A DNA stretch of 64,000 nt from Bizionia myxarmorum (GTDB taxonomy: Bacteria; Bacteroidota; Bacteroidia; Flavobacteriales; Flavobacteriaceae): positions 1 through 64,000 of the forward strand of contig NZ_VSKK01000005.1 of NCBI RefSeq assembly GCF_008086205.1, written 5' to 3'. This document shows, one piece after another, positions 1 to 64,000 of the stretch. The notes below the pieces were generated by a model. The model was given only the letters and a program-made list of their open reading frames with translations, was not told the DNA's origin and did not search any database. A program made the translations under genes and the position numbers. The stretch's first letter is position 1; the number at the start of each line of letters is the position of its first letter.

Positions 1-475
1 TTCTAAAGTCCTCATTCTTATTAATAGTCATGTTACCTTGAAAAATTAGTTTTAGCCAATTTAAAAACGTCGTTTTACCCGTTTTGCGCTCTTCACTTAC
101 CAAACATAAAATTGGTAGTATTTGCGTTGGATGCTTCCAAAGAATTGTGAGATAATCTAAACCTATTTCATAATGCTCATCAAAAATGTGTTTTAAGAAG
201 GCTTTAGTTTTTTTAAAATCACCACTTAAAAATTCATGTTGTAACTTTTCATATTCATTATAGAATCCATCAATATCTTGCTTGTAACTTACATGTGATG
301 GTATTAAGCAAAATCCATTATATTTTTCAATTTCATCTAAATAATCCTTTCCTTCATCTGTAATTATTTCACCTTTTTTCCATTTTAATAGCGTACTCCA
401 TTTGTCTCCGCTATGTAAAGGCACCAAAGCTTTCTTATAGTATTCGGTGCCTATTCTTAAATATATGCTGTCCAT
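1..475 (-). CDS. P4-type primase/helicase, partial (runs off left edge)
   Basis: The minus-strand frame opens with ATG at 475 and stays open to base 1, giving the first 158 residues. It contains a Walker A-like stretch SEERKTGKTTF near residue 136, preceded by LPILCLVSEE. That context is typical of the superfamily 3 helicase half of phage/plasmid P4-type primases (DUF5906-like) in Bacteroidota integrative elements. The start lies 2 bp after the stop of the preceding gene, so it is probably translated from the same transcript. Such proteins prime or unwind element DNA; that role is inferred from the family. The rest of the domain is outside the window, so family assignment is moderate. Confidence 0.6.
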   Translation of the reverse strand, partial: MDSIYLRIGTEYYKKALVPLHSGDKWSTLLKWKKGEIITDEGKDYLDEIEKYNGFCLIPSHVSYKQDIDGFYNEYEKLQHEFLSGDFKKTKAFLKHIFDEHYEIGLDYLTILWKHPTQILPILCLVSEERKTGKTTFLNWLKLIFQGNMTINKNEDFR

Positions 476-477
476 TA

Positions 478-948
478 TTAAAACAATTGAACTTTTAATC
501 TTCCAGCTCTAATAATTTGAGACGGTTTAATATCTAACTCCAAAATTATTTGTGTCATTTCAGGGTCTTTAATGCTCATTTCATTAATTTCAGAAGCAAT
601 AGCATTTAATTTCAAGGTTCTTTTACTTAAATTACTCATATTGTTTTGTAATATTTTTGAAGATGTTAATTTTGATGTTTTTTTATTGAAAGCTGAACTA
701 TTTTCTTGGATATTCTTTGAAAAATTAGACCTTTGAGGGCGTATTGAATTGAGTTTTTTAATGTTACCCATAGCACATACTTCTCCACTTAAGGAATCAA
801 GATATTTTAATATTAATTCTGTGATTTTTTTAAGTTGAACGCTTGAGCTACTTTGCGCTAATAATTGTTCACAGCGCTTTTTCTCAATTCTGATAGCTTT
901 TAGAAGTTCTTTTTGCATATCTGATATATTTGTTTTAGTCATCATCAT
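478..948 (-). CDS. hypothetical protein between HTH and primase genes
   Basis: This 156-aa Lys/Ser/Asn-rich protein has no family I recognise. It begins with three in-frame ATG codons (MMMTK). The first ATG overlaps the stop of the upstream HTH gene, and the stop is 2 bp before the primase ATG, so it sits in a tight minus-strand operon. The N-terminal part (residues 10-60) is predicted helical and charged. The middle is low-complexity (SSKIL, NNMSNLSKR), and the C-terminal 30 residues, with DPEMTQIILELDIKPSQIIRAG, could form a small helical domain. Its position between an HTH and a primase suggests a replication accessory role for the element; this is inference only. Confidence 0.55.
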   Translation of the reverse strand: MMMTKTNISDMQKELLKAIRIEKKRCEQLLAQSSSSVQLKKITELILKYLDSLSGEVCAMGNIKKLNSIRPQRSNFSKNIQENSSAFNKKTSKLTSSKILQNNMSNLSKRTLKLNAIASEINEMSIKDPEMTQIILELDIKPSQIIRAGRLKVQLF

Positions 949-1232
949 TATCTTCTATATTTTAAAGATTTAACTTCAGATAATGCCACGTCAAAGTCTT
1001 GACGTTTTATAAAGACACGTCTTCCTATTTTAAAGGCGGGTAGAATACCTTTCTTAATATAATTATGGATTGTTAATTTTGCTACTCCTAATTCTTCGGC
1101 AGCTTCCTTAATGGAGAGTTTTGTGTTTTCTTTTGTAGAGAATAAAGGAGAGAGTCTCTTTTCAAATAGGGCATCTATATGACCTAGTAATTCTTGTTTA
1201 GTAAGTTCTTCAACTTGAAAAATTGTTTTCAT
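948..1232 (-). CDS. excisionase-like helix-turn-helix DNA-binding protein
   Basis: This 94-aa protein has a MerR/excisionase-type winged HTH from about residue 40: LSIKEAAEELGVAKLTIHNYIKKGILPAFKIGRRVFIKRQDF in outline, with the characteristic SIKEAA and G-R-R-V/Y-I features. The N-terminal 35 residues are a charged helix. Proteins of this type accompany tyrosine recombinases in Bacteroidota integrative elements and act as excision factors or as regulators of replication genes. It heads the minus-strand operon with the 156-aa gene and the primase. Upstream there is an 8-bp tandem repeat (1309-1337) that could be an operator. The HTH call is firm; the precise role is inferred. Confidence 0.8.
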   Translation of the reverse strand: MKTIFQVEELTKQELLGHIDALFEKRLSPLFSTKENTKLSIKEAAEELGVAKLTIHNYIKKGILPAFKIGRRVFIKRQDFDVALSEVKSLKYRR

Positions 1233-1308
1233 TTATATAGTTTTACGATTAATAATACCGCTAAACTATATTGAATGAAGATGAATTAGTTTGACTTAAT
1301 TTTACCTG

Positions 1309-1337
1309 TCAAAGAGTCAAAGAGTCAAAGAGTCAAA
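1309..1337. repeat. 8-bp tandem repeat upstream of HTH gene
   Basis: The unit TCAAAGAG is repeated about 3.6 times without interruption. It lies between the HTH gene start (1232) and the 3' end of the 352-aa gene (1342). It may be an iterated binding site for the HTH protein or simple slippage. Confidence 0.75.
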
Positions 1338-1341
1338 ATAA

Positions 1342-2400
1342 TTAAAAAGGGAAATCCACCATATTGGTCGCCTTGTCAATAAAAGATGTGTATGACAAAT
1401 AAACATCTTGATTGGTGGAATTGAGGAATGCGTTGTAATTTTGCTTTGATATATTTACATTAAAAGTGTTATTTAAAGCCTGTACTTTGTCAACATCATT
1501 GCAAAACTTTAAATATCCCTTATTATCTAATTGAAACATAAGAGCACAAATAAAGAATTGAGCCCCGCGTTTTTCATATTTTACTGGAATTATAAACTCC
1601 ATTTTTTCTGTAATAACCCCTTTGAGAATTAAATCACTTATAATAGTGAAATATTGCGAATTATTTATGAATAGTGATTGAGTAGTAATAATACTCCCAT
1701 TTTTTTTGTTTTTATTTAAACATATTGGATTCTCTATTTTTTCAATTTCTAATTTAATATGGAAAAGCATATAACTACTTTCCATGAATTCTCTCCATAA
1801 ATCTATTAAATCTGAAAACAAGAAATCATTTTCTAAATTTTTATTATCACTGAGTGTACTTCGGATCCATCCAAAAAATCCAATTTTTGGTGCATTCTCG
1901 TTTAAATACATTTGGGCGAATAAAGGATATGAACCTATAACATCATAAACTAAATCTTTCCAATTTGTAAATTCTTGATTTCGCGAAACAAGGTTATCAT
2001 CATATAGAGAGTACAAATCACTTTCTGGAAATTGTTTTTGATGTTCTTGTTTTAGATATTTAAGTTTTTCGTCTTTTCCTATAAAGCCATCTAATCTATA
2101 TATAAGTTTTTCTCTATCCACTTGAATACCCAATGCATCATAATTAATACAAAAACTTAAACACAGATAAACCTCTTCTAGAAACTCATCATTAAAACTA
2201 TATATAACACCATTAAAATATAGAGGTACCTCAAATTCTTCAGAATTAAAACTAAAGCCTGAATTAAGGTTACTTATAAAAATAATCTCTTTTTTCAATA
2301 AAACACCAATCAAGGTTTCGTCAACCGTATCAAAGCTAACCTCTTCTAATATCCCAAAAAATTTGGGGACTAACTCTTCATTAGAATCATTTAGTATCAT
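1342..2400 (-). CDS. hypothetical protein, 352 aa, element-associated
   Basis: An acidic protein with no signal peptide and no family I can name. The N-terminal third is Glu/Asp/Phe-rich. The C-terminal 130 residues, with ITTQSLFINNSQYFTIISDLILKGVI and EKRGAQFFICALMFQLDNKGYL, look like a small globular domain seen in proteins next to integrases of Bacteroidota elements. It is codirectional with Int1 and the primase operon. The coding call rests on a long open frame, family-typical amino-acid content and its position. The gene ends 5 bp from the TCAAAGAG repeat. Confidence 0.6.
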   Translation of the reverse strand: MILNDSNEELVPKFFGILEEVSFDTVDETLIGVLLKKEIIFISNLNSGFSFNSEEFEVPLYFNGVIYSFNDEFLEEVYLCLSFCINYDALGIQVDREKLIYRLDGFIGKDEKLKYLKQEHQKQFPESDLYSLYDDNLVSRNQEFTNWKDLVYDVIGSYPLFAQMYLNENAPKIGFFGWIRSTLSDNKNLENDFLFSDLIDLWREFMESSYMLFHIKLEIEKIENPICLNKNKKNGSIITTQSLFINNSQYFTIISDLILKGVITEKMEFIIPVKYEKRGAQFFICALMFQLDNKGYLKFCNDVDKVQALNNTFNVNISKQNYNAFLNSTNQDVYLSYTSFIDKATNMVDFPF

Positions 2401-2578
2401 TTATATTATTTTTTTATTAGTTAAGCAACAATGATCCAAATTACAAATAAGCACCAAAATTTAGTGACTTACTGTTTATTAAGCCATCGAATTATGCCGT
2501 AAACATAATCAACATGCTTTTCAATTCAGCTCTAAAAGAAATAAAAAACATCAAACTTTTTGTCCCTCTATTTAACAA

Positions 2579-3859
2579 TTAATTATCCTTGTTTTTACTT
2601 TCAGAGGTATCTTCTAACTTCCAAACATCCTGCATAAAATCATTTCTCTCTTCATTGTTTGGTTTATAATATTTATTAAAGACTTCTAGACTCCTATGCC
2701 CTGTATAACTCATAATAACCTTGTCTGGTATCTTTTTATTCTTCATAATGGTGATGAAGCTTCTGCGTGCTGTATGAGAGGATATACGGTCATATAGGTG
2801 GTCTATTTGCTCAATAATCTCCTTCCCTATTTTGGTAGTCTTTTTGATATTTTCATCAAATCCCATTTTAGAAAATGCCTCTTTCACATATTCATTAAAT
2901 TTCTGATTAGATATTTTTGGTAAGTTATAATTATACTTCTCAAGTATGTAAGTTGAAAAATCATTTAAGGGCACTTTCAGGGTTTTATCATTATTCTTTT
3001 GATCCCTTACTACAATTGCGCCATCTTGAATATCCTTCTTCTGTACTTTAGAGTAATTACTATAACGCATACCTGTAGCGCATCCAAAAACAAATAAATC
3101 CCTTACCTTTTCTAGCCTTTCGTTTCCTGTGAAATCAAAATCAAATACTTCTTGAACTTGAACCAATGTTAACGCTACCTCTTCGGTTTCTTGAGCTTTA
3201 GGTGCCTTAAATTTTTGGAAGTCTAATTTATAAGTATGGTTATTCTCAACTGCCCAATACATAAAGGTTTTAAACAATCCTATATTTCTTCTTAAGGTAT
3301 TAGAAGAATGCTTTTTAGTTTTAATGCAAAAGCTAACAAGGGAATTATAAAATGACTTATCAATTTGATTAAAGTAGATTTTCTTTTTTATACCTTCTTG
3401 ATAATCCTCTAGCAATTTCCTGTTATACTCGTACCGTTTTATTGTAGTTGGGGAATTGGCTTCTTCTGTTTGGTCATTTTTCTTTTCATTTAAGAATAGG
3501 TCGTAAACCTCAAAAAACTGGGTTGAAATGGATTCTGTTCGTTTAAATTCTTTATTAAATTCCTCTTTTAGGCTTGCTAATAAAATCTCTCTATTAGATA
3601 GCTTATAATTCTGAATCGTATCAGAATAAAAATTATGATACCTATCTAATTGTCTTTTTATAACTCTGTGCTTTTCCGCCTTTACAGAACGTCCATTTAA
3701 GCCTTTTGGTTGCCTATTTTCAAAATCCCATTCATCAGGATGAATTACCTCTCCAGTTGAGTAAATAAATTTCCTTCCCTCGGTTTTAATATATGCAGAA
3801 AATAGTATTAACGTCTCCTTATTTCCTTTCGGTTCCTTAATATTAAATGTACTTCTCAT
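2579..3859 (-). CDS. tyrosine recombinase / integrase (Int1)
   Basis: This 426-aa site-specific recombinase has an N-terminal arm-binding region (residues 1-90), a SAM-like core-binding domain (about 110-220) and a C-terminal catalytic domain. Visible catalytic elements are the box I Arg in GCATGMRYSNYS, HTARRSF with His362, His388 in YTGHRS, and the Tyr397/398 nucleophile in FNKYYKPN. All catalytic residues are therefore present. It presumably integrates and excises the element that extends left of the window. Directly upstream of its start are two copies of GTTGACAGT (3869-3889), likely att or arm sites; a related copy lies at 29810-29821. It transcribes away from the neighbouring integrase Int2. 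Confidence 0.9.
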   Translation of the reverse strand: MRSTFNIKEPKGNKETLILFSAYIKTEGRKFIYSTGEVIHPDEWDFENRQPKGLNGRSVKAEKHRVIKRQLDRYHNFYSDTIQNYKLSNREILLASLKEEFNKEFKRTESISTQFFEVYDLFLNEKKNDQTEEANSPTTIKRYEYNRKLLEDYQEGIKKKIYFNQIDKSFYNSLVSFCIKTKKHSSNTLRRNIGLFKTFMYWAVENNHTYKLDFQKFKAPKAQETEEVALTLVQVQEVFDFDFTGNERLEKVRDLFVFGCATGMRYSNYSKVQKKDIQDGAIVVRDQKNNDKTLKVPLNDFSTYILEKYNYNLPKISNQKFNEYVKEAFSKMGFDENIKKTTKIGKEIIEQIDHLYDRISSHTARRSFITIMKNKKIPDKVIMSYTGHRSLEVFNKYYKPNNEERNDFMQDVWKLEDTSESKNKDN

Positions 3860-3865
3860 AGATTT

Positions 3866-3889
3866 CCAGTTGACAGTATCGTTGACAGT
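3866..3889. other. paired GTTGACAGT repeats at Int1 end (candidate att/arm sites)
   Basis: CCAGTTGACAGT (3866-3877) is followed by GTTGACAGT (3881-3889), 7 bp upstream of the Int1 start. The 12-mer CCAGTTGACAGT recurs exactly at 29810-29821, beyond the right end of the Int2 element. Recombinase sites commonly lie next to the integrase gene, so these are candidate core or arm sites. Confidence 0.5.
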
Positions 3890-3986
3890 AAAGGTATGTT
3901 TTAATAGTGTTTTGACCTAAAATCTAAATATAATATTTATTAACAATCCTTTGGAAACAAGCATTACGAGTACATTTAGCTATATT

Positions 3987-4075
3987 GAGGTACATAAGGT
4001 TCAATTACCTCTTTCTCCGCTAGGAATAGCATAAATTCCACCAAAACCCTATAAACACTATGTTTATGGGGTTTT
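3987..4075. other. hairpin plus terminator-like hairpin between Int1 and Int2
   Basis: A GAGGTA/TACCTC stem spans 3987-4011 and is followed by CTTTCTCCGCTA. A second hairpin at 4043-4075 pairs AAAACCC-ATAAACA with TGTTTAT-GGGTTTT (15 bp including one G-U, 3-nt loop) and ends in T residues, as a Rho-independent terminator would. A similar pair in the same orientation occurs at 29717-29799. The stretch CTCTTTCTCCGCTA resembles a tRNA-Ser 3' end, but no full tRNA folds here. Confidence 0.5.
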
Positions 4076-4125
4076 TACTTTTCTGCAAATATCAAAATAA
4101 ACCATCTAATTACATTCTATAGGTG

Positions 4126-4141
4126 CACTATTCGGTTCACT
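4126..4141 (+). other. left 16-bp direct repeat (candidate attL of Int2 element)
   Basis: CACTATTCGGTTCACT is found exactly here and at 29668-29683. Inverted AGTGAACCGAA at 4159-4169 and GTGAACCGAT at 4251-4260 (overlapping the Int2 ATG) add further half-sites. The cluster directly abuts the Int2 gene, the usual place for an attachment site. Confidence 0.65.
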
Positions 4142-4258
4142 ATTAAAAAACCTCCTACAGTGAACCGAATTTCAGCAAACACCCACAAATACAATGACTT
4201 ACAGTAGGAGTTATATGAAATTTTACGTATTTTTATAAGGCATTTATAGAGTGAACCG

Positions 4259-5503
4259 ATGTACAATACTTTTTCTATATTATTCTTTCTCCAAAAAAAT
4301 AGGGTTACCCCGGATGGTAAAGCTCCTATTTACGTACGTATCACCGTAAATGGAAAAAGAGCCCAAACCACAATCAAACGTAAGGTATTAGTAGAAAAAT
4401 GGGACAGCTCCAAAGGAATAGTTCTAGGCAGTTCCCCTGAATCTAAAGCAATAAATAAGTACATAGACGATGTTAGATACAAACTAAATAAAATTCAAGA
4501 ACGCTTTTTAGATGCCAATAAACCATTCACGGCAATAGCTATTAAAAACCGCTATACGGGAAAAGACAACATTACTAAAATGCTCCTGGTAATATTTCAA
4601 GCTCATAATGATGAGGTAGACAGCTTAATAGGCAAAGACTTTGCCCCTGGCACTGCAGAACGTTATCGCACCACTAAAAAGCACGTGCAAGAATACATCC
4701 AGAAAGAATACAAAGTAGAAGACATACCTGTAAAGCATGTAGACCATAAATTTATTACCGGTTTAGAATACTACTTAAAAACCACTCGAAAAACCAGTCA
4801 CAATACGGCCATTAAATACATTACCAATTTCAAGAAAATTATACGCATTGCCTATGCAAACGATTGGATAACTAAAGATCCGTTCTTCCATTGGAAAGCG
4901 AAACTCAAAACAATAGATCGAGAATTTCTTTCCAAAGAGGAACTTCAAACTATTATAGATAAGGAATTCAAAATCCAACGACTACAATTAGTCAAAGATA
5001 TTTTTATCTTCAGCTGCTTTACCGGCCTTGCTTACATTGATGTCAAACAGTTATCCAAAAATGACATAGTAATTGGTATTGATGGCGAATTTTGGATTAA
5101 AACAAAGAGAGCCAAAACACACACGCGAAGTAATATACCGGTACTTCCCATTCCGTCAGATATTATTGAAACCTATAAAGAACATCCGCAGGTAATAAAC
5201 ACTGAAAAGCTCTTACCTATTTTAAGCAATCAGAAAATGAACTCTTATTTAAAAACGATTGCAGACAGTTGCGAAATAAACAAAAACCTAACCGATCATT
5301 TGGCTCGGCATACCTTTGCTACCACCGTAACATTAACCAACGGAGTTCCTATAGAGTCCGTTAGTAAAATGCTCGGTCATAAATCACTCAAAACGACACA
5401 GCACTACGCCAAAATTTTAGATAGAAAGGTAAGCGCCGATATGAATGCTCTAAAATCTATCTTAAGCAACCAAGAATTACAAGCCAAAGAAGCAAACAAA
5501 TAG
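4259..5503 (+). CDS. IntDOT-like tyrosine recombinase / integrase (Int2)
   Basis: This 414-aa integrase is of the CTnDOT type. Its N-terminal arm-binding domain (about residues 1-90) starts FSILFFLQKNRV and contains APIYVRITVNGKRA; a SAM-like core-binding domain and a catalytic domain follow. HLARHTF places His347 and Arg350, GHKS gives His374, and QHYAK gives the nucleophile Tyr383. Box I reads CFTGLAYIDVKQL, without the canonical Arg, as is known for IntDOT itself, where a Ser replaces it. The ATG overlaps a GTGAACCGAT half-site, so integrase binding may repress its own gene. It is the most likely enzyme for moving the 4.1-29.7 kb element. Confidence 0.92.
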   Translation: MYNTFSILFFLQKNRVTPDGKAPIYVRITVNGKRAQTTIKRKVLVEKWDSSKGIVLGSSPESKAINKYIDDVRYKLNKIQERFLDANKPFTAIAIKNRYTGKDNITKMLLVIFQAHNDEVDSLIGKDFAPGTAERYRTTKKHVQEYIQKEYKVEDIPVKHVDHKFITGLEYYLKTTRKTSHNTAIKYITNFKKIIRIAYANDWITKDPFFHWKAKLKTIDREFLSKEELQTIIDKEFKIQRLQLVKDIFIFSCFTGLAYIDVKQLSKNDIVIGIDGEFWIKTKRAKTHTRSNIPVLPIPSDIIETYKEHPQVINTEKLLPILSNQKMNSYLKTIADSCEINKNLTDHLARHTFATTVTLTNGVPIESVSKMLGHKSLKTTQHYAKILDRKVSADMNALKSILSNQELQAKEANK

Positions 5504-5574
5504 TTAATTCACTCACATTTAATCCTTTCATATTTTTTATTATATTTAATACCCCATCCTAAATCTCATCATTT

Positions 5575-6417
5575 ATGAATAAGATTAACGCCTTGATTGA
5601 TGATTTTAAACTAAAAATCAATAGTCTCCCTCAAGATAGACTAAATGAAATTACCTATTTAAAAAACTACGTAAGCTTAAGCAGTGAATATTTACACTTA
5701 TTAAGACTATATATTCGAGAAAAAGATTTTTCATCACAATCTGATGAAATTTACTTTTTTAAAGAGGTAAAACCCCTAATCAATGGGCATTTAAAGTACT
5801 TCTCTCACGTTCATTATTATTTGCTGAATCGTCCCAAATTAAGCCTTCCTCGGCAAAGAAAATACATATATCTTATTTTAAAGAAGTTCGAAATTCAAAA
5901 AATTAGAGAATTTGATTTTGTGAAATATTATAGGCATAAAGAAACCAGGCTCGATCATATATATTTTCTTCGTGGTACAAATAACTTGGCAATTACAAAT
6001 GCTATTTGTCATTTCACAGACCCGGAATTCTCAACAAGTCACGATGACCTCGTAGCTAAAATTATTACATATGATCTTTTGATGGTATATTACAAACATG
6101 AATTGAAATTATTAAAAGGAAATAAAAATTCATTACATACACAGCAACCAATTTGCATTCCTCCCGGAGTTTCATGGACAGCATCTAAAACTGACCTTGT
6201 CAAGTTAATGTATGCAACATTTGCCACCGGTGCATTTACAAATAGCAATATGGATTTAAAAAGTCTGGCCAAAATTTGTGAAACCGTGTTTAATATAGAA
6301 CTCGGAAATTTCTATAAAACTTATGGTGAAATAAAAGCACGCGAAGGTAGCCGAACCAAGTTTTTAGATAAAATGCGCACTTCATTAATCAAAAAAATGG
6401 ATAATGACTACAGATAA
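5575..6417 (+). CDS. RteC family protein
   Basis: This 280-aa protein matches the RteC family known from CTnDOT, where RteC activates excision genes. The recognisable C-terminal block is SWTASKTDLVKLMYATFATG, then the DLKSLAKICETVFNIELGNFYKTYGEIKAR region and RTKFLDKMR...IKKMD at the end. The N-terminal half has helical, Tyr-rich segments (HYYLLNRPKLSLPRQRKYIY). It lies 71 bp after Int2 on the same strand. A perfect 9-bp inverted repeat with an extended 14-bp arm lies about 80 bp downstream (6494-6530), before the next HTH gene, and is a natural candidate target for RteC. No RteA/RteB two-component genes were seen nearby. Confidence 0.88.
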   Translation: MNKINALIDDFKLKINSLPQDRLNEITYLKNYVSLSSEYLHLLRLYIREKDFSSQSDEIYFFKEVKPLINGHLKYFSHVHYYLLNRPKLSLPRQRKYIYLILKKFEIQKIREFDFVKYYRHKETRLDHIYFLRGTNNLAITNAICHFTDPEFSTSHDDLVAKIITYDLLMVYYKHELKLLKGNKNSLHTQQPICIPPGVSWTASKTDLVKLMYATFATGAFTNSNMDLKSLAKICETVFNIELGNFYKTYGEIKAREGSRTKFLDKMRTSLIKKMDNDYR

Positions 6418-6493
6418 TTTATCCATGGTTCTTGTCAAACTTTAAGTACACTTCTGCCCTATTCCCTTTTTCTAGTTTGTTCTAATTATGTTA

Positions 6494-6530
6494 AATTCTT
6501 TCGGTAGTTGTTCGGTACTACCGAAGAATT
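6494..6530. promoter_or_regulatory. large imperfect palindrome, candidate operator or oriT hairpin
   Basis: TTCGGTAGT (6500-6508) and ACTACCGAA (6517-6525) form a perfect inverted repeat around 8 bases. Flanking AATTCT and GAATT extend it to about 14 bp per arm with one bulged T. It lies between rteC and the HTH gene at 6669. Confidence 0.5.
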
Positions 6531-6577
6531 CTCAACAAACTACCTCAAATTTGCTGTATGATGGCCAGATTAATAGC

Positions 6578-6613
6578 AGCCATCATCTAAAGCGAAAGCT
6601 CATGATGATGGCT
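6578..6613 (+). terminator. hairpin with internal GAAA tetraloop, possible terminator
   Basis: AGCCATCATC (6578-6587) pairs with GATGATGGCT (6604-6613). The 16-nt interior contains AGC-GAAA-GCT, a GNRA-capped mini-stem. TTATTAAAAAA follows, so the T tract is weak. It could be a terminator or a structured leader for the HTH gene at 6669. Confidence 0.4.
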
Positions 6614-6668
6614 TTATTAAAAAACATCTAGTTAACATAAAAGCACGTATTAATTAAATCACATCATT

Positions 6669-6938
6669 ATGCCAACAACAATCCTTACCACCGACGACCT
6701 CTATCAATTCAAAATGGAATTATTTCACGAGATTAAATCACTCCTTTCCAGCACCCAGCCTTCCAAGAAATACTTAAGGTCAACAGAAGTCATGAAGCTT
6801 TTACAACTAAGCCCAGGAACGCTTCAAAACCTCCGTGTTAATGGCACCATCCCCTACACCAAACTAGGGGGAATTATTTATTATGACCAAGAAGACATTA
6901 ACAACGTCCTACAAGATAACCGCATGCATCACGTTTAG
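6669..6938 (+). CDS. helix-turn-helix DNA-binding protein
   Basis: An 89-aa protein of the common Bacteroidota transposon type. A short N-terminal helix (residues 1-30) is followed by the MerR/excisionase-like HTH: RSTEVMKLLQLSPGTLQNLR, NGTIPYTKLGG and IYYDQEDINNVL. The second helix and the G-x-I/L-Y-Y wing are characteristic. It sits between rteC and the replication-type gene, the usual order in such elements, where it is thought to regulate excision or replication. A small stem (ATCCCG/CGGGAT) lies just after its stop. Confidence 0.85.
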   Translation: MPTTILTTDDLYQFKMELFHEIKSLLSSTQPSKKYLRSTEVMKLLQLSPGTLQNLRVNGTIPYTKLGGIIYYDQEDINNVLQDNRMHHV

Positions 6939-7048
6939 CCACAAATCCCGTGCTTGCCGCGGGATCTATTTAGTTTATTCATAACAACAACCATTCATCT
7001 GGCTTTAAGCCGAATAGTAGAATGCATAAAATTTAAGATTAAATAAAC

Positions 7049-7543
7049 ATGCCATCAATTAATTACATAAAGCACCTAAATGCGGTATTTCAACAGTTCT
7101 CTAAAGACAACAGGTTAAACCCAACGCATATCAGTTTGTATATGGCTTTTTTCCAATTATCGAATCACAGCCGGTTCCCAGTCCAGTTCCATGTTAATCG
7201 CGAAGAAGTTATGAATCTATCCAAAATAGGCTCTAAATCAACTTATCATCGGTGTGTCAAAGAATTAAATCACTACAAGTATCTAATTTATCACCCATCT
7301 CATAACCCATTTAAAGGGTCAAAAATTAACATGCTCATTTTTGGTACAACCTCTGGACAAGCAGTGGACTTAACCGTCCCAAATCAAGGACAAGCAGTGG
7401 ACTTAACTGTCCCAAATCAAGGACAAGCACTGGTACCTTTATATAAACATAATAAACAAATAGAAAACATTAATAAACTTTCTAAACTAGCGCAGCCAAA
7501 AAAACAAAATGTAGTAATTGGATTTTTTAAATCCAAAAAATAG
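7049..7543 (+). CDS. replication/regulatory protein of integrative element, truncated by in-frame TAG
   Basis: The 164-aa product has a winged-helix-like N-terminus: a helical YIKHLNAVFQQFSKDNRLNPTHISLYMAFFQ segment, then VNREEVMNLSKIGSKSTYHRCVKELNHYKYL. This is typical of the transposon replication proteins that precede IstB-like ATPases in Bacteroidota elements. It then has two perfect 11-residue repeats (GQAVDLTVPNQ). The frame stops at TAG 7541-7543 after FFKSKK. Reading through it, 67 more codons continue to TAA at 7745, and they encode the family-typical C-terminal motif (EAQKFYNHYQSIGWKLGG, then VDWKATAQNWIL). The gene is therefore nonsense-truncated unless the TAG is read through. Confidence 0.7.
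   Translation: MPSINYIKHLNAVFQQFSKDNRLNPTHISLYMAFFQLSNHSRFPVQFHVNREEVMNLSKIGSKSTYHRCVKELNHYKYLIYHPSHNPFKGSKINMLIFGTTSGQAVDLTVPNQGQAVDLTVPNQGQALVPLYKHNKQIENINKLSKLAQPKKQNVVIGFFKSKK
7355..7433 (+). repeat. 33-bp in-frame tandem repeat inside the replication-type gene
   Basis: Two 33-bp units (7355-7387, 7388-7420) differ at one base and are followed by a 13-bp partial third (7421-7433). The units encode GQAVDLTVPNQ. The period is a multiple of three, so copy-number change alters linker length without a frameshift. Confidence 0.85.
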
Positions 7544-7747
7544 CCCACTACTGAAGCGCAAAAATTTTATAATCACTACCAGAGCATCGGTTGGAAATTA
7601 GGTGGGAAAACTAAAATTGTCGACTGGAAAGCCACAGCTCAAAATTGGATACTAAAATCCGAGGAAATTAAAAACGCACACCAACAGTCCCAAAACAAGG
7701 ACAACCTAAAGACAACCAAAAACAAAAATTACAATCAGCCACTTTAA
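7544..7747 (+). pseudogene. orphaned C-terminal domain of the preceding gene
   Basis: This is in frame with 7049-7543 beyond the TAG. It encodes 67 residues, including AQKFYNHYQSIGWKLGGKTK and DWKATAQNWILKSEE, the conserved end domain of this protein family. It has no start codon of its own and ends at TAA 7745-7747, 12 bp before the ATPase ATG. The intact sequence after the stop suggests the mutation is recent, or that read-through maintains it. Confidence 0.65.
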
Positions 7748-7759
7748 AAAAACAGCAAG

Positions 7760-8488
7760 ATGAAAAACCTAAAACCAAATATCATCACAGAAGGCGGAAT
7801 CGATTACAAACTAGGCAAAATAGAAAAAAACTGCATCCATTACGACTTTCAGAAAATCCTAATCTATCTTGAAGCCAAAGGTAAATTGTTGTTTGGTCAA
7901 GACTTCAAAATTCATGATGAAGATCACGCCATTCTTTTCAAACTTTGCATCTATACCATCCAAGACTTAGACTATTGTGCCAAACTAGGTATCGACCCAA
8001 ACAAAGGTATTTTATTAACAGGCCCGGTAGGTTGTGGTAAAACAAGTTTAATGAAGCTCTTGCGTCACCTAACACCGCATCGAAGATTTTATAAAATAAT
8101 CCCCTGTCGTAACGCCGTATTCAGCTTCAATCATCTAGGGTTTAAAACCATCGAAGATTATGGCAACGATGATTTCTATTGTTTTGACGACCTGGGCGTG
8201 GAACCAACCGGCAGACATTATGGCAAAGACTGCAATATGATGGGTGAAATACTATTATCTCGATATGAAATATCCCTGCGAAAGCACCAATCCTCACGAA
8301 AGTGGGGATCTCCTAATCCAAACGCAAAAAACTATCACCCCGAGCGCAGTCTAAAGATTAAAACCCACGCCACAACAAACCTAAACGCGCTAGAAATAGA
8401 AGAACGCTATGGAAACCGTGTCCGTTCCAGAATGCGAACCATGTTTAATCTACTGGCTTTTGACAAATCTTCTAAAGACAAACGATAA
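7760..8488 (+). CDS. IstB/DnaC-like ATPase of integrative element
   Basis: A 242-aa P-loop ATPase. Walker A is GPVGCGKTS at residues 88-96 and Walker B is YCFDDLGVEP about 50 residues later. An arginine-rich C-terminal segment, YGNRVRSRMRTMFN, looks like a sensor/Arg-finger region. DnaC/IstB-type ATPases load helicases or assist transposition; here it most likely works with the adjacent replication protein. It starts 12 bp after that gene's orphan C-terminus. A decayed second copy lies at 30131-30315. The tail SSKDKR is echoed twice downstream by partial duplications. Confidence 0.85.
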   Translation: MKNLKPNIITEGGIDYKLGKIEKNCIHYDFQKILIYLEAKGKLLFGQDFKIHDEDHAILFKLCIYTIQDLDYCAKLGIDPNKGILLTGPVGCGKTSLMKLLRHLTPHRRFYKIIPCRNAVFSFNHLGFKTIEDYGNDDFYCFDDLGVEPTGRHYGKDCNMMGEILLSRYEISLRKHQSSRKWGSPNPNAKNYHPERSLKIKTHATTNLNALEIEERYGNRVRSRMRTMFNLLAFDKSSKDKR

Positions 8489-8665
8489 CACCAAACATAT
8501 TCTAAAATATAAGATTCACGAATTCATTACTTTAAAATAAAAACCTATGAGTAAATATTCAAAGGACAAGCGTTAAAAGCGTTCGTAGCTTTAAATTGAA
8601 GATTCACGAATTCCAAAATTTACAATGGAAACCTATGAGTAAAATTCACAAGACAAACGATAACT
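8470..8665 (+). repeat. partial tandem duplications of the ATPase 3' end, period about 88 bp
   Basis: Related segments recur at 8470-8488, 8557-8578 and 8645-8665 (AAAGACAAACGATAA-like). AAGATTCACGAATTC occurs at both 8511-8525 and 8599-8613, each followed by AACCTATGAGTAAA. Each unit re-creates a mini-ORF (SSKDKR, MSKYSKDKR, MSKIHKTND). It looks like diverged tandem duplication behind the ATPase. Confidence 0.65.
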
Positions 8666-8784
8666 TTAAATCTCATTATTATGAAAAATCCAAATACCTT
8701 TTGGAATTGGTTCAAAGAAAATCAATATACAACCTCAACAAAATCATCCCTTATTCATTCCGACGACCTCTAAATCAAAATTAG
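8596..8784 (+). CDS. doubtful small ORF after the ATPase
   Basis: This is a 62-codon frame. The first 13 codons come from a duplicated segment, so an alternative start is ATG 8635 (MSKIHKTND, 49 aa). There is no recognisable domain; the product is basic and Lys/Asn/Tyr-rich. It could be a by-product of the tandem duplication rather than a real gene. Confidence 0.25.
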   Translation: MKIHEFQNLQWKPMSKIHKTNDNFKSHYYEKSKYLLELVQRKSIYNLNKIIPYSFRRPLNQN

Positions 8785-9412
8785 CGATCTCGTGTTCCTC
8801 CCTACTAATTACTGTCCTAAATCTAAAACTTTTGTTATTGCAATAAATACATCAATGACCTTTGGAAATACCTACACCAAGGCTTATATCAAGCCACCTC
8901 TATCATGTTTCAATACCTCCTGGGAGAACATCTAGCCCATTCCAAATTAACTGACTCTCAATAAAACAATGCAAAAAAACATGAGCAAACTCTTTCATGT
9001 CTACGTCATGGAATTGTATCAAGAAAGATGCAACCTTGTTCAATAATTACAACTTTTCAGTTTTACCAAATACTTTAATCTAGTGAACTTAAAAATAAAT
9101 ACCTCATCGTACTGAAAAGGTACGTTCGTGGCTTTCATTTTTTATGACTTTGAAAAAACCTATTTTCAACTTCAACATACTTCCCATCAATTTCAACCAA
9201 AAACTAATATAATAGTACAGAAAGAATGAGTTACCAAAAGCTAGAATGCCAATAGGAAATTAGCATTTATTTCTTATAATTGCTCAAATCCATTGCAAAA
9301 CAATAAAAGAACTTTTTCTTCACGCTCACGAAAAAATTAGGCAAATCTGATTAAAATCACATTATAGCTCAAAAACTATCGTACATTCACAATAGGAAAT
9401 AAAAATTGAAAA
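8785..9412. other. 628-bp stretch without a convincing gene
   Basis: Short frames with protein-like content occur. One reads CNKYINDLWKYLHQGLYQ and continues to a TAA near 8963; another is an ATG frame at 8969 starting MQKNMSKLFHVYVMELYQ. None is long or recognisable, and they may be remains of decayed element genes. The last 100 bp before the VIT gene are AT-rich and probably hold its promoter. Confidence 0.4.
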
Positions 9413-10120
9413 ATGTCAGAACTTGAAAACAATTATTTAGACAATCATTTTATCCACCGAAGTAATTGGTTAAGAGCAGCTGTTCTAGGTGCAAATGACG
9501 GTATTTTATCTACAGCAAGTATTGCCATAGGTATTGCTGCAGCAAGTGATTTTAGAGAACCCGTTATACTGGCAACGGTAGCTGGATTAGTTGCTGGTGC
9601 TTTATCAATGGCAGCAGGAGAATATGTTTCTGTAAGCTCTCAAACAGATGTAGAAAACGCCGACATTGAAAGAGAAAAGCAAGAACTGGAAGAAATGCCA
9701 GAAATTGAATTGCAACGCTTAGCTGAAATTTATGAGAAAAGAGGCCTAAAAAAAGAGACTGCCTTAGCTGTAGCTAAAGAATTAACGGAAAAAGACGCAT
9801 TGGCTGCTCACATTAGAGATGAGTTAGGTATTAATGATATTAGTCAAGCCAAACCAACACAAGCCGCCTTTGCTTCTGGAGCGGCCTTTACTGTTGGAGG
9901 TATACTTCCTCTATTGGTAGCACTATTTCTACCTTTAAAAAACATAGAATATTATCTCTATGGTTCTGCCATTTTATTCCTGATTATTTTAGGAGGTTTA
10001 GCTGCTAAAACAGGGGGTTCTAGTATTGGGAGAGCAATAATTAGAATTACTTTTTGGGGAACAGTAGCTATGGGCCTGACAGCACTGGTCGGTTATTTGT
10101 TTAATGTGAATGTCGGATAA
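9413..10120 (+). CDS. VIT1/CCC1 family iron/manganese transporter
   Basis: A 235-aa membrane protein with the VIT signature at the N-terminus: HRSNWLRAAVLGANDGILST and then AAGEYVSVSSQ. It has two N-terminal membrane segments, a long acidic cytosolic helix region (about residues 80-150; EREKQELEEMPEIELQRLAEIYEKRG is its core) and three C-terminal membrane segments (AAFTVGGILPLLVALFLPL, YGSAILFLIILGGLAA, AIIRITFWGTVAMGLTALVG). Family members move Fe2+ or Mn2+ out of the cytosol. It is the first cargo gene of the island, 30 bp before a cytochrome b561-like gene. No close homologue-level assignment of metal is possible from sequence alone. Confidence 0.9.
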   Translation: MSELENNYLDNHFIHRSNWLRAAVLGANDGILSTASIAIGIAAASDFREPVILATVAGLVAGALSMAAGEYVSVSSQTDVENADIEREKQELEEMPEIELQRLAEIYEKRGLKKETALAVAKELTEKDALAAHIRDELGINDISQAKPTQAAFASGAAFTVGGILPLLVALFLPLKNIEYYLYGSAILFLIILGGLAAKTGGSSIGRAIIRITFWGTVAMGLTALVGYLFNVNVG

Positions 10121-10149
10121 AAAAAATAAACATTTTAAAAGCAAACATT

Positions 10150-10728
10150 ATGGAAAAGACAGAATATTCTAAAATATATCGAATAATTCATTGGGCAATA
10201 GCTGTTTCATTCCTGCTATTGTTAATTACAATTTTCTTACGATTAACATGGATGAATAAGTATAATGTGGCAACTATCATACAAGATTATTTGAGTGGTA
10301 CCGACCAGGTTTTATCTCAAGAACAACTCATTACTTTAGCAAAAAAGATAAGACAACCTATGTGGAATTGGCATATTTACATTGGATATGTATTGACCGG
10401 ATTATTTAGCATTCGTTTTATGCTTCCTGTTTTTGGACATATGAAGTTTCAATCCCCTTTTGCTAAAAGTCTGTCCATAAAGGAGAAATTTCAAAAATGG
10501 ATATATCTCATTTTTTATTTCTGTGTTGTTTTTTCTTTGGTTACTGGACTTATCATAGTATTTGGGCCAAAAGAATGGAAAAATTCAATGGAAGAAATTC
10601 ATGTATTAGGAATTTATTATTTGATTGGATTTATCGTACTCCATTTGGCCGGTATATTTAAAGCAGAATTTACAGATCAAAAAGGAATTATTTCAAGGAT
10701 AGTGAGTGGCTCAAAAAAGGAAAATTAA
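10150..10728 (+). CDS. cytochrome b561-type membrane protein
   Basis: A 192-aa four-helix membrane cytochrome. His in YRIIHWAIAVSF (helix 1), His in WNWHIYIGYVLTGLFSIRF (helix 2), and His in MEEIHVLGIYYLIGFIVLHLAGIF (helix 4) are suitable haem b ligands. This is the layout of the cytochrome b/b6-like (Ni-hydrogenase b-type/b561) family, which passes electrons between quinol and periplasmic partners. The second extracytoplasmic loop (DYLSGTDQVLSQEQLITLAKK in part) is unusually long. It is 29 bp after the VIT-like gene and probably cotranscribed with it. The redox partner is not evident here. Confidence 0.8.
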   Translation: MEKTEYSKIYRIIHWAIAVSFLLLLITIFLRLTWMNKYNVATIIQDYLSGTDQVLSQEQLITLAKKIRQPMWNWHIYIGYVLTGLFSIRFMLPVFGHMKFQSPFAKSLSIKEKFQKWIYLIFYFCVVFSLVTGLIIVFGPKEWKNSMEEIHVLGIYYLIGFIVLHLAGIFKAEFTDQKGIISRIVSGSKKEN

Positions 10729-10815
10729 AAACACGAAATCACGACAAAAAAATATAAAAAAAGAAGTTTAGAAAGAAAATAATACAAGGAAGTCACGGAT
10801 GCTTTGACAAATTTC

Positions 10816-10829
10816 ACTAAAGCTTTAGT
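10816..10829. promoter_or_regulatory. 14-bp perfect palindrome upstream of OsmC gene
   Basis: ACTAAAGCTTTAGT is a perfect palindrome in the 268-bp gap before the OsmC gene. It may be an operator for a dimeric regulator. No second copy was noticed. Confidence 0.25.
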
Positions 10830-10996
10830 CATCCAACTCGCCAGGTCATTTTAAAATATATTAAAAATAAGTCGTGTTGTTTTACGTGTAATCTGTTAGA
10901 TCTATTGCCTTTGGCTTCATCTATACTCTATCAACATCCATAGATATTAAAACAAAATAAAGTATTGATAATTTTATATTAATTGAAAAAAGACTA

Positions 10997-11404
10997 ATGA
11001 ATTATCAAATTAAAGCTTCATCCAAACCCAATGAGGATGCTGTTATACATATAAAACAATCAAACATATATTTTGGTACGACTTCAAAGACAGCTGAAAC
11101 CTTGCCAAATCCTGCCGAATTATTCTTAGGTTCTTTTACTGCCTGTATGTTAAAGAATGTTGAACGTTTTTCAGTTTTGATGCATTTTTCCTATTCTAAA
11201 GCTACAGTTGAAGTCAATGCAATACGTCTTGAAAATCCACCAAGGATGGAAAATATTGCTTACAATTTGACAATTTACAGCAGCGATAAAAAATTGAATA
11301 CAGATTTACTTAAAAAGAACATAGAAAAGTTTGGCACTATATATAATACTATGAAATTGTCTTGTTCCATTTCAGGCACAATAAATACGGTCGATAATCC
11401 TTGA
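10997..11404 (+). CDS. OsmC family peroxide reductase-like protein
   Basis: A 135-aa OsmC/Ohr-fold protein. The first conserved Cys lies in PAELFLGSFTACMLKNVERF, at the start of the long central helix. The second lies in MKLSCSISGTI near the C-terminus. These are the two cysteines expected of the family, which reduces organic hydroperoxides in the cytosol. It is preceded by its own 268-bp upstream region, so it is likely a separate transcription unit. Its presence next to metal transport genes fits a metal/oxidative stress island. Confidence 0.85.
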   Translation: MNYQIKASSKPNEDAVIHIKQSNIYFGTTSKTAETLPNPAELFLGSFTACMLKNVERFSVLMHFSYSKATVEVNAIRLENPPRMENIAYNLTIYSSDKKLNTDLLKKNIEKFGTIYNTMKLSCSISGTINTVDNP

Positions 11405-11631
11405 TTGGTTACAAAATAAAGCAGATTGATTGGTTTTTAATATCTTAAGTTTTAACAAAGGACAACATATAGCAGAAACCCTTAAATTTTATATTTATGG
11501 CTCTAAATAGATTCTAAAATATCTTTCTATAATCATCAGCTTTATAGGTCTAGTTAATTGTTTTTTTCCTATTGGAAAGGTTAAACATTGTCTAACAATA
11601 AACAAATCACTTAATTCATAAATGGTAGTTT

Positions 11632-11688
11632 TTAAGCCAATCTTAAGAAAAACCAAATCTTAACTTAATTTATAATTGTGACTTTTAC
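11632..11688 (+). promoter_or_regulatory. metal-island promoter motif, copy A
   Basis: TTAAGCCAATCTTAAGAA is followed by ACCAAATCTTAACTTAA and a TTGTGACTTTTAC end. The whole 57 bp is nearly identical to copy B (12094-12150), which lies directly before the response-regulator gene. Within it TCTTAAG and TCTTAAC are spaced 17 bp apart, suiting an OmpR-family direct-repeat site. It drives, at a distance, the 54-aa ORF at 11798. Confidence 0.6.
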
Positions 11689-11797
11689 TGACTTAGTAAG
11701 TCGTTGCATGTTTCCAGGTGTTGTTATAGCAATTTAGGTAATACTGAATATGGTAAGATTGCAACCAATGGAAGGGAAGATATAGATAGATTAAAAA

Positions 11798-11962
11798 ATG
11801 GGTAAAAAAAGGCGTATTAAAAGAAAAAGCAAGGTAAAACCTGATAAAAGTAATATTACCAAAAAGAATAAAATAGTTTGGATTATTGTTCTAATCGTTA
11901 CTATCATATTAATCTGTTTTGTGCTGTTCTTAGAATTCCTAAAATACTTTGTATCTATTTGA
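11798..11962 (+). CDS. 54-aa single-span membrane peptide in the metal regulon
   Basis: The frame MGKKRRIKRKSKVKPDK... has a strongly basic N-terminus (residues 1-28), then one hydrophobic helix (VWIIVLIVTIILICFVLFLE, about 29-48) and a short tail ending in FVSI. This predicts a small inner-membrane protein with a cytosolic basic arm. It is preceded by copy A of the motif that also precedes the two-component genes, so it is probably induced with them. Small membrane peptides of this kind often tune sensor kinases or transporters; that role is inference. It is too short to identify by family. Confidence 0.5.
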   Translation: MGKKRRIKRKSKVKPDKSNITKKNKIVWIIVLIVTIILICFVLFLEFLKYFVSI

Positions 11963-12093
11963 TAGATAGTTACGCATAATTCATAGTGAATTATTGATGT
12001 ATTGAATTTAAAAAATAATATTAATTCATATAATGGAGCATTAAGGAAAAGTGATATTTATAGATGCTGGTCGCTAATATGAATTGATAAGTT

Positions 12094-12150
12094 TTAAGCC
12101 AATCTTAAGAAAAATCAAATCTTAACTTAATTAAAAATTGTAACTTTTAC
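12094..12150 (+). promoter_or_regulatory. metal-island promoter motif, copy B, upstream of response regulator
   Basis: TTAAGCCAATCTTAAGAA begins at 12094 and the duplicated 57-bp block ends 3 bp before the regulator ATG. This close placement suggests autoregulation and a very short leader. It matches copy A over nearly its whole length. Confidence 0.6.
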
Positions 12151-12153
12151 CCC

Positions 12154-12822
12154 ATGAGAATTTTAATCGTAGAAGATGAGCCAGGTATCTTTAACTTCCT
12201 CAAACAAGGATTGGAAGAGGAGTCTTATGCAGTAGATATTGCCGAGGAAGGGAAAAGAGGCCTGCAATTAGCACTAACTGGAGATTATGATTTGTTGCTT
12301 TTAGATTGGATGGTACCAGGTTTGAGCGGTATTGAAATCTGTCGGCAATTCAGAACAGAATTTAAAGAGACCCCTGTCATTTTTTTAACAGCAAAAGACA
12401 CGGTTGATGAAACCATCTTTGGACTCCAAGCGGGTGCTAATGATTACATCAAGAAGCCTTTTAATTTTGAAGAACTTTTAGAGCGCATCAAGGTACAACT
12501 GCGCCCAAAATCTGGGGAGCATTCTGTGTTTAAACTCGGCAATATTACACTAAACACTGCAACACATCAAGTCTTTAAATTAGAGGAAGAAATTAGCCTT
12601 ACTCAAAAAGAATTTGCGTTGTTGGAATATCTAATACGCAATAAAGGTATAGTCTGCCGAAGAACCCGCATAATTGAAAGTGTTTGGGATATCCATTTTG
12701 AGTACAATACTGGGGTTATTGACGTATATATTAATGCGCTTCGTAAAAAATTAAAACTAGGAGATGATGAAAACTATATACAAACCGTTCGTGGGATAGG
12801 CTATGTAGCAAAAGAAATATGA
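12154..12822 (+). CDS. OmpR-family response regulator, CusR/CzcR-like
   Basis: This 222-aa regulator has an N-terminal receiver domain with phospho-acceptor Asp51 in LLLLDWMVPG, the acidic pair in VEDEPG, the Thr in FLTAKD and the Lys in IKKPFNFEEL. Its C-terminal winged helix is of OmpR type (ISLTQKEFALLEYLIRNKG, VIDVYINALRKKL, VRGIGYVAKE). The stop overlaps the kinase start by 4 bp. It probably controls the two metal operons through the TTAAGCCAATCTTAAGAA-like sites at 11632, 12094, 14192 and 17584. The metal sensed is not readable from this protein. Confidence 0.9.
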   Translation: MRILIVEDEPGIFNFLKQGLEEESYAVDIAEEGKRGLQLALTGDYDLLLLDWMVPGLSGIEICRQFRTEFKETPVIFLTAKDTVDETIFGLQAGANDYIKKPFNFEELLERIKVQLRPKSGEHSVFKLGNITLNTATHQVFKLEEEISLTQKEFALLEYLIRNKGIVCRRTRIIESVWDIHFEYNTGVIDVYINALRKKLKLGDDENYIQTVRGIGYVAKEI

Positions 12823-14195
12823 ACAACTTAAGTTTTAGAAATAGAATTGCAATACATTATATGATAGCCACTGCCGTGATTATGGCAGTGGCTTTTGCCG
12901 TTGTTTATTTTGTAGTTCAGGGTACGGTATATCAAAACCTAGATAACGACCTTTCTTTTGAAGCTGAAAAGCATACTACAGAAATTATAGTTGTTGGCGA
13001 TAGTGTAAAAATAAGAAATAAACGAGAGTGGGAAGAAAGGGAGCATGGAGAGGTTCAAGTGAACCCTGTGTTTATTCAAATCCTAAATAAAAAAGGCGAA
13101 TTTATGGACAAATCGCCAAACCTTAAAGAAGACGTTCTTGTCTTTAACCCAGAACAGAATTACGGCGGTCATTTTAATGAACTATTGAATAATAGAGCGA
13201 TTAGACAGGTACAGATGCCTATAGAAGAAAACGGTAAAATCAAAGGGTTTATTTTGGCAGCCATGTCATTGGAAGCCTCCAAAATGGTACTGCTAAATCT
13301 GCGCAATGTGTTGATTATTTCGTATTTGTTTCTATTATCGGGACTCTATTTTATCTCTAGATATTTGGCAGGACGTGGCATCATCCCAGTAAAAATCATC
13401 ACCGCTACCACAAAAAGAATCACAAAGAGCAATCTGAATGAAAGGGTCGTTTTACCCCAAAACAAAGACGAACTTTACGAATTATCTTCTGGGATTAACC
13501 AATTATTACAGCGTATTGAAAGCGCTATTGAACGAGAGCGCCAATTTACGTCGGACGCGTCACACGAATTGCGGACGCCGCTATCAACCTTAAAAGGAAC
13601 TTTGGAAGTACTAATTCGAAAACCTAGGGAACGATCAGAATATGAAGATAAAATCAAATTCAGTCTTACTGAAATAGACCGAATGACGGCCATTATAGAA
13701 CAACTGTTGGTGTTGGCAAGATTAGATACCAACTCAATAAAGGTGGATAGAAAGCTAGTTGCTTTACCAACCATCATTGACGACATTCTTTCAAGGCATA
13801 AGAAATTTATATTAGAAAGAAACCTCGCCATAGACTTTCATAATGGGGCTACTTTAGAAGCGCTTGTTCCGCAATATTATTCAAACTTAATCTTGGAGAA
13901 CATCATTGGCAATGCCATAAAATATTCTAATGACGCTACCACGATACACATAGACATTGCGCTTCTAGATTCAAAAGTTGTTTGTGAAATTCGAGATGAA
14001 GGCATAGGCATCAAAAAAGCAGATTTGAATAATTTGTTCAGGCACTTTTTTAGATCTGATGCGCTAAACCATAAAAGTATTTCAGGAAACGGTTTAGGAC
14101 TTTCCATAGCCAAGAAAGCTGCTGATGCCATACAAGCTGAAATTCTGATAGAAAGTGAATTTGGCATTGGTACCACTTTTACAATTCAATTTTAA
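12819..14195 (+). CDS. membrane sensor histidine kinase, CusS/CzcS-like
   Basis: A 458-aa kinase with two membrane helices (about residues 13-33 and 163-180) that flank a periplasmic sensor domain of about 130 aa. A HAMP linker follows, then the dimerisation/phospho-acceptor box DASHELRTPLSTLKG with His near 248. The ATPase domain has an N box around LENIIGNAIKYSN, G1 DEGIGIKK and G2 GNGLGLSIAKK. The sensor domain contains few His/Met/Cys residues, so its metal specificity is unclear. The TAA stop lies inside the next regulatory motif (14192-14220). Confidence 0.9.
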   Translation: MNNLSFRNRIAIHYMIATAVIMAVAFAVVYFVVQGTVYQNLDNDLSFEAEKHTTEIIVVGDSVKIRNKREWEEREHGEVQVNPVFIQILNKKGEFMDKSPNLKEDVLVFNPEQNYGGHFNELLNNRAIRQVQMPIEENGKIKGFILAAMSLEASKMVLLNLRNVLIISYLFLLSGLYFISRYLAGRGIIPVKIITATTKRITKSNLNERVVLPQNKDELYELSSGINQLLQRIESAIERERQFTSDASHELRTPLSTLKGTLEVLIRKPRERSEYEDKIKFSLTEIDRMTAIIEQLLVLARLDTNSIKVDRKLVALPTIIDDILSRHKKFILERNLAIDFHNGATLEALVPQYYSNLILENIIGNAIKYSNDATTIHIDIALLDSKVVCEIRDEGIGIKKADLNNLFRHFFRSDALNHKSISGNGLGLSIAKKAADAIQAEILIESEFGIGTTFTIQF

Positions 14196-14220
14196 GCCAA
14201 TCTTAAGAATCACTTTAGAT
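14192..14220 (+). promoter_or_regulatory. metal-island promoter motif, copy C, upstream of thioredoxin-ApbE operon
   Basis: TTAAGCCAATCTTAAGAA is identical in its 18 bases to copies A and B, and is followed by TCACTTTAGAT. Copy D before the RND pump has ACCATTTAGAT in the same place. It overlaps the stop codon of the sensor kinase. Confidence 0.6.
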
Positions 14221-14281
14221 ATTCTTTAAATTTTGGAACTATTTTTGTCAGGTTAACAGCTCTAAATTAACCTAAAATACT

Positions 14282-14716
14282 ATGAAAATTATATTCATTG
14301 TCTGCACTTTAATGATTTCTTCAATTGCCTTTGCCCAAAATTGGGAGACTAATTGGAAAGATGCATCGGCAAAAGCAGAAAAAAACAATCAAAACATAGT
14401 GTTGGTGTTTTCAGGATCAGACTGGTGTGCACCTTGTATTAAATTGGATAAAGAAATTTGGAGCACGCCTAAATTTCAAGAACTTTCAAAAGACTCCTTT
14501 GTAATGTTGAGAGCAGATTTTCCTCGCAGAGGCAAAAATGCATTAACGAAAGAACAGCAGGACCATAATAATAGTCTGGCTGAAAAATATAACCAGAATG
14601 GATACTTTCCGTACGTGGTTGTTTTAAATCCAAAAGGCAAGGTTTTGGGAAGTTTAGGGTATGAAAAAACAAGCCCAGAATTGTATTTCAAAAAACTCAA
14701 AGCACTTGAAAAATAG
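14282..14716 (+). CDS. secreted thioredoxin-fold protein
   Basis: A 144-aa protein with a signal peptide (MKIIFIVCTLMISSIAFAQ) and a thioredoxin domain. The active site CAPC lies in FSGSDWCAPCIKLDKEIW, and a cis-Pro follows in GYFPYVVVLNPKG. It is of the thioredoxin_7/DsbD-gamma-like type found in Bacteroidota envelopes. It should act as an extracytoplasmic thiol-disulfide carrier. It heads the operon with apbE, DUF4266 and DUF3570, and its 3' end overlaps the apbE frame. Confidence 0.85.
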   Translation: MKIIFIVCTLMISSIAFAQNWETNWKDASAKAEKNNQNIVLVFSGSDWCAPCIKLDKEIWSTPKFQELSKDSFVMLRADFPRRGKNALTKEQQDHNNSLAEKYNQNGYFPYVVVLNPKGKVLGSLGYEKTSPELYFKKLKALEK

Positions 14717-15695
14717 TCTTTTTATAATCGCATTCATCATAACTTCTTTGGCTACTGCGCAAGATGTCGTTGTCAAGACTGTTAAACTTATGGGCAGTCG
14801 TTTTGACCTCACGGTTGTGGCTAAAGATTCTACCCAATGTTATGCATATATTGATCTCGCCATCAACGAAATTTCAAGGATTGAAAAATTGATTTCCTCT
14901 TGGGACAAAAATTCGCAGACCTCCGAAATCAATAGAAATGCAGGAATAAAACCTGTAGTCGTTGATGATGAGTTGTTTCGGCTTATAGAACGCGCCATAA
15001 AAATCTCAAAGTTGACCAACGGCGCCTTTGATATCAGTTATGCCTCTATGGATAAAGTTTGGTTTTTTGATGGCAGTATGACAAAAATGCCATCTGAAGA
15101 AGACATCAAGAAATCGGTAGAAAAAGTAGGCTATCAAAATATAATCCTTAACGAAACAACCCATTCCGTATTTCTAAAATTAGAAGGAATGAAAATAGGG
15201 TTTGGAGCTATTGGCAAAGGTTATGCCGCAGATAAAGCCAAAGAACTACTGCAAAGTAAAGGCGTAACCGCTGGGATTATAAATGCATCCGGTGACTTGA
15301 ACACTTGGGGCAAACAGCCCAATGGAAAAGATTGGATGGTGGCCATTACTAATCCTTTAAATAAAGAAAAAGTCTTTTCCTGGATGCCAGTATATAATAG
15401 CGCCGTTGTTACTTCTGGGAATTACGAAAAATATGTGCGGTTCAATAATATGTTATACACGCATATTATTGACCCAAGAACCGGATATCCAGCCACAGGA
15501 ATTTTAAGCGTTACCATTTTCACAAAGACGGCTGAACTTGCTGATGCTTTGGCAACATCCATTTTTGTAATGGGTGTTGATACTGGCTTGGATTTTATCA
15601 ACCAATTGAATGGGGTGGAATGCATCATCGTTGATAAGGATAATAACATTATGACCTCAAAACACATAGAATTAAATCCAATTAAAAATGATTAG
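14706..15695 (+). CDS. FAD:protein FMN transferase (ApbE family)
   Basis: The ApbE family attaches FMN to Thr/Ser of extracytoplasmic proteins. The sequence shows MGSRFDLTVVA at the start of the fold, EISRIEKLISSWDKNSQTSEINRN in outline, a glycine-rich FAD-binding part (GFGAIGKGYAADKAKELL, then INASGDLNTWG), and YTHIIDPRTGYPA near the end. ATG 14661 would give 344 aa. The TTG at 14706 gives a clean signal peptide (MKNSLFIIAFIITSLATAQ), so I prefer it; this leaves an 11-bp overlap with the thioredoxin gene. No FMN-binding partner with a DxxSGAT-type motif was recognised in the window, so its substrate is unknown. Confidence 0.85.
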   Translation: MKNSLFIIAFIITSLATAQDVVVKTVKLMGSRFDLTVVAKDSTQCYAYIDLAINEISRIEKLISSWDKNSQTSEINRNAGIKPVVVDDELFRLIERAIKISKLTNGAFDISYASMDKVWFFDGSMTKMPSEEDIKKSVEKVGYQNIILNETTHSVFLKLEGMKIGFGAIGKGYAADKAKELLQSKGVTAGIINASGDLNTWGKQPNGKDWMVAITNPLNKEKVFSWMPVYNSAVVTSGNYEKYVRFNNMLYTHIIDPRTGYPATGILSVTIFTKTAELADALATSIFVMGVDTGLDFINQLNGVECIIVDKDNNIMTSKHIELNPIKND

Positions 15696-15900
15696 AAAAA
15701 TAGTCTTGCTAATAGGTATTACAACAACACTGACGTCTTGTGTTGCCGTTAAAGAATACGAGAAAGTAAATATCAATGATCCTGATATGGCATTGTCACA
15801 AAGAAATATAGACAGGTTTGAAACCAATTTTCAAGTCTATAGGGAAGCTGCGGCCGGCGCCAACGGTGGAAAATCTGGTGGTGGATGCGGGTGTAATTAA
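15688..15900 (+). CDS. DUF4266 small lipoprotein
   Basis: A 70-aa protein with the lipobox LTSC (Cys18) after a signal peptide, then KEYEKVNINDPDMALSQRNIDRFETNF and the Gly/Cys-rich end GGKSGGGCGCN. That arrangement defines DUF4266. Its function is unknown. It overlaps apbE by 8 bp and precedes the DUF3570 gene by 15 bp. These two DUFs are recurrent neighbours of thioredoxin and ApbE genes, so it probably works in the same extracytoplasmic redox or outer-membrane process. Confidence 0.88.
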   Translation: MIRKIVLLIGITTTLTSCVAVKEYEKVNINDPDMALSQRNIDRFETNFQVYREAAAGANGGKSGGGCGCN

Positions 15901-15915
15901 TTAATATAAAAGAAA

Positions 15916-17307
15916 TTGAAAAAAATAATCATTATTGCTATTTTTCTGGTGGTTGGAAAAATAACGGCGCAACAAGATTCTACAAAAGTTTATAAAAAAC
16001 GGGTATTAGAAACTACTGAAGTAGATTTTCTAACAAGTTATTATGTGCAAGATGGAACTAATGCGTCTGTAACTGGAGGTATCGGAAACGAACATCTAAC
16101 CGATTTCACGCCTACCATCGTCGTGAGTATTCCTTTGAATGCGGATGATATCATTACTGTAGATGCAGGAATTTCAACCTATACCTCGGCATCATCCAGT
16201 AATGCGAACCCTTTTGATGGGGCAAAGTCAGCTGATTGGGTTACAGGAAGTCCATGGGTAGCGTCTTCTGGTGCTTCAAGACAAGATACTTGGGGCAGTG
16301 CGAGTGTCGACTATTCACATAGTTCTGATAGTAGAAATACAGTGTGGAATGCTGACGCGTCCTTTGCTACCGAATATGACTATTATTCCATAGGCTTTGG
16401 TGGCGGTGTAACCAAGTTGTTTAATGAAAAAAACACAACGGTTGGAGTGAGCGCAAAAGTGTATCTTGATGCTTGGAGCCCCGTTTATCCCACGGAATTG
16501 GAAGCCTATGCTGAAAATAACGGAAATTTGACCGATGGCTTTTTTCAGGGCGTCACTATTTTGGATCAAAATGGAAATGCAAGCGGCAATTGGCGTCCTG
16601 CAAACGGATTTACGCCGATCCAAGATAAAGCTCGAAATTCATATTCGGCCTCTTTCAGTTTTTCACAAATTTTGAGTAAGAATGCTCAAATTTCATTATT
16701 TATAGATGTGGTAAAACAACAAGGTTGGTTAGGTAACCCATTGCAAAGGGTTTATTTTGGCAATGTTCCCAATTATTATATTGGTAACTCGGCAAGTATA
16801 CCTATTTATACATCGCCAAATAATACCGATGTGTTTCAATTAGCCGATGATATTGAAAGACTTCCAGATAGCAGATTTAAAATTCCTATTGGAGTACGTT
16901 TAAACTATTTTATTAATGAAACCTTTGCGTTAAGAACTTATTATAGATATTATTTTGATGATTGGGGTGTTTCAGCTCATACCGCTAGTATGGAAGTGTC
17001 TATTAAAATATCAGATAAATTTACACTCTACCCCTCCTTTAGGTATTATAATCAGACACAAGCAGATTATTTTGCACCATATGAACAGCATTTATCTACA
17101 AGTACTTACTATACCTCTGATTATGATTTATCAAAATTTAGTGCTAACCAATATGGTTTTGGAATAAGCTATACCGATATTTTTACAAAATTGCATATCT
17201 CAAAATTTGGACTTAAAAGTATTGATTTAAAATATGCTAATTATAAACGGAATACTGGCTTCGAAGCCAACATTGTTTCTTTTGGGCTAAAATTTGTATT
17301 AGATTAA
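15916..17307 (+). CDS. DUF3570 outer-membrane beta-barrel-like protein
   Basis: A 463-aa protein with a signal peptide (MKKIIIIAIFLVVGKITAQ, TTG start), followed by long alternating aromatic strands (WNADASFATEYDYYSIGFGG, FALRTYYRYYFDDWGVSAHT) and a C-terminal strand ending in KFVLD. The overall pattern is that of an outer-membrane beta-barrel of the DUF3570 family. It is last in the thioredoxin-ApbE-DUF4266 operon. It is followed by about 220 bp with no gene and then a terminator-like hairpin. Its function is not known; a role as outer-membrane partner of the redox lipoproteins is inferred from gene order. Confidence 0.85.
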   Translation: MKKIIIIAIFLVVGKITAQQDSTKVYKKRVLETTEVDFLTSYYVQDGTNASVTGGIGNEHLTDFTPTIVVSIPLNADDIITVDAGISTYTSASSSNANPFDGAKSADWVTGSPWVASSGASRQDTWGSASVDYSHSSDSRNTVWNADASFATEYDYYSIGFGGGVTKLFNEKNTTVGVSAKVYLDAWSPVYPTELEAYAENNGNLTDGFFQGVTILDQNGNASGNWRPANGFTPIQDKARNSYSASFSFSQILSKNAQISLFIDVVKQQGWLGNPLQRVYFGNVPNYYIGNSASIPIYTSPNNTDVFQLADDIERLPDSRFKIPIGVRLNYFINETFALRTYYRYYFDDWGVSAHTASMEVSIKISDKFTLYPSFRYYNQTQADYFAPYEQHLSTSTYYTSDYDLSKFSANQYGFGISYTDIFTKLHISKFGLKSIDLKYANYKRNTGFEANIVSFGLKFVLD

Positions 17308-17529
17308 AACAAGTGGTATTTAAGACTTAAATAATTATAAAAATTTGATATATCTACAACCTTGATTTTACTTTAAAATATTTAATCCAATGTTAAGGTT
17401 ACCCTTAAACAATTCTTAAAATTCAAGCTTACATTTATATAAGAATTAGTTACATCTCTCTTAAAAAAGAAAATAATTACTCCCTGAACTTTTGAATGTT
17501 TTGGTTAGTGTTTATTGGTTAATTGCAAC

Positions 17530-17563
17530 AAAAGCTCTGAGTACTCTCAGGGCTTTTGTTTTT
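17530..17563 (+). terminator. Rho-independent terminator before the RND operon
   Basis: AAAAGCTCTGAG pairs with CTCAGGGCTTTT (12 bp, one G-U) around a TACT loop, followed by GTTTTT. It closes the DUF3570 operon. Confidence 0.75.
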
Positions 17564-17583
17564 GGTATAAAGTGAAATATTTT

Positions 17584-17612
17584 TTAAGCAAATTTTAAGA
17601 AACCATTTAGAT
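17584..17612 (+). promoter_or_regulatory. metal-island promoter motif, copy D, upstream of RND pump
   Basis: TTAAGCAAATTTTAAGAA differs from copy C at two bases and is followed by ACCATTTAGAT. The upstream in-frame ATG at 17611 falls inside this motif, which argues for the later pump start at 17665. Confidence 0.55.
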
Positions 17613-17664
17613 GGCTTTTAGATACTCCAAATACTTTTGTTTTAAAATAATAAACCAGCATATA

Positions 17665-20600
17665 ATGTTAGAACGTATTATCCAATACAGTATCCATCAC
17701 AAACTTATTATACTCTTATTTACAGCGGGTATTGTAGGGTTTGGCCTATATTCTTTATCCAATATCCCTATTGGAGCTGTCCCTGACGTAACCAACAATC
17801 AAGTACAGGTGATTACAACCTCTAGAAATTTAGCAACGGAAGATGTAGAAAAGTTTTTAACATATCCAGTAGAACTGGAAATGGCAAACTTACCAGGTGT
17901 TAAAGAAATTCGTTCTGTTTCCAAGTTTGGCCTATCGGTGGTTACCGTTGTTTTCGATGATGACATGGGTACATACCTACCACGCCAACTTATCGCCGAG
18001 AAAATAAAAAGTGCTGAAGAAAAAATTCCAGCAGGCTTTGGCAAACCTTTCATGGGACCTGTTTCCACAGGTTTGGGCGAAATTTATCAATATGTAATCG
18101 ATGTCGATGCAGAATACAAAGATCAGTATTCATTATCCGATGTCCGTACCATCCAAGATTGGGTAGTAAAGCGTCAACTTTCTGGAATTCCTGGAGTGGT
18201 AGAAGTAAATACTTGGGGAGGATACCTCAAAACTTATGAAGTCGCAGTTAATCCTGAACGACTTCGTTCAATGGACGTTTCTATCTTTGAAGTGTTCAGT
18301 GCATTGGAAAAAAACAATAGTGTTGCTGGAGGCGGTTATATAGAAAAAGCAAATGAAAGTTACTTTATAAGAGGAGAAGGCCTTGTGGGCTCTATACAAG
18401 ACATTGAAGATATTGTTGTAACAAGAAAAGGTGATGTGCCAGTCTATGTAAGAGATATTGCTACAGTAGGTTTTGGTCATGCCAACCGTTTTGGTGCAAT
18501 CACTGGAAATGGTGCAGGCGAAAAAGTATTGGGACAGGTAATGATGCTTAAAGATGCCAACTCCAATGCTGTTATTGAAGCTGTAAAAAAACGTGTGGCT
18601 GAAATAGAATCATCATTACCTCCAGGCATTTCAATCAACCCTTTTCTAGAGAGAAGTGAACTTATCTCTAAAACTACATTTACAATTGCAGAAAACTTAA
18701 TATTGGGGAGTTTAATTGTGATATTCGTTGTGGTATTACTTTTAGGTAACTTAAGATCTGGTTTGGTCGTTGCCTCCGTTATTCCATTGTCTCTCCTATT
18801 TGCACTTTCTTTAATGTATATCTTCGGAGTAGATGCCAATTTAATGAGCTTAGGCGCAATAGATTTTGGGATTATCATCGATGGTGCAGTAATTATTGTT
18901 GAATATATTGCTTTTAAAATCACAAGTCAGCGTGCAAAATTATTGGCACTTCCTAAAAACGAAAGACAAGGATTAATAGATAAAATTACATATCAAGGAG
19001 CATCCAAAATGATGAACTCCGCAGTATTTGGACAGTTAATTATTATTATCGTTTTTATCCCTATACTTTCTTTAGTAAACGTGGAGGGTAAAATGTTCCG
19101 TCCAATGGCTTTGGTATTCACTTTTGCACTTATTGGTGCGATGATACTTTGTTTTACATACATTCCTGTTATGGCTTCTATGTTTATTAAGCCTACCAAT
19201 ACAGAAAAAAGAACTATTTCATCTAGGCTAATTGCCTTTCTTGAAAGAAAATATCAACCTACTATTTTATGGGCTTTACGTCAAAAGAAATTGGTTTTAG
19301 GTATTGCAATAGCCCTATTAATATTTACCGGGTTTTTATTCACTAAAATGGGAGGTGAATTCGTACCTACATTAGACGAGGGCGATTTCGTTATTCAACC
19401 AGTTTTAAAGACGGGAACATCGTTGAGCAAAACTGTTGAAGCTACTACCCGAATGGAGAAAATATTAAAAAAGTTTCCCGAAGTGGAACAAGTGGTTAGC
19501 CGGATCGGTGCTGCTGAAGTACCTACGGATCCAATGTCCATGGAAGAAAGTGATGTTATAATCAAATTAAGACCAAAAAGTGAATGGGTATCTGCAAAGA
19601 CAAAAGACGAATTGGCAGATAAATTTAAAGAGGCTTTATCGGAAATAGCAGGTGTTGATTTTGAGTTTACCCAGCCTATCGAAATGCGATTCAATGAGTT
19701 GATTACAGGAGTACGTGCAGATTTAGCTATTAAGGTTTTTGGTGAAGATTTAGACATACTATCTTCTAAGGCTTTAGAAATAGAAAAAGCTATCCAAAAT
19801 GTGGAAGGAGCTGCAGATATTTCTGTAGAGAAAACGGCTGGACTGCCACAGATGACAGTAAAATATGACCGTAGAAAAATTGCAAAATACGATTTAAATA
19901 TTGAGGACTTAAATAAAGTCGTCACAATGGGTTTTGCAGGAATGACCGCAGGAACAGTTTTCGAAGGAGAAAAGCAATTTGATCTGGTACTTCGTTATGA
20001 TGATGCCCATAGAAGAGATATTCAAAATATAGAAACAGCTTCGGTCTCTCTTCCCAATGGAACAAAATTACCATTAAGCGAATTCGCCAAAATAAGCTAT
20101 ACCAAAGGACCTGCAAAAATTTCGCGTGACGATACTAAGCGACGTATAGTCGTGGGCGTGAACGTTCGTAATCGAGATTTGGAATCGGTAGTTAAAGATG
20201 TTCAAACCATTATTGAAAGAGATGTTAAGCTACCTACAGGCTATTCTATAAGCTATGGTGGGCAATTTGAAAATCTTCGTACAGCAACGGCAAGATTGAA
20301 AGTTGCTGTCCCTATCGCACTTGTTCTAATTTTTGTGTTACTCTACTTTGCATTCGATTCCGTAAAGGAAGCCTTGATGATTTATAGTGCAATTCCTTTA
20401 GCCGCCATAGGTGGCGTATTGTTGCTTTACCTAAGAGGATTACCCTTTAGTATTTCAGCAGGCGTTGGCTTTATCGCTCTTTTTGGAATTGCTGTACTAA
20501 ATGGTATTGTACTGATTGAAGAATTTAAAGAACTTAAAGCACACGGTGTAAATGATATTAATAGACGAATTTTAATGGGAACAAAAAACAGATTACGTCC

Positions 20601-21999
20601 TGTGTTGCTAACAGCAGCTGCAGCAGCTCTAGGCTTTTTGCCTATGGCTATTTCAACTTCTGCTGGAGCAGAAGTACAAAGACCTTTGGCAACAGTTGTT
20701 GTGGGTGGTTTAATTACCGCAACAATTTTGACCCTAGTGGTATTGCCAATCTTATATGCCATTTTTGATAGAAAAGGGCATCATCCAAAAGTTAAGACCA
20801 AAGTGAATTTCAAGGCACTCGGCATTATTGCCATAGTGTTCTTGCCTATTTTAGGAAATGCACAACAAAACCCTATCAATGCGGAAAAAGCTGTACAGAT
20901 TGCCATTGAAAACAATAACGGACTTAAGGCTTCTGCCAAAAGGATAGACCAATCAAAACAGTTAGTAGGAAGTGCTTTCAACTTGGATAAAACCCAGGTG
21001 TATTATAGTTCTGATGAAAATAATATTGCGGAAAACGGGCTTCCATTAGAAGTTTTTGGAATTAGCCAGTCCCTGCAATTCCCGACGATTTATGGTGCTC
21101 AACAAAAGGTGGAAAAACAAAAAGTTGAATTATCCACCCAACAATACCGATTAAATGAAAGAGCCTTGACCAAAGAAGTTTACAAAGCCTATTACAATGT
21201 GGTGTATTATAACAGCCTTGTACAACAATACACTTTTCTGGACAGTCTTTATGGTCAATTTTCTAGGGCTGCCAACAAGCGCTATGATGTGGGCGAAACT
21301 AATTTGTTGGAGAAACTTATGGCAGAGACCAAGCAAAAAGAAATATCCATTTCGCTTGCACAAACAAAAGAAGGCGTAAAAAAAGCATTTACGATGCTAC
21401 ATCAATGGATGCAGACAGATTCTTTGGTTATCGTAGAAGAGAAAAGTTTGCCCAGACTGGAATTAAAACAACCTAATTTTAGTAACCATCCTGGAATACT
21501 ATTCTACGATTCAGCTCAAAAATTGAGTAAATTTTCTCTCTCTCTGGAAAGGCAAAGATTGCTTCCCGATTTACATATTTCAGTCTTTCGAGGTACTAAT
21601 AATGGTGTAAATGCAAAGCGATATAATGGTTTTCAAGCAGGCATATCCATTCCATTATGGTTTGGGGCAAACAAAGCGAAAATCAATGCGGCAAAAACAG
21701 AGACGATGATAATGGCCGATGAATCTGAAAATTATAAGATACAACTCGAATCAAGGTATCAGGGCTTGCTATCCGATTTAAAGAAATTTCAAGAAGCCGT
21801 TGATTATTATGAAATGACAGGTGGCAAACTTGCAAAAGAATTAACTACAAGTGCATCGAAATCATTTCAAAACGGCGAGATAGATTTTTTGCAATACGTA
21901 CAGCTTTTAGAAAGTGCCAAAAATATTCAAATTACCTATTTACAAAACCTTAACGAGTATAACGCTACAGTTTTAGAATTAAATTATTTAACTAATTAA
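17665..21999 (+). CDS. heavy-metal RND efflux pump fused to TolC-like outer-membrane channel
   Basis: The 1444-aa product (start MLERIIQYSI) combines an RND permease (residues 1 to about 1050) with a complete TolC/CzcC-like domain (about 1065-1444). TM4 carries DFGIIIDGAVIIVEY, the motif of CzcA-like divalent-cation (Zn/Co/Cd/Ni) pumps rather than the Cu/Ag CusA type. The junction contains a signal-peptide-like segment: basic HHPKVKTKVNFK, then GIIAIVFLPILGNAQQ. It looks as if the signal peptide of a former tolC gene was kept. The downstream adaptor overlaps by 1 bp. A longer start at 17611 is rejected because it lies in the regulatory motif. The pump exports metal across the envelope. Confidence 0.93.
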   Translation: MLERIIQYSIHHKLIILLFTAGIVGFGLYSLSNIPIGAVPDVTNNQVQVITTSRNLATEDVEKFLTYPVELEMANLPGVKEIRSVSKFGLSVVTVVFDDDMGTYLPRQLIAEKIKSAEEKIPAGFGKPFMGPVSTGLGEIYQYVIDVDAEYKDQYSLSDVRTIQDWVVKRQLSGIPGVVEVNTWGGYLKTYEVAVNPERLRSMDVSIFEVFSALEKNNSVAGGGYIEKANESYFIRGEGLVGSIQDIEDIVVTRKGDVPVYVRDIATVGFGHANRFGAITGNGAGEKVLGQVMMLKDANSNAVIEAVKKRVAEIESSLPPGISINPFLERSELISKTTFTIAENLILGSLIVIFVVVLLLGNLRSGLVVASVIPLSLLFALSLMYIFGVDANLMSLGAIDFGIIIDGAVIIVEYIAFKITSQRAKLLALPKNERQGLIDKITYQGASKMMNSAVFGQLIIIIVFIPILSLVNVEGKMFRPMALVFTFALIGAMILCFTYIPVMASMFIKPTNTEKRTISSRLIAFLERKYQPTILWALRQKKLVLGIAIALLIFTGFLFTKMGGEFVPTLDEGDFVIQPVLKTGTSLSKTVEATTRMEKILKKFPEVEQVVSRIGAAEVPTDPMSMEESDVIIKLRPKSEWVSAKTKDELADKFKEALSEIAGVDFEFTQPIEMRFNELITGVRADLAIKVFGEDLDILSSKALEIEKAIQNVEGAADISVEKTAGLPQMTVKYDRRKIAKYDLNIEDLNKVVTMGFAGMTAGTVFEGEKQFDLVLRYDDAHRRDIQNIETASVSLPNGTKLPLSEFAKISYTKGPAKISRDDTKRRIVVGVNVRNRDLESVVKDVQTIIERDVKLPTGYSISYGGQFENLRTATARLKVAVPIALVLIFVLLYFAFDSVKEALMIYSAIPLAAIGGVLLLYLRGLPFSISAGVGFIALFGIAVLNGIVLIEEFKELKAHGVNDINRRILMGTKNRLRPVLLTAAAAALGFLPMAISTSAGAEVQRPLATVVVGGLITATILTLVVLPILYAIFDRKGHHPKVKTKVNFKALGIIAIVFLPILGNAQQNPINAEKAVQIAIENNNGLKASAKRIDQSKQLVGSAFNLDKTQVYYSSDENNIAENGLPLEVFGISQSLQFPTIYGAQQKVEKQKVELSTQQYRLNERALTKEVYKAYYNVVYYNSLVQQYTFLDSLYGQFSRAANKRYDVGETNLLEKLMAETKQKEISISLAQTKEGVKKAFTMLHQWMQTDSLVIVEEKSLPRLELKQPNFSNHPGILFYDSAQKLSKFSLSLERQRLLPDLHISVFRGTNNGVNAKRYNGFQAGISIPLWFGANKAKINAAKTETMIMADESENYKIQLESRYQGLLSDLKKFQEAVDYYEMTGGKLAKELTTSASKSFQNGEIDFLQYVQLLESAKNIQITYLQNLNEYNATVLELNYLTN

Positions 22000-23168
22000 T
22001 GATGAAAAATACAGTCAACAATTTTACCAATGTTATAAGTTTAACAAGCATTCTTTTACTACTTATGCTAACACTGGCTTCCTGTAATTCAAAAGAAAAA
22101 TCAGAAACAGGAAATAGAGATGGAAGTATAGAAAATGTAGACCAAGAGGCCATTAACATAACCGAAAATCAATTCAAATCTGGTGGAATGGAATTGGGCA
22201 AAATATCGATGCAAGAATTTAATACGGTTGTTAAAGCTAACGGTATGTTTGCAGTGCCTCCACAAAACCAAGCAGATGTTAGTGCCTACTTTGCAGGCTA
22301 CGTAAAAGATATCGAACTATTACCAGGGCATGCAGTCAAAAAAGGCCAAGTGCTGTTCACTATTGAAAATCCAGAATATGTTCAGGCACAACAAAACTTC
22401 TTAGAAGCAAAAGGACGTTTAAGCTATTTGAAATCCGATTATGAACGCCAGCAAGAGCTGATGGCTGACAATGTGACTTCAAAAAAGGTTTTTTTAAAGG
22501 CAGAATCTGAATATACCGTGACTTTGGCACAATATCAATCCCTTAAAAAGAGGTTGAGCCTTATGAATATTAATCCAAATACCCTTACTGGCGAAAACAT
22601 TAGGTCGGTAATTAGTGTAACCTCACCATTATCGGGTTATGCAACTACTGTAAACGCAAGTAAAGGTATGTACCTTAACCCATCGGATATTGCCGTAACT
22701 GTAACAAATACAGACGACCTTCACATAGAATTGAAGATTTTTGAAAAAGACCTTCCCATGGTCAAAACAGGGCAGCAAATCAATGTGAGATTGCAAAACA
22801 ATTTGGACAATGTATATAAGGGTATGGTACATTTAGTCAACAAGTCTATAAACGCTCAAAATAGAACGGTAGATGTTCACGGGGATTTAGTAAATGAGGA
22901 AGAAGTAAAATTATTTGCTCCTGGAATGTACATTGAAGCTGAAATTCTAACCACTTCTGCAGAACATCCTGCATTGCCATCGGAAGCGGTTGCAAACATT
23001 GATAATGATTTTTTTGTACTTGTAAAAAAAGATAGTACAAATTTCAAAAGAGTATTGGTCAAAATAGGTGCTAAAAACAATGGATTTACTCAAATCCTTA
23101 ATGCAAGTGATTTCAAACCAGAAACCGAATTTTTAACAAATGGAGCATTTAATTTGATAACAGAGTAA
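21999..23168 (+). CDS. RND periplasmic adaptor, CzcB-like lipoprotein
   Basis: A 389-aa membrane-fusion protein. The N-terminus is a lipoprotein signal (LLMLTLASCNSKEK, Cys29). The lipoyl/barrel-sandwich half reads AGYVKDIELLPGHAVKKGQVLFTIE, followed by a helical hairpin (ENPEYVQAQQNFLEAKGRLS onward) and the second lipoyl half VTSPLSGYATTVNASKGMYL; beta-barrel and membrane-proximal domains follow. Its ATG overlaps the stop of the RND-TolC gene. It links the inner-membrane pump and the outer-membrane channel. No His-rich N-terminal metal-binding region is visible. Confidence 0.9.
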   Translation: MMKNTVNNFTNVISLTSILLLLMLTLASCNSKEKSETGNRDGSIENVDQEAINITENQFKSGGMELGKISMQEFNTVVKANGMFAVPPQNQADVSAYFAGYVKDIELLPGHAVKKGQVLFTIENPEYVQAQQNFLEAKGRLSYLKSDYERQQELMADNVTSKKVFLKAESEYTVTLAQYQSLKKRLSLMNINPNTLTGENIRSVISVTSPLSGYATTVNASKGMYLNPSDIAVTVTNTDDLHIELKIFEKDLPMVKTGQQINVRLQNNLDNVYKGMVHLVNKSINAQNRTVDVHGDLVNEEEVKLFAPGMYIEAEILTTSAEHPALPSEAVANIDNDFFVLVKKDSTNFKRVLVKIGAKNNGFTQILNASDFKPETEFLTNGAFNLITE

Positions 23169-23202
23169 ACCCTAAAATTAAAATATTAATTATAACAACA
23201 AT

Positions 23203-23694
23203 ATGATGAACGACGCACATTTTCATTTAGTAGTGACCCATCTTCCCATCGTGGGTGTGTTAGTTGGTTTTCTGGTATTGCTGTCAGGTTATATCATAAA
23301 AAGCCCTCAAGTAAAGACAACGGCACTCGGTATTTTTATTTTTAGTGCCTTAACAGCTATTGCCGCTTTTTATACTGGTGAAGGAGCTGAACAAATCGTA
23401 GAGAATTTACCTGGAATCAGTGAAACCCTTATACATAATCACGAAGAATTAGCGGAACTCTTTTTTACGATGATGTTGGTTCTTGGCGGTGCTTCGCTAC
23501 TAACCCTATTTTTACAATTCAAAAAATTCCCGTTCGTTAAACATGCCTTTGGGTTGGTTCTGCTACTATCTATAAGCTGTATAATTATTTCTAAATATGT
23601 GGGTACAACTGGAGGCGAAATAACCCATATTGAAATTAGAAACGATGCCAATGTCATTCAATTAGATTCGAACCACGACAGCCTTGACGATTAA
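23203..23694 (+). CDS. four-helix membrane protein, DUF2231-like
   Basis: A 163-aa protein with about four membrane helices. It begins HFHLVVTHLPIVGVLVGFLVL, a His-rich start like that of DUF2231 proteins. A further conserved-looking segment is ETLIHNHEELAELFFTMMLVL. The His residues at helix starts (HFHL, THLP, IHNHEE) could bind haem or metal. It follows the adaptor by 34 bp and overlaps the HD gene by 11 bp, so it belongs to the pump operon. Function is unknown; a role in metal or redox handling is inferred from position. Confidence 0.6.
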   Translation: MMNDAHFHLVVTHLPIVGVLVGFLVLLSGYIIKSPQVKTTALGIFIFSALTAIAAFYTGEGAEQIVENLPGISETLIHNHEELAELFFTMMLVLGGASLLTLFLQFKKFPFVKHAFGLVLLLSISCIIISKYVGTTGGEITHIEIRNDANVIQLDSNHDSLDD

Positions 23695-24271
23695 AAGCAT
23701 TACGAGGTATTGTTCAGATATACTTCATAATAATAAATGCAAGAATCTGCCTTTACACAACTTTGTCCATAACCAAGAGGTTATTGATAATGTTTTCTTG
23801 ATTTCCAATGCTATAAGAATATGGCCAAAGGAAATAGATTATATAGTTATTGCAGCTTGCTTCCATGATACCGGATTCTCGAAAACCTATAAAAATTACG
23901 AAGCAACAAGCAAAAGAATTGCCGCTCAGTATCTGGCGAAAGCAAAGTATAACAACGAAGAGATCGATAAGGTTTGCTCCTATATAGAAGCTACAAAAAT
24001 GCCTCAAGATCCCCAAGACATTTACGCCAAAGTTCTCTGTAATGCCATCTTGTTTCATTTGGGCACAACAGATTTCTGGTATAAGAATTTGCTCTTGCGA
24101 AAGGAATGGGAGCTATTTGATGGCATTGTTATGGTCGATAGCGAATGGCAAATGCTCAATATAAAATTTTTGGAAGCGCACCGCTTCAAGACCGATTATG
24201 GCAAAGAGGTCTTGGAAAAGGGGAAACAAGAAAATTTAAACAAACTAAAACAATTAATTCGAATAAGATGA
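23684..24271 (+). CDS. HD-domain phosphohydrolase-like protein
   Basis: A 195-aa protein with an HD-type metal site: HNFVHNQEVIDNV, then AACFHDTGFSKTY (the HD pair), and a later Asp/His region (LCNAILFHLGTTDFW). It resembles the small HD proteins seen near membrane transporters in Bacteroidota. The TTG start at 23684 overlaps the previous gene by 11 bp, implying translational coupling. HD proteins hydrolyse nucleotides or phosphoesters in the cytosol; the substrate is unknown here. Confidence 0.75.
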   Translation: MTIKSITRYCSDILHNNKCKNLPLHNFVHNQEVIDNVFLISNAIRIWPKEIDYIVIAACFHDTGFSKTYKNYEATSKRIAAQYLAKAKYNNEEIDKVCSYIEATKMPQDPQDIYAKVLCNAILFHLGTTDFWYKNLLLRKEWELFDGIVMVDSEWQMLNIKFLEAHRFKTDYGKEVLEKGKQENLNKLKQLIRIR

Positions 24272-24358
24272 AAAGATCCTCTACCATCTTAAGATAAGAC
24301 CAAGACTTTTAATAAAATTTAGACTTGTACTCTATTTTCATATCTTAATTTAATCACC

Positions 24359-25996
24359 ATGTCAAAAAGACTTTTCCTATTTTTACTTTTGGTATTTATA
24401 ATTCTCAATATAGGCTTGGGTAGTTGGGGTCTTACTGAATCCAGCGAGGCACGGTATGCAGAGATTAGCCGTGAAATGCTCTTAAGTAAAGATTATATAA
24501 ACCCCTCCCTATTGGGTGTTTACCACTACCACAAACCTCCCATTACGTACTGGATAACTACCTTGGGTTATAAAATTTTTGGTGTAAATGAGTTCGGGGC
24601 ACGCTTCTTCTTACAAATAGCCATCATAATCCAACTTCTTCTGGTTTATAACATAGCCCAGTTGCTTTTTAATCAAAAAAAAGTTTCGCTCCTTGCCACT
24701 GTTGTTTATTTTTCATTTCCCATTGTATTAATATCCAGCAGAAACCTTACCACCGATGCTTATCTAACCACTTTTATAATGGCTACCATTTATTTTTGGC
24801 TTGCCCGGATCAAGAATGCACTTGGGTTGTGGGCGCTTTACGCTTTCTATATTTGTTTGGGTTTGGCAATACTTACAAAAGGACCGGTAGCACTACTATT
24901 TGTGATTACTTTTATTATTGTGCACCACTGGATGCTTAAAAAGAGAATCAGAACTTCCTTTCATGGAATTGTAGGTTTACTTTTATTTTTTGGTATTTCC
25001 ACTAGCTGGTATGTATTCCTTTGGTTGAAAGACCCCTCTTTTCTGGATTATTTCCTGCACCGGCAGGTAGCGGATAGAATATTTTCAAATTCATTTAGTA
25101 GAACGAAGCCTTTTTATTTCTATATTATTATTTTGCCAGCTTTATTATTTCCTTGGGTGTTGGTGCTCCTCAAAAACATCTTTGGGAAAGGGAAAAGTTT
25201 TTTTAGAAGAAAGGATGGGATCTCTATTTTGGTCATTTCAGTAGTCATTCTTATTTTGCTCTTCTCCATCTTTAAGACCAAACTTATTCTATATATTCTT
25301 CCCCTATTTTGGATGGTAGCAATAGTAATTGCCAAAATGCTAGTAACCATGGAACCAAAAAAACTAAAGATTTTAAACATCACATATGCCATAATGTCCT
25401 TGTTGCTAGTAGTGGCCAGTCTGTTGTTTTATTTATTTAATATGTCATACCTCAATATTTCGCTGTGGGAAGTTCTGTTAACGCTTGGGCTGGTATCACT
25501 GTGGTTCTTCATTTATTTCAAGATAAAAAACACAAAACCACTAACCACTGGAATCCTGGCGGCTGGGTTCAGCACCATCCTTTTAATATTTGGTATGTTT
25601 ATTATGGGAGATAATCCTGGCGAAATCAACAGTATTAAAAGGATCTCAAGTTTTGTTGAAAAAGTGAACCCTTCTTCCAAAAAATTCGTGCTGGTTTACA
25701 ATTATCTATTGGATTCCGCCCCGTTCTATCTTAAAGGAGACATAGTGACTATAAATGCTGGTCATAATACCACCGAACGCGACATCCAATTTCAACCGAA
25801 TGAACATTGGAAAAAAAATCTCATCAATTGGAGCGACGAATCACAGAAATCCTATCTTGTTTCGCTACTGGACAAACCAAACAGTTTTTTGATACTCCGT
25901 AAAAGAGATAGTGGAGATGACAAATTGAAAACTTTGTTGTACCATTTCCAAAAGAGAAAGGAATTTGAAAAGTGGATAGTTTATTATCACAACTAG
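24359..25996 (+). CDS. GT39/ArnT-like membrane glycosyltransferase
   Basis: A 545-aa protein of the PMT_2/ArnT type with about 12 membrane helices. The first periplasmic loop carries acidic residues in TESSEARYAEISREML, which match the catalytic region of the family. It then shows HYHKPPITYWITTLGYKIFG and NEFGARFF, both typical. Such enzymes transfer sugars from polyprenyl-phosphate to lipids or proteins at the outer face of the inner membrane. It is 87 bp after the HD gene and the last gene of the metal island. A role in modifying envelope lipids against cations is plausible but inferred. Confidence 0.88.
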   Translation: MSKRLFLFLLLVFIILNIGLGSWGLTESSEARYAEISREMLLSKDYINPSLLGVYHYHKPPITYWITTLGYKIFGVNEFGARFFLQIAIIIQLLLVYNIAQLLFNQKKVSLLATVVYFSFPIVLISSRNLTTDAYLTTFIMATIYFWLARIKNALGLWALYAFYICLGLAILTKGPVALLFVITFIIVHHWMLKKRIRTSFHGIVGLLLFFGISTSWYVFLWLKDPSFLDYFLHRQVADRIFSNSFSRTKPFYFYIIILPALLFPWVLVLLKNIFGKGKSFFRRKDGISILVISVVILILLFSIFKTKLILYILPLFWMVAIVIAKMLVTMEPKKLKILNITYAIMSLLLVVASLLFYLFNMSYLNISLWEVLLTLGLVSLWFFIYFKIKNTKPLTTGILAAGFSTILLIFGMFIMGDNPGEINSIKRISSFVEKVNPSSKKFVLVYNYLLDSAPFYLKGDIVTINAGHNTTERDIQFQPNEHWKKNLINWSDESQKSYLVSLLDKPNSFLILRKRDSGDDKLKTLLYHFQKRKEFEKWIVYYHN

Positions 25997-26347
25997 CTGA
26001 AAGTAGAAAATTAAAGAAGTCTGGGAATCCCTCATTTTTGTTTTGCACAAAAAAATAATTTTTATGGAAATCTTCAGATATACTAAAAAGACCATAGGCT
26101 TTGGGTGTTTATAAGGTGTTCGTCAGTCGTTCCATTTTGTTCCATAAAACATATCTGCAAGAGCTTAAGAATGCCATTTCGAGATTTTGATAAAAAGTCG
26201 TGGCAATCTCATCTGGTATAACTATAATTATATAATAAAGCTCTTGCATATACCATAAATAGCACCACTGCGGCGACACGTCCTCGTTGGCCCTATTTAT
26301 TTGTTTTATTGCACACATTCTCGCCTTCCTCACCCGTAGCTACTTTT

Positions 26348-26402
26348 TTACCCCAAACCCCAATAGGTTTGCGCTATCGCGCAGATATAATGTTTGGGGT
26401 AA
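26348..26402. other. inverted repeat TTACCCCAAAC / GTTTGGGGTAA
   Basis: An 11-bp perfect inverted repeat encloses 33 bases, which include GCGCTATCGCGC. Outside it, GTAGC and GCTAC add a partial outer stem. It is a structured element of unknown role in the hairpin-rich stretch. Confidence 0.55.
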
Positions 26403-26591
26403 AACCGCTACTTCATACAATGCGAGCCTGCGGGTCGCTTCGGGCAAAACCCACATAAAAATTAGCGTCAAAAGTTTATTTAGAGATTTAATTAAAATAA
26501 CTAAATTATATAACATCTAATCTGATTAGGCATGTGGGTCTGCGGGTGTCACCTTTTTTGAACAACTCCAGCTTGCAAATAAGATAACCCC

Positions 26592-26611
26592 GTCCTCGCG
26601 AACGCGGGGAC
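26592..26611. other. GC-rich hairpin
   Basis: GTCCTCGC pairs with GCGGGGAC (one G-U) around a GAAC loop. It is strong for this AT-rich sequence. No T tract follows, so it is not a classical terminator. Confidence 0.5.
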
Positions 26612-26661
26612 CTCTTCATTATTAATCAAAATTTTTATTAAAAGCCAATTATTATATAATT

Positions 26662-26757
26662 ATGGGTTATCCTATTTCGCAAGAAATGCAAGAGCATCTC
26701 CTTAAGTCGGCCATTCCATCCTGGCTTAATAATTTTTACATTTCGGATTGGCTATAA
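26662..26757 (+). CDS. possible 31-aa peptide
   Basis: The frame MGYPISQEMQEHLLKSAIPS... ends in NNFYISDWL and TAA. The amphipathic composition is protein-like, and it lies between two hairpins. I do not recognise it. It may be a chance frame or the remnant of a larger gene. Confidence 0.2.
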   Translation: MGYPISQEMQEHLLKSAIPSWLNNFYISDWL

Positions 26758-26958
26758 GTAATACTTCAAATGGTTTAAGCATATATCCTTAAAACCATCA
26801 TTACGCATGTGCTCCAACAAACGCCAAGCCTGAAATGAAAACTATTTCCAAACCCTTCCATTGCCTCTTTTATTCGTTGCACTTGCCAAAACTTAAACAG
26901 TCAGTTAGCATCCACACAAATCATCAAAAAATGCGCCACCCTTGCGGTAAACCGTTGC

Positions 26959-27002
26959 TGTGGTATGCACTTTTGCCGAAAAGGCAACGTGCTATTACCA
27001 CA
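26959..27002. other. long composite hairpin upstream of HTH gene
   Basis: TGTGGTA (26959-26965) pairs with TACCACA (26996-27002), GCAC (26967-26970) with GTGC (26989-26992), and TTGCC (26973-26977) with GGCAA (26983-26987). A nearly continuous hairpin results. It lies 84 bp before the HTH gene and is a candidate oriT or operator. Confidence 0.5.
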
Positions 27003-27085
27003 CCACCCTTGCTAAACTCGCAGCCGGATCGAGCCTTAAGGATTACCTGCTGAAATCATATCTTTAGCTTACAAAAAAATCAAAC

Positions 27086-27379
27086 ATGATAACAAAAACA
27101 ATTCAAATTACAGAATTATCAGTCGATGAATTAGCAAATCAAGTAGCAGATAAGCTTTTGCTAAAAATTGAAGCCTATTTAAATAAAATTGGCTCCACAA
27201 AAAATGAAGTATTATTAACAAGAAAAGAAACAGCCGAATACTTTAAAGTAAGTTTAGTCACAATACATCACTGGACTAAAAATGGTATTTTAAACGCGAC
27301 TTATATTGGTAATCGCGTTTATTATAAAAAACAGGCCATTTTAGAAATTGTAGAAAAGCAAACTAGAAGATTAAAATAA
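27086..27379 (+). CDS. helix-turn-helix DNA-binding protein, excisionase-like
   Basis: A 97-aa protein. The N-terminal helix ELSVDELANQVADKLLLKIEAYL is followed by the HTH LLTRKETAEYFKVSLVTIHHWTKNG and the wing YIGNRVYYKKQAI. This is the same general family as the genes at 948 and 6669, but not a close copy of either. It lies next to the right-end cassette, on the opposite strand, and downstream of the composite hairpin. It probably regulates excision or the cassette. About 300 bp with no gene follow, including TTATCCACT, one mismatch from a DnaA box (near 27500). Confidence 0.85.
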   Translation: MITKTIQITELSVDELANQVADKLLLKIEAYLNKIGSTKNEVLLTRKETAEYFKVSLVTIHHWTKNGILNATYIGNRVYYKKQAILEIVEKQTRRLK

Positions 27380-27688
27380 AAAAGATAACAAACATAGTAG
27401 CCTCCCTCCGGCCCCACTGCAATACTATAAGGTTCAAGCCCTGCGGGTTTTGAATAAAACTTTTTAAAACAAAAAACTTTTACTCAAAAAACTTGACAGG
27501 TTATCCACTGCTACAATGGTTTGGCTTTCTTTTTTCTTTTTCTTCCGAAAAAATATTGAAGGGAATAGTTAGTTTTTAAAAGGAACTTTATAATGAAAGA
27601 ATACTGAATGCAATCCTTATGAAACAATACGGCAAGTTATTTTTAAGAAAGAACCATAAAAAAAGATCCTTGAAGAAAGAGCCTTTGA

Positions 27689-27868
27689 CTATTTTTTGAA
27701 GAAACTGAAAAGATAATTAAGAAGTTTAGCCACTACATAACTAACGGAAGCACCAATACTAGCCATAACAACTGTAAATAAAATAGCATCCAAACTAATA
27801 TTTAAGGCGATAGAAAAAAGCGTACCACCCAAAAATCCGATTTTAGTATTTAAATCAGTAAAATCCAT
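27689..27868 (-). CDS. 59-aa small membrane protein, holin-like
   Basis: The likely start is ATG 27868 (MDFTDLNTKIGFLGGTLFS), not the 114-aa frame beginning at 28033. The extra residues of that frame are an Arg/Leu/Pro-rich shadow of the neighbouring gene. Two hydrophobic segments (IGFLGGTLFSIALNI and AILFTVVMASIGASVSYVVAKLL) are followed by the basic end FSFFKK. Small size, two spans and a basic tail resemble phage holins, but this is a shape argument only. The start is 1 bp beyond the stop of the 74-aa gene. It is last in the four-gene minus-strand cassette. Confidence 0.55.
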   Translation of the reverse strand: MDFTDLNTKIGFLGGTLFSIALNISLDAILFTVVMASIGASVSYVVAKLLNYLFSFFKK

Positions 27869-27869
27869 T

Positions 27870-28094
27870 CTACTCTTTTTTACTCGATCTATCATCAATA
27901 ACCGCCGCCTGACTGACAGCTGTAGCAACAGTTCCCGCAACGGCCATATAAGTGGCAATGGTAATAACAATCGCGGGTAAACTAATAGGAGCGGTAATAA
28001 TGGCGCCACCAGCCGCCGCCAATGCGATGCCAATATTTCTCAAAATTCTGAAAAACCTAGGAGTTGGTTCTTTATATCGTTCAACTAAATTCAT
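27870..28094 (-). CDS. 74-aa membrane protein of the right-end cassette
   Basis: The sequence starts MNLVERYKEPTPRFFRILRN, a basic amphipathic N-terminus. A Gly/Ala-rich hydrophobic stretch follows (IGIALAAAGGAIITAPISLP, then AIVITIATYMAVAGTVATAV), and the tail DDRSSKKE is charged. It has two spans or a hairpin in the membrane. I recall the start (KxPTPxFF..LRNIGxALAA) as a recurring small protein of Flavobacteriia, without a function. It lies 26 bp after the DUF5675 gene and abuts the 59-aa gene. Confidence 0.65.
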   Translation of the reverse strand: MNLVERYKEPTPRFFRILRNIGIALAAAGGAIITAPISLPAIVITIATYMAVAGTVATAVSQAAVIDDRSSKKE

Positions 28095-28120
28095 AATGAA
28101 AAGTGTTTTATGAAACCGCT

Positions 28121-28549
28121 CTACATTCCCGCCCCTTTGGGGAGGATTAGGGAGGGGCTTTTTATGGTTAATAAAATTTGTTCTTTGCGATCAAAAGCTT
28201 GATGACAAAGTGAAAGGATTTTTTGCATTGCCAATTGGGAGGACCAACCAGTTCCTATACCCGAAAGTTGACTCACTGGTGCCAAACAGCCCTCTAATTC
28301 TTTAGCGGCATCATTTGCTTTATGAATCAATATCAATTGCCGACCATCCACAGCCATAACATGAATATGATTCCCTAAACGACTAGAAAATCGTGGTACT
28401 AATTCATAAATCCCTTCCGGAATACAGGAAACTTGACGTTTATTATTCAGCCAAGGCAATTCAATCATAAAACAGATAAACCGACCATTTATAAAGAGGG
28501 CACCATTGGTACCCTCTTCAAAATAGTGTCTTTGGAGTATTAAATCCAT
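28121..28549 (-). CDS. DUF5675 family protein
   Basis: The start is ATG 28549 (MDLILQRHYFEEGTNGALF), 1 bp past the stop of the 251-aa gene; the longer frame to 28597 overlaps that gene. The 142-aa product has the DUF5675 layout: NGRFICFMIELPW, CIPEGIYELVPRFSSR, then ILIHKANDAAKELEGCLAP and QLSGIGTGWSS. The His...GC pair recalls the His/Gly-Cys signature of L,D-transpeptidases, so a cell-wall role is conceivable, but DUF5675 function is not established. Here Lys-Ala replaces the usual Pro-Gly after the His. The 3' end contains the dispersed CCCCTTTGGGGA-type repeat. Confidence 0.8.
   Translation of the reverse strand: MDLILQRHYFEEGTNGALFINGRFICFMIELPWLNNKRQVSCIPEGIYELVPRFSSRLGNHIHVMAVDGRQLILIHKANDAAKELEGCLAPVSQLSGIGTGWSSQLAMQKILSLCHQAFDRKEQILLTIKSPSLILPKGAGM
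28131..28157. repeat. dispersed G-rich repeat, copy 1
   Basis: GCCCCTTTGGGGAGGATTAG continues with GGAGGGG. A degenerate copy occurs at 58609-58636. Here it overlaps the 3' end of the DUF5675 gene. I recall this type of sequence as repetitive in flavobacterial genomes. Confidence 0.4.
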
Positions 28550-28550
28550 C

Positions 28551-29306
28551 TTATAGCGTGTCAACAAGAGCTGCAGAAAGCGCGTTGAAAGCACCATTTT
28601 TCAATGGGTACATGTCACCATTCACTTCTTGGTAAAACTCAACACCAACCACCTCAATAACCGGTAATACCGAGTTAGGCGTAAGTGCTGCGTTTAATGC
28701 AATAGGCAGCGTATCGGGTGCTGTATAAGGCAAAATGCCAGAACTTGCCATTTCAAAAACAAAGGTTTCCGTAATGAAATCCACTTCTGCTGCACCCATA
28801 ACAACATTGAAGTGAGTGGTTCCTGAAGGAGCCGCAATTCTCACCATCGGACTAAAAGCCGCCAACGTAACATCAGCACTTCCCGTCACCCGATCAAAAG
28901 CCACCACAAAAGGAGCAAATAAAGTGGAGCCCAGTTTGCCGTTGAGGTTGAATTCAAAGCCTAAAAAACGACTCAAATCCCCATCTTGAACGGTACGCTC
29001 ACCTCTTAAATTCACGAGGTCCGTTTTAATAATGGCCACCAAATCTTTGGTCAATCTACTAACCACACGTTTGTCTTGGGCGTTTTGCAGCAACACCCGA
29101 ATCGCATTCCGAATCAGCTTGCCGGCTTTGCCAGCACGCCCAAATTCAGAGCCATTTTCACGCGTTCGCTGAAACGCAGGGTCATTAGCTATACGTTTGC
29201 CGTCTATACCGCCTTTAGTACGTGCTAAATGCCCATCACTTGATTTGTAAAAGGAAATATCATCCAGAGTTCCCTTTAATTTGATAATACCAGTTTGCCT
29301 AGCCAT
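28551..29306 (-). CDS. hypothetical protein, 251 aa, lead gene of the DUF5675 cassette
   Basis: The N-terminus MARQTGIIKLKGTLDDISFY, then KSSDGHLARTKGGIDGKRIA and RTRENGSEFGRAGKAGKLIR, is basic and highly characteristic. I recall it as a recurrent, uncharacterised Flavobacteriia protein. Residues 1-105 look DNA-binding or phage-structural. Residues 110-251 are beta-rich and neutral (GSTLFAPFVVAFDRVTGSAD), perhaps an immunoglobulin-like domain. There is no signal peptide. It leads a minus-strand operon with DUF5675 and two small membrane proteins. A phage-derived lysis or envelope module is one possibility. Another is a cargo module that benefits the element. Function unknown. Confidence 0.7.
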   Translation of the reverse strand: MARQTGIIKLKGTLDDISFYKSSDGHLARTKGGIDGKRIANDPAFQRTRENGSEFGRAGKAGKLIRNAIRVLLQNAQDKRVVSRLTKDLVAIIKTDLVNLRGERTVQDGDLSRFLGFEFNLNGKLGSTLFAPFVVAFDRVTGSADVTLAAFSPMVRIAAPSGTTHFNVVMGAAEVDFITETFVFEMASSGILPYTAPDTLPIALNAALTPNSVLPVIEVVGVEFYQEVNGDMYPLKNGAFNALSAALVDTL

Positions 29307-29455
29307 AATTCAAAGTTTTTTAGTTTTATCAAAACTCCGTATCTTTAAGAAGCAATCCCAAAAGCACTTCACTCCTATGCCGAAAAGTGTCTTTTTTGCC
29401 AATTTAAACCTATGGATGATGGTAGGATCATGTATAGATAAAGCATGGATAAAGT

Positions 29456-29650
29456 ATGAGCAACATCAAAAGACTAGTTATTTACCGAAAAGATATTGGG
29501 CGTATTACAGGCAGAAGCGAACGCTATGGACGTCTTTTAATTAAGAAAATAAAGGTCCATTTTGATAAGGAAGAGCATCAATTTATTACATTTAAAGAAT
29601 TCTCTGAATACTCTGGTATTGAGGAGTATATAGTAAATAAATACATTTAG
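29456..29650 (+). CDS. 64-aa conserved-looking small protein at the right element end
   Basis: MSNIKRLVIYRKDIGRITGR, then SERYGRLLIKKIKVHFDKEE and ITFKEFSEYSGIEEYIVNKY. It is basic, with two helical segments reminiscent of a small HTH or terminase-small-subunit-like fold (RITGRSERYGRLLIKKI as the recognition part). It is divergent from the cassette and ends 10 bp before the right att candidate. It probably regulates the cassette or assists recombination; both are inference. Confidence 0.6.
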   Translation: MSNIKRLVIYRKDIGRITGRSERYGRLLIKKIKVHFDKEEHQFITFKEFSEYSGIEEYIVNKYI

Positions 29651-29660
29651 AATCAAATGA

Positions 29661-29683
29661 TTCGGTTCACTATTCGGTTCACT
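29661..29683 (+). other. right direct repeat (candidate attR of Int2 element)
   Basis: TTCGGTTCAC-TA-TTCGGTTCACT: two adjacent TTCGGTTCACT-type half-sites in the same orientation. Bases 29668-29683 equal 4126-4141 exactly (16 bp). The site lies at the point where element-like genes stop. Confidence 0.65.
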
Positions 29684-29716
29684 CTTATTTTATTAGATGT
29701 TTAATTAGTTGACACA

Positions 29717-29758
29717 CAGCGTATAAAGAGGAACTGGATATTTCCTCTTTATACGCTG
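29717..29758. other. 17-bp perfect inverted repeat beyond the right att site
   Basis: CAGCGTATAAAGAGGAA (29717-29733) pairs perfectly with 29742-29758 around CTGGATAT. The right arm (TTCCTCTTTATACGCT) resembles the left-junction text CTCTTTCTCCGCTA at 4009-4022. A terminator-like hairpin follows, as at the left junction. Confidence 0.6.
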
Positions 29759-29799
29759 AAACCCATGTAAACACTTGATTTACAGGGGTTTATTTTTTT
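29759..29799 (+). terminator. terminator-like hairpin at right junction
   Basis: AAACCC-TGTAAA pairs with TTTACA-GGGTTT (12 bp, one A-G mismatch), followed by ATTTTTTTA. It parallels the hairpin at 4043-4075 in sequence and orientation. Confidence 0.55.
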
Positions 29800-29809
29800 A
29801 GTTGATAGT

Positions 29810-29821
29810 CCAGTTGACAGT
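29810..29821. other. CCAGTTGACAGT, exact copy of the Int1-end motif
   Basis: It is identical to 3866-3877. Related GTTGATAGT (29801-29809) and GTTGACAAC (near 29854) lie nearby. This suggests an Int1-type junction or a further empty site beyond the Int2 element. Confidence 0.45.
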
Positions 29822-30130
29822 GCTGCAAGTTAACTCCCTAATATACTTTTTTGTTGACAACTTTGATTAAACTATATATTTCCACTCCTGTTAAGTACAC
29901 AAATAATCTTATTATAATAAATTGAATCATCATTTCAATAATTAAGTTCTACTATTTTCTAATTACCTTATTATTAAAAGCCGCTTATTTTATAAGCTTC
30001 TGGAAATTTAATAGCCATGATGTTATAATCTCAATTTATCAAGCATGTCTAATAAAATTATATTCTTGCGTAAATGACTTTCTACCCAAAAGTCGTAAAA
30101 CTCTGACTAATTTATGCTTACTTTAAAATA

Positions 30131-30315
30131 AGTAGAAACGCTATGTACAGCTTCAATCATTTGGCATATAAAACCATAGAAAATTATGGCAATAATAACT
30201 TTTATTGTTTAGACCATTTAGGCCTAGAACCTACGGGCTGACACTATGGTCAAGATGCAATATAATGAGCGAGATTTTATTAGCTCGTTATGACAAATCC
30301 CTACATCAGCATTAA
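30131..30315 (+). pseudogene. decayed fragment of the element ATPase
   Basis: The frame reads SRNAMYSFNHLAYKTIENYG, NNNFYCLDHLGLEPTG, TGA, HYGQD, then a frameshift, then MSEILLARYDKSLHQH and TAA. It aligns with the intact ATPase at 7760 (CRNAVFSFNHLGFKTIEDYG...). It has one nonsense codon, one frameshift and a Walker B change (DD to DH). It is about 60 residues long, with both ends lost. It marks the remains of a second, related element outside the 16-bp repeats. Confidence 0.85.
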
Positions 30316-30684
30316 TCGCCTCTCATAAAGCAATCCCCAAATAACATAAACCTCACCCCTGCTTACAAAATGGCATTTTACTATGATGCTTTTACATCTA
30401 AAGAATACCTCCCTTCGCTGCTAACCAATTTTTATTAAAACCAATAATTAAAAGTACAAAAAATTAGCGATACCCCGGTAATTAGAACCTAAAACTATTA
30501 TATTAGTGGACATATAAAAAGTTAGCTTTAAGGCCGAAAAAAACACCAGTATTTAAAGAACTGTTATTAATTAAACTTCATTCTCTTTATACTCAATCCT
30601 CTGACCATTAAAATATTGCTCTTTTTATTAAATACACCTTATGCGTAAAAATCTACTTGAGTATTTATTAAATAGATTAATTTA
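30316..30684. other. decayed intergenic DNA before ribB
   Basis: No gene or recognisable element sequence is seen after the ATPase fragment. Short frames are all interrupted. Confidence 0.4.
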
Positions 30685-30728
30685 TTGACTTAAGTCAAAT
30701 AGTTTGGCTTAAAACAATATTAGTTTTG
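30685..30728 (+). promoter_or_regulatory. FNR-type box plus -7 element for ribB-crp operon
   Basis: TTGACTTAAGTCAA (30685-30698) is a perfect palindrome of the FNR type (TTGAC-N4-GTCAA). Its centre is exactly 29.5 bp before TAGTTTTG (30721-30728), which fits the Bacteroidota -7 consensus TAnnTTTG. This places the activator near -42, a class II position. Confidence 0.7.
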
Positions 30729-30756
30729 CTAATCGAAAAATAAATATAATTTAAAA

Positions 30757-31419
30757 ATGGAATTAGCCGAATTAGATACCATACAAACCACTACTACCGA
30801 AAGTATAGAACGATTAGAAAAAGCATTAATACATCTTCGAAATGGAAATGGCGTTATTTTAACTGACGACAAAAATAGAGAAAATGAAGGAGACTTGATA
30901 TTTTCGGCGCACAACATGACCAATAATCACATGGCACTTATGATTAGAAAATGTAGTGGTATTGTTTGCCTTTGTTTGACAAATGAAAAAGCCGATTCAC
31001 TTAATTTACCCTATATGGTAAAGGAGAATACAAGTAGTTTTCAAACCCCTTTTACAATCACTATAGAAGCAAAAGAAGGTGTGACAACAGGGGTTTCTTC
31101 CAAAGATAGATTGACAACTATACAAGTTGCTTGCAATGAAAATGCTAAAAGCAATGACTTAGCGAAACCTGGTCATATATTTCCATTGAGAGGTAATGAC
31201 AAAGGCGTGTTAGGAAGAAAAGGCCATACCGAAGGCAGTATTGATTTAATGAAACTAGCAGGCTTACAACCAGAAGCAGTATTGTGCGAATTAATGAATG
31301 ATGACGGAACAATGGCAAATTCGGATACAATTACAGCATTTGGTAAAGAGAATAATTTGATAGTGCTATCGATACAAGATATTATCCATTATCGTAAATT
31401 TGTTAGAGACTACAACTAA
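30757..31419 (+). CDS. ribB: 3,4-dihydroxy-2-butanone 4-phosphate synthase
   Basis: A 220-aa riboflavin-biosynthesis enzyme converting ribulose 5-phosphate to 3,4-dihydroxy-2-butanone 4-phosphate. Metal and substrate motifs are clear: [15 protein letters not shown] (acidic loop), [21 protein letters not shown] and [14 protein letters not shown]. It is a stand-alone RibB without the RibA GTP cyclohydrolase domain that many bacteria fuse to it. Its stop directly abuts the ATG of a Crp/Fnr regulator, so the pair forms an operon under an FNR-type box. No FMN riboswitch was recognised upstream. It is likely an extra, stress-controlled ribB copy, but the main rib genes are not in this window. Confidence 0.93.
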
Positions 31420-32001
31420 ATGACAAATAATATCGAACTCACTAATTTCATAAAAAAGAATATTACTATTGAAGATGAAGATTTAAAAATGATTTTGTCT
31501 TATTTTAAAACCATAAAAAAAAGTAAAAACGACATTTTACTTGCTACTGGAAAAATTAGTCAGGTTAGTTATTTTGTAAAAAAAGGGTGTCTAAGGTTAT
31601 TTTTCATAGATGATAATGGAAAAGACGTTACCCGTTATATTGCATTTGAAAATCAATTTGCTACAGCACTTGTTAGTTTTATAACAAATGAACCTGCCCA
31701 AGAAACAATTCAAGTTATTGAAGATAGTGAGCTCCTATACATCACACACGATGACTTTAGGCATCTTATGAAAATTATTCCCAAATGGAAGGATTTTTAT
31801 AGTATTTATTTAGAAAAAGCATATGTAAATAATTCAAAAAGACTCATGTCTTTTACTATTTTAAATGCTTCAGAAAGATATAATCAGTTATTTAAAATAA
31901 ACCCAAATATTGTTAAACGCTTACCAAACAAAATAGTAGCTTCTTATATAAATATATCCCAAGAAACATTAAGTAGAATAAAATCGAAAGTCTTACAATA
32001 A
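31420..32001 (+). CDS. Crp/Fnr family transcriptional regulator
   Basis: A 193-aa regulator with an N-terminal cyclic-nucleotide-binding-like beta-roll (about residues 20-120: KNDILLATGKISQVSYFVKKGCLRLFF, FENQFATALVSF) and a C-terminal HTH. The recognition helix ISQETLSRIKSKV has the E..SR pattern that in FNR reads TTGAT half-sites, which fits the TTGAC-N4-GTCAA box 735 bp upstream. No N-terminal Cys cluster for an Fe-S centre is seen. It directly follows ribB without a gap and probably autoregulates. The regulator of the GTAAC palindromes further on may be a different family member. Confidence 0.88.
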   Translation: MTNNIELTNFIKKNITIEDEDLKMILSYFKTIKKSKNDILLATGKISQVSYFVKKGCLRLFFIDDNGKDVTRYIAFENQFATALVSFITNEPAQETIQVIEDSELLYITHDDFRHLMKIIPKWKDFYSIYLEKAYVNNSKRLMSFTILNASERYNQLFKINPNIVKRLPNKIVASYINISQETLSRIKSKVLQ

Positions 32002-32013
32002 AATTTATAAAAT

Positions 32014-32757
32014 ATGAAATACGCATTGTTACTCGCATTATTCGTACTGCAATTCACGGGTTATTCACAATCGCTTGATAAAAAGTCCAATTCTGAAAAC
32101 GCTAATGACAAGATGTTACTAACAATCTTCCTTAAACATGATCAAAGCATGACTTTGAATGAGATTGAAGAGATAAGAACCAATCAAGGGTTTTATGAAA
32201 ATCTCCCTCCAGAAGGTACTTCTGTAGTTAATTGGTTTGTAGTTATGGGACTTGGTCAAATGGTTGTATTGGAACTCCCTGCTTCAAAATTATCTGCTGT
32301 AAATTTGGCAATTGAAAGAACCGCATGGAAGGCTTTTACAACAGAAATGTATGCTACTTACAATTTGTATCCTATCATAAAACATAAGTTGAAAAATAAG
32401 TCAAAAGTAGTGCTTGATTCCAAACCCAGTTCTGAAAAAGCGAATGATAAGCTGTTATTAACCATCTTTCTTAAACATGATCAAAGCATGAATTTAAATG
32501 AGATTGAAGAGATAAGAACCAATCAAGGGTTTTATGAAAATCTCCCTCCAGAAGGTACTTCTGTAGTTAATTGGTTTGTAGTTATGGGACTTGGTCAAAT
32601 GGTTGTATTGGAACTCCCTGCTTCAAAATTATCTGCTGTAAATTTGGCAATTGAAAGAACCGCATGGAAGGCTTTTACAACAGAAATTTATCCCACTTAC
32701 AATCTATATCCTATCATAGAAAATAAATTGAAAAATAAGTCAAAAGTAAATTACTAG
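32014..32757 (+). CDS. secreted protein with two nearly identical domains
   Basis: A 247-aa protein with signal peptide MKYALLLALFVLQFTGYSQ and two copies of a 113-residue unit. Each unit contains LTIFLKHDQSM, LNEIEEIRTNQGFYENLPPE, VVNWFVVMGLGQMVVLELPA and AIERTAWKAFTTE. The unit matches a family of uncharacterised Flavobacteriia proteins I recall by the KHDQS...PPEG...W...MG.GQ pattern. Most homologues, as I recall, have one unit. The copies are almost identical in DNA, so the duplication is recent. It lies 12 bp after the Crp/Fnr gene and may be its target. Confidence 0.7.
   Translation: MKYALLLALFVLQFTGYSQSLDKKSNSENANDKMLLTIFLKHDQSMTLNEIEEIRTNQGFYENLPPEGTSVVNWFVVMGLGQMVVLELPASKLSAVNLAIERTAWKAFTTEMYATYNLYPIIKHKLKNKSKVVLDSKPSSEKANDKLLLTIFLKHDQSMNLNEIEEIRTNQGFYENLPPEGTSVVNWFVVMGLGQMVVLELPASKLSAVNLAIERTAWKAFTTEIYPTYNLYPIIENKLKNKSKVNY
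32092..32757 (+). repeat. 339-bp tandem duplication inside the gene at 32014
   Basis: Unit 1 is 32092-32430 and unit 2 is 32431-32757. Long stretches are identical, for example 32503-32670 against 32164-32331. The period is 113 codons, so the frame is kept. Confidence 0.9.
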
Positions 32758-32832
32758 AATTTTAATGCTTATCAATAGTTAAACAAACTTAATATAAGCT
32801 TTGGGTTACACGTTATAAAAACAAAAGTAATT

Positions 32833-33498
32833 ATGGCAATTTACGCAATTGGAGATATACATGGTAGTATTAACGCATTAAAAACTATTTTTCAGCAGGG
32901 TTGGATAAAGGAAGATGATAAAGTAGTTTTTCTTGGAGATTACATCGACAAAGGACCTGATAGCAAAGGCGTTATTGATTGGTTAATTGAAAAAAGTAAA
33001 ACATTCGACTTCGAATTTATTCTTGGTAATCATGAGATAATGATGAGACGTGCCAAATCCTCAACTGAAATATTTGAGTATTGGCTAGAAGAGTATGGAG
33101 GATCACTTACATTAAACTCCTATAAAATTGGTGATAACCAAAATTGGATGAATCAGATAGATAAAACGCATTGGAACTTTATTGATTCTTGCTTACCCTA
33201 TTTAGAAATTGGAGCCTTTATATTTGTTCATGCAGGACTTGAAGAAAACAAGAGTTTAGAGGAACAGAATGAGCATTATTTATTTTTCAAGAAGTTTGAA
33301 GAACCTCTAATTTATGATCCGGTAAAAACTGTGATTTGCGGACATACTGCTCGAGTAAATGGAAAAATAGCAGATTTTGGTCACACAATTTGTATTGATA
33401 CTTTCGCACACGGAGGCATGTGGTTAACTTGTTTGAACGTCGAAACAGGCGAGTTTTTAAAAGCGAATAACAAAGGACAAATAGAAAAAGGAAAATGA
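32833..33498 (+). CDS. serine/threonine phosphatase-type metallophosphoesterase
   Basis: A 221-aa PPP-family phosphoesterase with all metal motifs: GDIHG at residues 7-11, FLGDYIDKGPDS, LGNHEIM, a His in FVHAGLE and GHTAR near the C-terminus. The length is typical of bacterial PrpA/PrpE-like or ApaH-like enzymes, which dephosphorylate proteins or hydrolyse Ap4A. It has its own short upstream region. There is no link to its neighbours beyond orientation. Confidence 0.9.
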   Translation: MAIYAIGDIHGSINALKTIFQQGWIKEDDKVVFLGDYIDKGPDSKGVIDWLIEKSKTFDFEFILGNHEIMMRRAKSSTEIFEYWLEEYGGSLTLNSYKIGDNQNWMNQIDKTHWNFIDSCLPYLEIGAFIFVHAGLEENKSLEEQNEHYLFFKKFEEPLIYDPVKTVICGHTARVNGKIADFGHTICIDTFAHGGMWLTCLNVETGEFLKANNKGQIEKGK

Positions 33499-33611
33499 CT
33501 CCATCGAAATTTTGATCAAGATTACGGAAATCAAATACAAAGAATTTGATTATAATATAAAAGGCACTCAAAACTAACAAGGTACTGTGGTAAAAAACAA
33601 GTGAAAATACA

Positions 33612-34585
33612 TTAACTTTTTACTAAAGTACTTCTGCAAGTATTCTCATACATTAACCCTGTTTTAGCTATTGCAAAAGCCTGTTTTAACAGTTTATTAC
33701 ACTCGGCTATTAACGCTAGTTTTTTGCTCATTCCTTTGGCCACAAGTCGCTCATAAATATCCCCACACACCTTATTATATCTGCCAGCCGGCAAGCAGGT
33801 TTACAGACATTGAAACTGCACATAACTAATAAATTACGAAGTTTTTGATTATCCATTTTACTAATGCGAGGTCGGCCTTTTAAACTGCTTCCACTTTGTC
33901 TAATTATTGACGTTAAGCTAGCATAACTACACAATTCACTTCCACTTGTAAAACGATCAAATCCATCGGTTAGAACCACCAACATGACAGCTGTTTTATT
34001 TCCAGTGCCTGGTATCGTTTTTAGTCTTATTAAAACATCTTGATGTGATTCTTTTACTAAAACCATTAGCTTGTCTTCCAAGTTTTTCATTTCTTTTTGG
34101 ACATGTTTTAAACTACGTTTCAAACATTGCACAACTGCTTTAAATGGATTTCCTAAAACAACTTCGCCATGTAATTTGTTTTTTAACATTGTGCTCTGTT
34201 TTTTATATACAGAAAGGAGTCTGGTCATTTGCAGGCATTCTGTTTGATGTTTAAAGTTGCCTTTCCAAAGTTTTAATTCAACCTGTTTTGCATACTCACA
34301 AATAAGTTTAGAATCACTTTTATCCGTCTTGATATTGGAGAGCTTCATCTGGATAAAGCGTTTGACTAATAACGGATTTTCTACAAACAATTTTATCCCA
34401 GATTCAAGCAAAAAATAAGCCAACTGATAGTGATAATAGCCGGTTGCTTCCATTACGCAATGGCTATTAATATCCAAGAGTTTTACATACTTTTTGAAGC
34501 CAGAAGCACTGTTTTTAAATTGGTAATAATTGCCATTAGAATCCGTTACATCGAAAACCAAATGGCTAATGTCAATTTATTCATT
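33612..34585 (-). pseudogene. IS110 family transposase, broken twice
   Basis: The central frame (33728-34561) encodes typical IS110 text: VMEATGYYHYQLAYFLLESG, NPLLVKRFIQMKLSNIKTDK (then SDSKLI), and the transposase_20 part TIPGTGNKTAVMLV with CSYASLTSIIRQSGSSLKGR. The true N-terminus, ATG 34585 (MNKLTLAI), is out of frame with VFDVTDSNG. A deletion there has removed the region of the first catalytic Asp (GIDISK-like in intact relatives). The C-terminus is shifted at 33781-33798 by an inserted palindrome; the last 50 codons (NKVCGDIYERLVAKGMSKKL...) lie in another frame to 33612. The enzyme should be inactive. Terminal repeats were not found. Confidence 0.85.
33781..33798. repeat. small palindromic insert in IS110 pseudogene
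   Basis: CTGCCAGCCGGCAAGCAG is an imperfect palindrome with unusually high G+C for this locus. It sits where the transposase frame is broken. It resembles the CTGCCGGCAGG-type short repeats of flavobacterial genomes. Confidence 0.5.
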
Positions 34586-34724
34586 CACTCATATTTTAAT
34601 ATATGTATTCATGATTTGCTTCGCAGTTAAAAATAATTTGTATTTCACACATAAGAAACTATTTTTTAAAGGACAATCTACGCGAGTTTCAACGACTTAA
34701 AATCGAGGTCTAAAAGCCTCATAG

Positions 34725-34742
34725 TCCCGATAGCTATCGGGA
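34725..34742. repeat. 18-bp perfect palindrome
   Basis: TCCCGATAGCTATCGGGA is a perfect palindrome. I recall this sequence as a dispersed repeat in Flavobacteriaceae. It lies between the IS110 remnant and the lipoprotein pseudogene, about 140 bp beyond the transposase start. Confidence 0.6.
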
Positions 34743-35070
34743 GCACGAAATCTTTGTAGAAACCGAAGAATGAGGTTCTTGAAAACAAAAAAAATACAAA
34801 AAATAATGAACAAAAAGATAGAGGATTTTCAATGTTGACGAGATCAATGTCTCTGCGTATATAAAAACCTTACCCCTCTCTTTTGTGCTTTCTTATTTAT
34901 AGGTCTTAATTTAGTGTTTTTATTAAAATGCTAACTTAAGCTGTATAAAAAAAATATGTAGTTTAGTTCTAAAGCAAAGGGAAAATGCGTACTTGCTTTC
35001 ATCCGATTTTCGTTCCTAAAATCCTCGCACACAAGCACCCACTTTTCACACACCAAACGTTACCACAAAT

Positions 35071-35712
35071 ATGAGAAAAACGTTAACATCAATATTCATG
35101 CTTTCGGTTTTCACCTTGTTTTTCTAGAATTGTAAAGAAGAAAAAACCATTAGTGAAAGTGAATTTGATCAAACCGCTTTCTACGAAATATTTCCTGCAA
35201 TTTTAGATTCAATCTACTACGAGAAAAGACTACTACCACCGCCTCCATCACCACCTAAATTTTTCCAAAAATAGGAATACCAAAACAAGCTCGATAAAGG
35301 AATTCAGTACTATAACCAAACTGACAAGTACAAGAAAGATATTAAAAAATTGGAAAGAAAAAAAGACTCTCTGCAAAGGGATAAGACTTTAATATATTTG
35401 GTCGTTTCTGATTCTATTAGTGGAATTGAAAACTATAAAATTGAACTAAATAAATTGAAATCGAACAATGAAAAGATTAGATTCAAATATCGTTCAGAAT
35501 TCCCAAATGGTCGTGAATTTTGGATAACTGATTATGACTATTTTATTGCGGGAAACATTCAATTTGGCGGAATAATATTTGACAAAACTAAAAATAATGG
35601 CGTGCTGAATGGAGGTTATACAATGGGAGTTTTAAACGGAAGTGGATCTAGAATTTTTATCAAAAAAAATAAAAGTGGTAATTGGATAATAGATAAAATT
35701 GAGGGAACTTGA
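35071..35712 (+). pseudogene. lipoprotein gene with two in-frame TAG codons
   Basis: A single frame runs from ATG 35071 (MRKTLTSIFMLSVFTLFF) through TAG 35125-35127 to NCKEEKTISESEFDQTAFYE, continuing to PPPPSPPKFFQK. A second TAG (35272-35274) precedes EYQNKLDKGIQYY, and the frame then stays open to TGA 35710. The N-terminus is a lipoprotein signal with a Cys two residues after the first TAG. The C-terminal 120 codons alone (from 35350) form an ATG-free-looking truncated frame without a signal. No other lesions are present, so decay is recent. The mature domain is not one I recognise. Confidence 0.65.
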
Positions 35713-35901
35713 ATTTCATAAAAAATGCGTGTGGTAACAACCTATAAAAGCTATGGCTTGGTCTGTCCTCACTTTAAAAATCCTTCCGCATATTCCAAAG
35801 CCAGTTTTTATTTATAAATTCGCTACCTAAACGTAGCATTCTATTTTAAAAACAAGAGTTGCTACATTTTAATTAACTTCCTATAATAAATATCAAAAAC
35901 C

Positions 35902-37179
35902 ATGAACGAAATAATTTGTCCTAATTGTAAAAAAGCTTTTAAAGTGGATGAAGCTGGATTTGCTGATATATTAAAACAAGTTCGCGATCATCAATTTGAG
36001 GAAGAACTGAACAACCGCTTGGCGCTTGCCGAAAAGGAAAAGAACAGCGCTGTGGAACTTGCTAAAGCCAACATAAAGAACGCTTTGCAGGAACAACTAA
36101 CCAGAAAGGATCAAGAATTATATGCCTTAAAAGCCAAAACCGATTCGGAGCTTGCTGAAAAATTAGCAAAGAAAGAAATGGAAATTGCTGACATGAGATC
36201 CAAGATTCAAAGTGCTGAAATTCAGAAAAAATTAGATGTTTCAGAAGCTATAAAAATCGTTGAGAAACAACGCGATAATCTGGCAAGCGATTTAAGAATT
36301 AAGGAAACAGAAACGCAATTACTAGAAAAATCTATTAAGGAACAGTTTAACAGTAAACTAGGAATCAAAGATGAAACCATCAGAATGAAAGATGATGAAA
36401 TTGCGCGTTTAAAAGATTACAAACAGAAACTATCCACAAAAATGGTTGGTGAAACTTTAGAGCAACACTGTGAAAACGAATTTAATAAGTTGCGCGCTAC
36501 CGCTTTTCAGAATGCCTATTTTGAGAAAGATAATGATGCTAGAGGTGGCAATAAAGGCGATTTCATTTATAAAGAATCTGATCATGCTGGAAATGAAATC
36601 ATTTCTATCATGTTTGAAATGAAAAATGAAAATGATGAAACGGCTACCAAAAAGAGAAACGAAGATTTCTTTGCAAAACTGGACAAAGACCGTAAAGAAA
36701 AGAATTGTGAATATGCCGTTTTAGTGTCGCTCTTGGAATCTGATAACGAGTTTTACAATACGGGAATAGTGGATGTGTCTCATAAGTACGAGAAAATGTA
36801 TGTTATACGACCTCAATTTTTTATACCCATTATTACCCTACTTCGTAATGCTGCTATGAATTCTCTGAAATATAAAGCAGAGTTGAATTTAATGAGAAAT
36901 CAGAATATTGACATTACCAATTTTGAAGAAAAGATAGATACGTTTAGAAAAGGTTTTGCTTACAATTATGATTTGGCTAGCCGGAAATTCACCACAGCTA
37001 TTGAGGAAATTGATAAAACTATCAATCATTTAAACAAAACCAAAGAAGCTTTATTATCTTCAGAAAACAACTTGCGTTTGGCAAATAATAAAGCAGATGA
37101 ATTAACTATTAAAAAACTAACTCACGGAAATCCCACCATGAAAGCCAAATTTGATGATCTTTCCAATAATGAGGAATAG
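35902..37179 (+). CDS. DUF2130 domain protein
   Basis: A 425-aa cytosolic protein. It opens with a zinc-ribbon-like [12 protein letters not shown], then a long coiled coil (about residues 30-175; [20 protein letters not shown] is typical). The DUF2130 core follows: [49 protein letters not shown] and [20 protein letters not shown]. The GDF...FEMKNE spacing is reminiscent of the D...ExK motif of PD-(D/E)XK nucleases, so a DNA-related function like RmuC is possible (inference). It stands alone, with 100-bp flanks. Confidence 0.88.
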
Positions 37180-37282
37180 TAAATAGAACCATTTTCATAC
37201 TATATCGATTATCAAGGTTAAAATAAAATAGAATCTATAATTCTTAAAAATATACTACGTTTACATTTCAAGTACTTTATTT

Positions 37283-38050
37283 ATGACCTTTACAATAGTT
37301 GCGCTTATTGCTTTTGCTGGTTTTGGAATTTTCGCATTAATTGCAACCAGGAAAAAATCAGTTAAACCTTTTCCTGAAGCTTGGAAGGCCTTACTTCTAG
37401 AACATGTCAATTTTTATAGTGAACTTTCTAAAGTGGATCAAAAGCGTTTTCAAAAGCGCATGATGGTCTTTTTAAGTGAAGTATATTTAGACAGCGTCGG
37501 TTTTGAACTTGAGGATTTAGATAAAATCTTGATTGCTTCCAGTGCCGTTATTCCTGTTTTTAGTTTTTCTGAATGGCATTATCATAATTTAAGCACGGTT
37601 TTGGTGTATCCCGAAAATTTTAATGAAGATTTAGGTTTTAAAGATACCGATGAAAAACGTCATATTGCGGGTGTAGTTGGCAATGGTCGGTTTGAGAAAC
37701 AGATGATTCTTTCTCGGAAAGCACTGCATTTCGGGTTTCAATCGAGCTCCCATAAAACCAATACCGCTGTGCATGAATTTGTGCATTTAATTGACAAAAT
37801 GGATGGAATAACGGATGGTGTTCCAGAGCGTTTAATTTCGCAACCCTATGTAATTCCTTGGTTAAAACTAATTCACCGCGAAATGGAAGCTATTAATGAT
37901 AACAAATCGGATATCAGACATTATGGTGGCACCAATGAAGCGGAATTTTTAGCAGTTGCTTCCGAGTACTTTTTTGAGCAACCTAAACTGATGAAAAAAA
38001 AGCATCCTGAATTATACAAAATGCTTACCGCCTGTTTTAGGACCAATTGA
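37283..38050 (+). CDS. MtfA-like zinc-dependent peptidase (M90)
   Basis: A 255-aa protein with an N-terminal membrane helix (TFTIVALIAFAGFGIFALIA), and a cytosolic domain with the zinc motif HEFVH in NTAVHEFVHLIDKMDG. The downstream Glu lies in GTNEAEFLAVASEYFFEQP. The central YHNLSTVLVYPENF and ILSRKALHFGF segments also fit the MtfA/M90 family. E. coli MtfA binds Mlc and has aminopeptidase activity; whether that applies here is unknown. It is a single-gene unit. Confidence 0.88.
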   Translation: MTFTIVALIAFAGFGIFALIATRKKSVKPFPEAWKALLLEHVNFYSELSKVDQKRFQKRMMVFLSEVYLDSVGFELEDLDKILIASSAVIPVFSFSEWHYHNLSTVLVYPENFNEDLGFKDTDEKRHIAGVVGNGRFEKQMILSRKALHFGFQSSSHKTNTAVHEFVHLIDKMDGITDGVPERLISQPYVIPWLKLIHREMEAINDNKSDIRHYGGTNEAEFLAVASEYFFEQPKLMKKKHPELYKMLTACFRTN

Positions 38051-38971
38051 TTCCTTTTTTTTCAAGAACAACTAATCTAAAAATTTGATGCGACAGGTAT
38101 ACATGAAAACTGGCTGATTTAAATACATTCAAGAATACCCATATTAAAATTTTACGCCGTTAAAGCCTTATTATAAAGGTCAAATTAATATATAAGTTTA
38201 AGGAAATTCTATAATTGTAGTTGAAAGATTAAAAGATAAGTCTAGAATTATAAAGACAAAGGAGTTCCTATTTGATTAAAATATCATTGTTACAATAGCT
38301 TTTTCTTGAAAACAATGTTTTTATTATCCTTAAATTTTTGTAAAACAAACGAATTTCTATTTCTCACTTCAAGAATGAAGAAAGTTATTTTCTAGCCAGA
38401 GCAATCCATCACACATCACATTCCATACTGATTGACATTGAGCAGGATCTCCTTTCTACAGTTTTTAAATGTCTAACTCAGAAAAAACTTAAAACACGAT
38501 TTTGAAGTGTTTAGTTATTCAAACGCTCTCTTTTCGCAAAACGATCGTTATTCTGCTAAGGAAAAACATCATTTATAGGTATATCAGTGAGCAATTACAT
38601 CATTTAAAGGCACATAAGCATATCTTCAAAAAAGAGAAAAGATTGAGCATAAAACAATTTTTTTTTCCTAATTAGTTCTGCTTACCCCAAAACAACCGTT
38701 CCAATTAATTTTACACGTGTAAAAGATTTACCCAACTAATATCAATTGTATTCTCTTTATAGAAACGCAATTGTCAAAGTTATTTAAAAGGATTTATTTC
38801 TATTCTACACATATAAATTAGCATTATATGGTAACAATTTCAAAGGTGGATTGATATAGAGGTATAAACCCTAAAAAATTAATATATGATGTAAGTACAC
38901 TTTGGAATTCATTTAAATAAAGCGCAACCCGAAAAGCTTAAAGAGTAGGGAACCTTAAAACTTAAAATATT
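38051..38971. other. 920-bp intergenic stretch
   Basis: No gene is recognised. The only clear structure is TTTTACACGTGTAAAA (38709-38724), a perfect 16-bp palindrome. The end presumably holds the promoter of the T9SS protein gene. Confidence 0.5.
38709..38724. promoter_or_regulatory. 16-bp perfect palindrome, candidate operator
   Basis: TTTTACACGTGTAAAA reads the same on both strands and lies 248 bp before the T9SS protein start. The ACACGTGT core could suit a dimeric regulator. No partner copy was noticed. Confidence 0.35.
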
Positions 38972-40102
38972 ATGAAACAAAATTCATTTAATTTAAAAAC
39001 GTTAAGAAATGTCATGTTATTGCTTTTCTTAAATTTATCATTTTCAGCATTTGCAAATAATTATATTGATGTAGAAGTAGCATCCAATAGTAATGCCGTA
39101 GACAAGGCGATTTCTGGATCATCTAATGGAATTAATACATATAAGACTTTTACATTTACAATTCCTTTTTATAGCTCAACGCTAAATGAGATAAATATTA
39201 AATCAAATTGGCCCTATGGCTGTAATGGTGACGTGATGATAAATGTGGATGGTATCAATTCAACCTATTCCGGATATCAAGACACTTCTTTGCATAAATG
39301 GTTTAAAATCTCAAATTTATCAGTGGGTACTACAACTTACCTGGTAAAAACGCTTTGTGGTCCAAATGAGGTAGAAGTTGCCAACTCAAGACATCTAATA
39401 AAAGTAGTTGTAGTCAAAGAAGCTGACCCTGTAATAAATTTAACTTTAGGTGCCAAATGTGCTAAAGATAAAAATGGCAAATATACTGGTTACATAAATT
39501 TAACTGCGGAAGGTTCTTACACCAATGCCAGTAAACTATATCTCAAGATTACTACTCCTGCAAGTGGTTGTAACTATAGTCCACTTTATAAAATGGTGCA
39601 TTTAGGTAATAGTAATGCTCCAAATAATACTGTTTCAAATTCAGGGTTCTATAATTGTAGTTCAAATGGAATCTATAAAGTTGAATTATTTTATAAAAGT
39701 CCGTCTCCAAGTGGAAACGGTGTAATGGAAAAAATTAATAGTGGCCAATTTGGTTGGACAGATTACTCTTTTAATAAGTGGAGTAAAACATGCAGGAATT
39801 TAGTAATAGCGGAACCCGTATTAATGCATTTCAAAAATGCAGCCCCATTAGAAGAGTCACCTGTAGTCTTAACAAATCCTGTTAAAGAAGAATTAGATTT
39901 ATTTTTAAATTCAGATACTAATACTAACTATGAAGTTGAAATTTATGATTTCTCTGGTATTAGTGTGAAAAGAGCTAGTTTTAAAAACGTAACGAGTAAG
40001 TCTAAGAATACTATTAACGTTCAAGATTTGAAAAAAGGAATTTATGTAGTTTCAATTAAAAATGGTGATTCAATAATAAGGAAAAAAATGATTAAAGAGT
40101 AA
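38972..40102 (+). CDS. secreted protein with T9SS type A sorting domain
   Basis: A 376-aa protein with a signal peptide (LRNVMLLLFLNLSFSAFAN) and a Cys/Asn/Ser-rich mature region of unknown fold. The C-terminal T9SS sorting domain (about residues 300-376) shows NPVKEELDLFLNSDTN, YEVEIYDFSGISV, INVQDLKKGIYVVSIKNGD and IIRKKMIKE. The tail routes it through the outer-membrane T9SS to the cell surface or medium. The passenger has several Cys (WPYGCNGD, TLCGPNEV, SGCNYSP, FYNCSSNG) that may form disulfides. No enzymatic motif was recognised. A terminator follows 17 bp after the stop. Confidence 0.88.
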   Translation: MKQNSFNLKTLRNVMLLLFLNLSFSAFANNYIDVEVASNSNAVDKAISGSSNGINTYKTFTFTIPFYSSTLNEINIKSNWPYGCNGDVMINVDGINSTYSGYQDTSLHKWFKISNLSVGTTTYLVKTLCGPNEVEVANSRHLIKVVVVKEADPVINLTLGAKCAKDKNGKYTGYINLTAEGSYTNASKLYLKITTPASGCNYSPLYKMVHLGNSNAPNNTVSNSGFYNCSSNGIYKVELFYKSPSPSGNGVMEKINSGQFGWTDYSFNKWSKTCRNLVIAEPVLMHFKNAAPLEESPVVLTNPVKEELDLFLNSDTNTNYEVEIYDFSGISVKRASFKNVTSKSKNTINVQDLKKGIYVVSIKNGDSIIRKKMIKE

Positions 40103-40118
40103 GCACTATTTAAAGCTT

Positions 40119-40150
40119 AAAAACTCCAGTAATTATGCTGGAGTTTTTTG
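40119..40150 (+). terminator. Rho-independent terminator after T9SS protein gene
   Basis: AAAAACTCCAG pairs with CTGGAGTTTTT (11 bp) around TAATTATG, followed by a T tract. Confidence 0.85.
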
Positions 40151-40560
40151 TTTTAAAGTTTAAGCAAATATATTGATGCTTACATCACAACCCGATAATA
40201 ATTGACATGTAGGATTGCATTCAGCTTAATATAATAATTTACATAAAAATTGTTGTTTTTGGTATTTAAAAACTGACAAACAAGATCGTTAGATATCTTT
40301 TATATTCATTTTCAATACGTTTCTTCTCTTCCTTTACGAGGTTTAAGTGCTCCTTTGATAACCTACTGTTACATTAAGCAATTATAGATCTTCCACTATA
40401 CGCTGCATTACTTCTCATAAACTAATAGCATGTTATTCCTAACTCTATTAGCAAATGAGTAGGACTAGCTTTTGTTTTTTAAATGGCGTATATTTAATGT
40501 CAAATAGAGATAGCAAATAGTCAAGACCATTAAACGTCTTTTACCTTATAAATACTCGTT

Positions 40561-40606
40561 CAGTAACTTATGTTACTGTCCAAAATAGGATTGCAGCGTA
40601 TCTTTA
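40561..40606 (+). promoter_or_regulatory. Crp/Fnr-like operator and -7 box of peroxiredoxin
   Basis: CAGTAACTTATGTTACTG (40561-40578) is a palindrome with 7-bp arms and a 4-bp centre. TATCTTTA (40599-40606), a near match to TAnnTTTG, starts 29.5 bp after the palindrome centre. The same geometry occurs before cydA, the SQR-like gene and the tolC gene. Confidence 0.7.
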
Positions 40607-40641
40607 TAGGAAACTTAAAAACAATATTTAAAACAGTCATT

Positions 40642-41304
40642 ATGGAAACAAATGTAAACATGCAGGAGGTAAATTCAATGCCTAGAATCGGTGATCAAGC
40701 ACCAGATTTTGAAGCGGTAACAACGACAGGTAAAATAAAATTTTCTGATTTCGCTAAAGATAAATGGGTCATTATGTTTTCGCATCCAGCCGATTTCACA
40801 CCCGTTTGTACAACCGAGTTATCTGGTTTTGCTAAACGCAAAGGTGAGTTTGATGCCCTGAATACCCAACTTTTAGGTTTAAGTATTGATAGTATTCATT
40901 CGCATTTAGGATGGGTTCAAAACGTTAGAGAAAATACAGGCGTTTATTTTGATTTCCCTATTATAGCGGATATTGACATGAAAGTTGCCAAACTTTACGG
41001 AATGTTGCAGCCTAATGAAAGTGAAACTGCTGCTGTACGCGCCGTTTTCTTTATAGATCCAAGTAAAAAGATTCGATTAATCATGTATTACCCATTAAAT
41101 GTAGGTAGAAATATGAATGAAATCTTACGTGCTTTAGAAGCGCTTCAAATTTCAGATAAACATAAAGTCGCCATGCCATTAGATTGGAAAAAAGGCGATC
41201 GCGTTATTGTTGGTCCTCCAAAAACTTTAGATGAATTGAATGCGCGATTAGCAGATGATTCCGTTGAAAAAGTAGATTGGTACCTGGCTACAAAAAATCT
41301 TTAA
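40642..41304 (+). CDS. peroxiredoxin, Prx6-type
   Basis: A 220-aa peroxidase with peroxidatic Cys56 in HPADFTPVCTTE. The Prx6-type features are GWVQNVRENTGVYFDFPIIA, VRAVFFIDPSKKIR and the C-terminal domain with MPLDWKKGDRVIVGPP. Prx6 enzymes reduce H2O2 and organic or peroxynitrite substrates using one catalytic Cys. Start METNVNMQ at 40642 is preferred, because the longer frame from 40570 begins inside the operator. Expression should follow the Crp/Fnr-like box just upstream. Confidence 0.92.
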   Translation: METNVNMQEVNSMPRIGDQAPDFEAVTTTGKIKFSDFAKDKWVIMFSHPADFTPVCTTELSGFAKRKGEFDALNTQLLGLSIDSIHSHLGWVQNVRENTGVYFDFPIIADIDMKVAKLYGMLQPNESETAAVRAVFFIDPSKKIRLIMYYPLNVGRNMNEILRALEALQISDKHKVAMPLDWKKGDRVIVGPPKTLDELNARLADDSVEKVDWYLATKNL

Positions 41305-41313
41305 TACCTTATG

Positions 41314-41355
41314 TCAGTCTTGATTTAATAAAAAATCAGGACTGATATTTTTTTT
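41314..41355 (+). terminator. terminator between peroxiredoxin and MBL-rhodanese genes
   Basis: TCAGTCTTGATTT pairs with AAATCAGGACTGA (13 bp, one G-U) around AATAAA, followed by a T-rich tract. It may be leaky, since no separate promoter is obvious before 41385. Confidence 0.75.
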
Positions 41356-41384
41356 ATTTACAGTAGAATTTAATACCACTAATT

Positions 41385-42728
41385 ATGATAATAAAGCAAT
41401 TTCAAGATAAGCCTTTAGCTCATTATTCCTATGCTATTATTAGCGACGGTAAAATGGCGTTGGTAGATCCGGCTAGGAACCCTATGCCCTATTATACATA
41501 TGCTGAAGAAAATAACGCCAAAATTGTAGCGGTTTTTGAAACCCATCCGCATGCCGATTTTGTTAGTAGTCATTTACAAATACACGAAGAAAAAGGCGCC
41601 ACCATTTATGTCAGTAAATTGGTTGCAGCCAATTATCCACATCAAGCTTTTGATGATGGTGATACTTTAAAAATGGGGAACGTAACATTTTCCGCCATTA
41701 ATTCGCCCGGCCATTCACCAGACGGTATTACAATTATAGCCAAAGACGAAAAAGATAAACATGCCATGTTTTCTGGAGACACCTTATTTATTGGCGATGT
41801 TGGAAGACCCGATTTGCGTGAAAAAGCAGGAAATATGAGAGCAACCAGAGAAAAACTGGCTAAAAGCATGTATGATACCATTCAAAATAAATTCAATCAT
41901 TTACCAGATGACACATTAGTTTATCCAGCTCATGGCGCTGGTTCTTTGTGTGGAAAAAATATGAGTACAGATCCATCCAGTACTTTAGGCGAAGAACGCG
42001 CTGGCAACTGGGCGTTTAAAAAACAAACGGAAGATGAGTTTGTAAAAACTATTTTAAAAGATCAACCCTTTATTCCTGCCTATTTTGGATATAATGTAGA
42101 TATCAATAAAACGGGGGCTGATAATTTCGTTAAAGAAATAGCTGATATTCCTATCAAAAAAGACGTTAAAAGTCTGCAGGGATCTACTTTAATCATAGAC
42201 ATTAGAGATGAGGCCGATTTCAAAAAGAATCATCTTTCGGGAAGTATCAATATTATGGCGCGAAATGAAGATGATAAAATTGAAACCTGGTTGGGATCTA
42301 TTGTGAAACCTAAAGAGAAATTCTATTTGGTGCTTAAATCCGTTGATGATAAAGATGACATCATCTCGCGTATAGCTAAAATAGGTTATGAAAGTCAAAT
42401 TGAAGCCATCGTAACATTGGCAGATAGTGATTTAGAAAAATCAGAAAGTTTTGATATAGCACATTTCAAAAAAAATAAGGATGCTTATACTATTGTTGAT
42501 ATTCGAAATAAAAGTGAAGTGGCTGAAGGTAAAATTTTTGAAAACGCCATTAATATTCCGCTTAACGAATTGAGAGATTCTGATGAAACCATTCCTGCCA
42601 ACAAACCAATTATGGTGCATTGTGCTGGTGGCTATAGAAGTGCTGCAGGCAGTAGCATCATTCAAAATAAACTTGAAAATGCAACGGTTTACGACTTGAG
42701 TGATGCCGTAAAAGAATTTCAAGAATAA
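41385..42728 (+). CDS. MBL-fold persulfide dioxygenase-like protein with two rhodanese domains
   Basis: A 447-aa protein. The metallo-beta-lactamase domain (1-250) has ETHPHADFVSSHL, SPGHSPDG, FSGDTLFIGDVGRPDL and PAHGAGS, as in ETHE1/persulfide dioxygenases of the blh/CstB group. Rhodanese domain 1 (about 265-350) lacks a catalytic Cys. Domain 2 (about 360-447) has the active loop VHCAGGYRSA. The fusion oxidises or transfers sulfane sulfur derived from sulfide. It lies between the peroxiredoxin and the SoxB-like/DsrE/DoxX operon, and in the same block as an SQR-like gene. Confidence 0.9.
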   Translation: MIIKQFQDKPLAHYSYAIISDGKMALVDPARNPMPYYTYAEENNAKIVAVFETHPHADFVSSHLQIHEEKGATIYVSKLVAANYPHQAFDDGDTLKMGNVTFSAINSPGHSPDGITIIAKDEKDKHAMFSGDTLFIGDVGRPDLREKAGNMRATREKLAKSMYDTIQNKFNHLPDDTLVYPAHGAGSLCGKNMSTDPSSTLGEERAGNWAFKKQTEDEFVKTILKDQPFIPAYFGYNVDINKTGADNFVKEIADIPIKKDVKSLQGSTLIIDIRDEADFKKNHLSGSINIMARNEDDKIETWLGSIVKPKEKFYLVLKSVDDKDDIISRIAKIGYESQIEAIVTLADSDLEKSESFDIAHFKKNKDAYTIVDIRNKSEVAEGKIFENAINIPLNELRDSDETIPANKPIMVHCAGGYRSAAGSSIIQNKLENATVYDLSDAVKEFQE

Positions 42729-42792
42729 AGACGTTTTCAGCTTTTAAGATTTATACTTGAAGGTATTACTATTGAAGATGAAACTATAAAAG

Positions 42793-42829
42793 AAACCGCA
42801 TGAGATTTAAAATCTGATGCGGTTTTTTC
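42793..42829. terminator. bidirectional terminator between convergent genes
   Basis: AAACCGCAT pairs with ATGCGGTTT; GAGATTTAAAATCTG forms the loop region, with a further GATTT/AAATC pairing. T runs follow on the plus strand. It separates the MBL-rhodanese gene from the convergent 5'-nucleotidase gene. Confidence 0.8.
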
Positions 42830-42848
42830 TTGTTATGACTTGAAAAAT

Positions 42849-44510
42849 TTAGTGAAACTTATAATCCGTTCCGGGAACTGTAGAAAAGGAATATTCTCCC
42901 AAATAATCACAATAAGCGCGACCATCTAATTTTGGAGACACTGGCGAATGTACTTTCAAGTATTCTTCAATAACATCATGAATGGTGTAATCCATTTCCT
43001 TCACATCTTTAACATTGGACATGCGGCATAAATTATCAATAGGATCTCCAGGACGCACACAAGCCGAAATGGTATAATATTGGTCGTCTTTCATTTCTTC
43101 ACCCTTCACTTTGATACTCGTTATGCGCTCACCTCTTGGATTCTGACTTTTAAAATCGACATCCATTCCAGAGAACCGGACCAACCAACCGCCAAAACGT
43201 TCCGTTGGGTTTTGAGCAAAGGCATTATGCATTTCTTTTTCTAACCAATCTTTAATTTGTTTTCCAGTAGCTTTTCCTGTTTTAACATTTTCGTTAACTG
43301 GTAGTAAATTCCATAGGTTAGCACGCGTTATTGCAGCAGGTTCGCCATTTACAGGAACCACTGGGTTACCAAAACGGAATCCATTTGAAATAGAGATGTC
43401 TGCTCCTGTTTTCCAACGTGCGGCATCTGTAAACAAGTTATCCATTGGGTTTTCTACCGTTAAATAACGGAACAAAGGTGCGTTTGTATAACCAATAATA
43501 GTTTCTAAATTTTCGCGGTAAGGTTCTTTTTCTTTATTAACCAAAGCTTGCATCTCTTTATCGGCTGGATAAATTTTAGGATCTACATCAATTAAATCAT
43601 AATCATCACTTACCAATTTACCATCCACAAAATTCAAGGTTAATTTTCCAACAAAGGATCCAAAGGCTCCTGGTTCTGTAACTTTGGCGTATTTTCCTTG
43701 AATCATTTCGCGAACGCGCTCATGGGTATCATTTCCTAAAATATAATCCGCATTTTCAGCAATTGGACTATTAGACAGTTCCACTTGCTTAAAAATTCCG
43801 ATATGTGTCACCAAGAAAATAACATCTGCTCTTTCCTTAAATTTAATATCATCAACCAATTGTTTTACGCTACTATCTAATCCGCTAAAAGCAATACCTT
43901 CACTAAAAATTGGGTTTTGTCTTACAGGAATATCAGGATCATTAACACCTATAAATGCCAATCGAATGCCTTCAATTTCCTTAATAGCATAGGAAGGAAA
44001 TAAAGGTTCTTTGCCGTCTTCATGATACATATTTTGAACAATTACATCTGTGTCAAAATCAGTCATGACTTCCATCATAATATCTTTACCATAAACCACT
44101 TCCCAGTTTCCTGGAATAATAACATCATAGCCCATGTTTTTTATAATATTGGACATCACGCGACCTTCAGACAAGGCTGCGTAACCGCTACCTTGAATTA
44201 AATCACCACCATCTACTATTAACGTGCGACCCGGATTTTTTTGTCGCTCCAGATTAAAAATGGTTTTAATATTCGCAAGGCCACCGCGTTCTTTAAAAAC
44301 GATTTCATTATTTTCCCAAAACAACTCGGGATGCGAATCCAATTGTCCATGAATATCCGCCGTTTGAAGAATAGTGATACTCATAGTATCTGAAGTCTTA
44401 GTCATATTTTCTACCACTGTATTTTCTTTTTCAGATTTGCAGGAAACGGAAAGTGCTAACATTCCCATAAGTCCAACGGTTGCTAAAATAGTTTGTTTCT
44501 TATTTTTCAT
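42849..44510 (-). CDS. 5'-nucleotidase/metallophosphoesterase lipoprotein, SoxB-like
   Basis: A 553-aa lipoprotein (signal with LALSVSCKSEKE). The N-terminal metallophosphoesterase domain shows TADIHGQLDSH, IVDGGDLIQGSG, IPGNWEVVYGKD and LVTHIGI. The C-terminal 5'-nucleotidase domain shows FTDAARWKTGADISISNG and PTERFGGWLVRFSGMDVDF. The classical GNHE is GNWE, with VYG following, which recalls the GHWEFTYG of thiosulfohydrolase SoxB. With DsrE, DoxX, rhodanese and SQR-like neighbours, a sulfur-oxidising role is plausible. A nucleotidase role cannot be excluded. It is 3 bp after the DsrE gene in the minus-strand operon. Confidence 0.82.
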   Translation of the reverse strand: MKNKKQTILATVGLMGMLALSVSCKSEKENTVVENMTKTSDTMSITILQTADIHGQLDSHPELFWENNEIVFKERGGLANIKTIFNLERQKNPGRTLIVDGGDLIQGSGYAALSEGRVMSNIIKNMGYDVIIPGNWEVVYGKDIMMEVMTDFDTDVIVQNMYHEDGKEPLFPSYAIKEIEGIRLAFIGVNDPDIPVRQNPIFSEGIAFSGLDSSVKQLVDDIKFKERADVIFLVTHIGIFKQVELSNSPIAENADYILGNDTHERVREMIQGKYAKVTEPGAFGSFVGKLTLNFVDGKLVSDDYDLIDVDPKIYPADKEMQALVNKEKEPYRENLETIIGYTNAPLFRYLTVENPMDNLFTDAARWKTGADISISNGFRFGNPVVPVNGEPAAITRANLWNLLPVNENVKTGKATGKQIKDWLEKEMHNAFAQNPTERFGGWLVRFSGMDVDFKSQNPRGERITSIKVKGEEMKDDQYYTISACVRPGDPIDNLCRMSNVKDVKEMDYTIHDVIEEYLKVHSPVSPKLDGRAYCDYLGEYSFSTVPGTDYKFH

Positions 44511-44513
44511 AAT

Positions 44514-44936
44514 TTATATGCTTAAGCTTTTATATCCTTTTTTTTGTAATTGTAAATTGTATAATATCCCATTTTCTACGGAAGTCACTTTATTGGGAAT
44601 TTTTGTTTTATCCACTTTAAATTTATTCATAGAAAAACCACAGGCTATGATCTCTACACCTGCTTGTTCTGCTTCTTCAATAAAGTTTTTCATTTTTTCA
44701 GGGTTAGTAATATCCCCAATATTCTGACCACAAATAATAACTTTGAAATCACCAAAATCATCACCTTCTTCTGCTTTTAAAGCTTGGGCAGTTAAAATAA
44801 TGGGTTGTAACTGCGGAACTTTTTTGGTTAAAATCACATAGTTATTTTTGCTAGGATCTATTTGTTGCGCCTGAATATCCGTTTGCGCAAAGAATGTAAT
44901 TATGAATAAAATGGAACTAAAAATGTATGTTTTCAT
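44514..44936 (-). CDS. secreted DsrE-family protein
   Basis: A 140-aa protein with a signal peptide (YIFSSILFIITFFAQTDIQAQ) and a DsrE/F-like fold. The key Cys lies in EQAGVEIIACGFSMNKFKVD, where DsrE-like sulfur carriers have their conserved Cys, and a further Cys lies in FKVIICGQNI. It should bind or relay sulfane sulfur in the periplasm. It lies between the DoxX and SoxB-like genes with gaps of 15 and 3 bp, so the three are probably cotranscribed. Confidence 0.85.
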   Translation of the reverse strand: MKTYIFSSILFIITFFAQTDIQAQQIDPSKNNYVILTKKVPQLQPIILTAQALKAEEGDDFGDFKVIICGQNIGDITNPEKMKNFIEEAEQAGVEIIACGFSMNKFKVDKTKIPNKVTSVENGILYNLQLQKKGYKSLSI

Positions 44937-44951
44937 GATGTTTATTTTGTT

Positions 44952-45350
44952 TTATATTAGTTTTTTTTCGGTATCATTCAGAATAAAAAATAGAAGTCCA
45001 CCTAAAATGGCTATGTTTTTAAATAGTGGTCCAAGCGATGTGATTTGTCCGACTTGAACTGTTAAGGTGATGGGAATTAAAACTGCCATCAAAATAATAG
45101 CCGCCCATTTGGTTTTATAGCCTATAAGGAATAAAAAACCTGCCGAGAGCATTACGATACCCGATAGAATAATGAGCCACTGCGGTTCACCGAAAAAATA
45201 GGCAATACCCTTAAAGTTAGCTTGTTCTATTCGTTGCGCTGTTTTTTCCACGTTTAGCAAGTGATTTAAACCTGCAACAAGGAAAATTCCGCTGACTAGT
45301 ATCCGCAGTATCTGTATGGAACGGCGATTGATTAATATATTGGTCGTCAT
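44952..45350 (-). CDS. DoxX family membrane protein
   Basis: A 132-aa four-helix protein of the DoxX type: ILRILVSGIFLVAGLNHLLN (helix 1), PQWLIILSGIVMLSAGFLFL (helix 2), KWAAIILMAVLIPITLTVQV (helix 3) and a final helix before NDTEKKLI. DoxX proteins are linked to thiosulfate:quinone oxidoreductase subunits and to redox stress complexes. It begins the visible DoxX-DsrE-SoxB-like series. The 123 bp upstream contain no obvious box, so it may be transcribed from the promoter at 45845-45887. Confidence 0.85.
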   Translation of the reverse strand: MTTNILINRRSIQILRILVSGIFLVAGLNHLLNVEKTAQRIEQANFKGIAYFFGEPQWLIILSGIVMLSAGFLFLIGYKTKWAAIILMAVLIPITLTVQVGQITSLGPLFKNIAILGGLLFFILNDTEKKLI

Positions 45351-45473
45351 TATAAAAATGTAAAAGAAAGGTTAGAATTATACGAAGCTCTAGCATTCTA
45401 ATTCACCAAACTGTATAATTACAGAAATTGAATTAGCGCAAAACAACGATTTGAATTGTGTGGGAATAGAGAA

Positions 45474-45836
45474 TTAAGCCAACCTAGGTGGTGGCGATAC
45501 GCTTTCTAAAAAGCGATAATTTAAAAGGGATGGAAAATAATCATCGAAAACAGCAATGGATGTTGAAGAATGGGTTTCCCAAGAAAAAAGATCAAAATGA
45601 AATGCGGTATTACAATTAGTGCTAATACTCATTAATTGAACAGCACCCTTATCTTGTTGTGAGAAATTAGTGTTTTCCTTCGCTTTTTTTGAAGGATTAT
45701 CTTTCTTACAATACGGATTCAACAACGTAATTTCACCGTCATTAAAAAACATTTTAAAGCCATTAGCATCTACAGCAAAAAGTTTTGCCGTAAAAATAAA
45801 TATCATGAGGAACGCTATGTAATTTTTTGTTTTCAA
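45474..45836 (-). CDS. small secreted protein with SPPPRLA tail, unknown
   Basis: The frame opens at ATG 45851, but that ATG lies inside a TATGTTTG promoter box, so TTG 45836 (MKTKNYIAFLMIFIFTAKLF) is preferred. It gives about 120 aa with a signal peptide ending at KLFAVDANG. The mature part has Cys residues (NPYCKKDN, STNCNTAF) and the tail FLESVSPPPRLA, which I recall in small Bacteroidota proteins near metal or redox genes. The function is unknown. It is first in the minus-strand run toward DoxX, DsrE and the SoxB-like gene. Confidence 0.55.
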   Translation of the reverse strand: MKTKNYIAFLMIFIFTAKLFAVDANGFKMFFNDGEITLLNPYCKKDNPSKKAKENTNFSQQDKGAVQLMSISTNCNTAFHFDLFSWETHSSTSIAVFDDYFPSLLNYRFLESVSPPPRLA

Positions 45837-45844
45837 TGTTAGGA

Positions 45845-45887
45845 CAAACATAAAGAATGGCTCGGAACTTTGTGTAACTTTTGTTAC
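45845..45887 (-). promoter_or_regulatory. Crp/Fnr-like operator and -7 box, minus strand
   Basis: GTAAC (45874-45878) and GTTAC (45883-45887) flank TTTT. On the minus strand TATGTTTG (45852-45845), a perfect TAnnTTTG, starts 28.5 bp after the centre, 1 bp closer than at the other sites. Confidence 0.65.
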
Positions 45888-45975
45888 TTATGGATGTTAA
45901 AGTATTATTAAAACACGGAAATATCATTTTGCGAATCCAACATTAACATTATAATTTCAATCTTTTTTGACAAAT

Positions 45976-48000
45976 CTATTGCGGATAAATTACCATTTTA
46001 CTTAAATTAGGAAAATGCTTTTCAAGTTTTGCGGGTATTCTATCCAATTGTCCGAAATGGGAAATATAACCTCTTCTGGCTGAAACTAAAATGATGAAAT
46101 CAGAATCCGAAATATCTTTTGAAAGAATCAAGAAATCTTCCCAATCTATAAATTCGTGATAGTTAAGTGTTAAAGTCAACTTACTCTCTTTGGCAAATTT
46201 CAATAGGGCTTTGTGAGTTTCATCATTACAATGCACGTGAATTGGAATGGACAATTCCAAAGATAATTTGGCGATTTTATGAACCCAAATAGGGAAACCT
46301 TCTTCAAATTCAGCATTTGGTGGAACTATCATAAACAATCTTTTATGATTGACTAACGGCATTTCAAAACCGCCTATAAAAAGTGTTTTCTCTGTGTTTT
46401 CTAAAATACTTTCCATTTTGTCGCCTATAATTTTATCCAAAAAGCCTGTTTTTTGAGGCCAGCCCAATAAAATAATATCGGCCATAACCTCTTTGGCCGT
46501 TCGTGAAATCCCACTCGCCGCATTATGATCTATAGTCGCCATAATTTTCGCATTGGTATCAGAAGCAGTTGTTTCCATAATATAACTTTCTAGACCTTGC
46601 TTTGCTTTAACCATGGTGATTTCGGCTTCATTGGTATTGGGAACAACCGTTAATATATACAGCGGGTTTTTGGATTTCTTCTCTTTTATTAAAACAGCAA
46701 AATCGAGAACTTTATCAATGTTTATTAAATTAGCTATGGGAATAAGTATGGTTTCTCTTTGAGATAAAGCCTTTAATTGTGGAAGATCATCATCACCTGA
46801 ATTTCGTATTATTTCTTTAGCTGCACTTTCCGTTGCAAAAGAGGCAATGATGCAAGTCACAAGGATAAGCACAACGGTTCCGTTTAAAATATTGTCGTTT
46901 AAAATCCCCGCTTTATAACCAACTAAAATAACCGCTAAAGTAGCCGCAGCGTGAGCACTACTTAAACCGAAAATTAGTTTACGCTGCCCTTTTGAAAATT
47001 TAAAGATTATTTGCGTAAAAAATGCAGCCAGCCATTTCCCCGTAATAGCTACAACCGTTAACGTTCCCGCAATAATTAGCGCCATGGGACCACTAAAAAT
47101 AACACTAATATCCACAAGCATTCCGACACTGATAAGAAAAAAAGGAATGAATAAGGAATTTCCAATAAACTCAATCCTGTTCATAAGCGCCGATGAATGT
47201 GGAATAAGCTTGTTAAGCGCTAAACCAGCAACGAAGGCACCAATAATAGATTCCAAGCCGGCTAACTCGGCTAAAAACGCTGAAAAGAAAACTACTGATA
47301 ATACAAAAATATAGTGTGAATGCCTTTCACTTTCTAATTTTCGGAAAAACCATTTGGCAATTTTCGGAATTACCACAAACATAAAGGCAGAAAATAAAAC
47401 CAATGAAATGCCCAAACGAATCCAGAATTCCGATGTTAATCCGCCATCATGAGCCCCTAAAATTACCGCTAACATGATAAGAACCGCCGTATCAGTAAGA
47501 ATGGTGCCTCCAACGGTTATGGCTACAGCGGCATTTTTTGAAACACCTAACTTACTCACTATAGGATAGGTTACCAAGGTATGTGTAGCAAACATACTGG
47601 ACGTAAGAAGGCTGGCATTAAAGTCAAAACCCAAAATATAATGACATATTGGAAAGCCAAGGGTTAAAGGAATAGAAAACGTTAGCAAACCAAATACAAG
47701 ACTTTTATTGCGCGTTGCTTTAAACTCATTTAAATCTAGTTCCAAGCCCGCAATAAACATAATATAAAGTAGGCCTATGGTTGAGAAAACATCTACAAAC
47801 AGACTTTTTTCTAAAATATTTAATCCGGCAGGACCAATTATAATTCCCGCCACAATAAGACCTATAATACTTGGAATTCGAATTCGATTTAATAAAACAG
47901 GCGCTAGCAGAATAATAAAAAGAATTAAGGAAAATATTAAAACAGGATTTTCAAGCGGCATGTGAAAATCTTCCATAAGTTGATTCATTATAGTATTCAT
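45976..48000 (-). CDS. CPA2-type cation:proton antiporter with stress-protein-like tail
   Basis: A 674-aa protein. Residues 1-400 form the Na+/H+ exchanger domain with about 12 helices (IPSIIGLIVAGIIIGPAGLN; LLYIMFIAGLELDLNEFKAT; LESIIGAFVAGLALNKLIP). Residues 420-674 form a cytosolic region like universal stress protein domains (RETILIPIANLINIDKVLDF; ADIILLGWPQKTGFLDKIIG). Such antiporters exchange Na+ or K+ for H+. It is divergent from cydA across a 364-bp region. It is separated from the 45474 gene by about 125 bp, so it is probably its own unit. Confidence 0.88.
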   Translation of the reverse strand: MNTIMNQLMEDFHMPLENPVLIFSLILFIILLAPVLLNRIRIPSIIGLIVAGIIIGPAGLNILEKSLFVDVFSTIGLLYIMFIAGLELDLNEFKATRNKSLVFGLLTFSIPLTLGFPICHYILGFDFNASLLTSSMFATHTLVTYPIVSKLGVSKNAAVAITVGGTILTDTAVLIMLAVILGAHDGGLTSEFWIRLGISLVLFSAFMFVVIPKIAKWFFRKLESERHSHYIFVLSVVFFSAFLAELAGLESIIGAFVAGLALNKLIPHSSALMNRIEFIGNSLFIPFFLISVGMLVDISVIFSGPMALIIAGTLTVVAITGKWLAAFFTQIIFKFSKGQRKLIFGLSSAHAAATLAVILVGYKAGILNDNILNGTVVLILVTCIIASFATESAAKEIIRNSGDDDLPQLKALSQRETILIPIANLINIDKVLDFAVLIKEKKSKNPLYILTVVPNTNEAEITMVKAKQGLESYIMETTASDTNAKIMATIDHNAASGISRTAKEVMADIILLGWPQKTGFLDKIIGDKMESILENTEKTLFIGGFEMPLVNHKRLFMIVPPNAEFEEGFPIWVHKIAKLSLELSIPIHVHCNDETHKALLKFAKESKLTLTLNYHEFIDWEDFLILSKDISDSDFIILVSARRGYISHFGQLDRIPAKLEKHFPNLSKMVIYPQ

Positions 48001-48290
48001 AATTTTGAATAGAGCTAAAAAATTAAACTAATATTTAAATGAAAAATAATGGGTATCTACTTAATGGTATAGTCTTTTAAAGCTAGATTTTAATAATAAA
48101 GTATAGTAAATGATTCCAGTTTCATTTCAATCAAAAATAAGTAATAGTTTGGCTATTATGGGTAATCAAATTGTTTGGAAACGTTAAATATTCGTGAAAT
48201 TATTGAGCTTTTTTTGTGATTTGAAATAGTACTATAAGTTTAATGGGAATTAACTTTCTTATAAGAAAACCTATTATTTAAATGGTGCGT

Positions 48291-48334
48291 GCTACTTATG
48301 TTACACAAATTAATGTCAAGTTGTTTCACCTTTG
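48291..48334 (+). promoter_or_regulatory. Crp/Fnr-like operator and -7 box of cydAB
   Basis: GCTAC-TTAT-GTTAC (48291-48304) has one canonical half-site and one degenerate one. CACCTTTG (48327-48334) starts exactly 29.5 bp after its centre, as at the stronger sites. The weak left half may reduce affinity. Confidence 0.55.
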
Positions 48335-48364
48335 CATATAATTTCAATTTAAGAAAGCTTCATT

Positions 48365-49696
48365 ATGGAAGACATGCTCTTTTATGATAGAATGCAATTT
48401 GCATTTACTATCACATTTCATTATCTATTTCCCCAGTTAACCATGGGACTATCCTTAATGATTGTTTATTTTAAATGGAAATTTTTAAGAACCAAAATTT
48501 ACAAATACAATGATGCTGCCAAATTTTGGATGAAAATTTTTGCGCTTAATTTTGCAATGGGTGTCGTTACCGGAATCCCAATGGAGTTTCAGTTTGGAAC
48601 CAATTGGGCGAAATTCTCCGAACTTACAGGTAGCATAATCGGGCAAACACTCGCCATGGAAGGCATGTTTTCCTTTTTTTTAGAGTCTTCTTTTTTAGGT
48701 CTCTTTTTATTTGGAGAAAAATTGTTAGGGCATAAACTGCATTTTGTTACAGGATTTTTAGTTTTTCTGGGTTCTTGGGCTAGTGGGTACCTAATTATTG
48801 CTACACATTCTTGGATGCAATATCCGGTAGGTTATGAAATTTTAGAGAATGGCAAGTTTGTTCTAAATAATTTTAGTGCTTTATTTTCCAATCCTTGGCT
48901 ATTGCCCTCTTATTTGCATAACCAAGCTGGTTCTATGGTAACGTCCGCATTTGTGGTAGCTGCTGTGGGTGCATTTTACTTGCTAAGTAATAAACATAAT
49001 GAATTTGGAAAGCTATTTGTTAAAACAGGTGTTGTTTTCGGATTGATTTCAAGTTTATTAGTTGCTTTTCCAACTGGTGATTTAATTGCTAAAAATGTGG
49101 CAAAATATCAACCTGTAACCTTTGCCGCTATGGAAGGTGTTTTTGAAACCGAAGAAGGTGGATCTGAAATTATACTAATTGGCCAACCCAATATGCTGGA
49201 GAAAAAGTTAGATAATAAAATTGCCGTTCCTAATATTTTAAGCTTTCTAACCTATCAAGAATGGAATGCTGAAATTAAAGGTTTAAATGAGTTTGATGAA
49301 AAAGATTATCCAACCAATGTCCCAGGATTGTATTATGCCTACCATATAATGGTTGGTTTAGGTACCATTTTTATTGGGTTAATGCTTCTGGCAACCGTAC
49401 AATTATTTAGGAAAAAACTTTACAAAACAAAATGGATTTTATGGTCGCTTATGTTTATGCTCCCTTTTCCATACATAGCTAACACTACTGGTTGGTATAC
49501 TGCTGAATTAGGCCGTCAACCTTGGTTGGTTTATAACTTACTTCGTACTGCAGACGGCGCATCACCAACCGTTTCATCTGGAAACACCTTATTTACATTA
49601 CTTGGTTTTATGGGCTTGTATTTGCTTTTAGGATTATTGTTTTTAATGTTAGCAGGAAAAATAATTAATAAAGGACCTGAACTAAATCAACACTAA
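48365..49696 (+). CDS. cydA: cytochrome bd ubiquinol oxidase subunit I
   Basis: A 443-aa subunit of the bd oxidase, which reduces O2 with menaquinol at high affinity. Haem-ligand regions are AFTITFHYLFPQLTMG (His near 19), SYLHNQAGSMVTSAFVVAA (His near 183), and the Met region further on; TGWYTAELGRQPW is the subunit I signature. GVVTGIPMEFQFGTNWA is also typical. The periplasmic Q loop is short compared with E. coli CydA. It is followed 3 bp later by cydB. The operator upstream suggests low-oxygen or redox control. Confidence 0.95.
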   Translation: MEDMLFYDRMQFAFTITFHYLFPQLTMGLSLMIVYFKWKFLRTKIYKYNDAAKFWMKIFALNFAMGVVTGIPMEFQFGTNWAKFSELTGSIIGQTLAMEGMFSFFLESSFLGLFLFGEKLLGHKLHFVTGFLVFLGSWASGYLIIATHSWMQYPVGYEILENGKFVLNNFSALFSNPWLLPSYLHNQAGSMVTSAFVVAAVGAFYLLSNKHNEFGKLFVKTGVVFGLISSLLVAFPTGDLIAKNVAKYQPVTFAAMEGVFETEEGGSEIILIGQPNMLEKKLDNKIAVPNILSFLTYQEWNAEIKGLNEFDEKDYPTNVPGLYYAYHIMVGLGTIFIGLMLLATVQLFRKKLYKTKWILWSLMFMLPFPYIANTTGWYTAELGRQPWLVYNLLRTADGASPTVSSGNTLFTLLGFMGLYLLLGLLFLMLAGKIINKGPELNQH

Positions 49697-49698
49697 CT

Positions 49699-50775
49699 AT
49701 GGAATTATTTTGGTATATCGTTTTAATGGGCATGCTAGCCGGTTATGTAATTTTGGATGGTTATGATTTTGGGGCTGGAATTATTCACTTATTTTTTGCA
49801 AAAACGGAAAAGGATAAAAAAGCAATCACTCACGCCATTGGACCTTTTTGGGATGCTAATGAAGTTTGGCTTATTGCTGCCGGTGGTATTTTGTTTTTTG
49901 CTTTCCCAACTTTATACGCTTCGGCTTTTAGTGGATTTTACTTACCATTAATTATGATTTTATGGCTATTAATTTTTCGAGCCATTGGCTTGGAATTACG
50001 TAGCCAAATTAAAAATAGTATGTGGGAAGCCATTTGGGACAAAGCTTTTGGCGTATCCAGTTTACTTTTAGCACTTTTTTTTGGCATTGCTCTCGGAAAT
50101 ATTGTTAGAGGTGTTAATTTAGGTAATGTAGTAAATGGCGTGTCGGCCTATGAAGGCCACTACTTCTTTTTACCTCTATGGAATCAAACTTTTAGTCCGC
50201 AAGCTGAACAATTAGGCGTTATAGACTGGTTCACCTTACTATTAGGAATAATAGGAGTTGTTGCTCTAACCATACATGGTGCTAACTGGATTATCTTTAA
50301 AACGAATTCCGATTTAAACCCTAAACTTAAAAAAGTGGTTTTTAATCTTAATTTTGTACTTCTTGCATTAGTTATTACATCTCTTTTAATTTGGCACATT
50401 ATTGAACCCAAGCCATTTCATAATTTCATGCAAAATCCGTGGTTATGGATATTTCCAGCCATTACTTTTACAGGATTATTTGGAATTTTTAAGGTTAAAT
50501 CTTATAAAAAACATGGATTAGGTTTCTTATTTTCATCGCTGTTTCTTTTTGGTGGATTCGCTTCAACGGTAGCATCTATTTTCCCTAAAGTGCTTCCCTC
50601 AACCAATTCTGTAAATCCCGATTTAACTATATATAATACTGCCGCGGAAAATTACGGCTTGTCCGTGGGAATTTATTGGTTTGCTATTGCTATAGTTTTA
50701 GTTGCCGTTTACATGGTGATTCAATATAAAGTTTTTAAAGGAAAAATGGACGATGTTGGATACGGCGAACATTAA
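49699..50775 (+). CDS. cydB: cytochrome bd ubiquinol oxidase subunit II
   Basis: A 358-aa membrane subunit with about eight helices. Signatures are YVILDGYDFGAGIIHLFFAK, THAIGPFWDANEVWLIAAGG and IMILWLLIFRAIGLELRSQI. It stabilises the haem-bearing subunit I. The gap after cydA is 3 bp and the next small gene starts 18 bp later, so all three are likely cotranscribed. Confidence 0.95.
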   Translation: MELFWYIVLMGMLAGYVILDGYDFGAGIIHLFFAKTEKDKKAITHAIGPFWDANEVWLIAAGGILFFAFPTLYASAFSGFYLPLIMILWLLIFRAIGLELRSQIKNSMWEAIWDKAFGVSSLLLALFFGIALGNIVRGVNLGNVVNGVSAYEGHYFFLPLWNQTFSPQAEQLGVIDWFTLLLGIIGVVALTIHGANWIIFKTNSDLNPKLKKVVFNLNFVLLALVITSLLIWHIIEPKPFHNFMQNPWLWIFPAITFTGLFGIFKVKSYKKHGLGFLFSSLFLFGGFASTVASIFPKVLPSTNSVNPDLTIYNTAAENYGLSVGIYWFAIAIVLVAVYMVIQYKVFKGKMDDVGYGEH

Positions 50776-50792
50776 TCATTTAAAATAATATT

Positions 50793-51101
50793 ATGACTGG
50801 AACTTTAATTTCGCTTATTAGTATTTTTACAGGAATTCTGGGCGCTAACGTATTCGGTTATTTCAGAAAAAAATATTCCTTCGGCTTCACAGGAAATACT
50901 ATAATTGGTGTTTTTGGAAGTATTTTATTTATTAAATCGTTTGGTAGATTGGGTTTTGATCCTTGGTCTATAATGTACAATGATTCTTTTAATAGCAACT
51001 TATTTATTTTGAACCTAATCGTCTCATTTTTAGGTGGAATAATAGGTGTTTTAGTATTTAAATCACTAATTTATAAGATGAATAAAGATTCAATTCAATA
51101 A
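50793..51101 (+). CDS. small membrane protein, GlsB/YeaQ-like
   Basis: A 102-aa protein with three hydrophobic segments: LISLISIFTGILGANVFGYF, TIIGVFGSILFIKSFGRLG and LFILNLIVSFLGGIIGVLVF. The Gly-rich helices and final basic tail (KSLIYKMNKDSIQ) resemble the transglycosylase-associated/GlsB family, although identity is weak. It lies 18 bp after cydB, as a possible accessory to the oxidase; no CydX-like peptide was found otherwise. Confidence 0.6.
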   Translation: MTGTLISLISIFTGILGANVFGYFRKKYSFGFTGNTIIGVFGSILFIKSFGRLGFDPWSIMYNDSFNSNLFILNLIVSFLGGIIGVLVFKSLIYKMNKDSIQ

Positions 51102-51113
51102 TCGTTTGGCTAT

Positions 51114-51157
51114 GTAACTAAAGTTACCGAGCACCATTAAAAAGCGTCCTATCTTTC
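51114..51157 (+). promoter_or_regulatory. Crp/Fnr-like operator and -7 box of SQR-like gene
   Basis: GTAAC-TAAA-GTTAC (51114-51127) is followed by TATCTTTC (51150-51157), which starts exactly 29.5 bp after the palindrome centre. The gene starts 17 bp after this box. Confidence 0.7.
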
Positions 51158-51173
51158 ATAAAAATTCAAAGCA

Positions 51174-52631
51174 ATGGCTAAAATTGTAATTCTAGGTGCA
51201 GGTATTTCGGGTCATGTTGCGGCAGCGCATTTACGCCGGAAATTAAATAAAGATCACGAGGTTATCGTGGTATCGCCTAACAGTAATTATCAATGGATTC
51301 CGTCCAATATTTGGGTTGGAATTGGTAGAATGAAATCTAAAGAAATTTTATTTCCACTCGCGCCACTTTATAAAAAGAAAAACATTGGTTTTATACAAGC
51401 CAAGGCGGTTACTTTTCATCCGGAAGGCGATGCTATAGAAACAAAACCTTATATTTTTGTAGAATATGTAACGGCTGATAAAAAGGGCCAACAAGAAAAG
51501 GTTACGTATGATTATTTAATTAATGCCACAGGTCCTAAACTAAATTTTGAAGGCACCGAAGGCTTAATTCCTGGAGAAAATAAAGCTTATTCTGTTTGTA
51601 CCTATACACATGCTGATCATGCTTGGGAAGGTTTAAATGCCCTTATCCAAGAAATGAAACAAGGCAAAAAAGCCAAAATACTAATTGGAACGGGTCATGC
51701 CAAATCAACCTGTCAAGGTGCTGCTTTTGAGTATATTTTAAATGTAGAACAAGAGTTAGTTAAACATGGCGTTCGCGATATGGCTGAAGTTACTTGGATT
51801 TCCAACGAATATAAACTAGGAGATTTTGGTATGGACGGTATGCTTTTAAGTTATGGGAGCATGACAATGAAATCCCATGAAATGATTGAAATGATTTTTG
51901 AAGATCGCGACATTAAATGGATTTTAGGCGCTGGCGTTAACAAAATTGAAGATGGCATTGCCCATTACGAAAACCTAGATGGCGAAACAAAATCTGAAAC
52001 CTATGATTTTGCCATGCTAATTCCTGCTTTTTCAGGTCATGGTTTCAAAGCCTTTGATAAAAACGACATGGATATCACCCATAAACTTTTTAAAGGATTT
52101 ATGATTGTTGATGCTGATTATACGCCAAAACCTTATGAAGAATGGTCGGTTAAAGATTGGCCTGAAACCTATCAAAACCCGAGTTACCAGAATATTTTTG
52201 CGCCAGGAATTGCTTTTGCTCCGCCGCACAGTATTTCCAAACCGCGAACCAATAAAAATGGAACGGAAATATTTCCAGCGCCACCAAGAACAGGAATGCC
52301 TTCAGGGATTACCGCAAAAATAGTGGCCGATAATATTATTGATTCTATTAAAAACGGTAAAGAATCTCGTGAACATAAAGGTTCTTTGGGAAATATGGGC
52401 GCAGCTTGTATTGCATCGGCTGGATTTGGGATGACGTCAGGAAGTGGTGTCAGTATTACGACATTCCCGATTGTTCCGGATTATGAAAAATATCCAAAAA
52501 CACAAGGTAGACAGTTAAGTAAAACCTTTGGTGAAATCGGTTTAGCCGGACATTGGCTCAAGCTAACCTTACATTACGCCTTTATTTACAAAGCAAAAAT
52601 GAAACCATTTTGGTGGTTGATTCCCGAATAG
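51174..52631 (+). CDS. sulfide:quinone oxidoreductase-like flavoprotein
   Basis: A 485-aa FAD-dependent oxidoreductase. The N-terminal FAD-binding motif is ILGAGISGHVAAAHLRRKL, the second nucleotide motif is near LIGTGHAKSTCQGAAFEY, and the C-terminus is membrane-associating with WLIPE at the end. Cysteines lie in YSVCTYTHADHAW, AKSTCQGAA and GNMGAACIASAGFG, which could form the redox-active site of an SQR. SQRs oxidise sulfide to polysulfide and reduce quinone, which fits the MBL-rhodanese and bd oxidase. The stop codon lies within the first 33-bp repeat unit. Confidence 0.85.
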   Translation: MAKIVILGAGISGHVAAAHLRRKLNKDHEVIVVSPNSNYQWIPSNIWVGIGRMKSKEILFPLAPLYKKKNIGFIQAKAVTFHPEGDAIETKPYIFVEYVTADKKGQQEKVTYDYLINATGPKLNFEGTEGLIPGENKAYSVCTYTHADHAWEGLNALIQEMKQGKKAKILIGTGHAKSTCQGAAFEYILNVEQELVKHGVRDMAEVTWISNEYKLGDFGMDGMLLSYGSMTMKSHEMIEMIFEDRDIKWILGAGVNKIEDGIAHYENLDGETKSETYDFAMLIPAFSGHGFKAFDKNDMDITHKLFKGFMIVDADYTPKPYEEWSVKDWPETYQNPSYQNIFAPGIAFAPPHSISKPRTNKNGTEIFPAPPRTGMPSGITAKIVADNIIDSIKNGKESREHKGSLGNMGAACIASAGFGMTSGSGVSITTFPIVPDYEKYPKTQGRQLSKTFGEIGLAGHWLKLTLHYAFIYKAKMKPFWWLIPE

Positions 52632-52814
52632 GAATCAAACTTAAAAGAGTTGATTCCCGAATAGGAATCAAACTTAAAAGAGTTGATTCCCGAGTAGGAA
52701 TTAAACTTAAAAGAGTTGATTCCTGAATAGGAATCACATCTAAACGAGTTGATTCCTGAATAGGAATCACACTTAAAAAGGATGATTCATGAATAGTAAT
52801 AAAATTGTGAAAAG
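52617..52814 (+). repeat. six 33-bp tandem repeats with internal hairpins
   Basis: Units start at 52617, 52650, 52683, 52716, 52749 and 52782. Each carries TTGATTCC-CGAATA-GGAATC, an inverted repeat with 8-bp arms, and a TTAAAAGAG-like spacer. Similarity falls along the array: units 1 and 2 are identical, unit 6 is degenerate. Unit 1 covers the end and stop codon of the SQR-like gene. The array appears to be generated from that gene end. It could serve as a series of terminators or mRNA-stability hairpins. Confidence 0.9.
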
Positions 52815-52869
52815 TAGAATTTAATAAAATAAAATAAGAGGTTTAATTCAGTTACAAAAGCATACGATT

Positions 52870-53007
52870 ATGACACAACGAATTTCAAAATATCAAAGGT
52901 TTAAGATGATGAATCCCATTCTTCAGTTTTTCAAATACATTTATTTAAGTCTAAAAATAATGATAATTGTAGCTGGAGGTCATGGTGGCACTCGAAAAGC
53001 AAACTGA
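52870..53007 (+). CDS. 45-aa conserved-looking peptide ending GHGGTRKAN
   Basis: The frame is MTQRISKYQRFKMMNPILQF, then FKYIYLSLKIMIIVAGGHGG and TRKAN. The basic N-terminus, amphipathic middle and terminal GGHGGTR look like a small membrane-associated protein. I recall similar flavobacterial peptides ending in GHGGTR, but cannot verify this. It is followed 33 bp later by a good terminator, which supports it as a real transcript end. Confidence 0.5.
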   Translation: MTQRISKYQRFKMMNPILQFFKYIYLSLKIMIIVAGGHGGTRKAN

Positions 53008-53040
53008 TGTGATGGTCAGTATTTATTGGTGATTAGTGGA

Positions 53041-53073
53041 AAGCACTCATGTAAAAATGGGTGCTTTTTTTGT
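53041..53073 (+). terminator. Rho-independent terminator after the 45-aa gene
   Basis: AAAGCACTCAT pairs with ATGGGTGCTTT (11 bp, one G-U) around GTAAAA and ends in seven T residues. It serves the plus-strand genes ahead of the convergent pncA. Confidence 0.8.
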
Positions 53074-53094
53074 ATTAAGGGAGTAATCAAAGAT

Positions 53095-53700
53095 CTAAAT
53101 TTCTTCAGAAGAAATAATTTGAATACCCAGTTTTATCATTTCCTGTTTAAGATCTTTAAAATTTTCAACATCTAGAGGTTGAGAAGCATCTTCAACATAA
53201 AAACATGCAAAGCCTTCCTTAAAAGCATCATAAATTGAAAAGTATACGCAAATATCGGCGGCTAGGCCGCATAGAAATAATTGAGAAGTTCCTTTTTCTT
53301 TTAAATAGCCCGCCAACCCTGTAGATTTTAAATGGCCATTATCATAAAAAGCACTGTAACTATCTATGGTTTTGTCCGTTCCTTTTCTAAAAATAGCCTC
53401 CCAAGGTTTCGTGTCTAAATCAGAATGAAACTCCGCACCTTCTGTTCCTTGAACGCAGTGATCTGGCCAAAGAGTTTGGGGTTTACCTTGAATTTCAATT
53501 TCATCAAAAGTCTTTTTACCCGAATGATTAGAAGCAAAACTCACGTGATCTTTAGGATGCCAATCTTGTGAAGCGACTACCAGATCAAATTTATATTGCA
53601 TGGTATTAATAACAGAAACAATTTTATCTCCGTTTGGAATGGCCAGTGAGCCACCAGGCATAAAATCGTTTTGAACATCAATTATAAGAAGGGTTTTCAT
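53095..53700 (-). CDS. pncA: nicotinamidase
   Basis: A 201-aa isochorismatase-fold enzyme that deamidates nicotinamide to nicotinate. Catalytic Asp8 is in IIDVQNDF, and the metal-binding set lies in VASQDWHPKDHVSFA. The Lys is in the FRKGTDK region, and the nucleophile Cys lies in LCGLAADICVYFS. It lies 131 bp from the nicotinate phosphoribosyltransferase gene on the same strand, so both steps of NAD salvage sit together. Convergent with the SQR-like/45-aa side. Confidence 0.92.
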   Translation of the reverse strand: MKTLLIIDVQNDFMPGGSLAIPNGDKIVSVINTMQYKFDLVVASQDWHPKDHVSFASNHSGKKTFDEIEIQGKPQTLWPDHCVQGTEGAEFHSDLDTKPWEAIFRKGTDKTIDSYSAFYDNGHLKSTGLAGYLKEKGTSQLFLCGLAADICVYFSIYDAFKEGFACFYVEDASQPLDVENFKDLKQEMIKLGIQIISSEEI

Positions 53701-53831
53701 GGTTATGTTGATTCTAATTTAAAATGTTTTTTTGACACGAATTTCACTAATGATCGCGAATAACAATTCTTTTATATTAATGTAACCTATCGAATATTAG
53801 GTGAATTACAATTTGAATTTATAAACTTTCT

Positions 53832-55229
53832 CTAGAACTTGTGCTTCGCAACCAAGGTATCACGTTCTTGTTTAAGTTCCTTACTCAATCCAATTTTATA
53901 TATGTGCGGGTTTTGAAATCGTTTATATTCTTCAGGAAGTTTTTCTAAACGCGATTTGGAATAGGCAGCAATTTCAGCAACAGAACGCTGTGGCTGTGTT
54001 TTCTTTCCTTTTTCCATCACCTTTTGCAATAAAGGTTCTTGATTGAAATCATTCAGCGTTAAACTTTTGGAAGTATCATAAGCATGCGTCATTTCAGTTA
54101 TTTTATCTTCTTTGAAAAGTGCAATAGCATCCGCACCGTAAAACATGCCGTTTTGATCCAGCATTCGGTAAACTTGCTTTTTATGTGGTAATGAAACCTT
54201 AATTATATTTTCAGACAATTTAATACGCGGTTCGCCATTATATTCCGATAATTTATAGACGCCATCTAATGCGGCGTCTGGTTTTCCGGTTACTAAATTT
54301 GTTCCTACTCCAAAAATATCTATAGGTGCACCTTGTTCCTTCAAACTTTTTATTACAAATTCATCCAATTGATTGGATGCTACAATTTTCACATAGCCCA
54401 AGTCTGCATCATCCAACATTTTTCGTGTTTTCTTGGATAAATAGGCCAAATCACCACTATCCAAACGAACGCCGAGTAATTTTTCGCCTTGACTTTCCAT
54501 TTCCTTGGCCACTGTAATGGCATTTGGCAATCCACTTTTAAGTGTATTGTATGTATCCACTAAAAGCACGCAGTTTTTTGGTCTGTATTGCGCAAAATCG
54601 CGAAAGGCTTGCAATTCGTCTTCGTAACTTTGAATAAAAGAATGAGCCATGGTTCCAGATGAAGAAATGTTATAATCTTCCGCAGCCTTCACATTACTTG
54701 TGCTATCAAAACCACCTATAGCTGCAGCTCTAGAAGCATAATATCCGCCAGTGGCATGGGCACGACGCAATCCCATATCCAATAAAATTTCATTTTTTGC
54801 ACTATGACGAATGCGACTTGCTTTCGTGGCAATTAACGTTTGGAAATTAAGCATATTCAGCAAAAATGTTTCAATAATTTGTGCTTCAATAATATTTGCT
54901 TCAACCTGTAGAATGGGACGATTTGGAAAAACAACATCGCCTTCTTGGCTGGAATATATGGTTCCTTTAAATTGAAAATCTTTTAAATATTCTAGAAAAT
55001 CTTTTTCAAATCCATGTTGTTCCAAATATGAAATGTCCGACGATGAGAATTTAAGCGTTTCAAGAACATTCAACACATCTTCCAAACCAGCAAAAATGGC
55101 GTAACCACCTTTAAACGGATTGTTTCTAAAGTAATAATCAAAAACCGCGTGTCCAACTGGTTTTGTAGCAAAATAAACTTGTGCCATGGTTAATTGATAG
55201 AGGTCGGTATATGCAGCAGTAAAATTCAT
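53832..55229 (-). CDS. pncB: nicotinate phosphoribosyltransferase
   Basis: A 465-aa NAPRT making nicotinate mononucleotide from nicotinate and PRPP. Family features are TDLYQLTMAQVYF at the start, FDYYFRNNPFKGGYAIFAGL, MGLRRAHATGGYYASRAAAI, SSGTMAHSFIQSYEDELQAF, LVDTYNTLKSGLPNAI, VRLDSGDLAYLSKKTRKMLD and FGVGTNLVTG. It is upstream of pncA on the same strand. Its length fits the Bacteroidota members of the family. No operator like those nearby was seen in its upstream region. Confidence 0.93.
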   Translation of the reverse strand: MNFTAAYTDLYQLTMAQVYFATKPVGHAVFDYYFRNNPFKGGYAIFAGLEDVLNVLETLKFSSSDISYLEQHGFEKDFLEYLKDFQFKGTIYSSQEGDVVFPNRPILQVEANIIEAQIIETFLLNMLNFQTLIATKASRIRHSAKNEILLDMGLRRAHATGGYYASRAAAIGGFDSTSNVKAAEDYNISSSGTMAHSFIQSYEDELQAFRDFAQYRPKNCVLLVDTYNTLKSGLPNAITVAKEMESQGEKLLGVRLDSGDLAYLSKKTRKMLDDADLGYVKIVASNQLDEFVIKSLKEQGAPIDIFGVGTNLVTGKPDAALDGVYKLSEYNGEPRIKLSENIIKVSLPHKKQVYRMLDQNGMFYGADAIALFKEDKITEMTHAYDTSKSLTLNDFNQEPLLQKVMEKGKKTQPQRSVAEIAAYSKSRLEKLPEEYKRFQNPHIYKIGLSKELKQERDTLVAKHKF

Positions 55230-55290
55230 AAATGTCGATTTTTAAAGCTTCAAGATATCCAAAAATCGGCTAATTCCTTGTTAAGAATAT

Positions 55291-55333
55291 CAAAAAAAAA
55301 AGGGAACACATTTAAATTAAATGTGTTCCCTTT
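55291..55333 (-). terminator. terminator downstream of DnaJ-KTSC gene
   Basis: AAAGGGAACACATTT (55299-55313) and AAATGTGTTCCCTTT (55319-55333) form a 15-bp perfect stem with a 5-nt loop. Read on the minus strand it ends in a run of T residues, as needed for the gene at 55414. Confidence 0.85.
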
Positions 55334-55413
55334 AAAAATTATATAAACGTATCAGCCTTAATCCATTCGAAATTTCATCAAAGCATTTTCGAATAAATAT
55401 GAAATGAAAAATT

Positions 55414-55863
55414 TTAAACCTGCTCTAAATCTCTTTTAGATTTTCTGTAAAGATAATTAGGATAAATACTACGCTTGGCAAAACGATTCAATTTATCGCT
55501 ATTAATCATTTTAATATAAACCGGCTTGGTTACACCAAAATACTCATAAGTAGAACCATCCAAAAAGGTGATTTCAAGTAATAAACCTTTATGTTGAAAG
55601 TCAGAAATACCAGAATTAGTAATGGTTTCATTATAATTATCTAAATTGGATTCCAGCGTTTCAGGAGCTATGCTCACTAAAAAATGGTATCCATCAATAA
55701 TTTTACGACTTTGAATTTCCGCTTCTTCTTGTAAAGCATCTCCGTTCTGAAATTTATCAGGATGCCATTCCTTCACTAAATCACGGTAACTCTTTTTTAA
55801 AGTCTTTAATTCCAATTCATTTTCAACTCCAAAGAGTTTCTTGTATTCACTTATGCGTTTCAT
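55414..55863 (-). CDS. J-domain protein with C-terminal KTSC domain
   Basis: The start is ATG 55863 (MKRISEYKKLFGVENE). The longer TTG frame from 55887 begins inside the -7 box. The 149-aa product has a J domain in the first 75 residues (SYRDLVKEWHPDKFQNGD with the HPD motif) and a KTSC domain at the end (LLEITFLDGSTYEYFGVTKP, then YRKSKRDL). J proteins recruit DnaK; KTSC is thought to bind nucleic acids or act in regulation. It is divergent from the TolC operon. Its partner is unknown. Confidence 0.85.
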   Translation of the reverse strand: MKRISEYKKLFGVENELELKTLKKSYRDLVKEWHPDKFQNGDALQEEAEIQSRKIIDGYHFLVSIAPETLESNLDNYNETITNSGISDFQHKGLLLEITFLDGSTYEYFGVTKPVYIKMINSDKLNRFAKRSIYPNYLYRKSKRDLEQV

Positions 55864-55884
55864 ATCAAATTTTATTTGAGGGCG

Positions 55885-55892
55885 CAAAAGTA
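55885..55892 (-). promoter_or_regulatory. -7 box of the DnaJ-KTSC gene
   Basis: On the minus strand the sequence is TACTTTTG, a perfect TAnnTTTG. It lies 22-29 bp upstream of ATG 55863 and decides the start in favour of that codon. No GTAAC palindrome is present at the corresponding distance. Confidence 0.65.
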
Positions 55893-56033
55893 CGATTTAA
55901 TCTAATATAAATTACAAATCTTTCATATTTCAACAGTTAGTATGGCTTTACTCCTATTTATTAGTTGAAAATAAAATATAAAACAGGAGCGATTTCCTAA
56001 AAATTAAAAATTATTTCCCTTGTTTTCGGCTTG

Positions 56034-56077
56034 GTAACATTGGTTACTGACCAACATGAATTAACAGTCTACATTTG
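56034..56077 (+). promoter_or_regulatory. Crp/Fnr-like operator and -7 box of the TolC-RND operon
   Basis: GTAAC-ATTG-GTTAC (56034-56047) is followed by TACATTTG (56070-56077), a perfect TAnnTTTG, starting exactly 29.5 bp after the centre. The upstream in-frame start at 56031 overlaps the operator and is not used. Confidence 0.75.
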
Positions 56078-56096
56078 TTTCAGAAATAAAATAATA

Positions 56097-57404
56097 ATGA
56101 AAAGAATAATTTACACAGCCATATTTTTTAGTCTGTTTTGGAATTACAATCTGCAAGCTCAAGAGCTGGTTGAAATTTCAAAAACGGAAGTTTTACAGAA
56201 GGTTTCTGAAAATAACACTTCTATTAAAATTTCGGAAAAAGCTTTTAACATGGCTAAAGCAGATTTTAATCAGACGAACGCGGTGTTTTTACCAAACATT
56301 ACAGCTAGTCATACAGGAATTGCTACAACCAATCCTTTAATGGCATTTGGTTCTAAATTAAATCAGGAAATATTAACGCAAAATGATTTTAATCCTGCGA
56401 TGCTTAATGATCCGTCGCAGATTCAAAGTTTTGCTACCAAATTCGAAATTCAACAACCTATAATTAATGTAGATGGAATTTATCAACGAAAAGCTGCAAA
56501 ATCGAAAATGGAAGCTATGGCATTGCAAACGGAGCGCACCATGGATTATTTAGATTTCGAAGTTGAAAAAGCCTATATGCAATTACAATTAGCTTATAAA
56601 GGCGTTGATGTTTTAGATCAAGCTTTAGAGGCTTCCAATGCCAATAAACAATTAGCAGACAATAGTTTCAAGCAAGGTTACTTGCAACGCGCCGATGTTT
56701 TAAATGTGGAGGTTCGCGTAACGGAAGTTCAAAACCAGTTGCAAATGGCTAAAAGTAATGTGCAAAATGCATCAAACTATTTGTCATTTTTAATGAATGA
56801 TGAATCTTATGTTATTTATATACCAAGTGATAGTTTAACGGTTTCAACTTTATCCATTGCTGACAAAACAATTTCTGAAAGCCGTTCAGATATTAAAGCT
56901 ATGGGATTAGCTACTAACGCCTATGAAGCCATGAATAAGGCCGATAAAATGGCGTTTTTACCCAGACTAAATGCTTTTGGAAGCTATGAATTATATGATG
57001 ATCAGGTATTTCAAGGCGATGCTAGCGGGTATTTATTTGGTGCCCAATTAAGCTGGGATGTATTTCAAGGTTCTAAACGTTTTGGGAAAGCCCAAAAGAG
57101 TAAAGCAGAATTGGAAAAATCTAAATTAGAATACACACAGTATGTTTCCCAAAGCAATTTAGAATTGCGCAAAGCGAAACGTGCGTTTTTAGATGCTGAA
57201 AATAAGTTGACATTAACCACTTTGGCTTTAGAGCAATCTGAAGAATCTTTACGAATCAGAACCAACAGATTTCAAGAAGGTCTAGAAAAAACGTCAGACT
57301 TACTGACAGCTGAAACGCAGTTTTCTCAAAAAAAGTTAGAATACTATCAAACCATTTTTGAATACAATTACGCACAAGCGTACTTACAATTTTTAACTAA
57401 ATAA
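56097..57404 (+). CDS. TolC-family outer-membrane efflux protein
   Basis: A 435-aa outer-membrane channel subunit with a signal peptide (MKRIIYTAIFFSLFWNYNLQAQ). Two repeats follow the TolC pattern of long helices and short strands: NMAKADFNQTNAVFLPNITAS and KADKMAFLPRLNAFGSYELY, with LELRKAKRAFLDAENKLTL and LRIRTNRFQEGLEKTSDLLT near the end. Start 56097 follows a -7 box by 20 bp. It is 61 bp ahead of the adaptor gene, so the three efflux genes form one operon. Confidence 0.9.
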   Translation: MKRIIYTAIFFSLFWNYNLQAQELVEISKTEVLQKVSENNTSIKISEKAFNMAKADFNQTNAVFLPNITASHTGIATTNPLMAFGSKLNQEILTQNDFNPAMLNDPSQIQSFATKFEIQQPIINVDGIYQRKAAKSKMEAMALQTERTMDYLDFEVEKAYMQLQLAYKGVDVLDQALEASNANKQLADNSFKQGYLQRADVLNVEVRVTEVQNQLQMAKSNVQNASNYLSFLMNDESYVIYIPSDSLTVSTLSIADKTISESRSDIKAMGLATNAYEAMNKADKMAFLPRLNAFGSYELYDDQVFQGDASGYLFGAQLSWDVFQGSKRFGKAQKSKAELEKSKLEYTQYVSQSNLELRKAKRAFLDAENKLTLTTLALEQSEESLRIRTNRFQEGLEKTSDLLTAETQFSQKKLEYYQTIFEYNYAQAYLQFLTK

Positions 57405-57465
57405 AAACCAATCATATTTAGCGCTCTACAAGTGCTTACATTATTAAAACACTAATTCAATAACA

Positions 57466-58545
57466 ATGAAAAAATACATATACTTATTAAGCCTAACTAC
57501 AGCATCACTTTTTATGGCAAGTTGTGGTAGCGATGACAAAAAAGCGGTCGCGAATAATTCTCCGGCAATTCCTGTAACGGTGAGTCAAATAACCTCAAAT
57601 GGTAACAGTCCGTTTTTATCTGTCAGCGGTAAAATTCAAGCATCTAATAGTGCTGATTTAAGCACCAGAATGATGGGTTACGTGAATAAAGTACATGTAA
57701 ACGTTGGTGATAAAGTAAACAAAGGTCAATTATTAGTATCTATTAATAATGCTGATTTGCAGGCTAAACAAGCCCAAGTTAATGCCGGTATTACAGAAGC
57801 AACAGCTGCTTTTAATAATGCTCAAAAAGATTATAACCGCTACCAAAGTTTATTTTCAAGTGCCAGTGCATCACAAAAAGAAATGGATGATATGACAGCT
57901 AATTTCGAAATGTCTAAAGCACGTTTGGAAGCTGCAAAACAAATGAAAAATGAAATTAATGCACAATTCGCTTATAGTAATATTACAGCACCTTTCAGTG
58001 GAACGGTAACCAGTAAAAGCATTGAAACGGGCGATATGGCCAATCCAGGCGTTCCATTAATTAGTATTGAAACGCCAGGTAATTTTGAAGTGATGGCTAT
58101 GGTTCCGGAAACAGAAATTTCACAAATCAAGAAAGATTCAGAAGTTGCTATTTTGGTTAAATCCATTAATAAAAACTTAAAAGGAAAAGTGACCGAAGTA
58201 AGTAGTTCTGCCAAAAATACAGGTGGACAATATTTAGTAAAAATTGCTTTAGATAAAACGGATGTCAATATTCTTTCTGGCATGTTTGTTAGTGTTCAAT
58301 TTCCAGTTGAAAAACAAGGAACAACAGAATTGGTATTAATTCCAACGGAAGCCATAGTTACAAACGGGCAATTATCCGGTGTTTATACGGTAACCCAATC
58401 TGAAACCGCTATGCTACGTTGGTTGCGTTTAGGAAGAACGTATGGCGATCAAGTTGAAGTATTATCCGGATTATCAGCTGACGAAGCTTATATCGTTTCA
58501 TCAGAAGGAAAACTTTATAACGGCGCGAAAATTAGTATTCAGTAA
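57466..58545 (+). CDS. RND efflux periplasmic adaptor, lipoprotein
   Basis: A 359-aa AcrA/HlyD-like protein. The lipoprotein signal ends at LFMASCGSDDK. The lipoyl half is STRMMGYVNKVHVNVGDKVN then KGQLLVSINNADL. A helical hairpin (KQAQVNAGITEATAAFNNAQ) is followed by the second half, YSNITAPFSGTVTSKSIETG, and beta-barrel and membrane-proximal domains. It should connect the RND permease with the TolC protein. A CAGTCG tandem repeat (58547-58566) follows its stop. Confidence 0.9.
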   Translation: MKKYIYLLSLTTASLFMASCGSDDKKAVANNSPAIPVTVSQITSNGNSPFLSVSGKIQASNSADLSTRMMGYVNKVHVNVGDKVNKGQLLVSINNADLQAKQAQVNAGITEATAAFNNAQKDYNRYQSLFSSASASQKEMDDMTANFEMSKARLEAAKQMKNEINAQFAYSNITAPFSGTVTSKSIETGDMANPGVPLISIETPGNFEVMAMVPETEISQIKKDSEVAILVKSINKNLKGKVTEVSSSAKNTGGQYLVKIALDKTDVNILSGMFVSVQFPVEKQGTTELVLIPTEAIVTNGQLSGVYTVTQSETAMLRWLRLGRTYGDQVEVLSGLSADEAYIVSSEGKLYNGAKISIQ

Positions 58546-58546
58546 A

Positions 58547-58566
58547 CAGTCGCAGTCGCAGTCGCA
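58547..58566. repeat. CAGTCG hexamer tandem repeat
   Basis: CAGTCG is repeated three times plus CA, directly after the adaptor stop. It is a short microsatellite in the intra-operon gap. Confidence 0.8.
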
Positions 58567-58608
58567 ATTTTAAAAAAATATTAACTAAAAATAGCCCATA
58601 AAATTTCT

Positions 58609-58636
58609 CTTTCCTTTGGAAAGGGTTAGGGATAGG
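58609..58636. repeat. dispersed G-rich repeat, copy 2
   Basis: CTTTCCTTTGGAAAGGGTTA continues with GGGATAGG. It is the degenerate counterpart of 28131-28157. It lies just before the permease start, so the alternative start at 58616 is inside repeat sequence. Confidence 0.35.
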
Positions 58637-58639
58637 AAT

Positions 58640-61600
58640 ATGAAAGAAGGTATCGCAGGAAAAATTGCCAAAGTCTTTATGCAGTCCAAATTAACAGTAT
58701 TGTTAATGATTGTGTTTATGGTTGTTGGTGTCTATAGTTCGTTTTTAATTCCACGTGAAGAAGAACCACAAATTGATGTGCCCATGGCCGACATTTTTGT
58801 GGGGTATCCAGGTGCAAGTCCTACGGAAGTGGAATCACGTGTTATCAAACCTTTGGAGCAGTTAATTTCCAATATTAAAGGTGTGGAATATGTGTACTCT
58901 ACCTCCATGAAGGAACAAGGTATGGTGATCGTACAGTTTTATGTGGGCGAAGATATTGAGCGTTCATTTGTGAAATTGTACAACGAAATTAATAAGCATA
59001 TGGATCAAATGCCGGAAGGCGTAACGTTTCCGCTGGTAAAAACCCGTGCTATTGATGATGTTCCCATGCTAGGTTTAACCTTATGGAGTGAAAATTATGA
59101 CGATTTCCAATTAAGCCAAATGGCCCAAGAATTGGAAGACGAAATCAAGAAGGTAAATGATGTGGCTATTACACATAAAATTGGTGGTAGAGATCGTCAA
59201 TTGCGGGTGGTTTTAGATAAAGATAAATTGGCTGCAAGCGGTTTGGATTTCCTATCGGTTTCTGAAATGATTAAGGCCAATAATAGCCAATTAAGTTCTG
59301 GAAGTTTTGATAAAAATGACACTGAATTCCTCGTTACTACAGGTGAATTTTTAAAATCTGTTACCGATGTTGAAAACTTGGTAGTTGGTGTACAACAAAA
59401 TCAACCAATTTACTTAAAACAAGTTGCAAGTATTATTGATGGTCCTGAAGTACCCCAAAACTATGTGAGTTTAGGTTTTGGTCAAGGGAGCGTAAAATCA
59501 AGCGATTATAAATCAGATTATCCAGCTGTAACCATTTCTGTTGCGAAACGAAAAGGTGCCGATGCTATGAAAATTGCAGAAGTAATTTTAGATAAAGTGG
59601 AACATTTGCGTACCTCTTTAATTCCAGATGATGTACACGTAGAAATTACAAGAAACTACGGTGAAACAGCGTCCGAAAAAGTATCGGAGTTACTATGGCA
59701 TTTAATAGGATCTATTTTTGCTGTAACACTTGTTGTGATGCTGGCTATGGGATGGCGTGGCGGATTAGTGGTGTTTTTATCCGTTCCAATTACATTCGCA
59801 TTGACTTTGTTAAGCTATTACATGCTAGATTACACACTTAACCGAATTACCCTTTTTGCTTTGGTTTTCGTAACCGGAATTGTGGTTGATGACTCTATTA
59901 TCATTGCCGAAAACATGCATAGGCATTTTAAAATGAAACGACTGCCCTTTAAACAGGCGGCCTTATATGCGATTAACGAAGTAGGAAACCCAACCATTCT
60001 GGCAACCTTTACAGTCATTGCATCTGTTTTACCAATGGCTTTTGTTTCTGGACTAATGGGACCTTATATGGCTCCAATGCCAATAGGCGCGTCTATTGCC
60101 ATGATCGTTTCACTGTTTGTTGCCTTAACAATAACACCTTATTTAGGGTATATTTTCTTAAGAGAAAAAGAGAAAAAAGGACAACCAATAAAAGTTGAAA
60201 AACCTTTAGAGGAGACGCGCATCTATAAAATATATAACAAGTTTGAGCGTCCATTAATGGAAAGCAAAGCTAAACGCTGGATATTTTTAGGTGGTACTTT
60301 CGCCGTATTATTAGGAACTATGGTTTTATTCTTTACCAATTCCGTAGCCGTAAAAATGCTTCCTTTTGATAATAAGAATGAATTTCAAGTGGTTATTGAT
60401 ATGCCAGAAGGCACCACTTTAGAACGTACAGGTGTGGTTACTCAAGAAATTGCGCAGTATTTATCAACGCGTCCGGAAGTGGTGAATTACCAAAATTATA
60501 TTGGAACCTCTGCTCCTATTACATTTAACGGTTTGGTGCGTCATTACGATTTACGTGGTGGGAGTAACACGGCCGACATTCAAGTCAATTTAATTGATAA
60601 AAATAGTCGTAAAGCGCAAAGTCACGACATTGCTAAATTATTAAGACCAGACATTCAAAAAATTGCGTCTAAATATAATGCTAACGTTAAATTAGTTGAA
60701 GTTCCTCCTGGACCTCCTGTATTATCAACTATTGTGGCTGAAATTTATGGACCAGATTATAATGAGCAAATGAAAATTGCCAACAGCGTTCAAGATATCT
60801 TGAGAAACACAGATGATGTGGTAGATGTGGATTGGATGGTTGAAGCCGACCAAACCGAATATCAGTTTGAAATTAATAAAGAAAAAGCCATGTTGTACGG
60901 CGTTGCGCCACAGCAAATTGCTTATACCATGAATATGGCTTTATCAAATAGAGCCATAACCTCTTTATATGATGAAGATGCAAGTAATCAAGTGGGATTG
61001 ATATTAACTTTAGATGAAAAAGAAAAATCTACCATTTCTGATATTTCCCAACTTAAAGTGACATCCAAACAAGGAAACATGGTGCCGATTGCGGATTTAG
61101 TTACTATAAATGAAACTACTAGTGCAAAAAGCATTTATCGTAAAAACCAAAAGCGTGTGGTTTATGTTTTAGCGGATATGGCTGGTGAATTAGAAAGTCC
61201 GGCGTATGCTATTTTAGGAATGGAAAAGAAATTAAAAGAAATTCCATTACCACCTGGTTATGAGCTTAATGAAATGTATTTAGGTCAACCCGATTTTGAA
61301 GATAATTACACCGTAAAATGGGATGGTGAATGGCAAATTACATTAGAAGTATTTAGAGATTTAGGAATTGCCTTTTTAGGTGCCATCATTTTAATATACA
61401 TCCTAATTGTAGGTTGGTTCCAAAACTTTAAAGCTCCCATTGTAATGATGGTAGCTATACCGCTATCCTTAATCGGAATTATTTTAGGCCACTGGATTAT
61501 GGGCGCTTTCTTTACAGCTACGTCCTTTATCGGAATGATTGCTTTAGCAGGAATTATGGTGCGAAACTCGGTTTTATTAATAGACTTTATAAATATAAGA

Positions 61601-61834
61601 ACTGCCGAAGGTATTCCGTTAAAAGAAGCAGCTATTGAAGCTGGAGCTGTAAGACTTACACCTATTCTATTAACAGCCGGAACGGTTGTAATTGGAGCCT
61701 TTGTTATTCTATTCGATCCCATTTTCCAAGGATTAGCCATTTCGTTAATGGGTGGAACCATTGTATCCACAGTCCTAACTTTATTGGTAGTGCCGTTGGT
61801 TTATTATATGATAGAAAAGAAAAATTATAAATAA
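58640..61834 (+). CDS. RND efflux transporter permease, HAE/AcrB-like
   Basis: A 1064-aa permease starting MKEGIAGKIAKVFMQSKLTV. It has 12 predicted helices and two large periplasmic loops. TM4 carries FVTGIVVDDSIIIAENMHRH, with the Asp-Asp pair of proton-coupled hydrophobe/amphiphile exporters, not the metal-pump motif of the gene at 17665. Other conserved text is PREEEPQIDVPMADIFVGYP and SPTEVESRVIKPLEQLI. The substrate is unknown. It is third in the operon after tolC and the adaptor, and is followed by a 101-aa gene and DUF2892. Confidence 0.92.
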   Translation: MKEGIAGKIAKVFMQSKLTVLLMIVFMVVGVYSSFLIPREEEPQIDVPMADIFVGYPGASPTEVESRVIKPLEQLISNIKGVEYVYSTSMKEQGMVIVQFYVGEDIERSFVKLYNEINKHMDQMPEGVTFPLVKTRAIDDVPMLGLTLWSENYDDFQLSQMAQELEDEIKKVNDVAITHKIGGRDRQLRVVLDKDKLAASGLDFLSVSEMIKANNSQLSSGSFDKNDTEFLVTTGEFLKSVTDVENLVVGVQQNQPIYLKQVASIIDGPEVPQNYVSLGFGQGSVKSSDYKSDYPAVTISVAKRKGADAMKIAEVILDKVEHLRTSLIPDDVHVEITRNYGETASEKVSELLWHLIGSIFAVTLVVMLAMGWRGGLVVFLSVPITFALTLLSYYMLDYTLNRITLFALVFVTGIVVDDSIIIAENMHRHFKMKRLPFKQAALYAINEVGNPTILATFTVIASVLPMAFVSGLMGPYMAPMPIGASIAMIVSLFVALTITPYLGYIFLREKEKKGQPIKVEKPLEETRIYKIYNKFERPLMESKAKRWIFLGGTFAVLLGTMVLFFTNSVAVKMLPFDNKNEFQVVIDMPEGTTLERTGVVTQEIAQYLSTRPEVVNYQNYIGTSAPITFNGLVRHYDLRGGSNTADIQVNLIDKNSRKAQSHDIAKLLRPDIQKIASKYNANVKLVEVPPGPPVLSTIVAEIYGPDYNEQMKIANSVQDILRNTDDVVDVDWMVEADQTEYQFEINKEKAMLYGVAPQQIAYTMNMALSNRAITSLYDEDASNQVGLILTLDEKEKSTISDISQLKVTSKQGNMVPIADLVTINETTSAKSIYRKNQKRVVYVLADMAGELESPAYAILGMEKKLKEIPLPPGYELNEMYLGQPDFEDNYTVKWDGEWQITLEVFRDLGIAFLGAIILIYILIVGWFQNFKAPIVMMVAIPLSLIGIILGHWIMGAFFTATSFIGMIALAGIMVRNSVLLIDFINIRTAEGIPLKEAAIEAGAVRLTPILLTAGTVVIGAFVILFDPIFQGLAISLMGGTIVSTVLTLLVVPLVYYMIEKKNYK

Positions 61835-61915
61835 AAACTATAACACAGATAGCGCAGATTAATGTAGAATTTAGACATAAATCTGCGAGCTCTGCAGGAA
61901 ATAAAAAAATATAAA

Positions 61916-62221
61916 ATGAAATTAGTAATTGTAACTTCCGTAGAAGAATTTCAGAAGGATGTTTTGCAGCTCTTTAAACTAGCAAATATTGAAAACTTAA
62001 GCACTTCCGACATAGATGGTCATAAAAATAGTGCATCCGTTTTAATGGCATCTAGTTGGTTTGCCAATCAGAAATTCGGGAATGAATCGTGCTTATTTTT
62101 CTCCTTTACAGAAGATGAAAATATTCATTCACTATTCGATTTAATAAAAGAGTTTAATACCAATTTAGAAACAAACAATCCTATAAAAGCGGTTGTCGTT
62201 CCTATTGAAAAATTTATATAA
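61916..62221 (+). CDS. 101-aa protein, possible PII/DUF3240-like ferredoxin fold
   Basis: It starts MKLVIVTSVEEFQKDVLQLF and continues with KLANIENLSTSDIDGHKNS, CLFFSFTEDENIHSLFDLIK and IKAVVVPIEKFI. The beta-alpha-beta-beta-alpha-beta pattern with a final VVVPIEKFI resembles PII-like regulators such as DUF3240 proteins, which accompany RND pumps. The assignment is by pattern only. It is 81 bp after the permease and 18 bp before the DUF2892 gene, on the same strand. Confidence 0.55.
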   Translation: MKLVIVTSVEEFQKDVLQLFKLANIENLSTSDIDGHKNSASVLMASSWFANQKFGNESCLFFSFTEDENIHSLFDLIKEFNTNLETNNPIKAVVVPIEKFI

Positions 62222-62239
62222 CCTTAAAATTTACTAGCT

Positions 62240-62467
62240 ATGTTAAACACATATTTCAGAATTATCGTTGGCACAATGGTGCTAATAAGTGTATTATTAA
62301 CGCAATATGTAGATCCTAATTGGATGTGGTTTACCATATTTATAGGCGTTAATTTAATACAATCAGCCTTTACCAGATGGTGTTTATTAGAAACTATCTT
62401 GATGAAACTAGGCCTTAAAAAAGGAGAAGACATTAGTTGTTCAGCCCCAATAAAACGTAAAGCATAG
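62240..62467 (+). CDS. DUF2892 membrane protein
   Basis: A 75-aa protein with two membrane helices: FRIIVGTMVLISVLLTQYV and WMWFTIFIGVNLIQSAFTRW, then CLLETILMKLGLKKGEDISC. This is the DUF2892 layout, also found fused to rhodanese domains in YgaP-type sulfur proteins. The conserved TRWCLLE motif contains a Cys, and a second Cys follows near the end. It closes the efflux operon and ties it to the sulfur theme of the block. A long terminator follows. Confidence 0.88.
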   Translation: MLNTYFRIIVGTMVLISVLLTQYVDPNWMWFTIFIGVNLIQSAFTRWCLLETILMKLGLKKGEDISCSAPIKRKA

Positions 62468-62475
62468 TTTAAAAT

Positions 62476-62541
62476 AATATATCACATAAAAAAAAACCCT
62501 AATAAAATTAAGTTATTAGGGTTTTTTTTATGTGATATATT
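62476..62541. terminator. very long bidirectional terminator
   Basis: AATATATCACAT plus a run of A and CCCTAATAA (62476-62505) pair with TTATTAGGG, a run of T and ATGTGATATATT (62513-62541). The stem is about 29 bp with one unpaired A and a 7-nt loop. It lies between convergent genes and serves both strands. Confidence 0.9.
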
Positions 62542-62558
62542 AATATTTGTATTAAACT

Positions 62559-63887
62559 TTAATCTTCGATAATCGGCTCATTTTCATAACCTTCTTTCAG
62601 TGGACTCAATCGAAGCATGACGTATCCTAAAATAGCGGCAATCAGCGAAGCAATCAAAATCCCAATTTTCGCCGAATCAATATATTCTGGAGAACTAGCA
62701 AAAGCCAAACTTGTAATAAAAATGGCCATGGTAAAACCAATCCCCGCTAAAAACGAAACACCTATAATTTGCATTTTCGTAATACTTTCAGGTATGGTTA
62801 TTAGTTTAAATTTCTTCGCTAAAAACACAATCAATGGAATACCTATTCCTTTACCAAGCACTAAAGCAATGATAATATGAACAGTTAAGGCGACATCTAA
62901 TTCTACATCACTACTAATCATAACGCCTGCATTAGCTAACGCGAAAACAGGAATAATAAAATAGGCCACCCAACCATGTAAACTATGCTCTAACTTCTGC
63001 AATGGAGATTTGAATTTACTAGACCAATCATCCAAGGTATGAACTTGCCTAAGTTGCTGTTTGGATAGAATTGGTTTAGATAACACATTCGCGTCCTTTA
63101 TATTGCGGTATACATCTTCCAGATTCTTTAAAAATGTTTCTGTATGAATTTTTTGCCTAACAGGCACTGAAAACGCTAATAGAATTCCAGCGACGGTAGG
63201 ATGAATTCCCGCTTTTAAAAATAAGAACCATACCGCTATTCCTACTATAATAAGGAAGACTGGTGAATAATAACCTTTATAAGAAATAAAATATACAAGT
63301 GCTAATAAAGCCGCCGCAATTAGCAGCAGTGTTAAGTTAATGGTGCCACTATAAAAAATAGCAATTACTAAAACAGCTCCTATATCATCGACAATTGCAA
63401 AGGCTGTTAAAAATATTTTAAGACTTAATGGTACGCGGTTTCCAAGTACATTTAAAACGGCTAATGAAAACGCAATATCTGTAGCCATTGGTATTCCCCA
63501 ACCTTTTAAAGTCTCTGGGTTTTCATTCATTAAAACGAAAAATAATACCGGTACAATCATACCACCCAAAGCACCAAATAGCGGAAATGCTATTTTCTTC
63601 ATGGAGTTTAATTCACCAATAAGTAATTCACGTTTAATTTCAAGACCAATTAGAAAGAAGAATATGGCCATTAAACCATCATTGATCCATAGAATCAGCG
63701 GTTTTTTGAATTCAAAGCTTTCCGTAACAATTCCTAAATCATATTGCCAAAGTTGCTGATAACTTGAACTGAAACCGGAATTTGCCCAAATAAGAGCCAC
63801 TACTGTAGACATTAGAAGTAAAATACCACTAAAACTTTCTATTTTAATAAACTTTTGAAGTGGGGTTAGCAGTACTTTTTTAAGCAT
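62559..63887 (-). CDS. nhaA: Na+/H+ antiporter NhaA
   Basis: A 442-aa antiporter. Signatures of NhaA are WINDGLMAIFFFLIGLEIKR, PMATDIAFSLAVLNVLGNRV (the Asp pair region), LTAFAIVDDIGAVLVIAIFY and FKAGIHPTVAGILLAFSVP in near form. It exchanges Na+ or Li+ for H+ at alkaline pH or high salt, as expected of a marine bacterium. A charged insertion (about residues 245-290) separates the halves, as in many Bacteroidota NhaA proteins. Its start is about 110 bp from the window end. Confidence 0.95.
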   Translation of the reverse strand: MLKKVLLTPLQKFIKIESFSGILLLMSTVVALIWANSGFSSSYQQLWQYDLGIVTESFEFKKPLILWINDGLMAIFFFLIGLEIKRELLIGELNSMKKIAFPLFGALGGMIVPVLFFVLMNENPETLKGWGIPMATDIAFSLAVLNVLGNRVPLSLKIFLTAFAIVDDIGAVLVIAIFYSGTINLTLLLIAAALLALVYFISYKGYYSPVFLIIVGIAVWFLFLKAGIHPTVAGILLAFSVPVRQKIHTETFLKNLEDVYRNIKDANVLSKPILSKQQLRQVHTLDDWSSKFKSPLQKLEHSLHGWVAYFIIPVFALANAGVMISSDVELDVALTVHIIIALVLGKGIGIPLIVFLAKKFKLITIPESITKMQIIGVSFLAGIGFTMAIFITSLAFASSPEYIDSAKIGILIASLIAAILGYVMLRLSPLKEGYENEPIIED

Positions 63888-64000
63888 ACGTTGGGTTTTG
63901 GTGAATATTTATTGATTTCAAAGATAAAGTATTGAATTTTCTTAAAAGAAAAAATGCGTCTATTTTAATATATATTTAAGAAATAAATCTCGAAAAGCTT

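Follow-up and report, generated by a model that had tools for sequence, protein, structure and literature searches.

FNR carries N-terminal cysteine ligands of a 4Fe-4S cluster, and NtcA of cyanobacteria, which exerts nitrogen control through 2-oxoglutarate, recognizes the operator GTA-N8-TAC and activates from near -41.5. The HcpR2 regulons, also governed by Crp/Fnr-family proteins and with Bacteroides among their hosts, use the operator GTAACnnnnGTTAC to regulate hcp and the response to nitrogen oxides, according to the accessible part of their description (PMC1274295). SoxR and SoxT of Hyphomicrobium combine a sulfur-oxidation regulon with a YeeE-like transporter serving signalling, much as in the system considered here, although SoxR is a repressor and not a Crp/Fnr protein (PMC11582611, accessible text); it is of the ArsR type (PMC12423496, accessible text).

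Here we describe five sites in a 64-kb window (the whole stretch of Bizionia myxarmorum DNA analysed, 64,000 nucleotides), and propose, with a probability of roughly 0.85, that they are operators of a Crp/Fnr-family protein, P0001, acting as a class II activator of a sulfide and sulfane-sulfur regulon, with sulfane sulfur the likely trigger. The operators, their spacing and conservation, the co-occurrence of the regulator, the targets and the conservation of the regulator's cysteines are established computationally.

Operators and promoter boxes in the window

At the places given in the first-pass annotation, the GTAAC-N4-GTTAC palindrome occurs in four exact copies and a weaker one (Table 1). 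The spacing that it reported also holds: the centre of the palindrome and the first base of the box are 29.5 bp apart at four sites and 28.5 bp apart at the minus-strand site. The cydA palindrome is indeed the weaker one, with two mismatches and the same 29.5-bp distance. Because in F. psychrophilum a TAnnTTTG box occupies -12 to -5 (PMC9723704, accessible text), the palindrome centre falls at -41.5, and the box register thus agrees with the Crp/Fnr-type position that had been suggested. This fixed position points to class II activation, a centre at -41.5 in fixed register to the -10/-7 element being the class II Crp-type arrangement found in these sequences.

Table 1. Predicted operators, promoter boxes and target genes in the window
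Feature	Position	Strand	Basis
Operator GTAACTTATGTTAC, peroxiredoxin/MBL-rhodanese run	40563-40576	+	Exact match; box at +22
-7 box TATCTTTA, peroxiredoxin run	40599-40606	+	5/6; 29.5 from palindrome centre
Peroxiredoxin	40642-41304	+	Pfam AhpC-TSA, Redoxin, 1-cysPrx_C; NCBIfam NF009668 above cut-off
MBL-fold + rhodanese protein	41385-42728	+	Pfam Rhodanese, Lactamase_B; NCBIfam equivalogs all under cut-off
SoxB-like/5'-nucleotidase-family protein (tentative)	42849-44510	-	Pfam 5_nucleotid_C; TIGR04486 SoxB 253.5 bits, under cut-off 550
DsrE-like protein (tentative)	44514-44936	-	Pfam DsrE 20.2 bits, under cut-off 22.7
DoxX protein	44952-45350	-	Pfam DoxX
Small protein	45474-45806	-	ORF; no Pfam family matched
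-7 box TATGTTTG, small-protein/DoxX/DsrE/SoxB-like run	45852-45845	-	6/6; 28.5 from palindrome centre
Operator GTAACAAAAGTTAC, small-protein/DoxX/DsrE/SoxB-like run	45874-45887	-	Exact match; box at +21 on minus strand
Weak operator GCTACTTATGTTAC, cydAB	48291-48304	+	2 mismatches
-7 box CACCTTTG, cydAB	48327-48334	+	5/6; 29.5 from palindrome centre
cydA, bd oxidase	48365-49696	+	ORF, named by eye; orthologues found
cydB, bd oxidase	49699-50775	+	ORF, named by eye; orthologues found
Operator GTAACTAAAGTTAC, SQR-like gene	51114-51127	+	Exact match
-7 box TATCTTTC, SQR-like gene	51150-51157	+	5/6; 29.5 from palindrome centre
SQR-like flavoprotein (tentative name)	51174-52631	+	Pfam Pyr_redox_2; NF049943 61.8 bits, under cut-off 525
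Operator GTAACATTGGTTAC, TolC-HlyD-RND run	56034-56047	+	Exact match
-7 box TACATTTG, TolC-HlyD-RND run	56070-56077	+	6/6; 29.5 from palindrome centre
TolC-HlyD-RND run	56097-62467	+	ORFs and sequence; names by eye, not family search
TolC-like	start 56097	+	Named by eye
HlyD-like	57466-58545	+	Named by eye
RND pump	58616-61834	+	Named by eye
ORF in TolC-HlyD-RND run	61916-62221	+	No Pfam family matched
DUF2892-like	62240-62467	+	Named by eye

The names cydA and cydB come from inspection by eye as well as from the first-pass annotation. The cydA site does not suffice alone, since palindromes with at most two mismatches are no commoner in the window than chance predicts (21 against 22.0 expected). 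The operator is weak here and its case depends on relatives, in which the site is present at three of six cydA orthologues from genomes with the regulator and at neither of two from genomes without it. For the SQR-like gene, 7/8 orthologues carry a palindrome with at most one mismatch. The small-protein gene likely starts at 45806, because its mechanical start (45851) falls in the box. The likely start of the peroxiredoxin gene is 40642, the mechanical ORF start at 40570 lying inside the operator.

Palindrome placement and conservation

Exact palindromes number nine in the whole genome, compared with about 3.6 expected from base composition and 11 for a reversed-pattern control; the count alone is therefore weak evidence, and we dropped it in favour of placement. 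Each of the nine is accompanied on one strand by a box matching 5/6 or better at +21/+22 (background 4.8% of 121,442 positions, taken from the window plus three further stretches of this genome; binomial p 1.3e-12), and in six of them the box is 6/6 (background 0.29%). When palindrome, N22 and box were sought together in this genome with up to three mismatches, controls gave more matches (50 and 44) than the motif (26 forward, 22 reverse), and only the eight matches with zero or one mismatch were kept. Among 80 named loci, selected by presence of the regulator, an arm spacing of 4 accounts for 223 palindromes and any other spacing from 0 to 15 for 0 to 4 each; TAnnTTTG stands at +22 in 113/446 oriented palindromes and at any other offset in two at most, and for 204 of the 223 one strand or both offer a box matching 5/6 or better at 21-23. 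Across 199 family genomes there are 293 palindrome-plus-box sites, versus 15 for the reversed control. The motif is thus enriched at the spacing given in the first-pass annotation, both in this genome and in the family. A chance pattern selected by eye would account for chance-level two-mismatch sites in the window and for exact palindromes that are not over-abundant in the genome, but box placement at every exact palindrome, the sharp spikes in spacing and offset, and the excess of family sites over controls leave that explanation a negligible probability.

Conservation in related genomes is likewise evident, and two of the outcomes that the first-pass annotation named as refuting its view, no enrichment at this spacing and no conservation, thus did not arise. 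The motif occurs in 131/158 family genomes with the regulator and in 3/41 without it, a contrast for which the Fisher test ignores phylogeny and in which many of the genomes without the regulator are small. No site is found in 27 of the 158, seven of these being among the 106 closest, and each of the five genomes with a single first-look P0001 candidate has one site. Over 296 phylum genomes, relatives of the regulator (E <= 1e-20) are present in 117 and the motif in 30. In relatives the same site precedes sulfide-oxidizing or sulfide-detoxifying genes, which suggests a sulfide-response circuit common to these bacteria.

P0001 and its relationship to described regulators

P0001 is encoded outside the window (G000:C5:1130339-1131019) and has the composition of the Crp/Fnr superfamily, a cNMP-binding-like domain with a Crp-type helix-turn-helix (Pfam PF00027, 37.8 bits, cut-off 27.5; PF13545, 34.1 bits, cut-off 27); a predicted model of one orthologue (L112) matches CRP/FNR folds with a best TM of 0.70. 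Its gene adjoins TauE, MBL-rhodanese and YeeE genes bearing the same palindromes. One of these, at C5:1136975, lacks a good box at +22 on the YeeE strand and so may serve the divergent gene only. The single Crp/Fnr-family activator envisaged in the first-pass annotation therefore has its best candidate in P0001, given the co-occurrence of motif and regulator and the neighbouring target sites. Among the four Crp/Fnr proteins of this genome over the Pfam cut-off, P0001 alone has Arg-Val at positions 180/181, the others having Arg or another residue followed by Glu. This pair of positions has been linked to the operator in published work, in which HcpR2, with Pro181, shares the motif (PMC1274295, accessible text). 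Among the papers listed by a search of titles and abstract openings in the open literature, none describes this regulator or regulon.

The Arg-Val pair is also found in the recognition helix of NtcA, as aligned from solved structures, whereas the aligned NtcA loop is without the cysteine motif of P0001; P0001 scores 35.4 against NCBIfam NtcA (cut-off 244.95), and a literature search on the NtcA residues found none. The top profile match among solved structures (3.1e-20) is 3dv8, a Crp/Fnr-family regulator of Eubacterium rectale, which retains the first two loop cysteines, has Ile in place of the third, and differs from P0001 in its recognition helix (His-Arg-Glu-Val). Membership in the CRP (cAMP) equivalog was rejected (NF008732, 49.5 bits, cut-off 266).

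An HcpR2 regulon, devoted to hybrid cluster protein and nitrogen-oxide stress genes, has to be considered, as its consensus is identical (PMC1274295, accessible text) and the palindrome precedes hcp in G418 (box at +23) and G426 (box at +22). These two genomes, however, lack any relative of P0001 at E <= 1e-20, and a search for hcp (PF03063, E <= 1e-10) gave no match in this genome, nor in G107, G113, G154 and G457. The recognition helix of P0001 has Val rather than Pro at 181, and its targets are sulfur genes instead of hcp. We consider such a regulon very unlikely, and assignment of P0001 to HcpR2 was rejected on the missing hcp match and Val181.

Targets and the nature of the regulon

Several of the enzyme names in Table 1 are based on scores under curated cut-offs. 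The MBL-rhodanese protein appears persulfide-dioxygenase-like from its domain architecture, and its gene is probably on the same transcript as that of the peroxiredoxin. In the 80 named loci, 167/206 oriented downstream proteins match the regulon set of this genome, as do proteins downstream of 40/53 sites in other genomes, although these labels are partly self-chosen because the set was derived from its own sites. MBL-rhodanese and rhodanese genes are among the commonest targets of the named loci; a TolC homologue lies downstream of 16 of the 53 sites, and the small-protein gene downstream of three.

The first-pass annotation had read the five promoters as one redox, sulfur and low-oxygen regulon. 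A single redox/sulfur regulon stands, but the "low-oxygen" element is better read as sulfide stress, since the targets are mostly genes for sulfide and sulfane sulfur. The presence of cydAB and the family membership of P0001 are what an FNR-like low-oxygen regulon would predict. Yet cydA makes up only 4/206 labelled targets in the named loci, and oxygen-respiration genes none of the 53 in other genomes; the operator differs from TTGAT-N4-ATCAA; and P0001 is without the N-terminal cluster ligands of FNR, since its only cysteines are three in the loop, on which ground FNR membership was rejected. A low-oxygen regulon is accordingly improbable. Placing cydAB in a sulfide regulon is reasonable, because the bd oxidases of E. 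coli keep working under sulfide (PMC4815019, accessible text).

In the circuit that we propose, P0001 would bind GTAAC-N4-GTTAC centred at -41.5 and would activate TAnnTTTG promoters in a class II manner. The regulon would deal with sulfide and sulfane sulfur through the SQR-like enzyme, the MBL-rhodanese protein and rhodanese/thioredoxin proteins, TauE, YeeE and RND transport, the peroxiredoxin, the DsrE/DoxX/SoxB-like proteins and the bd oxidase. The likely trigger would be sulfane sulfur on a conserved Cys-x5-Cys-Cys motif, situated where Crp holds cAMP. This motif, a candidate sulfane-sulfur sensor and the least secure element of the model, is present in 80/80 named regulators (79 by script, L181 by eye); in 49 diverse homologues the first cysteine is retained in all, the second in 35 and the third in 30. 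A sulfur regulon with a different signal, such as sulfite, thiosulfate, thiol/peroxide redox, a bound ligand or a metal, is possible at clearly less than even odds: TauE, SulP-like and YeeE transport genes and the peroxiredoxin would also suit sulfite or thiol redox, whereas the invariant first cysteine and the frequency of MBL-rhodanese and rhodanese targets, persulfide-acting by architecture, argue for sulfane sulfur.

Residue 181 and operator variants

We tentatively suggest, at only slightly short of even odds, that P0001 represents a sulfane-sulfur sensor of the Bacteroidota's own, a subfamily of Crp/Fnr proteins that carry a Cys-x5-Cys-Cys loop in place of the cAMP cassette and activate a sulfide-detoxification regulon; within it, position 181 would have changed from Glu to Val as operators changed from GTGAY-N4-RTCAC to GTAAC-N4-GTTAC, with sulfur genes still the targets. 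Position 181 is Val in 79 of the 80 named orthologues and Glu in one. Among 28 genomes with the cysteine triad, 49 GTAAC and 8 GTGAY sites fall to the 23 Val types, and 2 and 11 to the five Glu types; these sites are not independent, as the tree requires as few as three changes. GTGAY sites precede regulon homologues in 7/11 cases in four Glu genomes (one a weak match), compared with 1/15 in the other genomes searched. Some GTGAY sites precede unrelated genes, and GTGAY sites may be those of other Crp/Fnr proteins. In G352 and L121, Glu is combined with GTAAC sites, which runs against the pairing and weakens the idea that residue 181 decides the operator.

Implications

For the way in which a large family of bacteria responds to sulfide, a motif found by eye thus leads to a regulator, a target list and a testable cysteine sensor, and to an operator rule, GTAAC-N4-GTTAC-N22-TAnnTTTG, that can be scanned in any genome. 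The published HcpR2 motif signals another regulon in this family, and calls for caution. The Val and Glu variants amount to a natural experiment in which Crp-type specificity shifts while targets remain the same, and co-membership of one circuit would explain why a bd oxidase occurs together with an RND pump and with several proteins whose role is unknown.

Palindromes and Promoter Boxes

The window contains four exact GTAAC-N4-GTTAC palindromes, and at spacings of 0 to 20 other than 4 no such pair of arms occurs in it. A -7-like box (TAnnTTTG, scored out of 6) follows three of the palindromes at an offset of +22 and the minus-strand palindrome at +21; in the cydA promoter, a palindrome with two mismatches is paired with CACCTTTG (5/6) at +22. 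The coordinates and palindrome-box distances of the first-pass annotation, made from sequence alone, were correct on recount. Palindromes with two mismatches are no commoner in the window than chance predicts (21 versus 22.0 expected). Two mechanical ORF starts lie within these elements: 45851 is inside a -7 box and 40570 inside an operator, with likely true starts at 45806 (minus strand) and 40642, respectively.

The count of nine exact palindromes in the genome (3.36 Mb, of which the window is C16:1-64000) says little, because about 3.6 are expected by composition and a reversed control gives 11. Their placement says much, because every one of the nine is accompanied, on one strand, by a box scoring 5/6 or better at +21 or +22, against 4.8% of background positions (p = 1.3e-12 for 9/9). 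Sites outside the window are listed in the table. Within the C5 cluster, exact sites lie before an MBL-rhodanese gene and before a rhodanese gene, which has HMA, cytochrome/Tll0287, thioredoxin, and TPMT genes behind it. Another precedes a fatty-acid-hydroxylase gene oriented divergently to YeeE. The thioredoxin-like protein at C5:955928 is a possible additional regulon member. Identical 44-base matches with two mismatches at C5:1414621 and C5:1698409 (loci L021 and L022) probably reflect a repeated gene.

Features located outside the window, in the B. myxarmorum genome and in genomes G426 and G418
Feature	Position	Observation
DsrE-like protein	C5:773424	Exact site upstream
132-aa protein, upstream of RND pump	C5:909676	Exact site upstream
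Thioredoxin-family-like protein (by eye), 219-residue frame	C5:955928 (L016)	One-mismatch site, TACCTTTG at +22
Gene cluster	C5:1.130-1.138 Mb	Exact sites
TauE	C5:1131028	One-mismatch site, box at +22
P0001, Crp/Fnr gene	L010:8340-9020	Adjoins TauE
HcpR2-type motif use	G426:C3:770309-772002 (L222, L264)	
HcpR2-type motif use	G418:C12:36024-37719 (L265)	

The same geometry recurs around relatives of P0001, a Crp/Fnr-family protein encoded outside the window. The loci of the best 80 of 562 confirmed matches (1.47 Mb) contain 223 exact palindromes, distributed over 77 of the 80, with other spacings occurring 0 to 4 times; TAnnTTTG was counted 113 times at +22 and no more than twice at each of the other offsets. 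In L133, from a MAG, the regulator match (10001-10633) has a stop codon inside the matched stretch. Among 208 distinct sites tallied column by column, whose box columns are conditioned because the sites were selected for boxes of at least 5/6, 89% have T at -49; T-G at -34/-33 (64% and 61%) is seen on the promoter side alone and may be a vestige of a -33 element. TAnnTTTG spans -12 to -5 in Flavobacterium psychrophilum (PMC9723704), which would therefore put the palindrome centre at -41.5. This fixed, asymmetric arrangement is the predicted layout of class II activation, and the proposal that the protein is an activator is upheld.

Proposed Regulator and Operator Specificity

Scanning 199 genomes of the family for the palindrome, N20-23, and TAnnTTTG yielded 293 sites in 134 genomes (control, 15), and P0001 relatives (E <= 1e-40) are present in 158 of the 199. 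The motif is found in 131/158 genomes with the regulator and 3/41 without (Fisher p = 9e-20, phylogeny ignored; many of the latter genomes are small), and in 99/106 with the closest regulators (E <= 1e-75); five genomes with a single first-look regulator candidate have one site each. Among 296 genomes of the phylum, 30 have motif plus box and 117 have regulator relatives (E <= 1e-20), so distant relatives mostly lack this exact motif. We propose, with high probability, that P0001 is the regulator of these sites. We saw no site upstream of P0001 itself in the sequence of its locus, and found no description of this regulator or regulon among the literature matches listed.

The P0001 recognition helix reads Ser-Arg-Val-Val, with an Arg-Val pair as in NtcA; the three other Crp/Fnr proteins of this genome over the Pfam cut-off have Glu at the place of Val181. 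Comparative work links the operator to residues 180/181 and reports GTAACnnnnGTTAC for HcpR2, which has Pro181 (PMC1274295); of the papers searched, this is also the only one with the string GTAACNNNNGTTAC. Membership of P0001 in HcpR2 fails, because our search found no hcp gene here. G418 and G426, both from outside the family, carry hcp and lack a close P0001 relative; this palindrome stands immediately upstream of hcp in each, followed by a box at +23 in G418 and at +22 in G426. Two regulons in the phylum thus appear to share one motif.

Residue 181 is Val in 32 and Glu in 17 of 49 diverse homologues, and as few as three changes are needed on the tree. Among 28 genomes with the full Cys-x5-Cys-Cys triad, GTAAC sites outnumber GTGAY sites 49 to 8 in the 23 Val types, and the 5 Glu types show 2 GTAAC and 11 GTGAY sites. 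Regulon homologues lie downstream of 7/11 GTGAY sites in four of these five Glu-type genomes (one match is weak) and of 1/15 in the other genomes searched. With G352 and L121 as exceptions, an operator that follows residue 181 is a lead, not a proof. At locus L276 (G283:C2:434900-440800) a GTGAC palindrome lies just after a Glu-type regulator paralogue and a GTAAC palindrome before YeeE, with a Val-type paralogue a few kb away.

Targets and Proposed Signal

Of 206 downstream oriented proteins in these best 80 loci, 167 match the B. myxarmorum regulon set: MBL-rhodanese (48), TauE (36), YeeE (17), SQR-like (12), regulator (11), rhodanese (11), fatty-acid hydroxylase (10), cytochrome/Tll0287 (7), peroxiredoxin (6), TolC (4), cydA (4), and the L012 small protein (1), counts that favour regulator neighbours because the loci surround the regulator. 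The 39 unmatched include, by eye, DUF983-like (16), SulP-like (6), and DUF2892-like (4) proteins. In a second sample, 53 sites in other genomes with a single returned site for each, the TolC-HlyD-RND run (window 56097-62467) is the commonest target (16/53), followed by MBL-rhodanese (7), TauE (6), the small window protein (3), rhodanese (3), and five other targets once each; 13 are unmatched, by eye including five SulP-like and two DUF983-like. To our knowledge, RND pumps usually have no link to sulfide.

The SQR-like gene was found in 8/30 regulator genomes and 0/12 others; 7/8 orthologues have an upstream palindrome with at most one mismatch, and the boxes at +22 score at least 5/6 in four and 4/6 in three. 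Sites precede cydA in 3/6 regulator genomes, including the closest orthologue (91%, G113; exact palindrome with TACTTTTG), and in 0/2 genomes without the regulator.

Cys93 is invariant in the 49 homologues, with Cys99 in 35 and Cys100 in 30. Structure prediction for the L112 orthologue gave a mean pLDDT of 87.4; the cysteines lie in its region of lowest confidence (block means 71 and 60), flanked by strands 65-72 and 92-96, and they align with the CRP segment that binds cAMP. An Acinetobacter Crp-like protein is heavily persulfidated under sulfide, with an effect not established (PMC7315123), and E. coli bd oxidases are sulfide-resistant (PMC4815019). The first-pass annotation inferred a redox/sulfur/low-oxygen regulon; the redox/sulfur part is supported, and the low-oxygen signal is reread as sulfide or sulfane sulfur. 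Because the targets are sulfide and persulfide enzymes, sulfane sulfur would be the most economical signal for the regulator.
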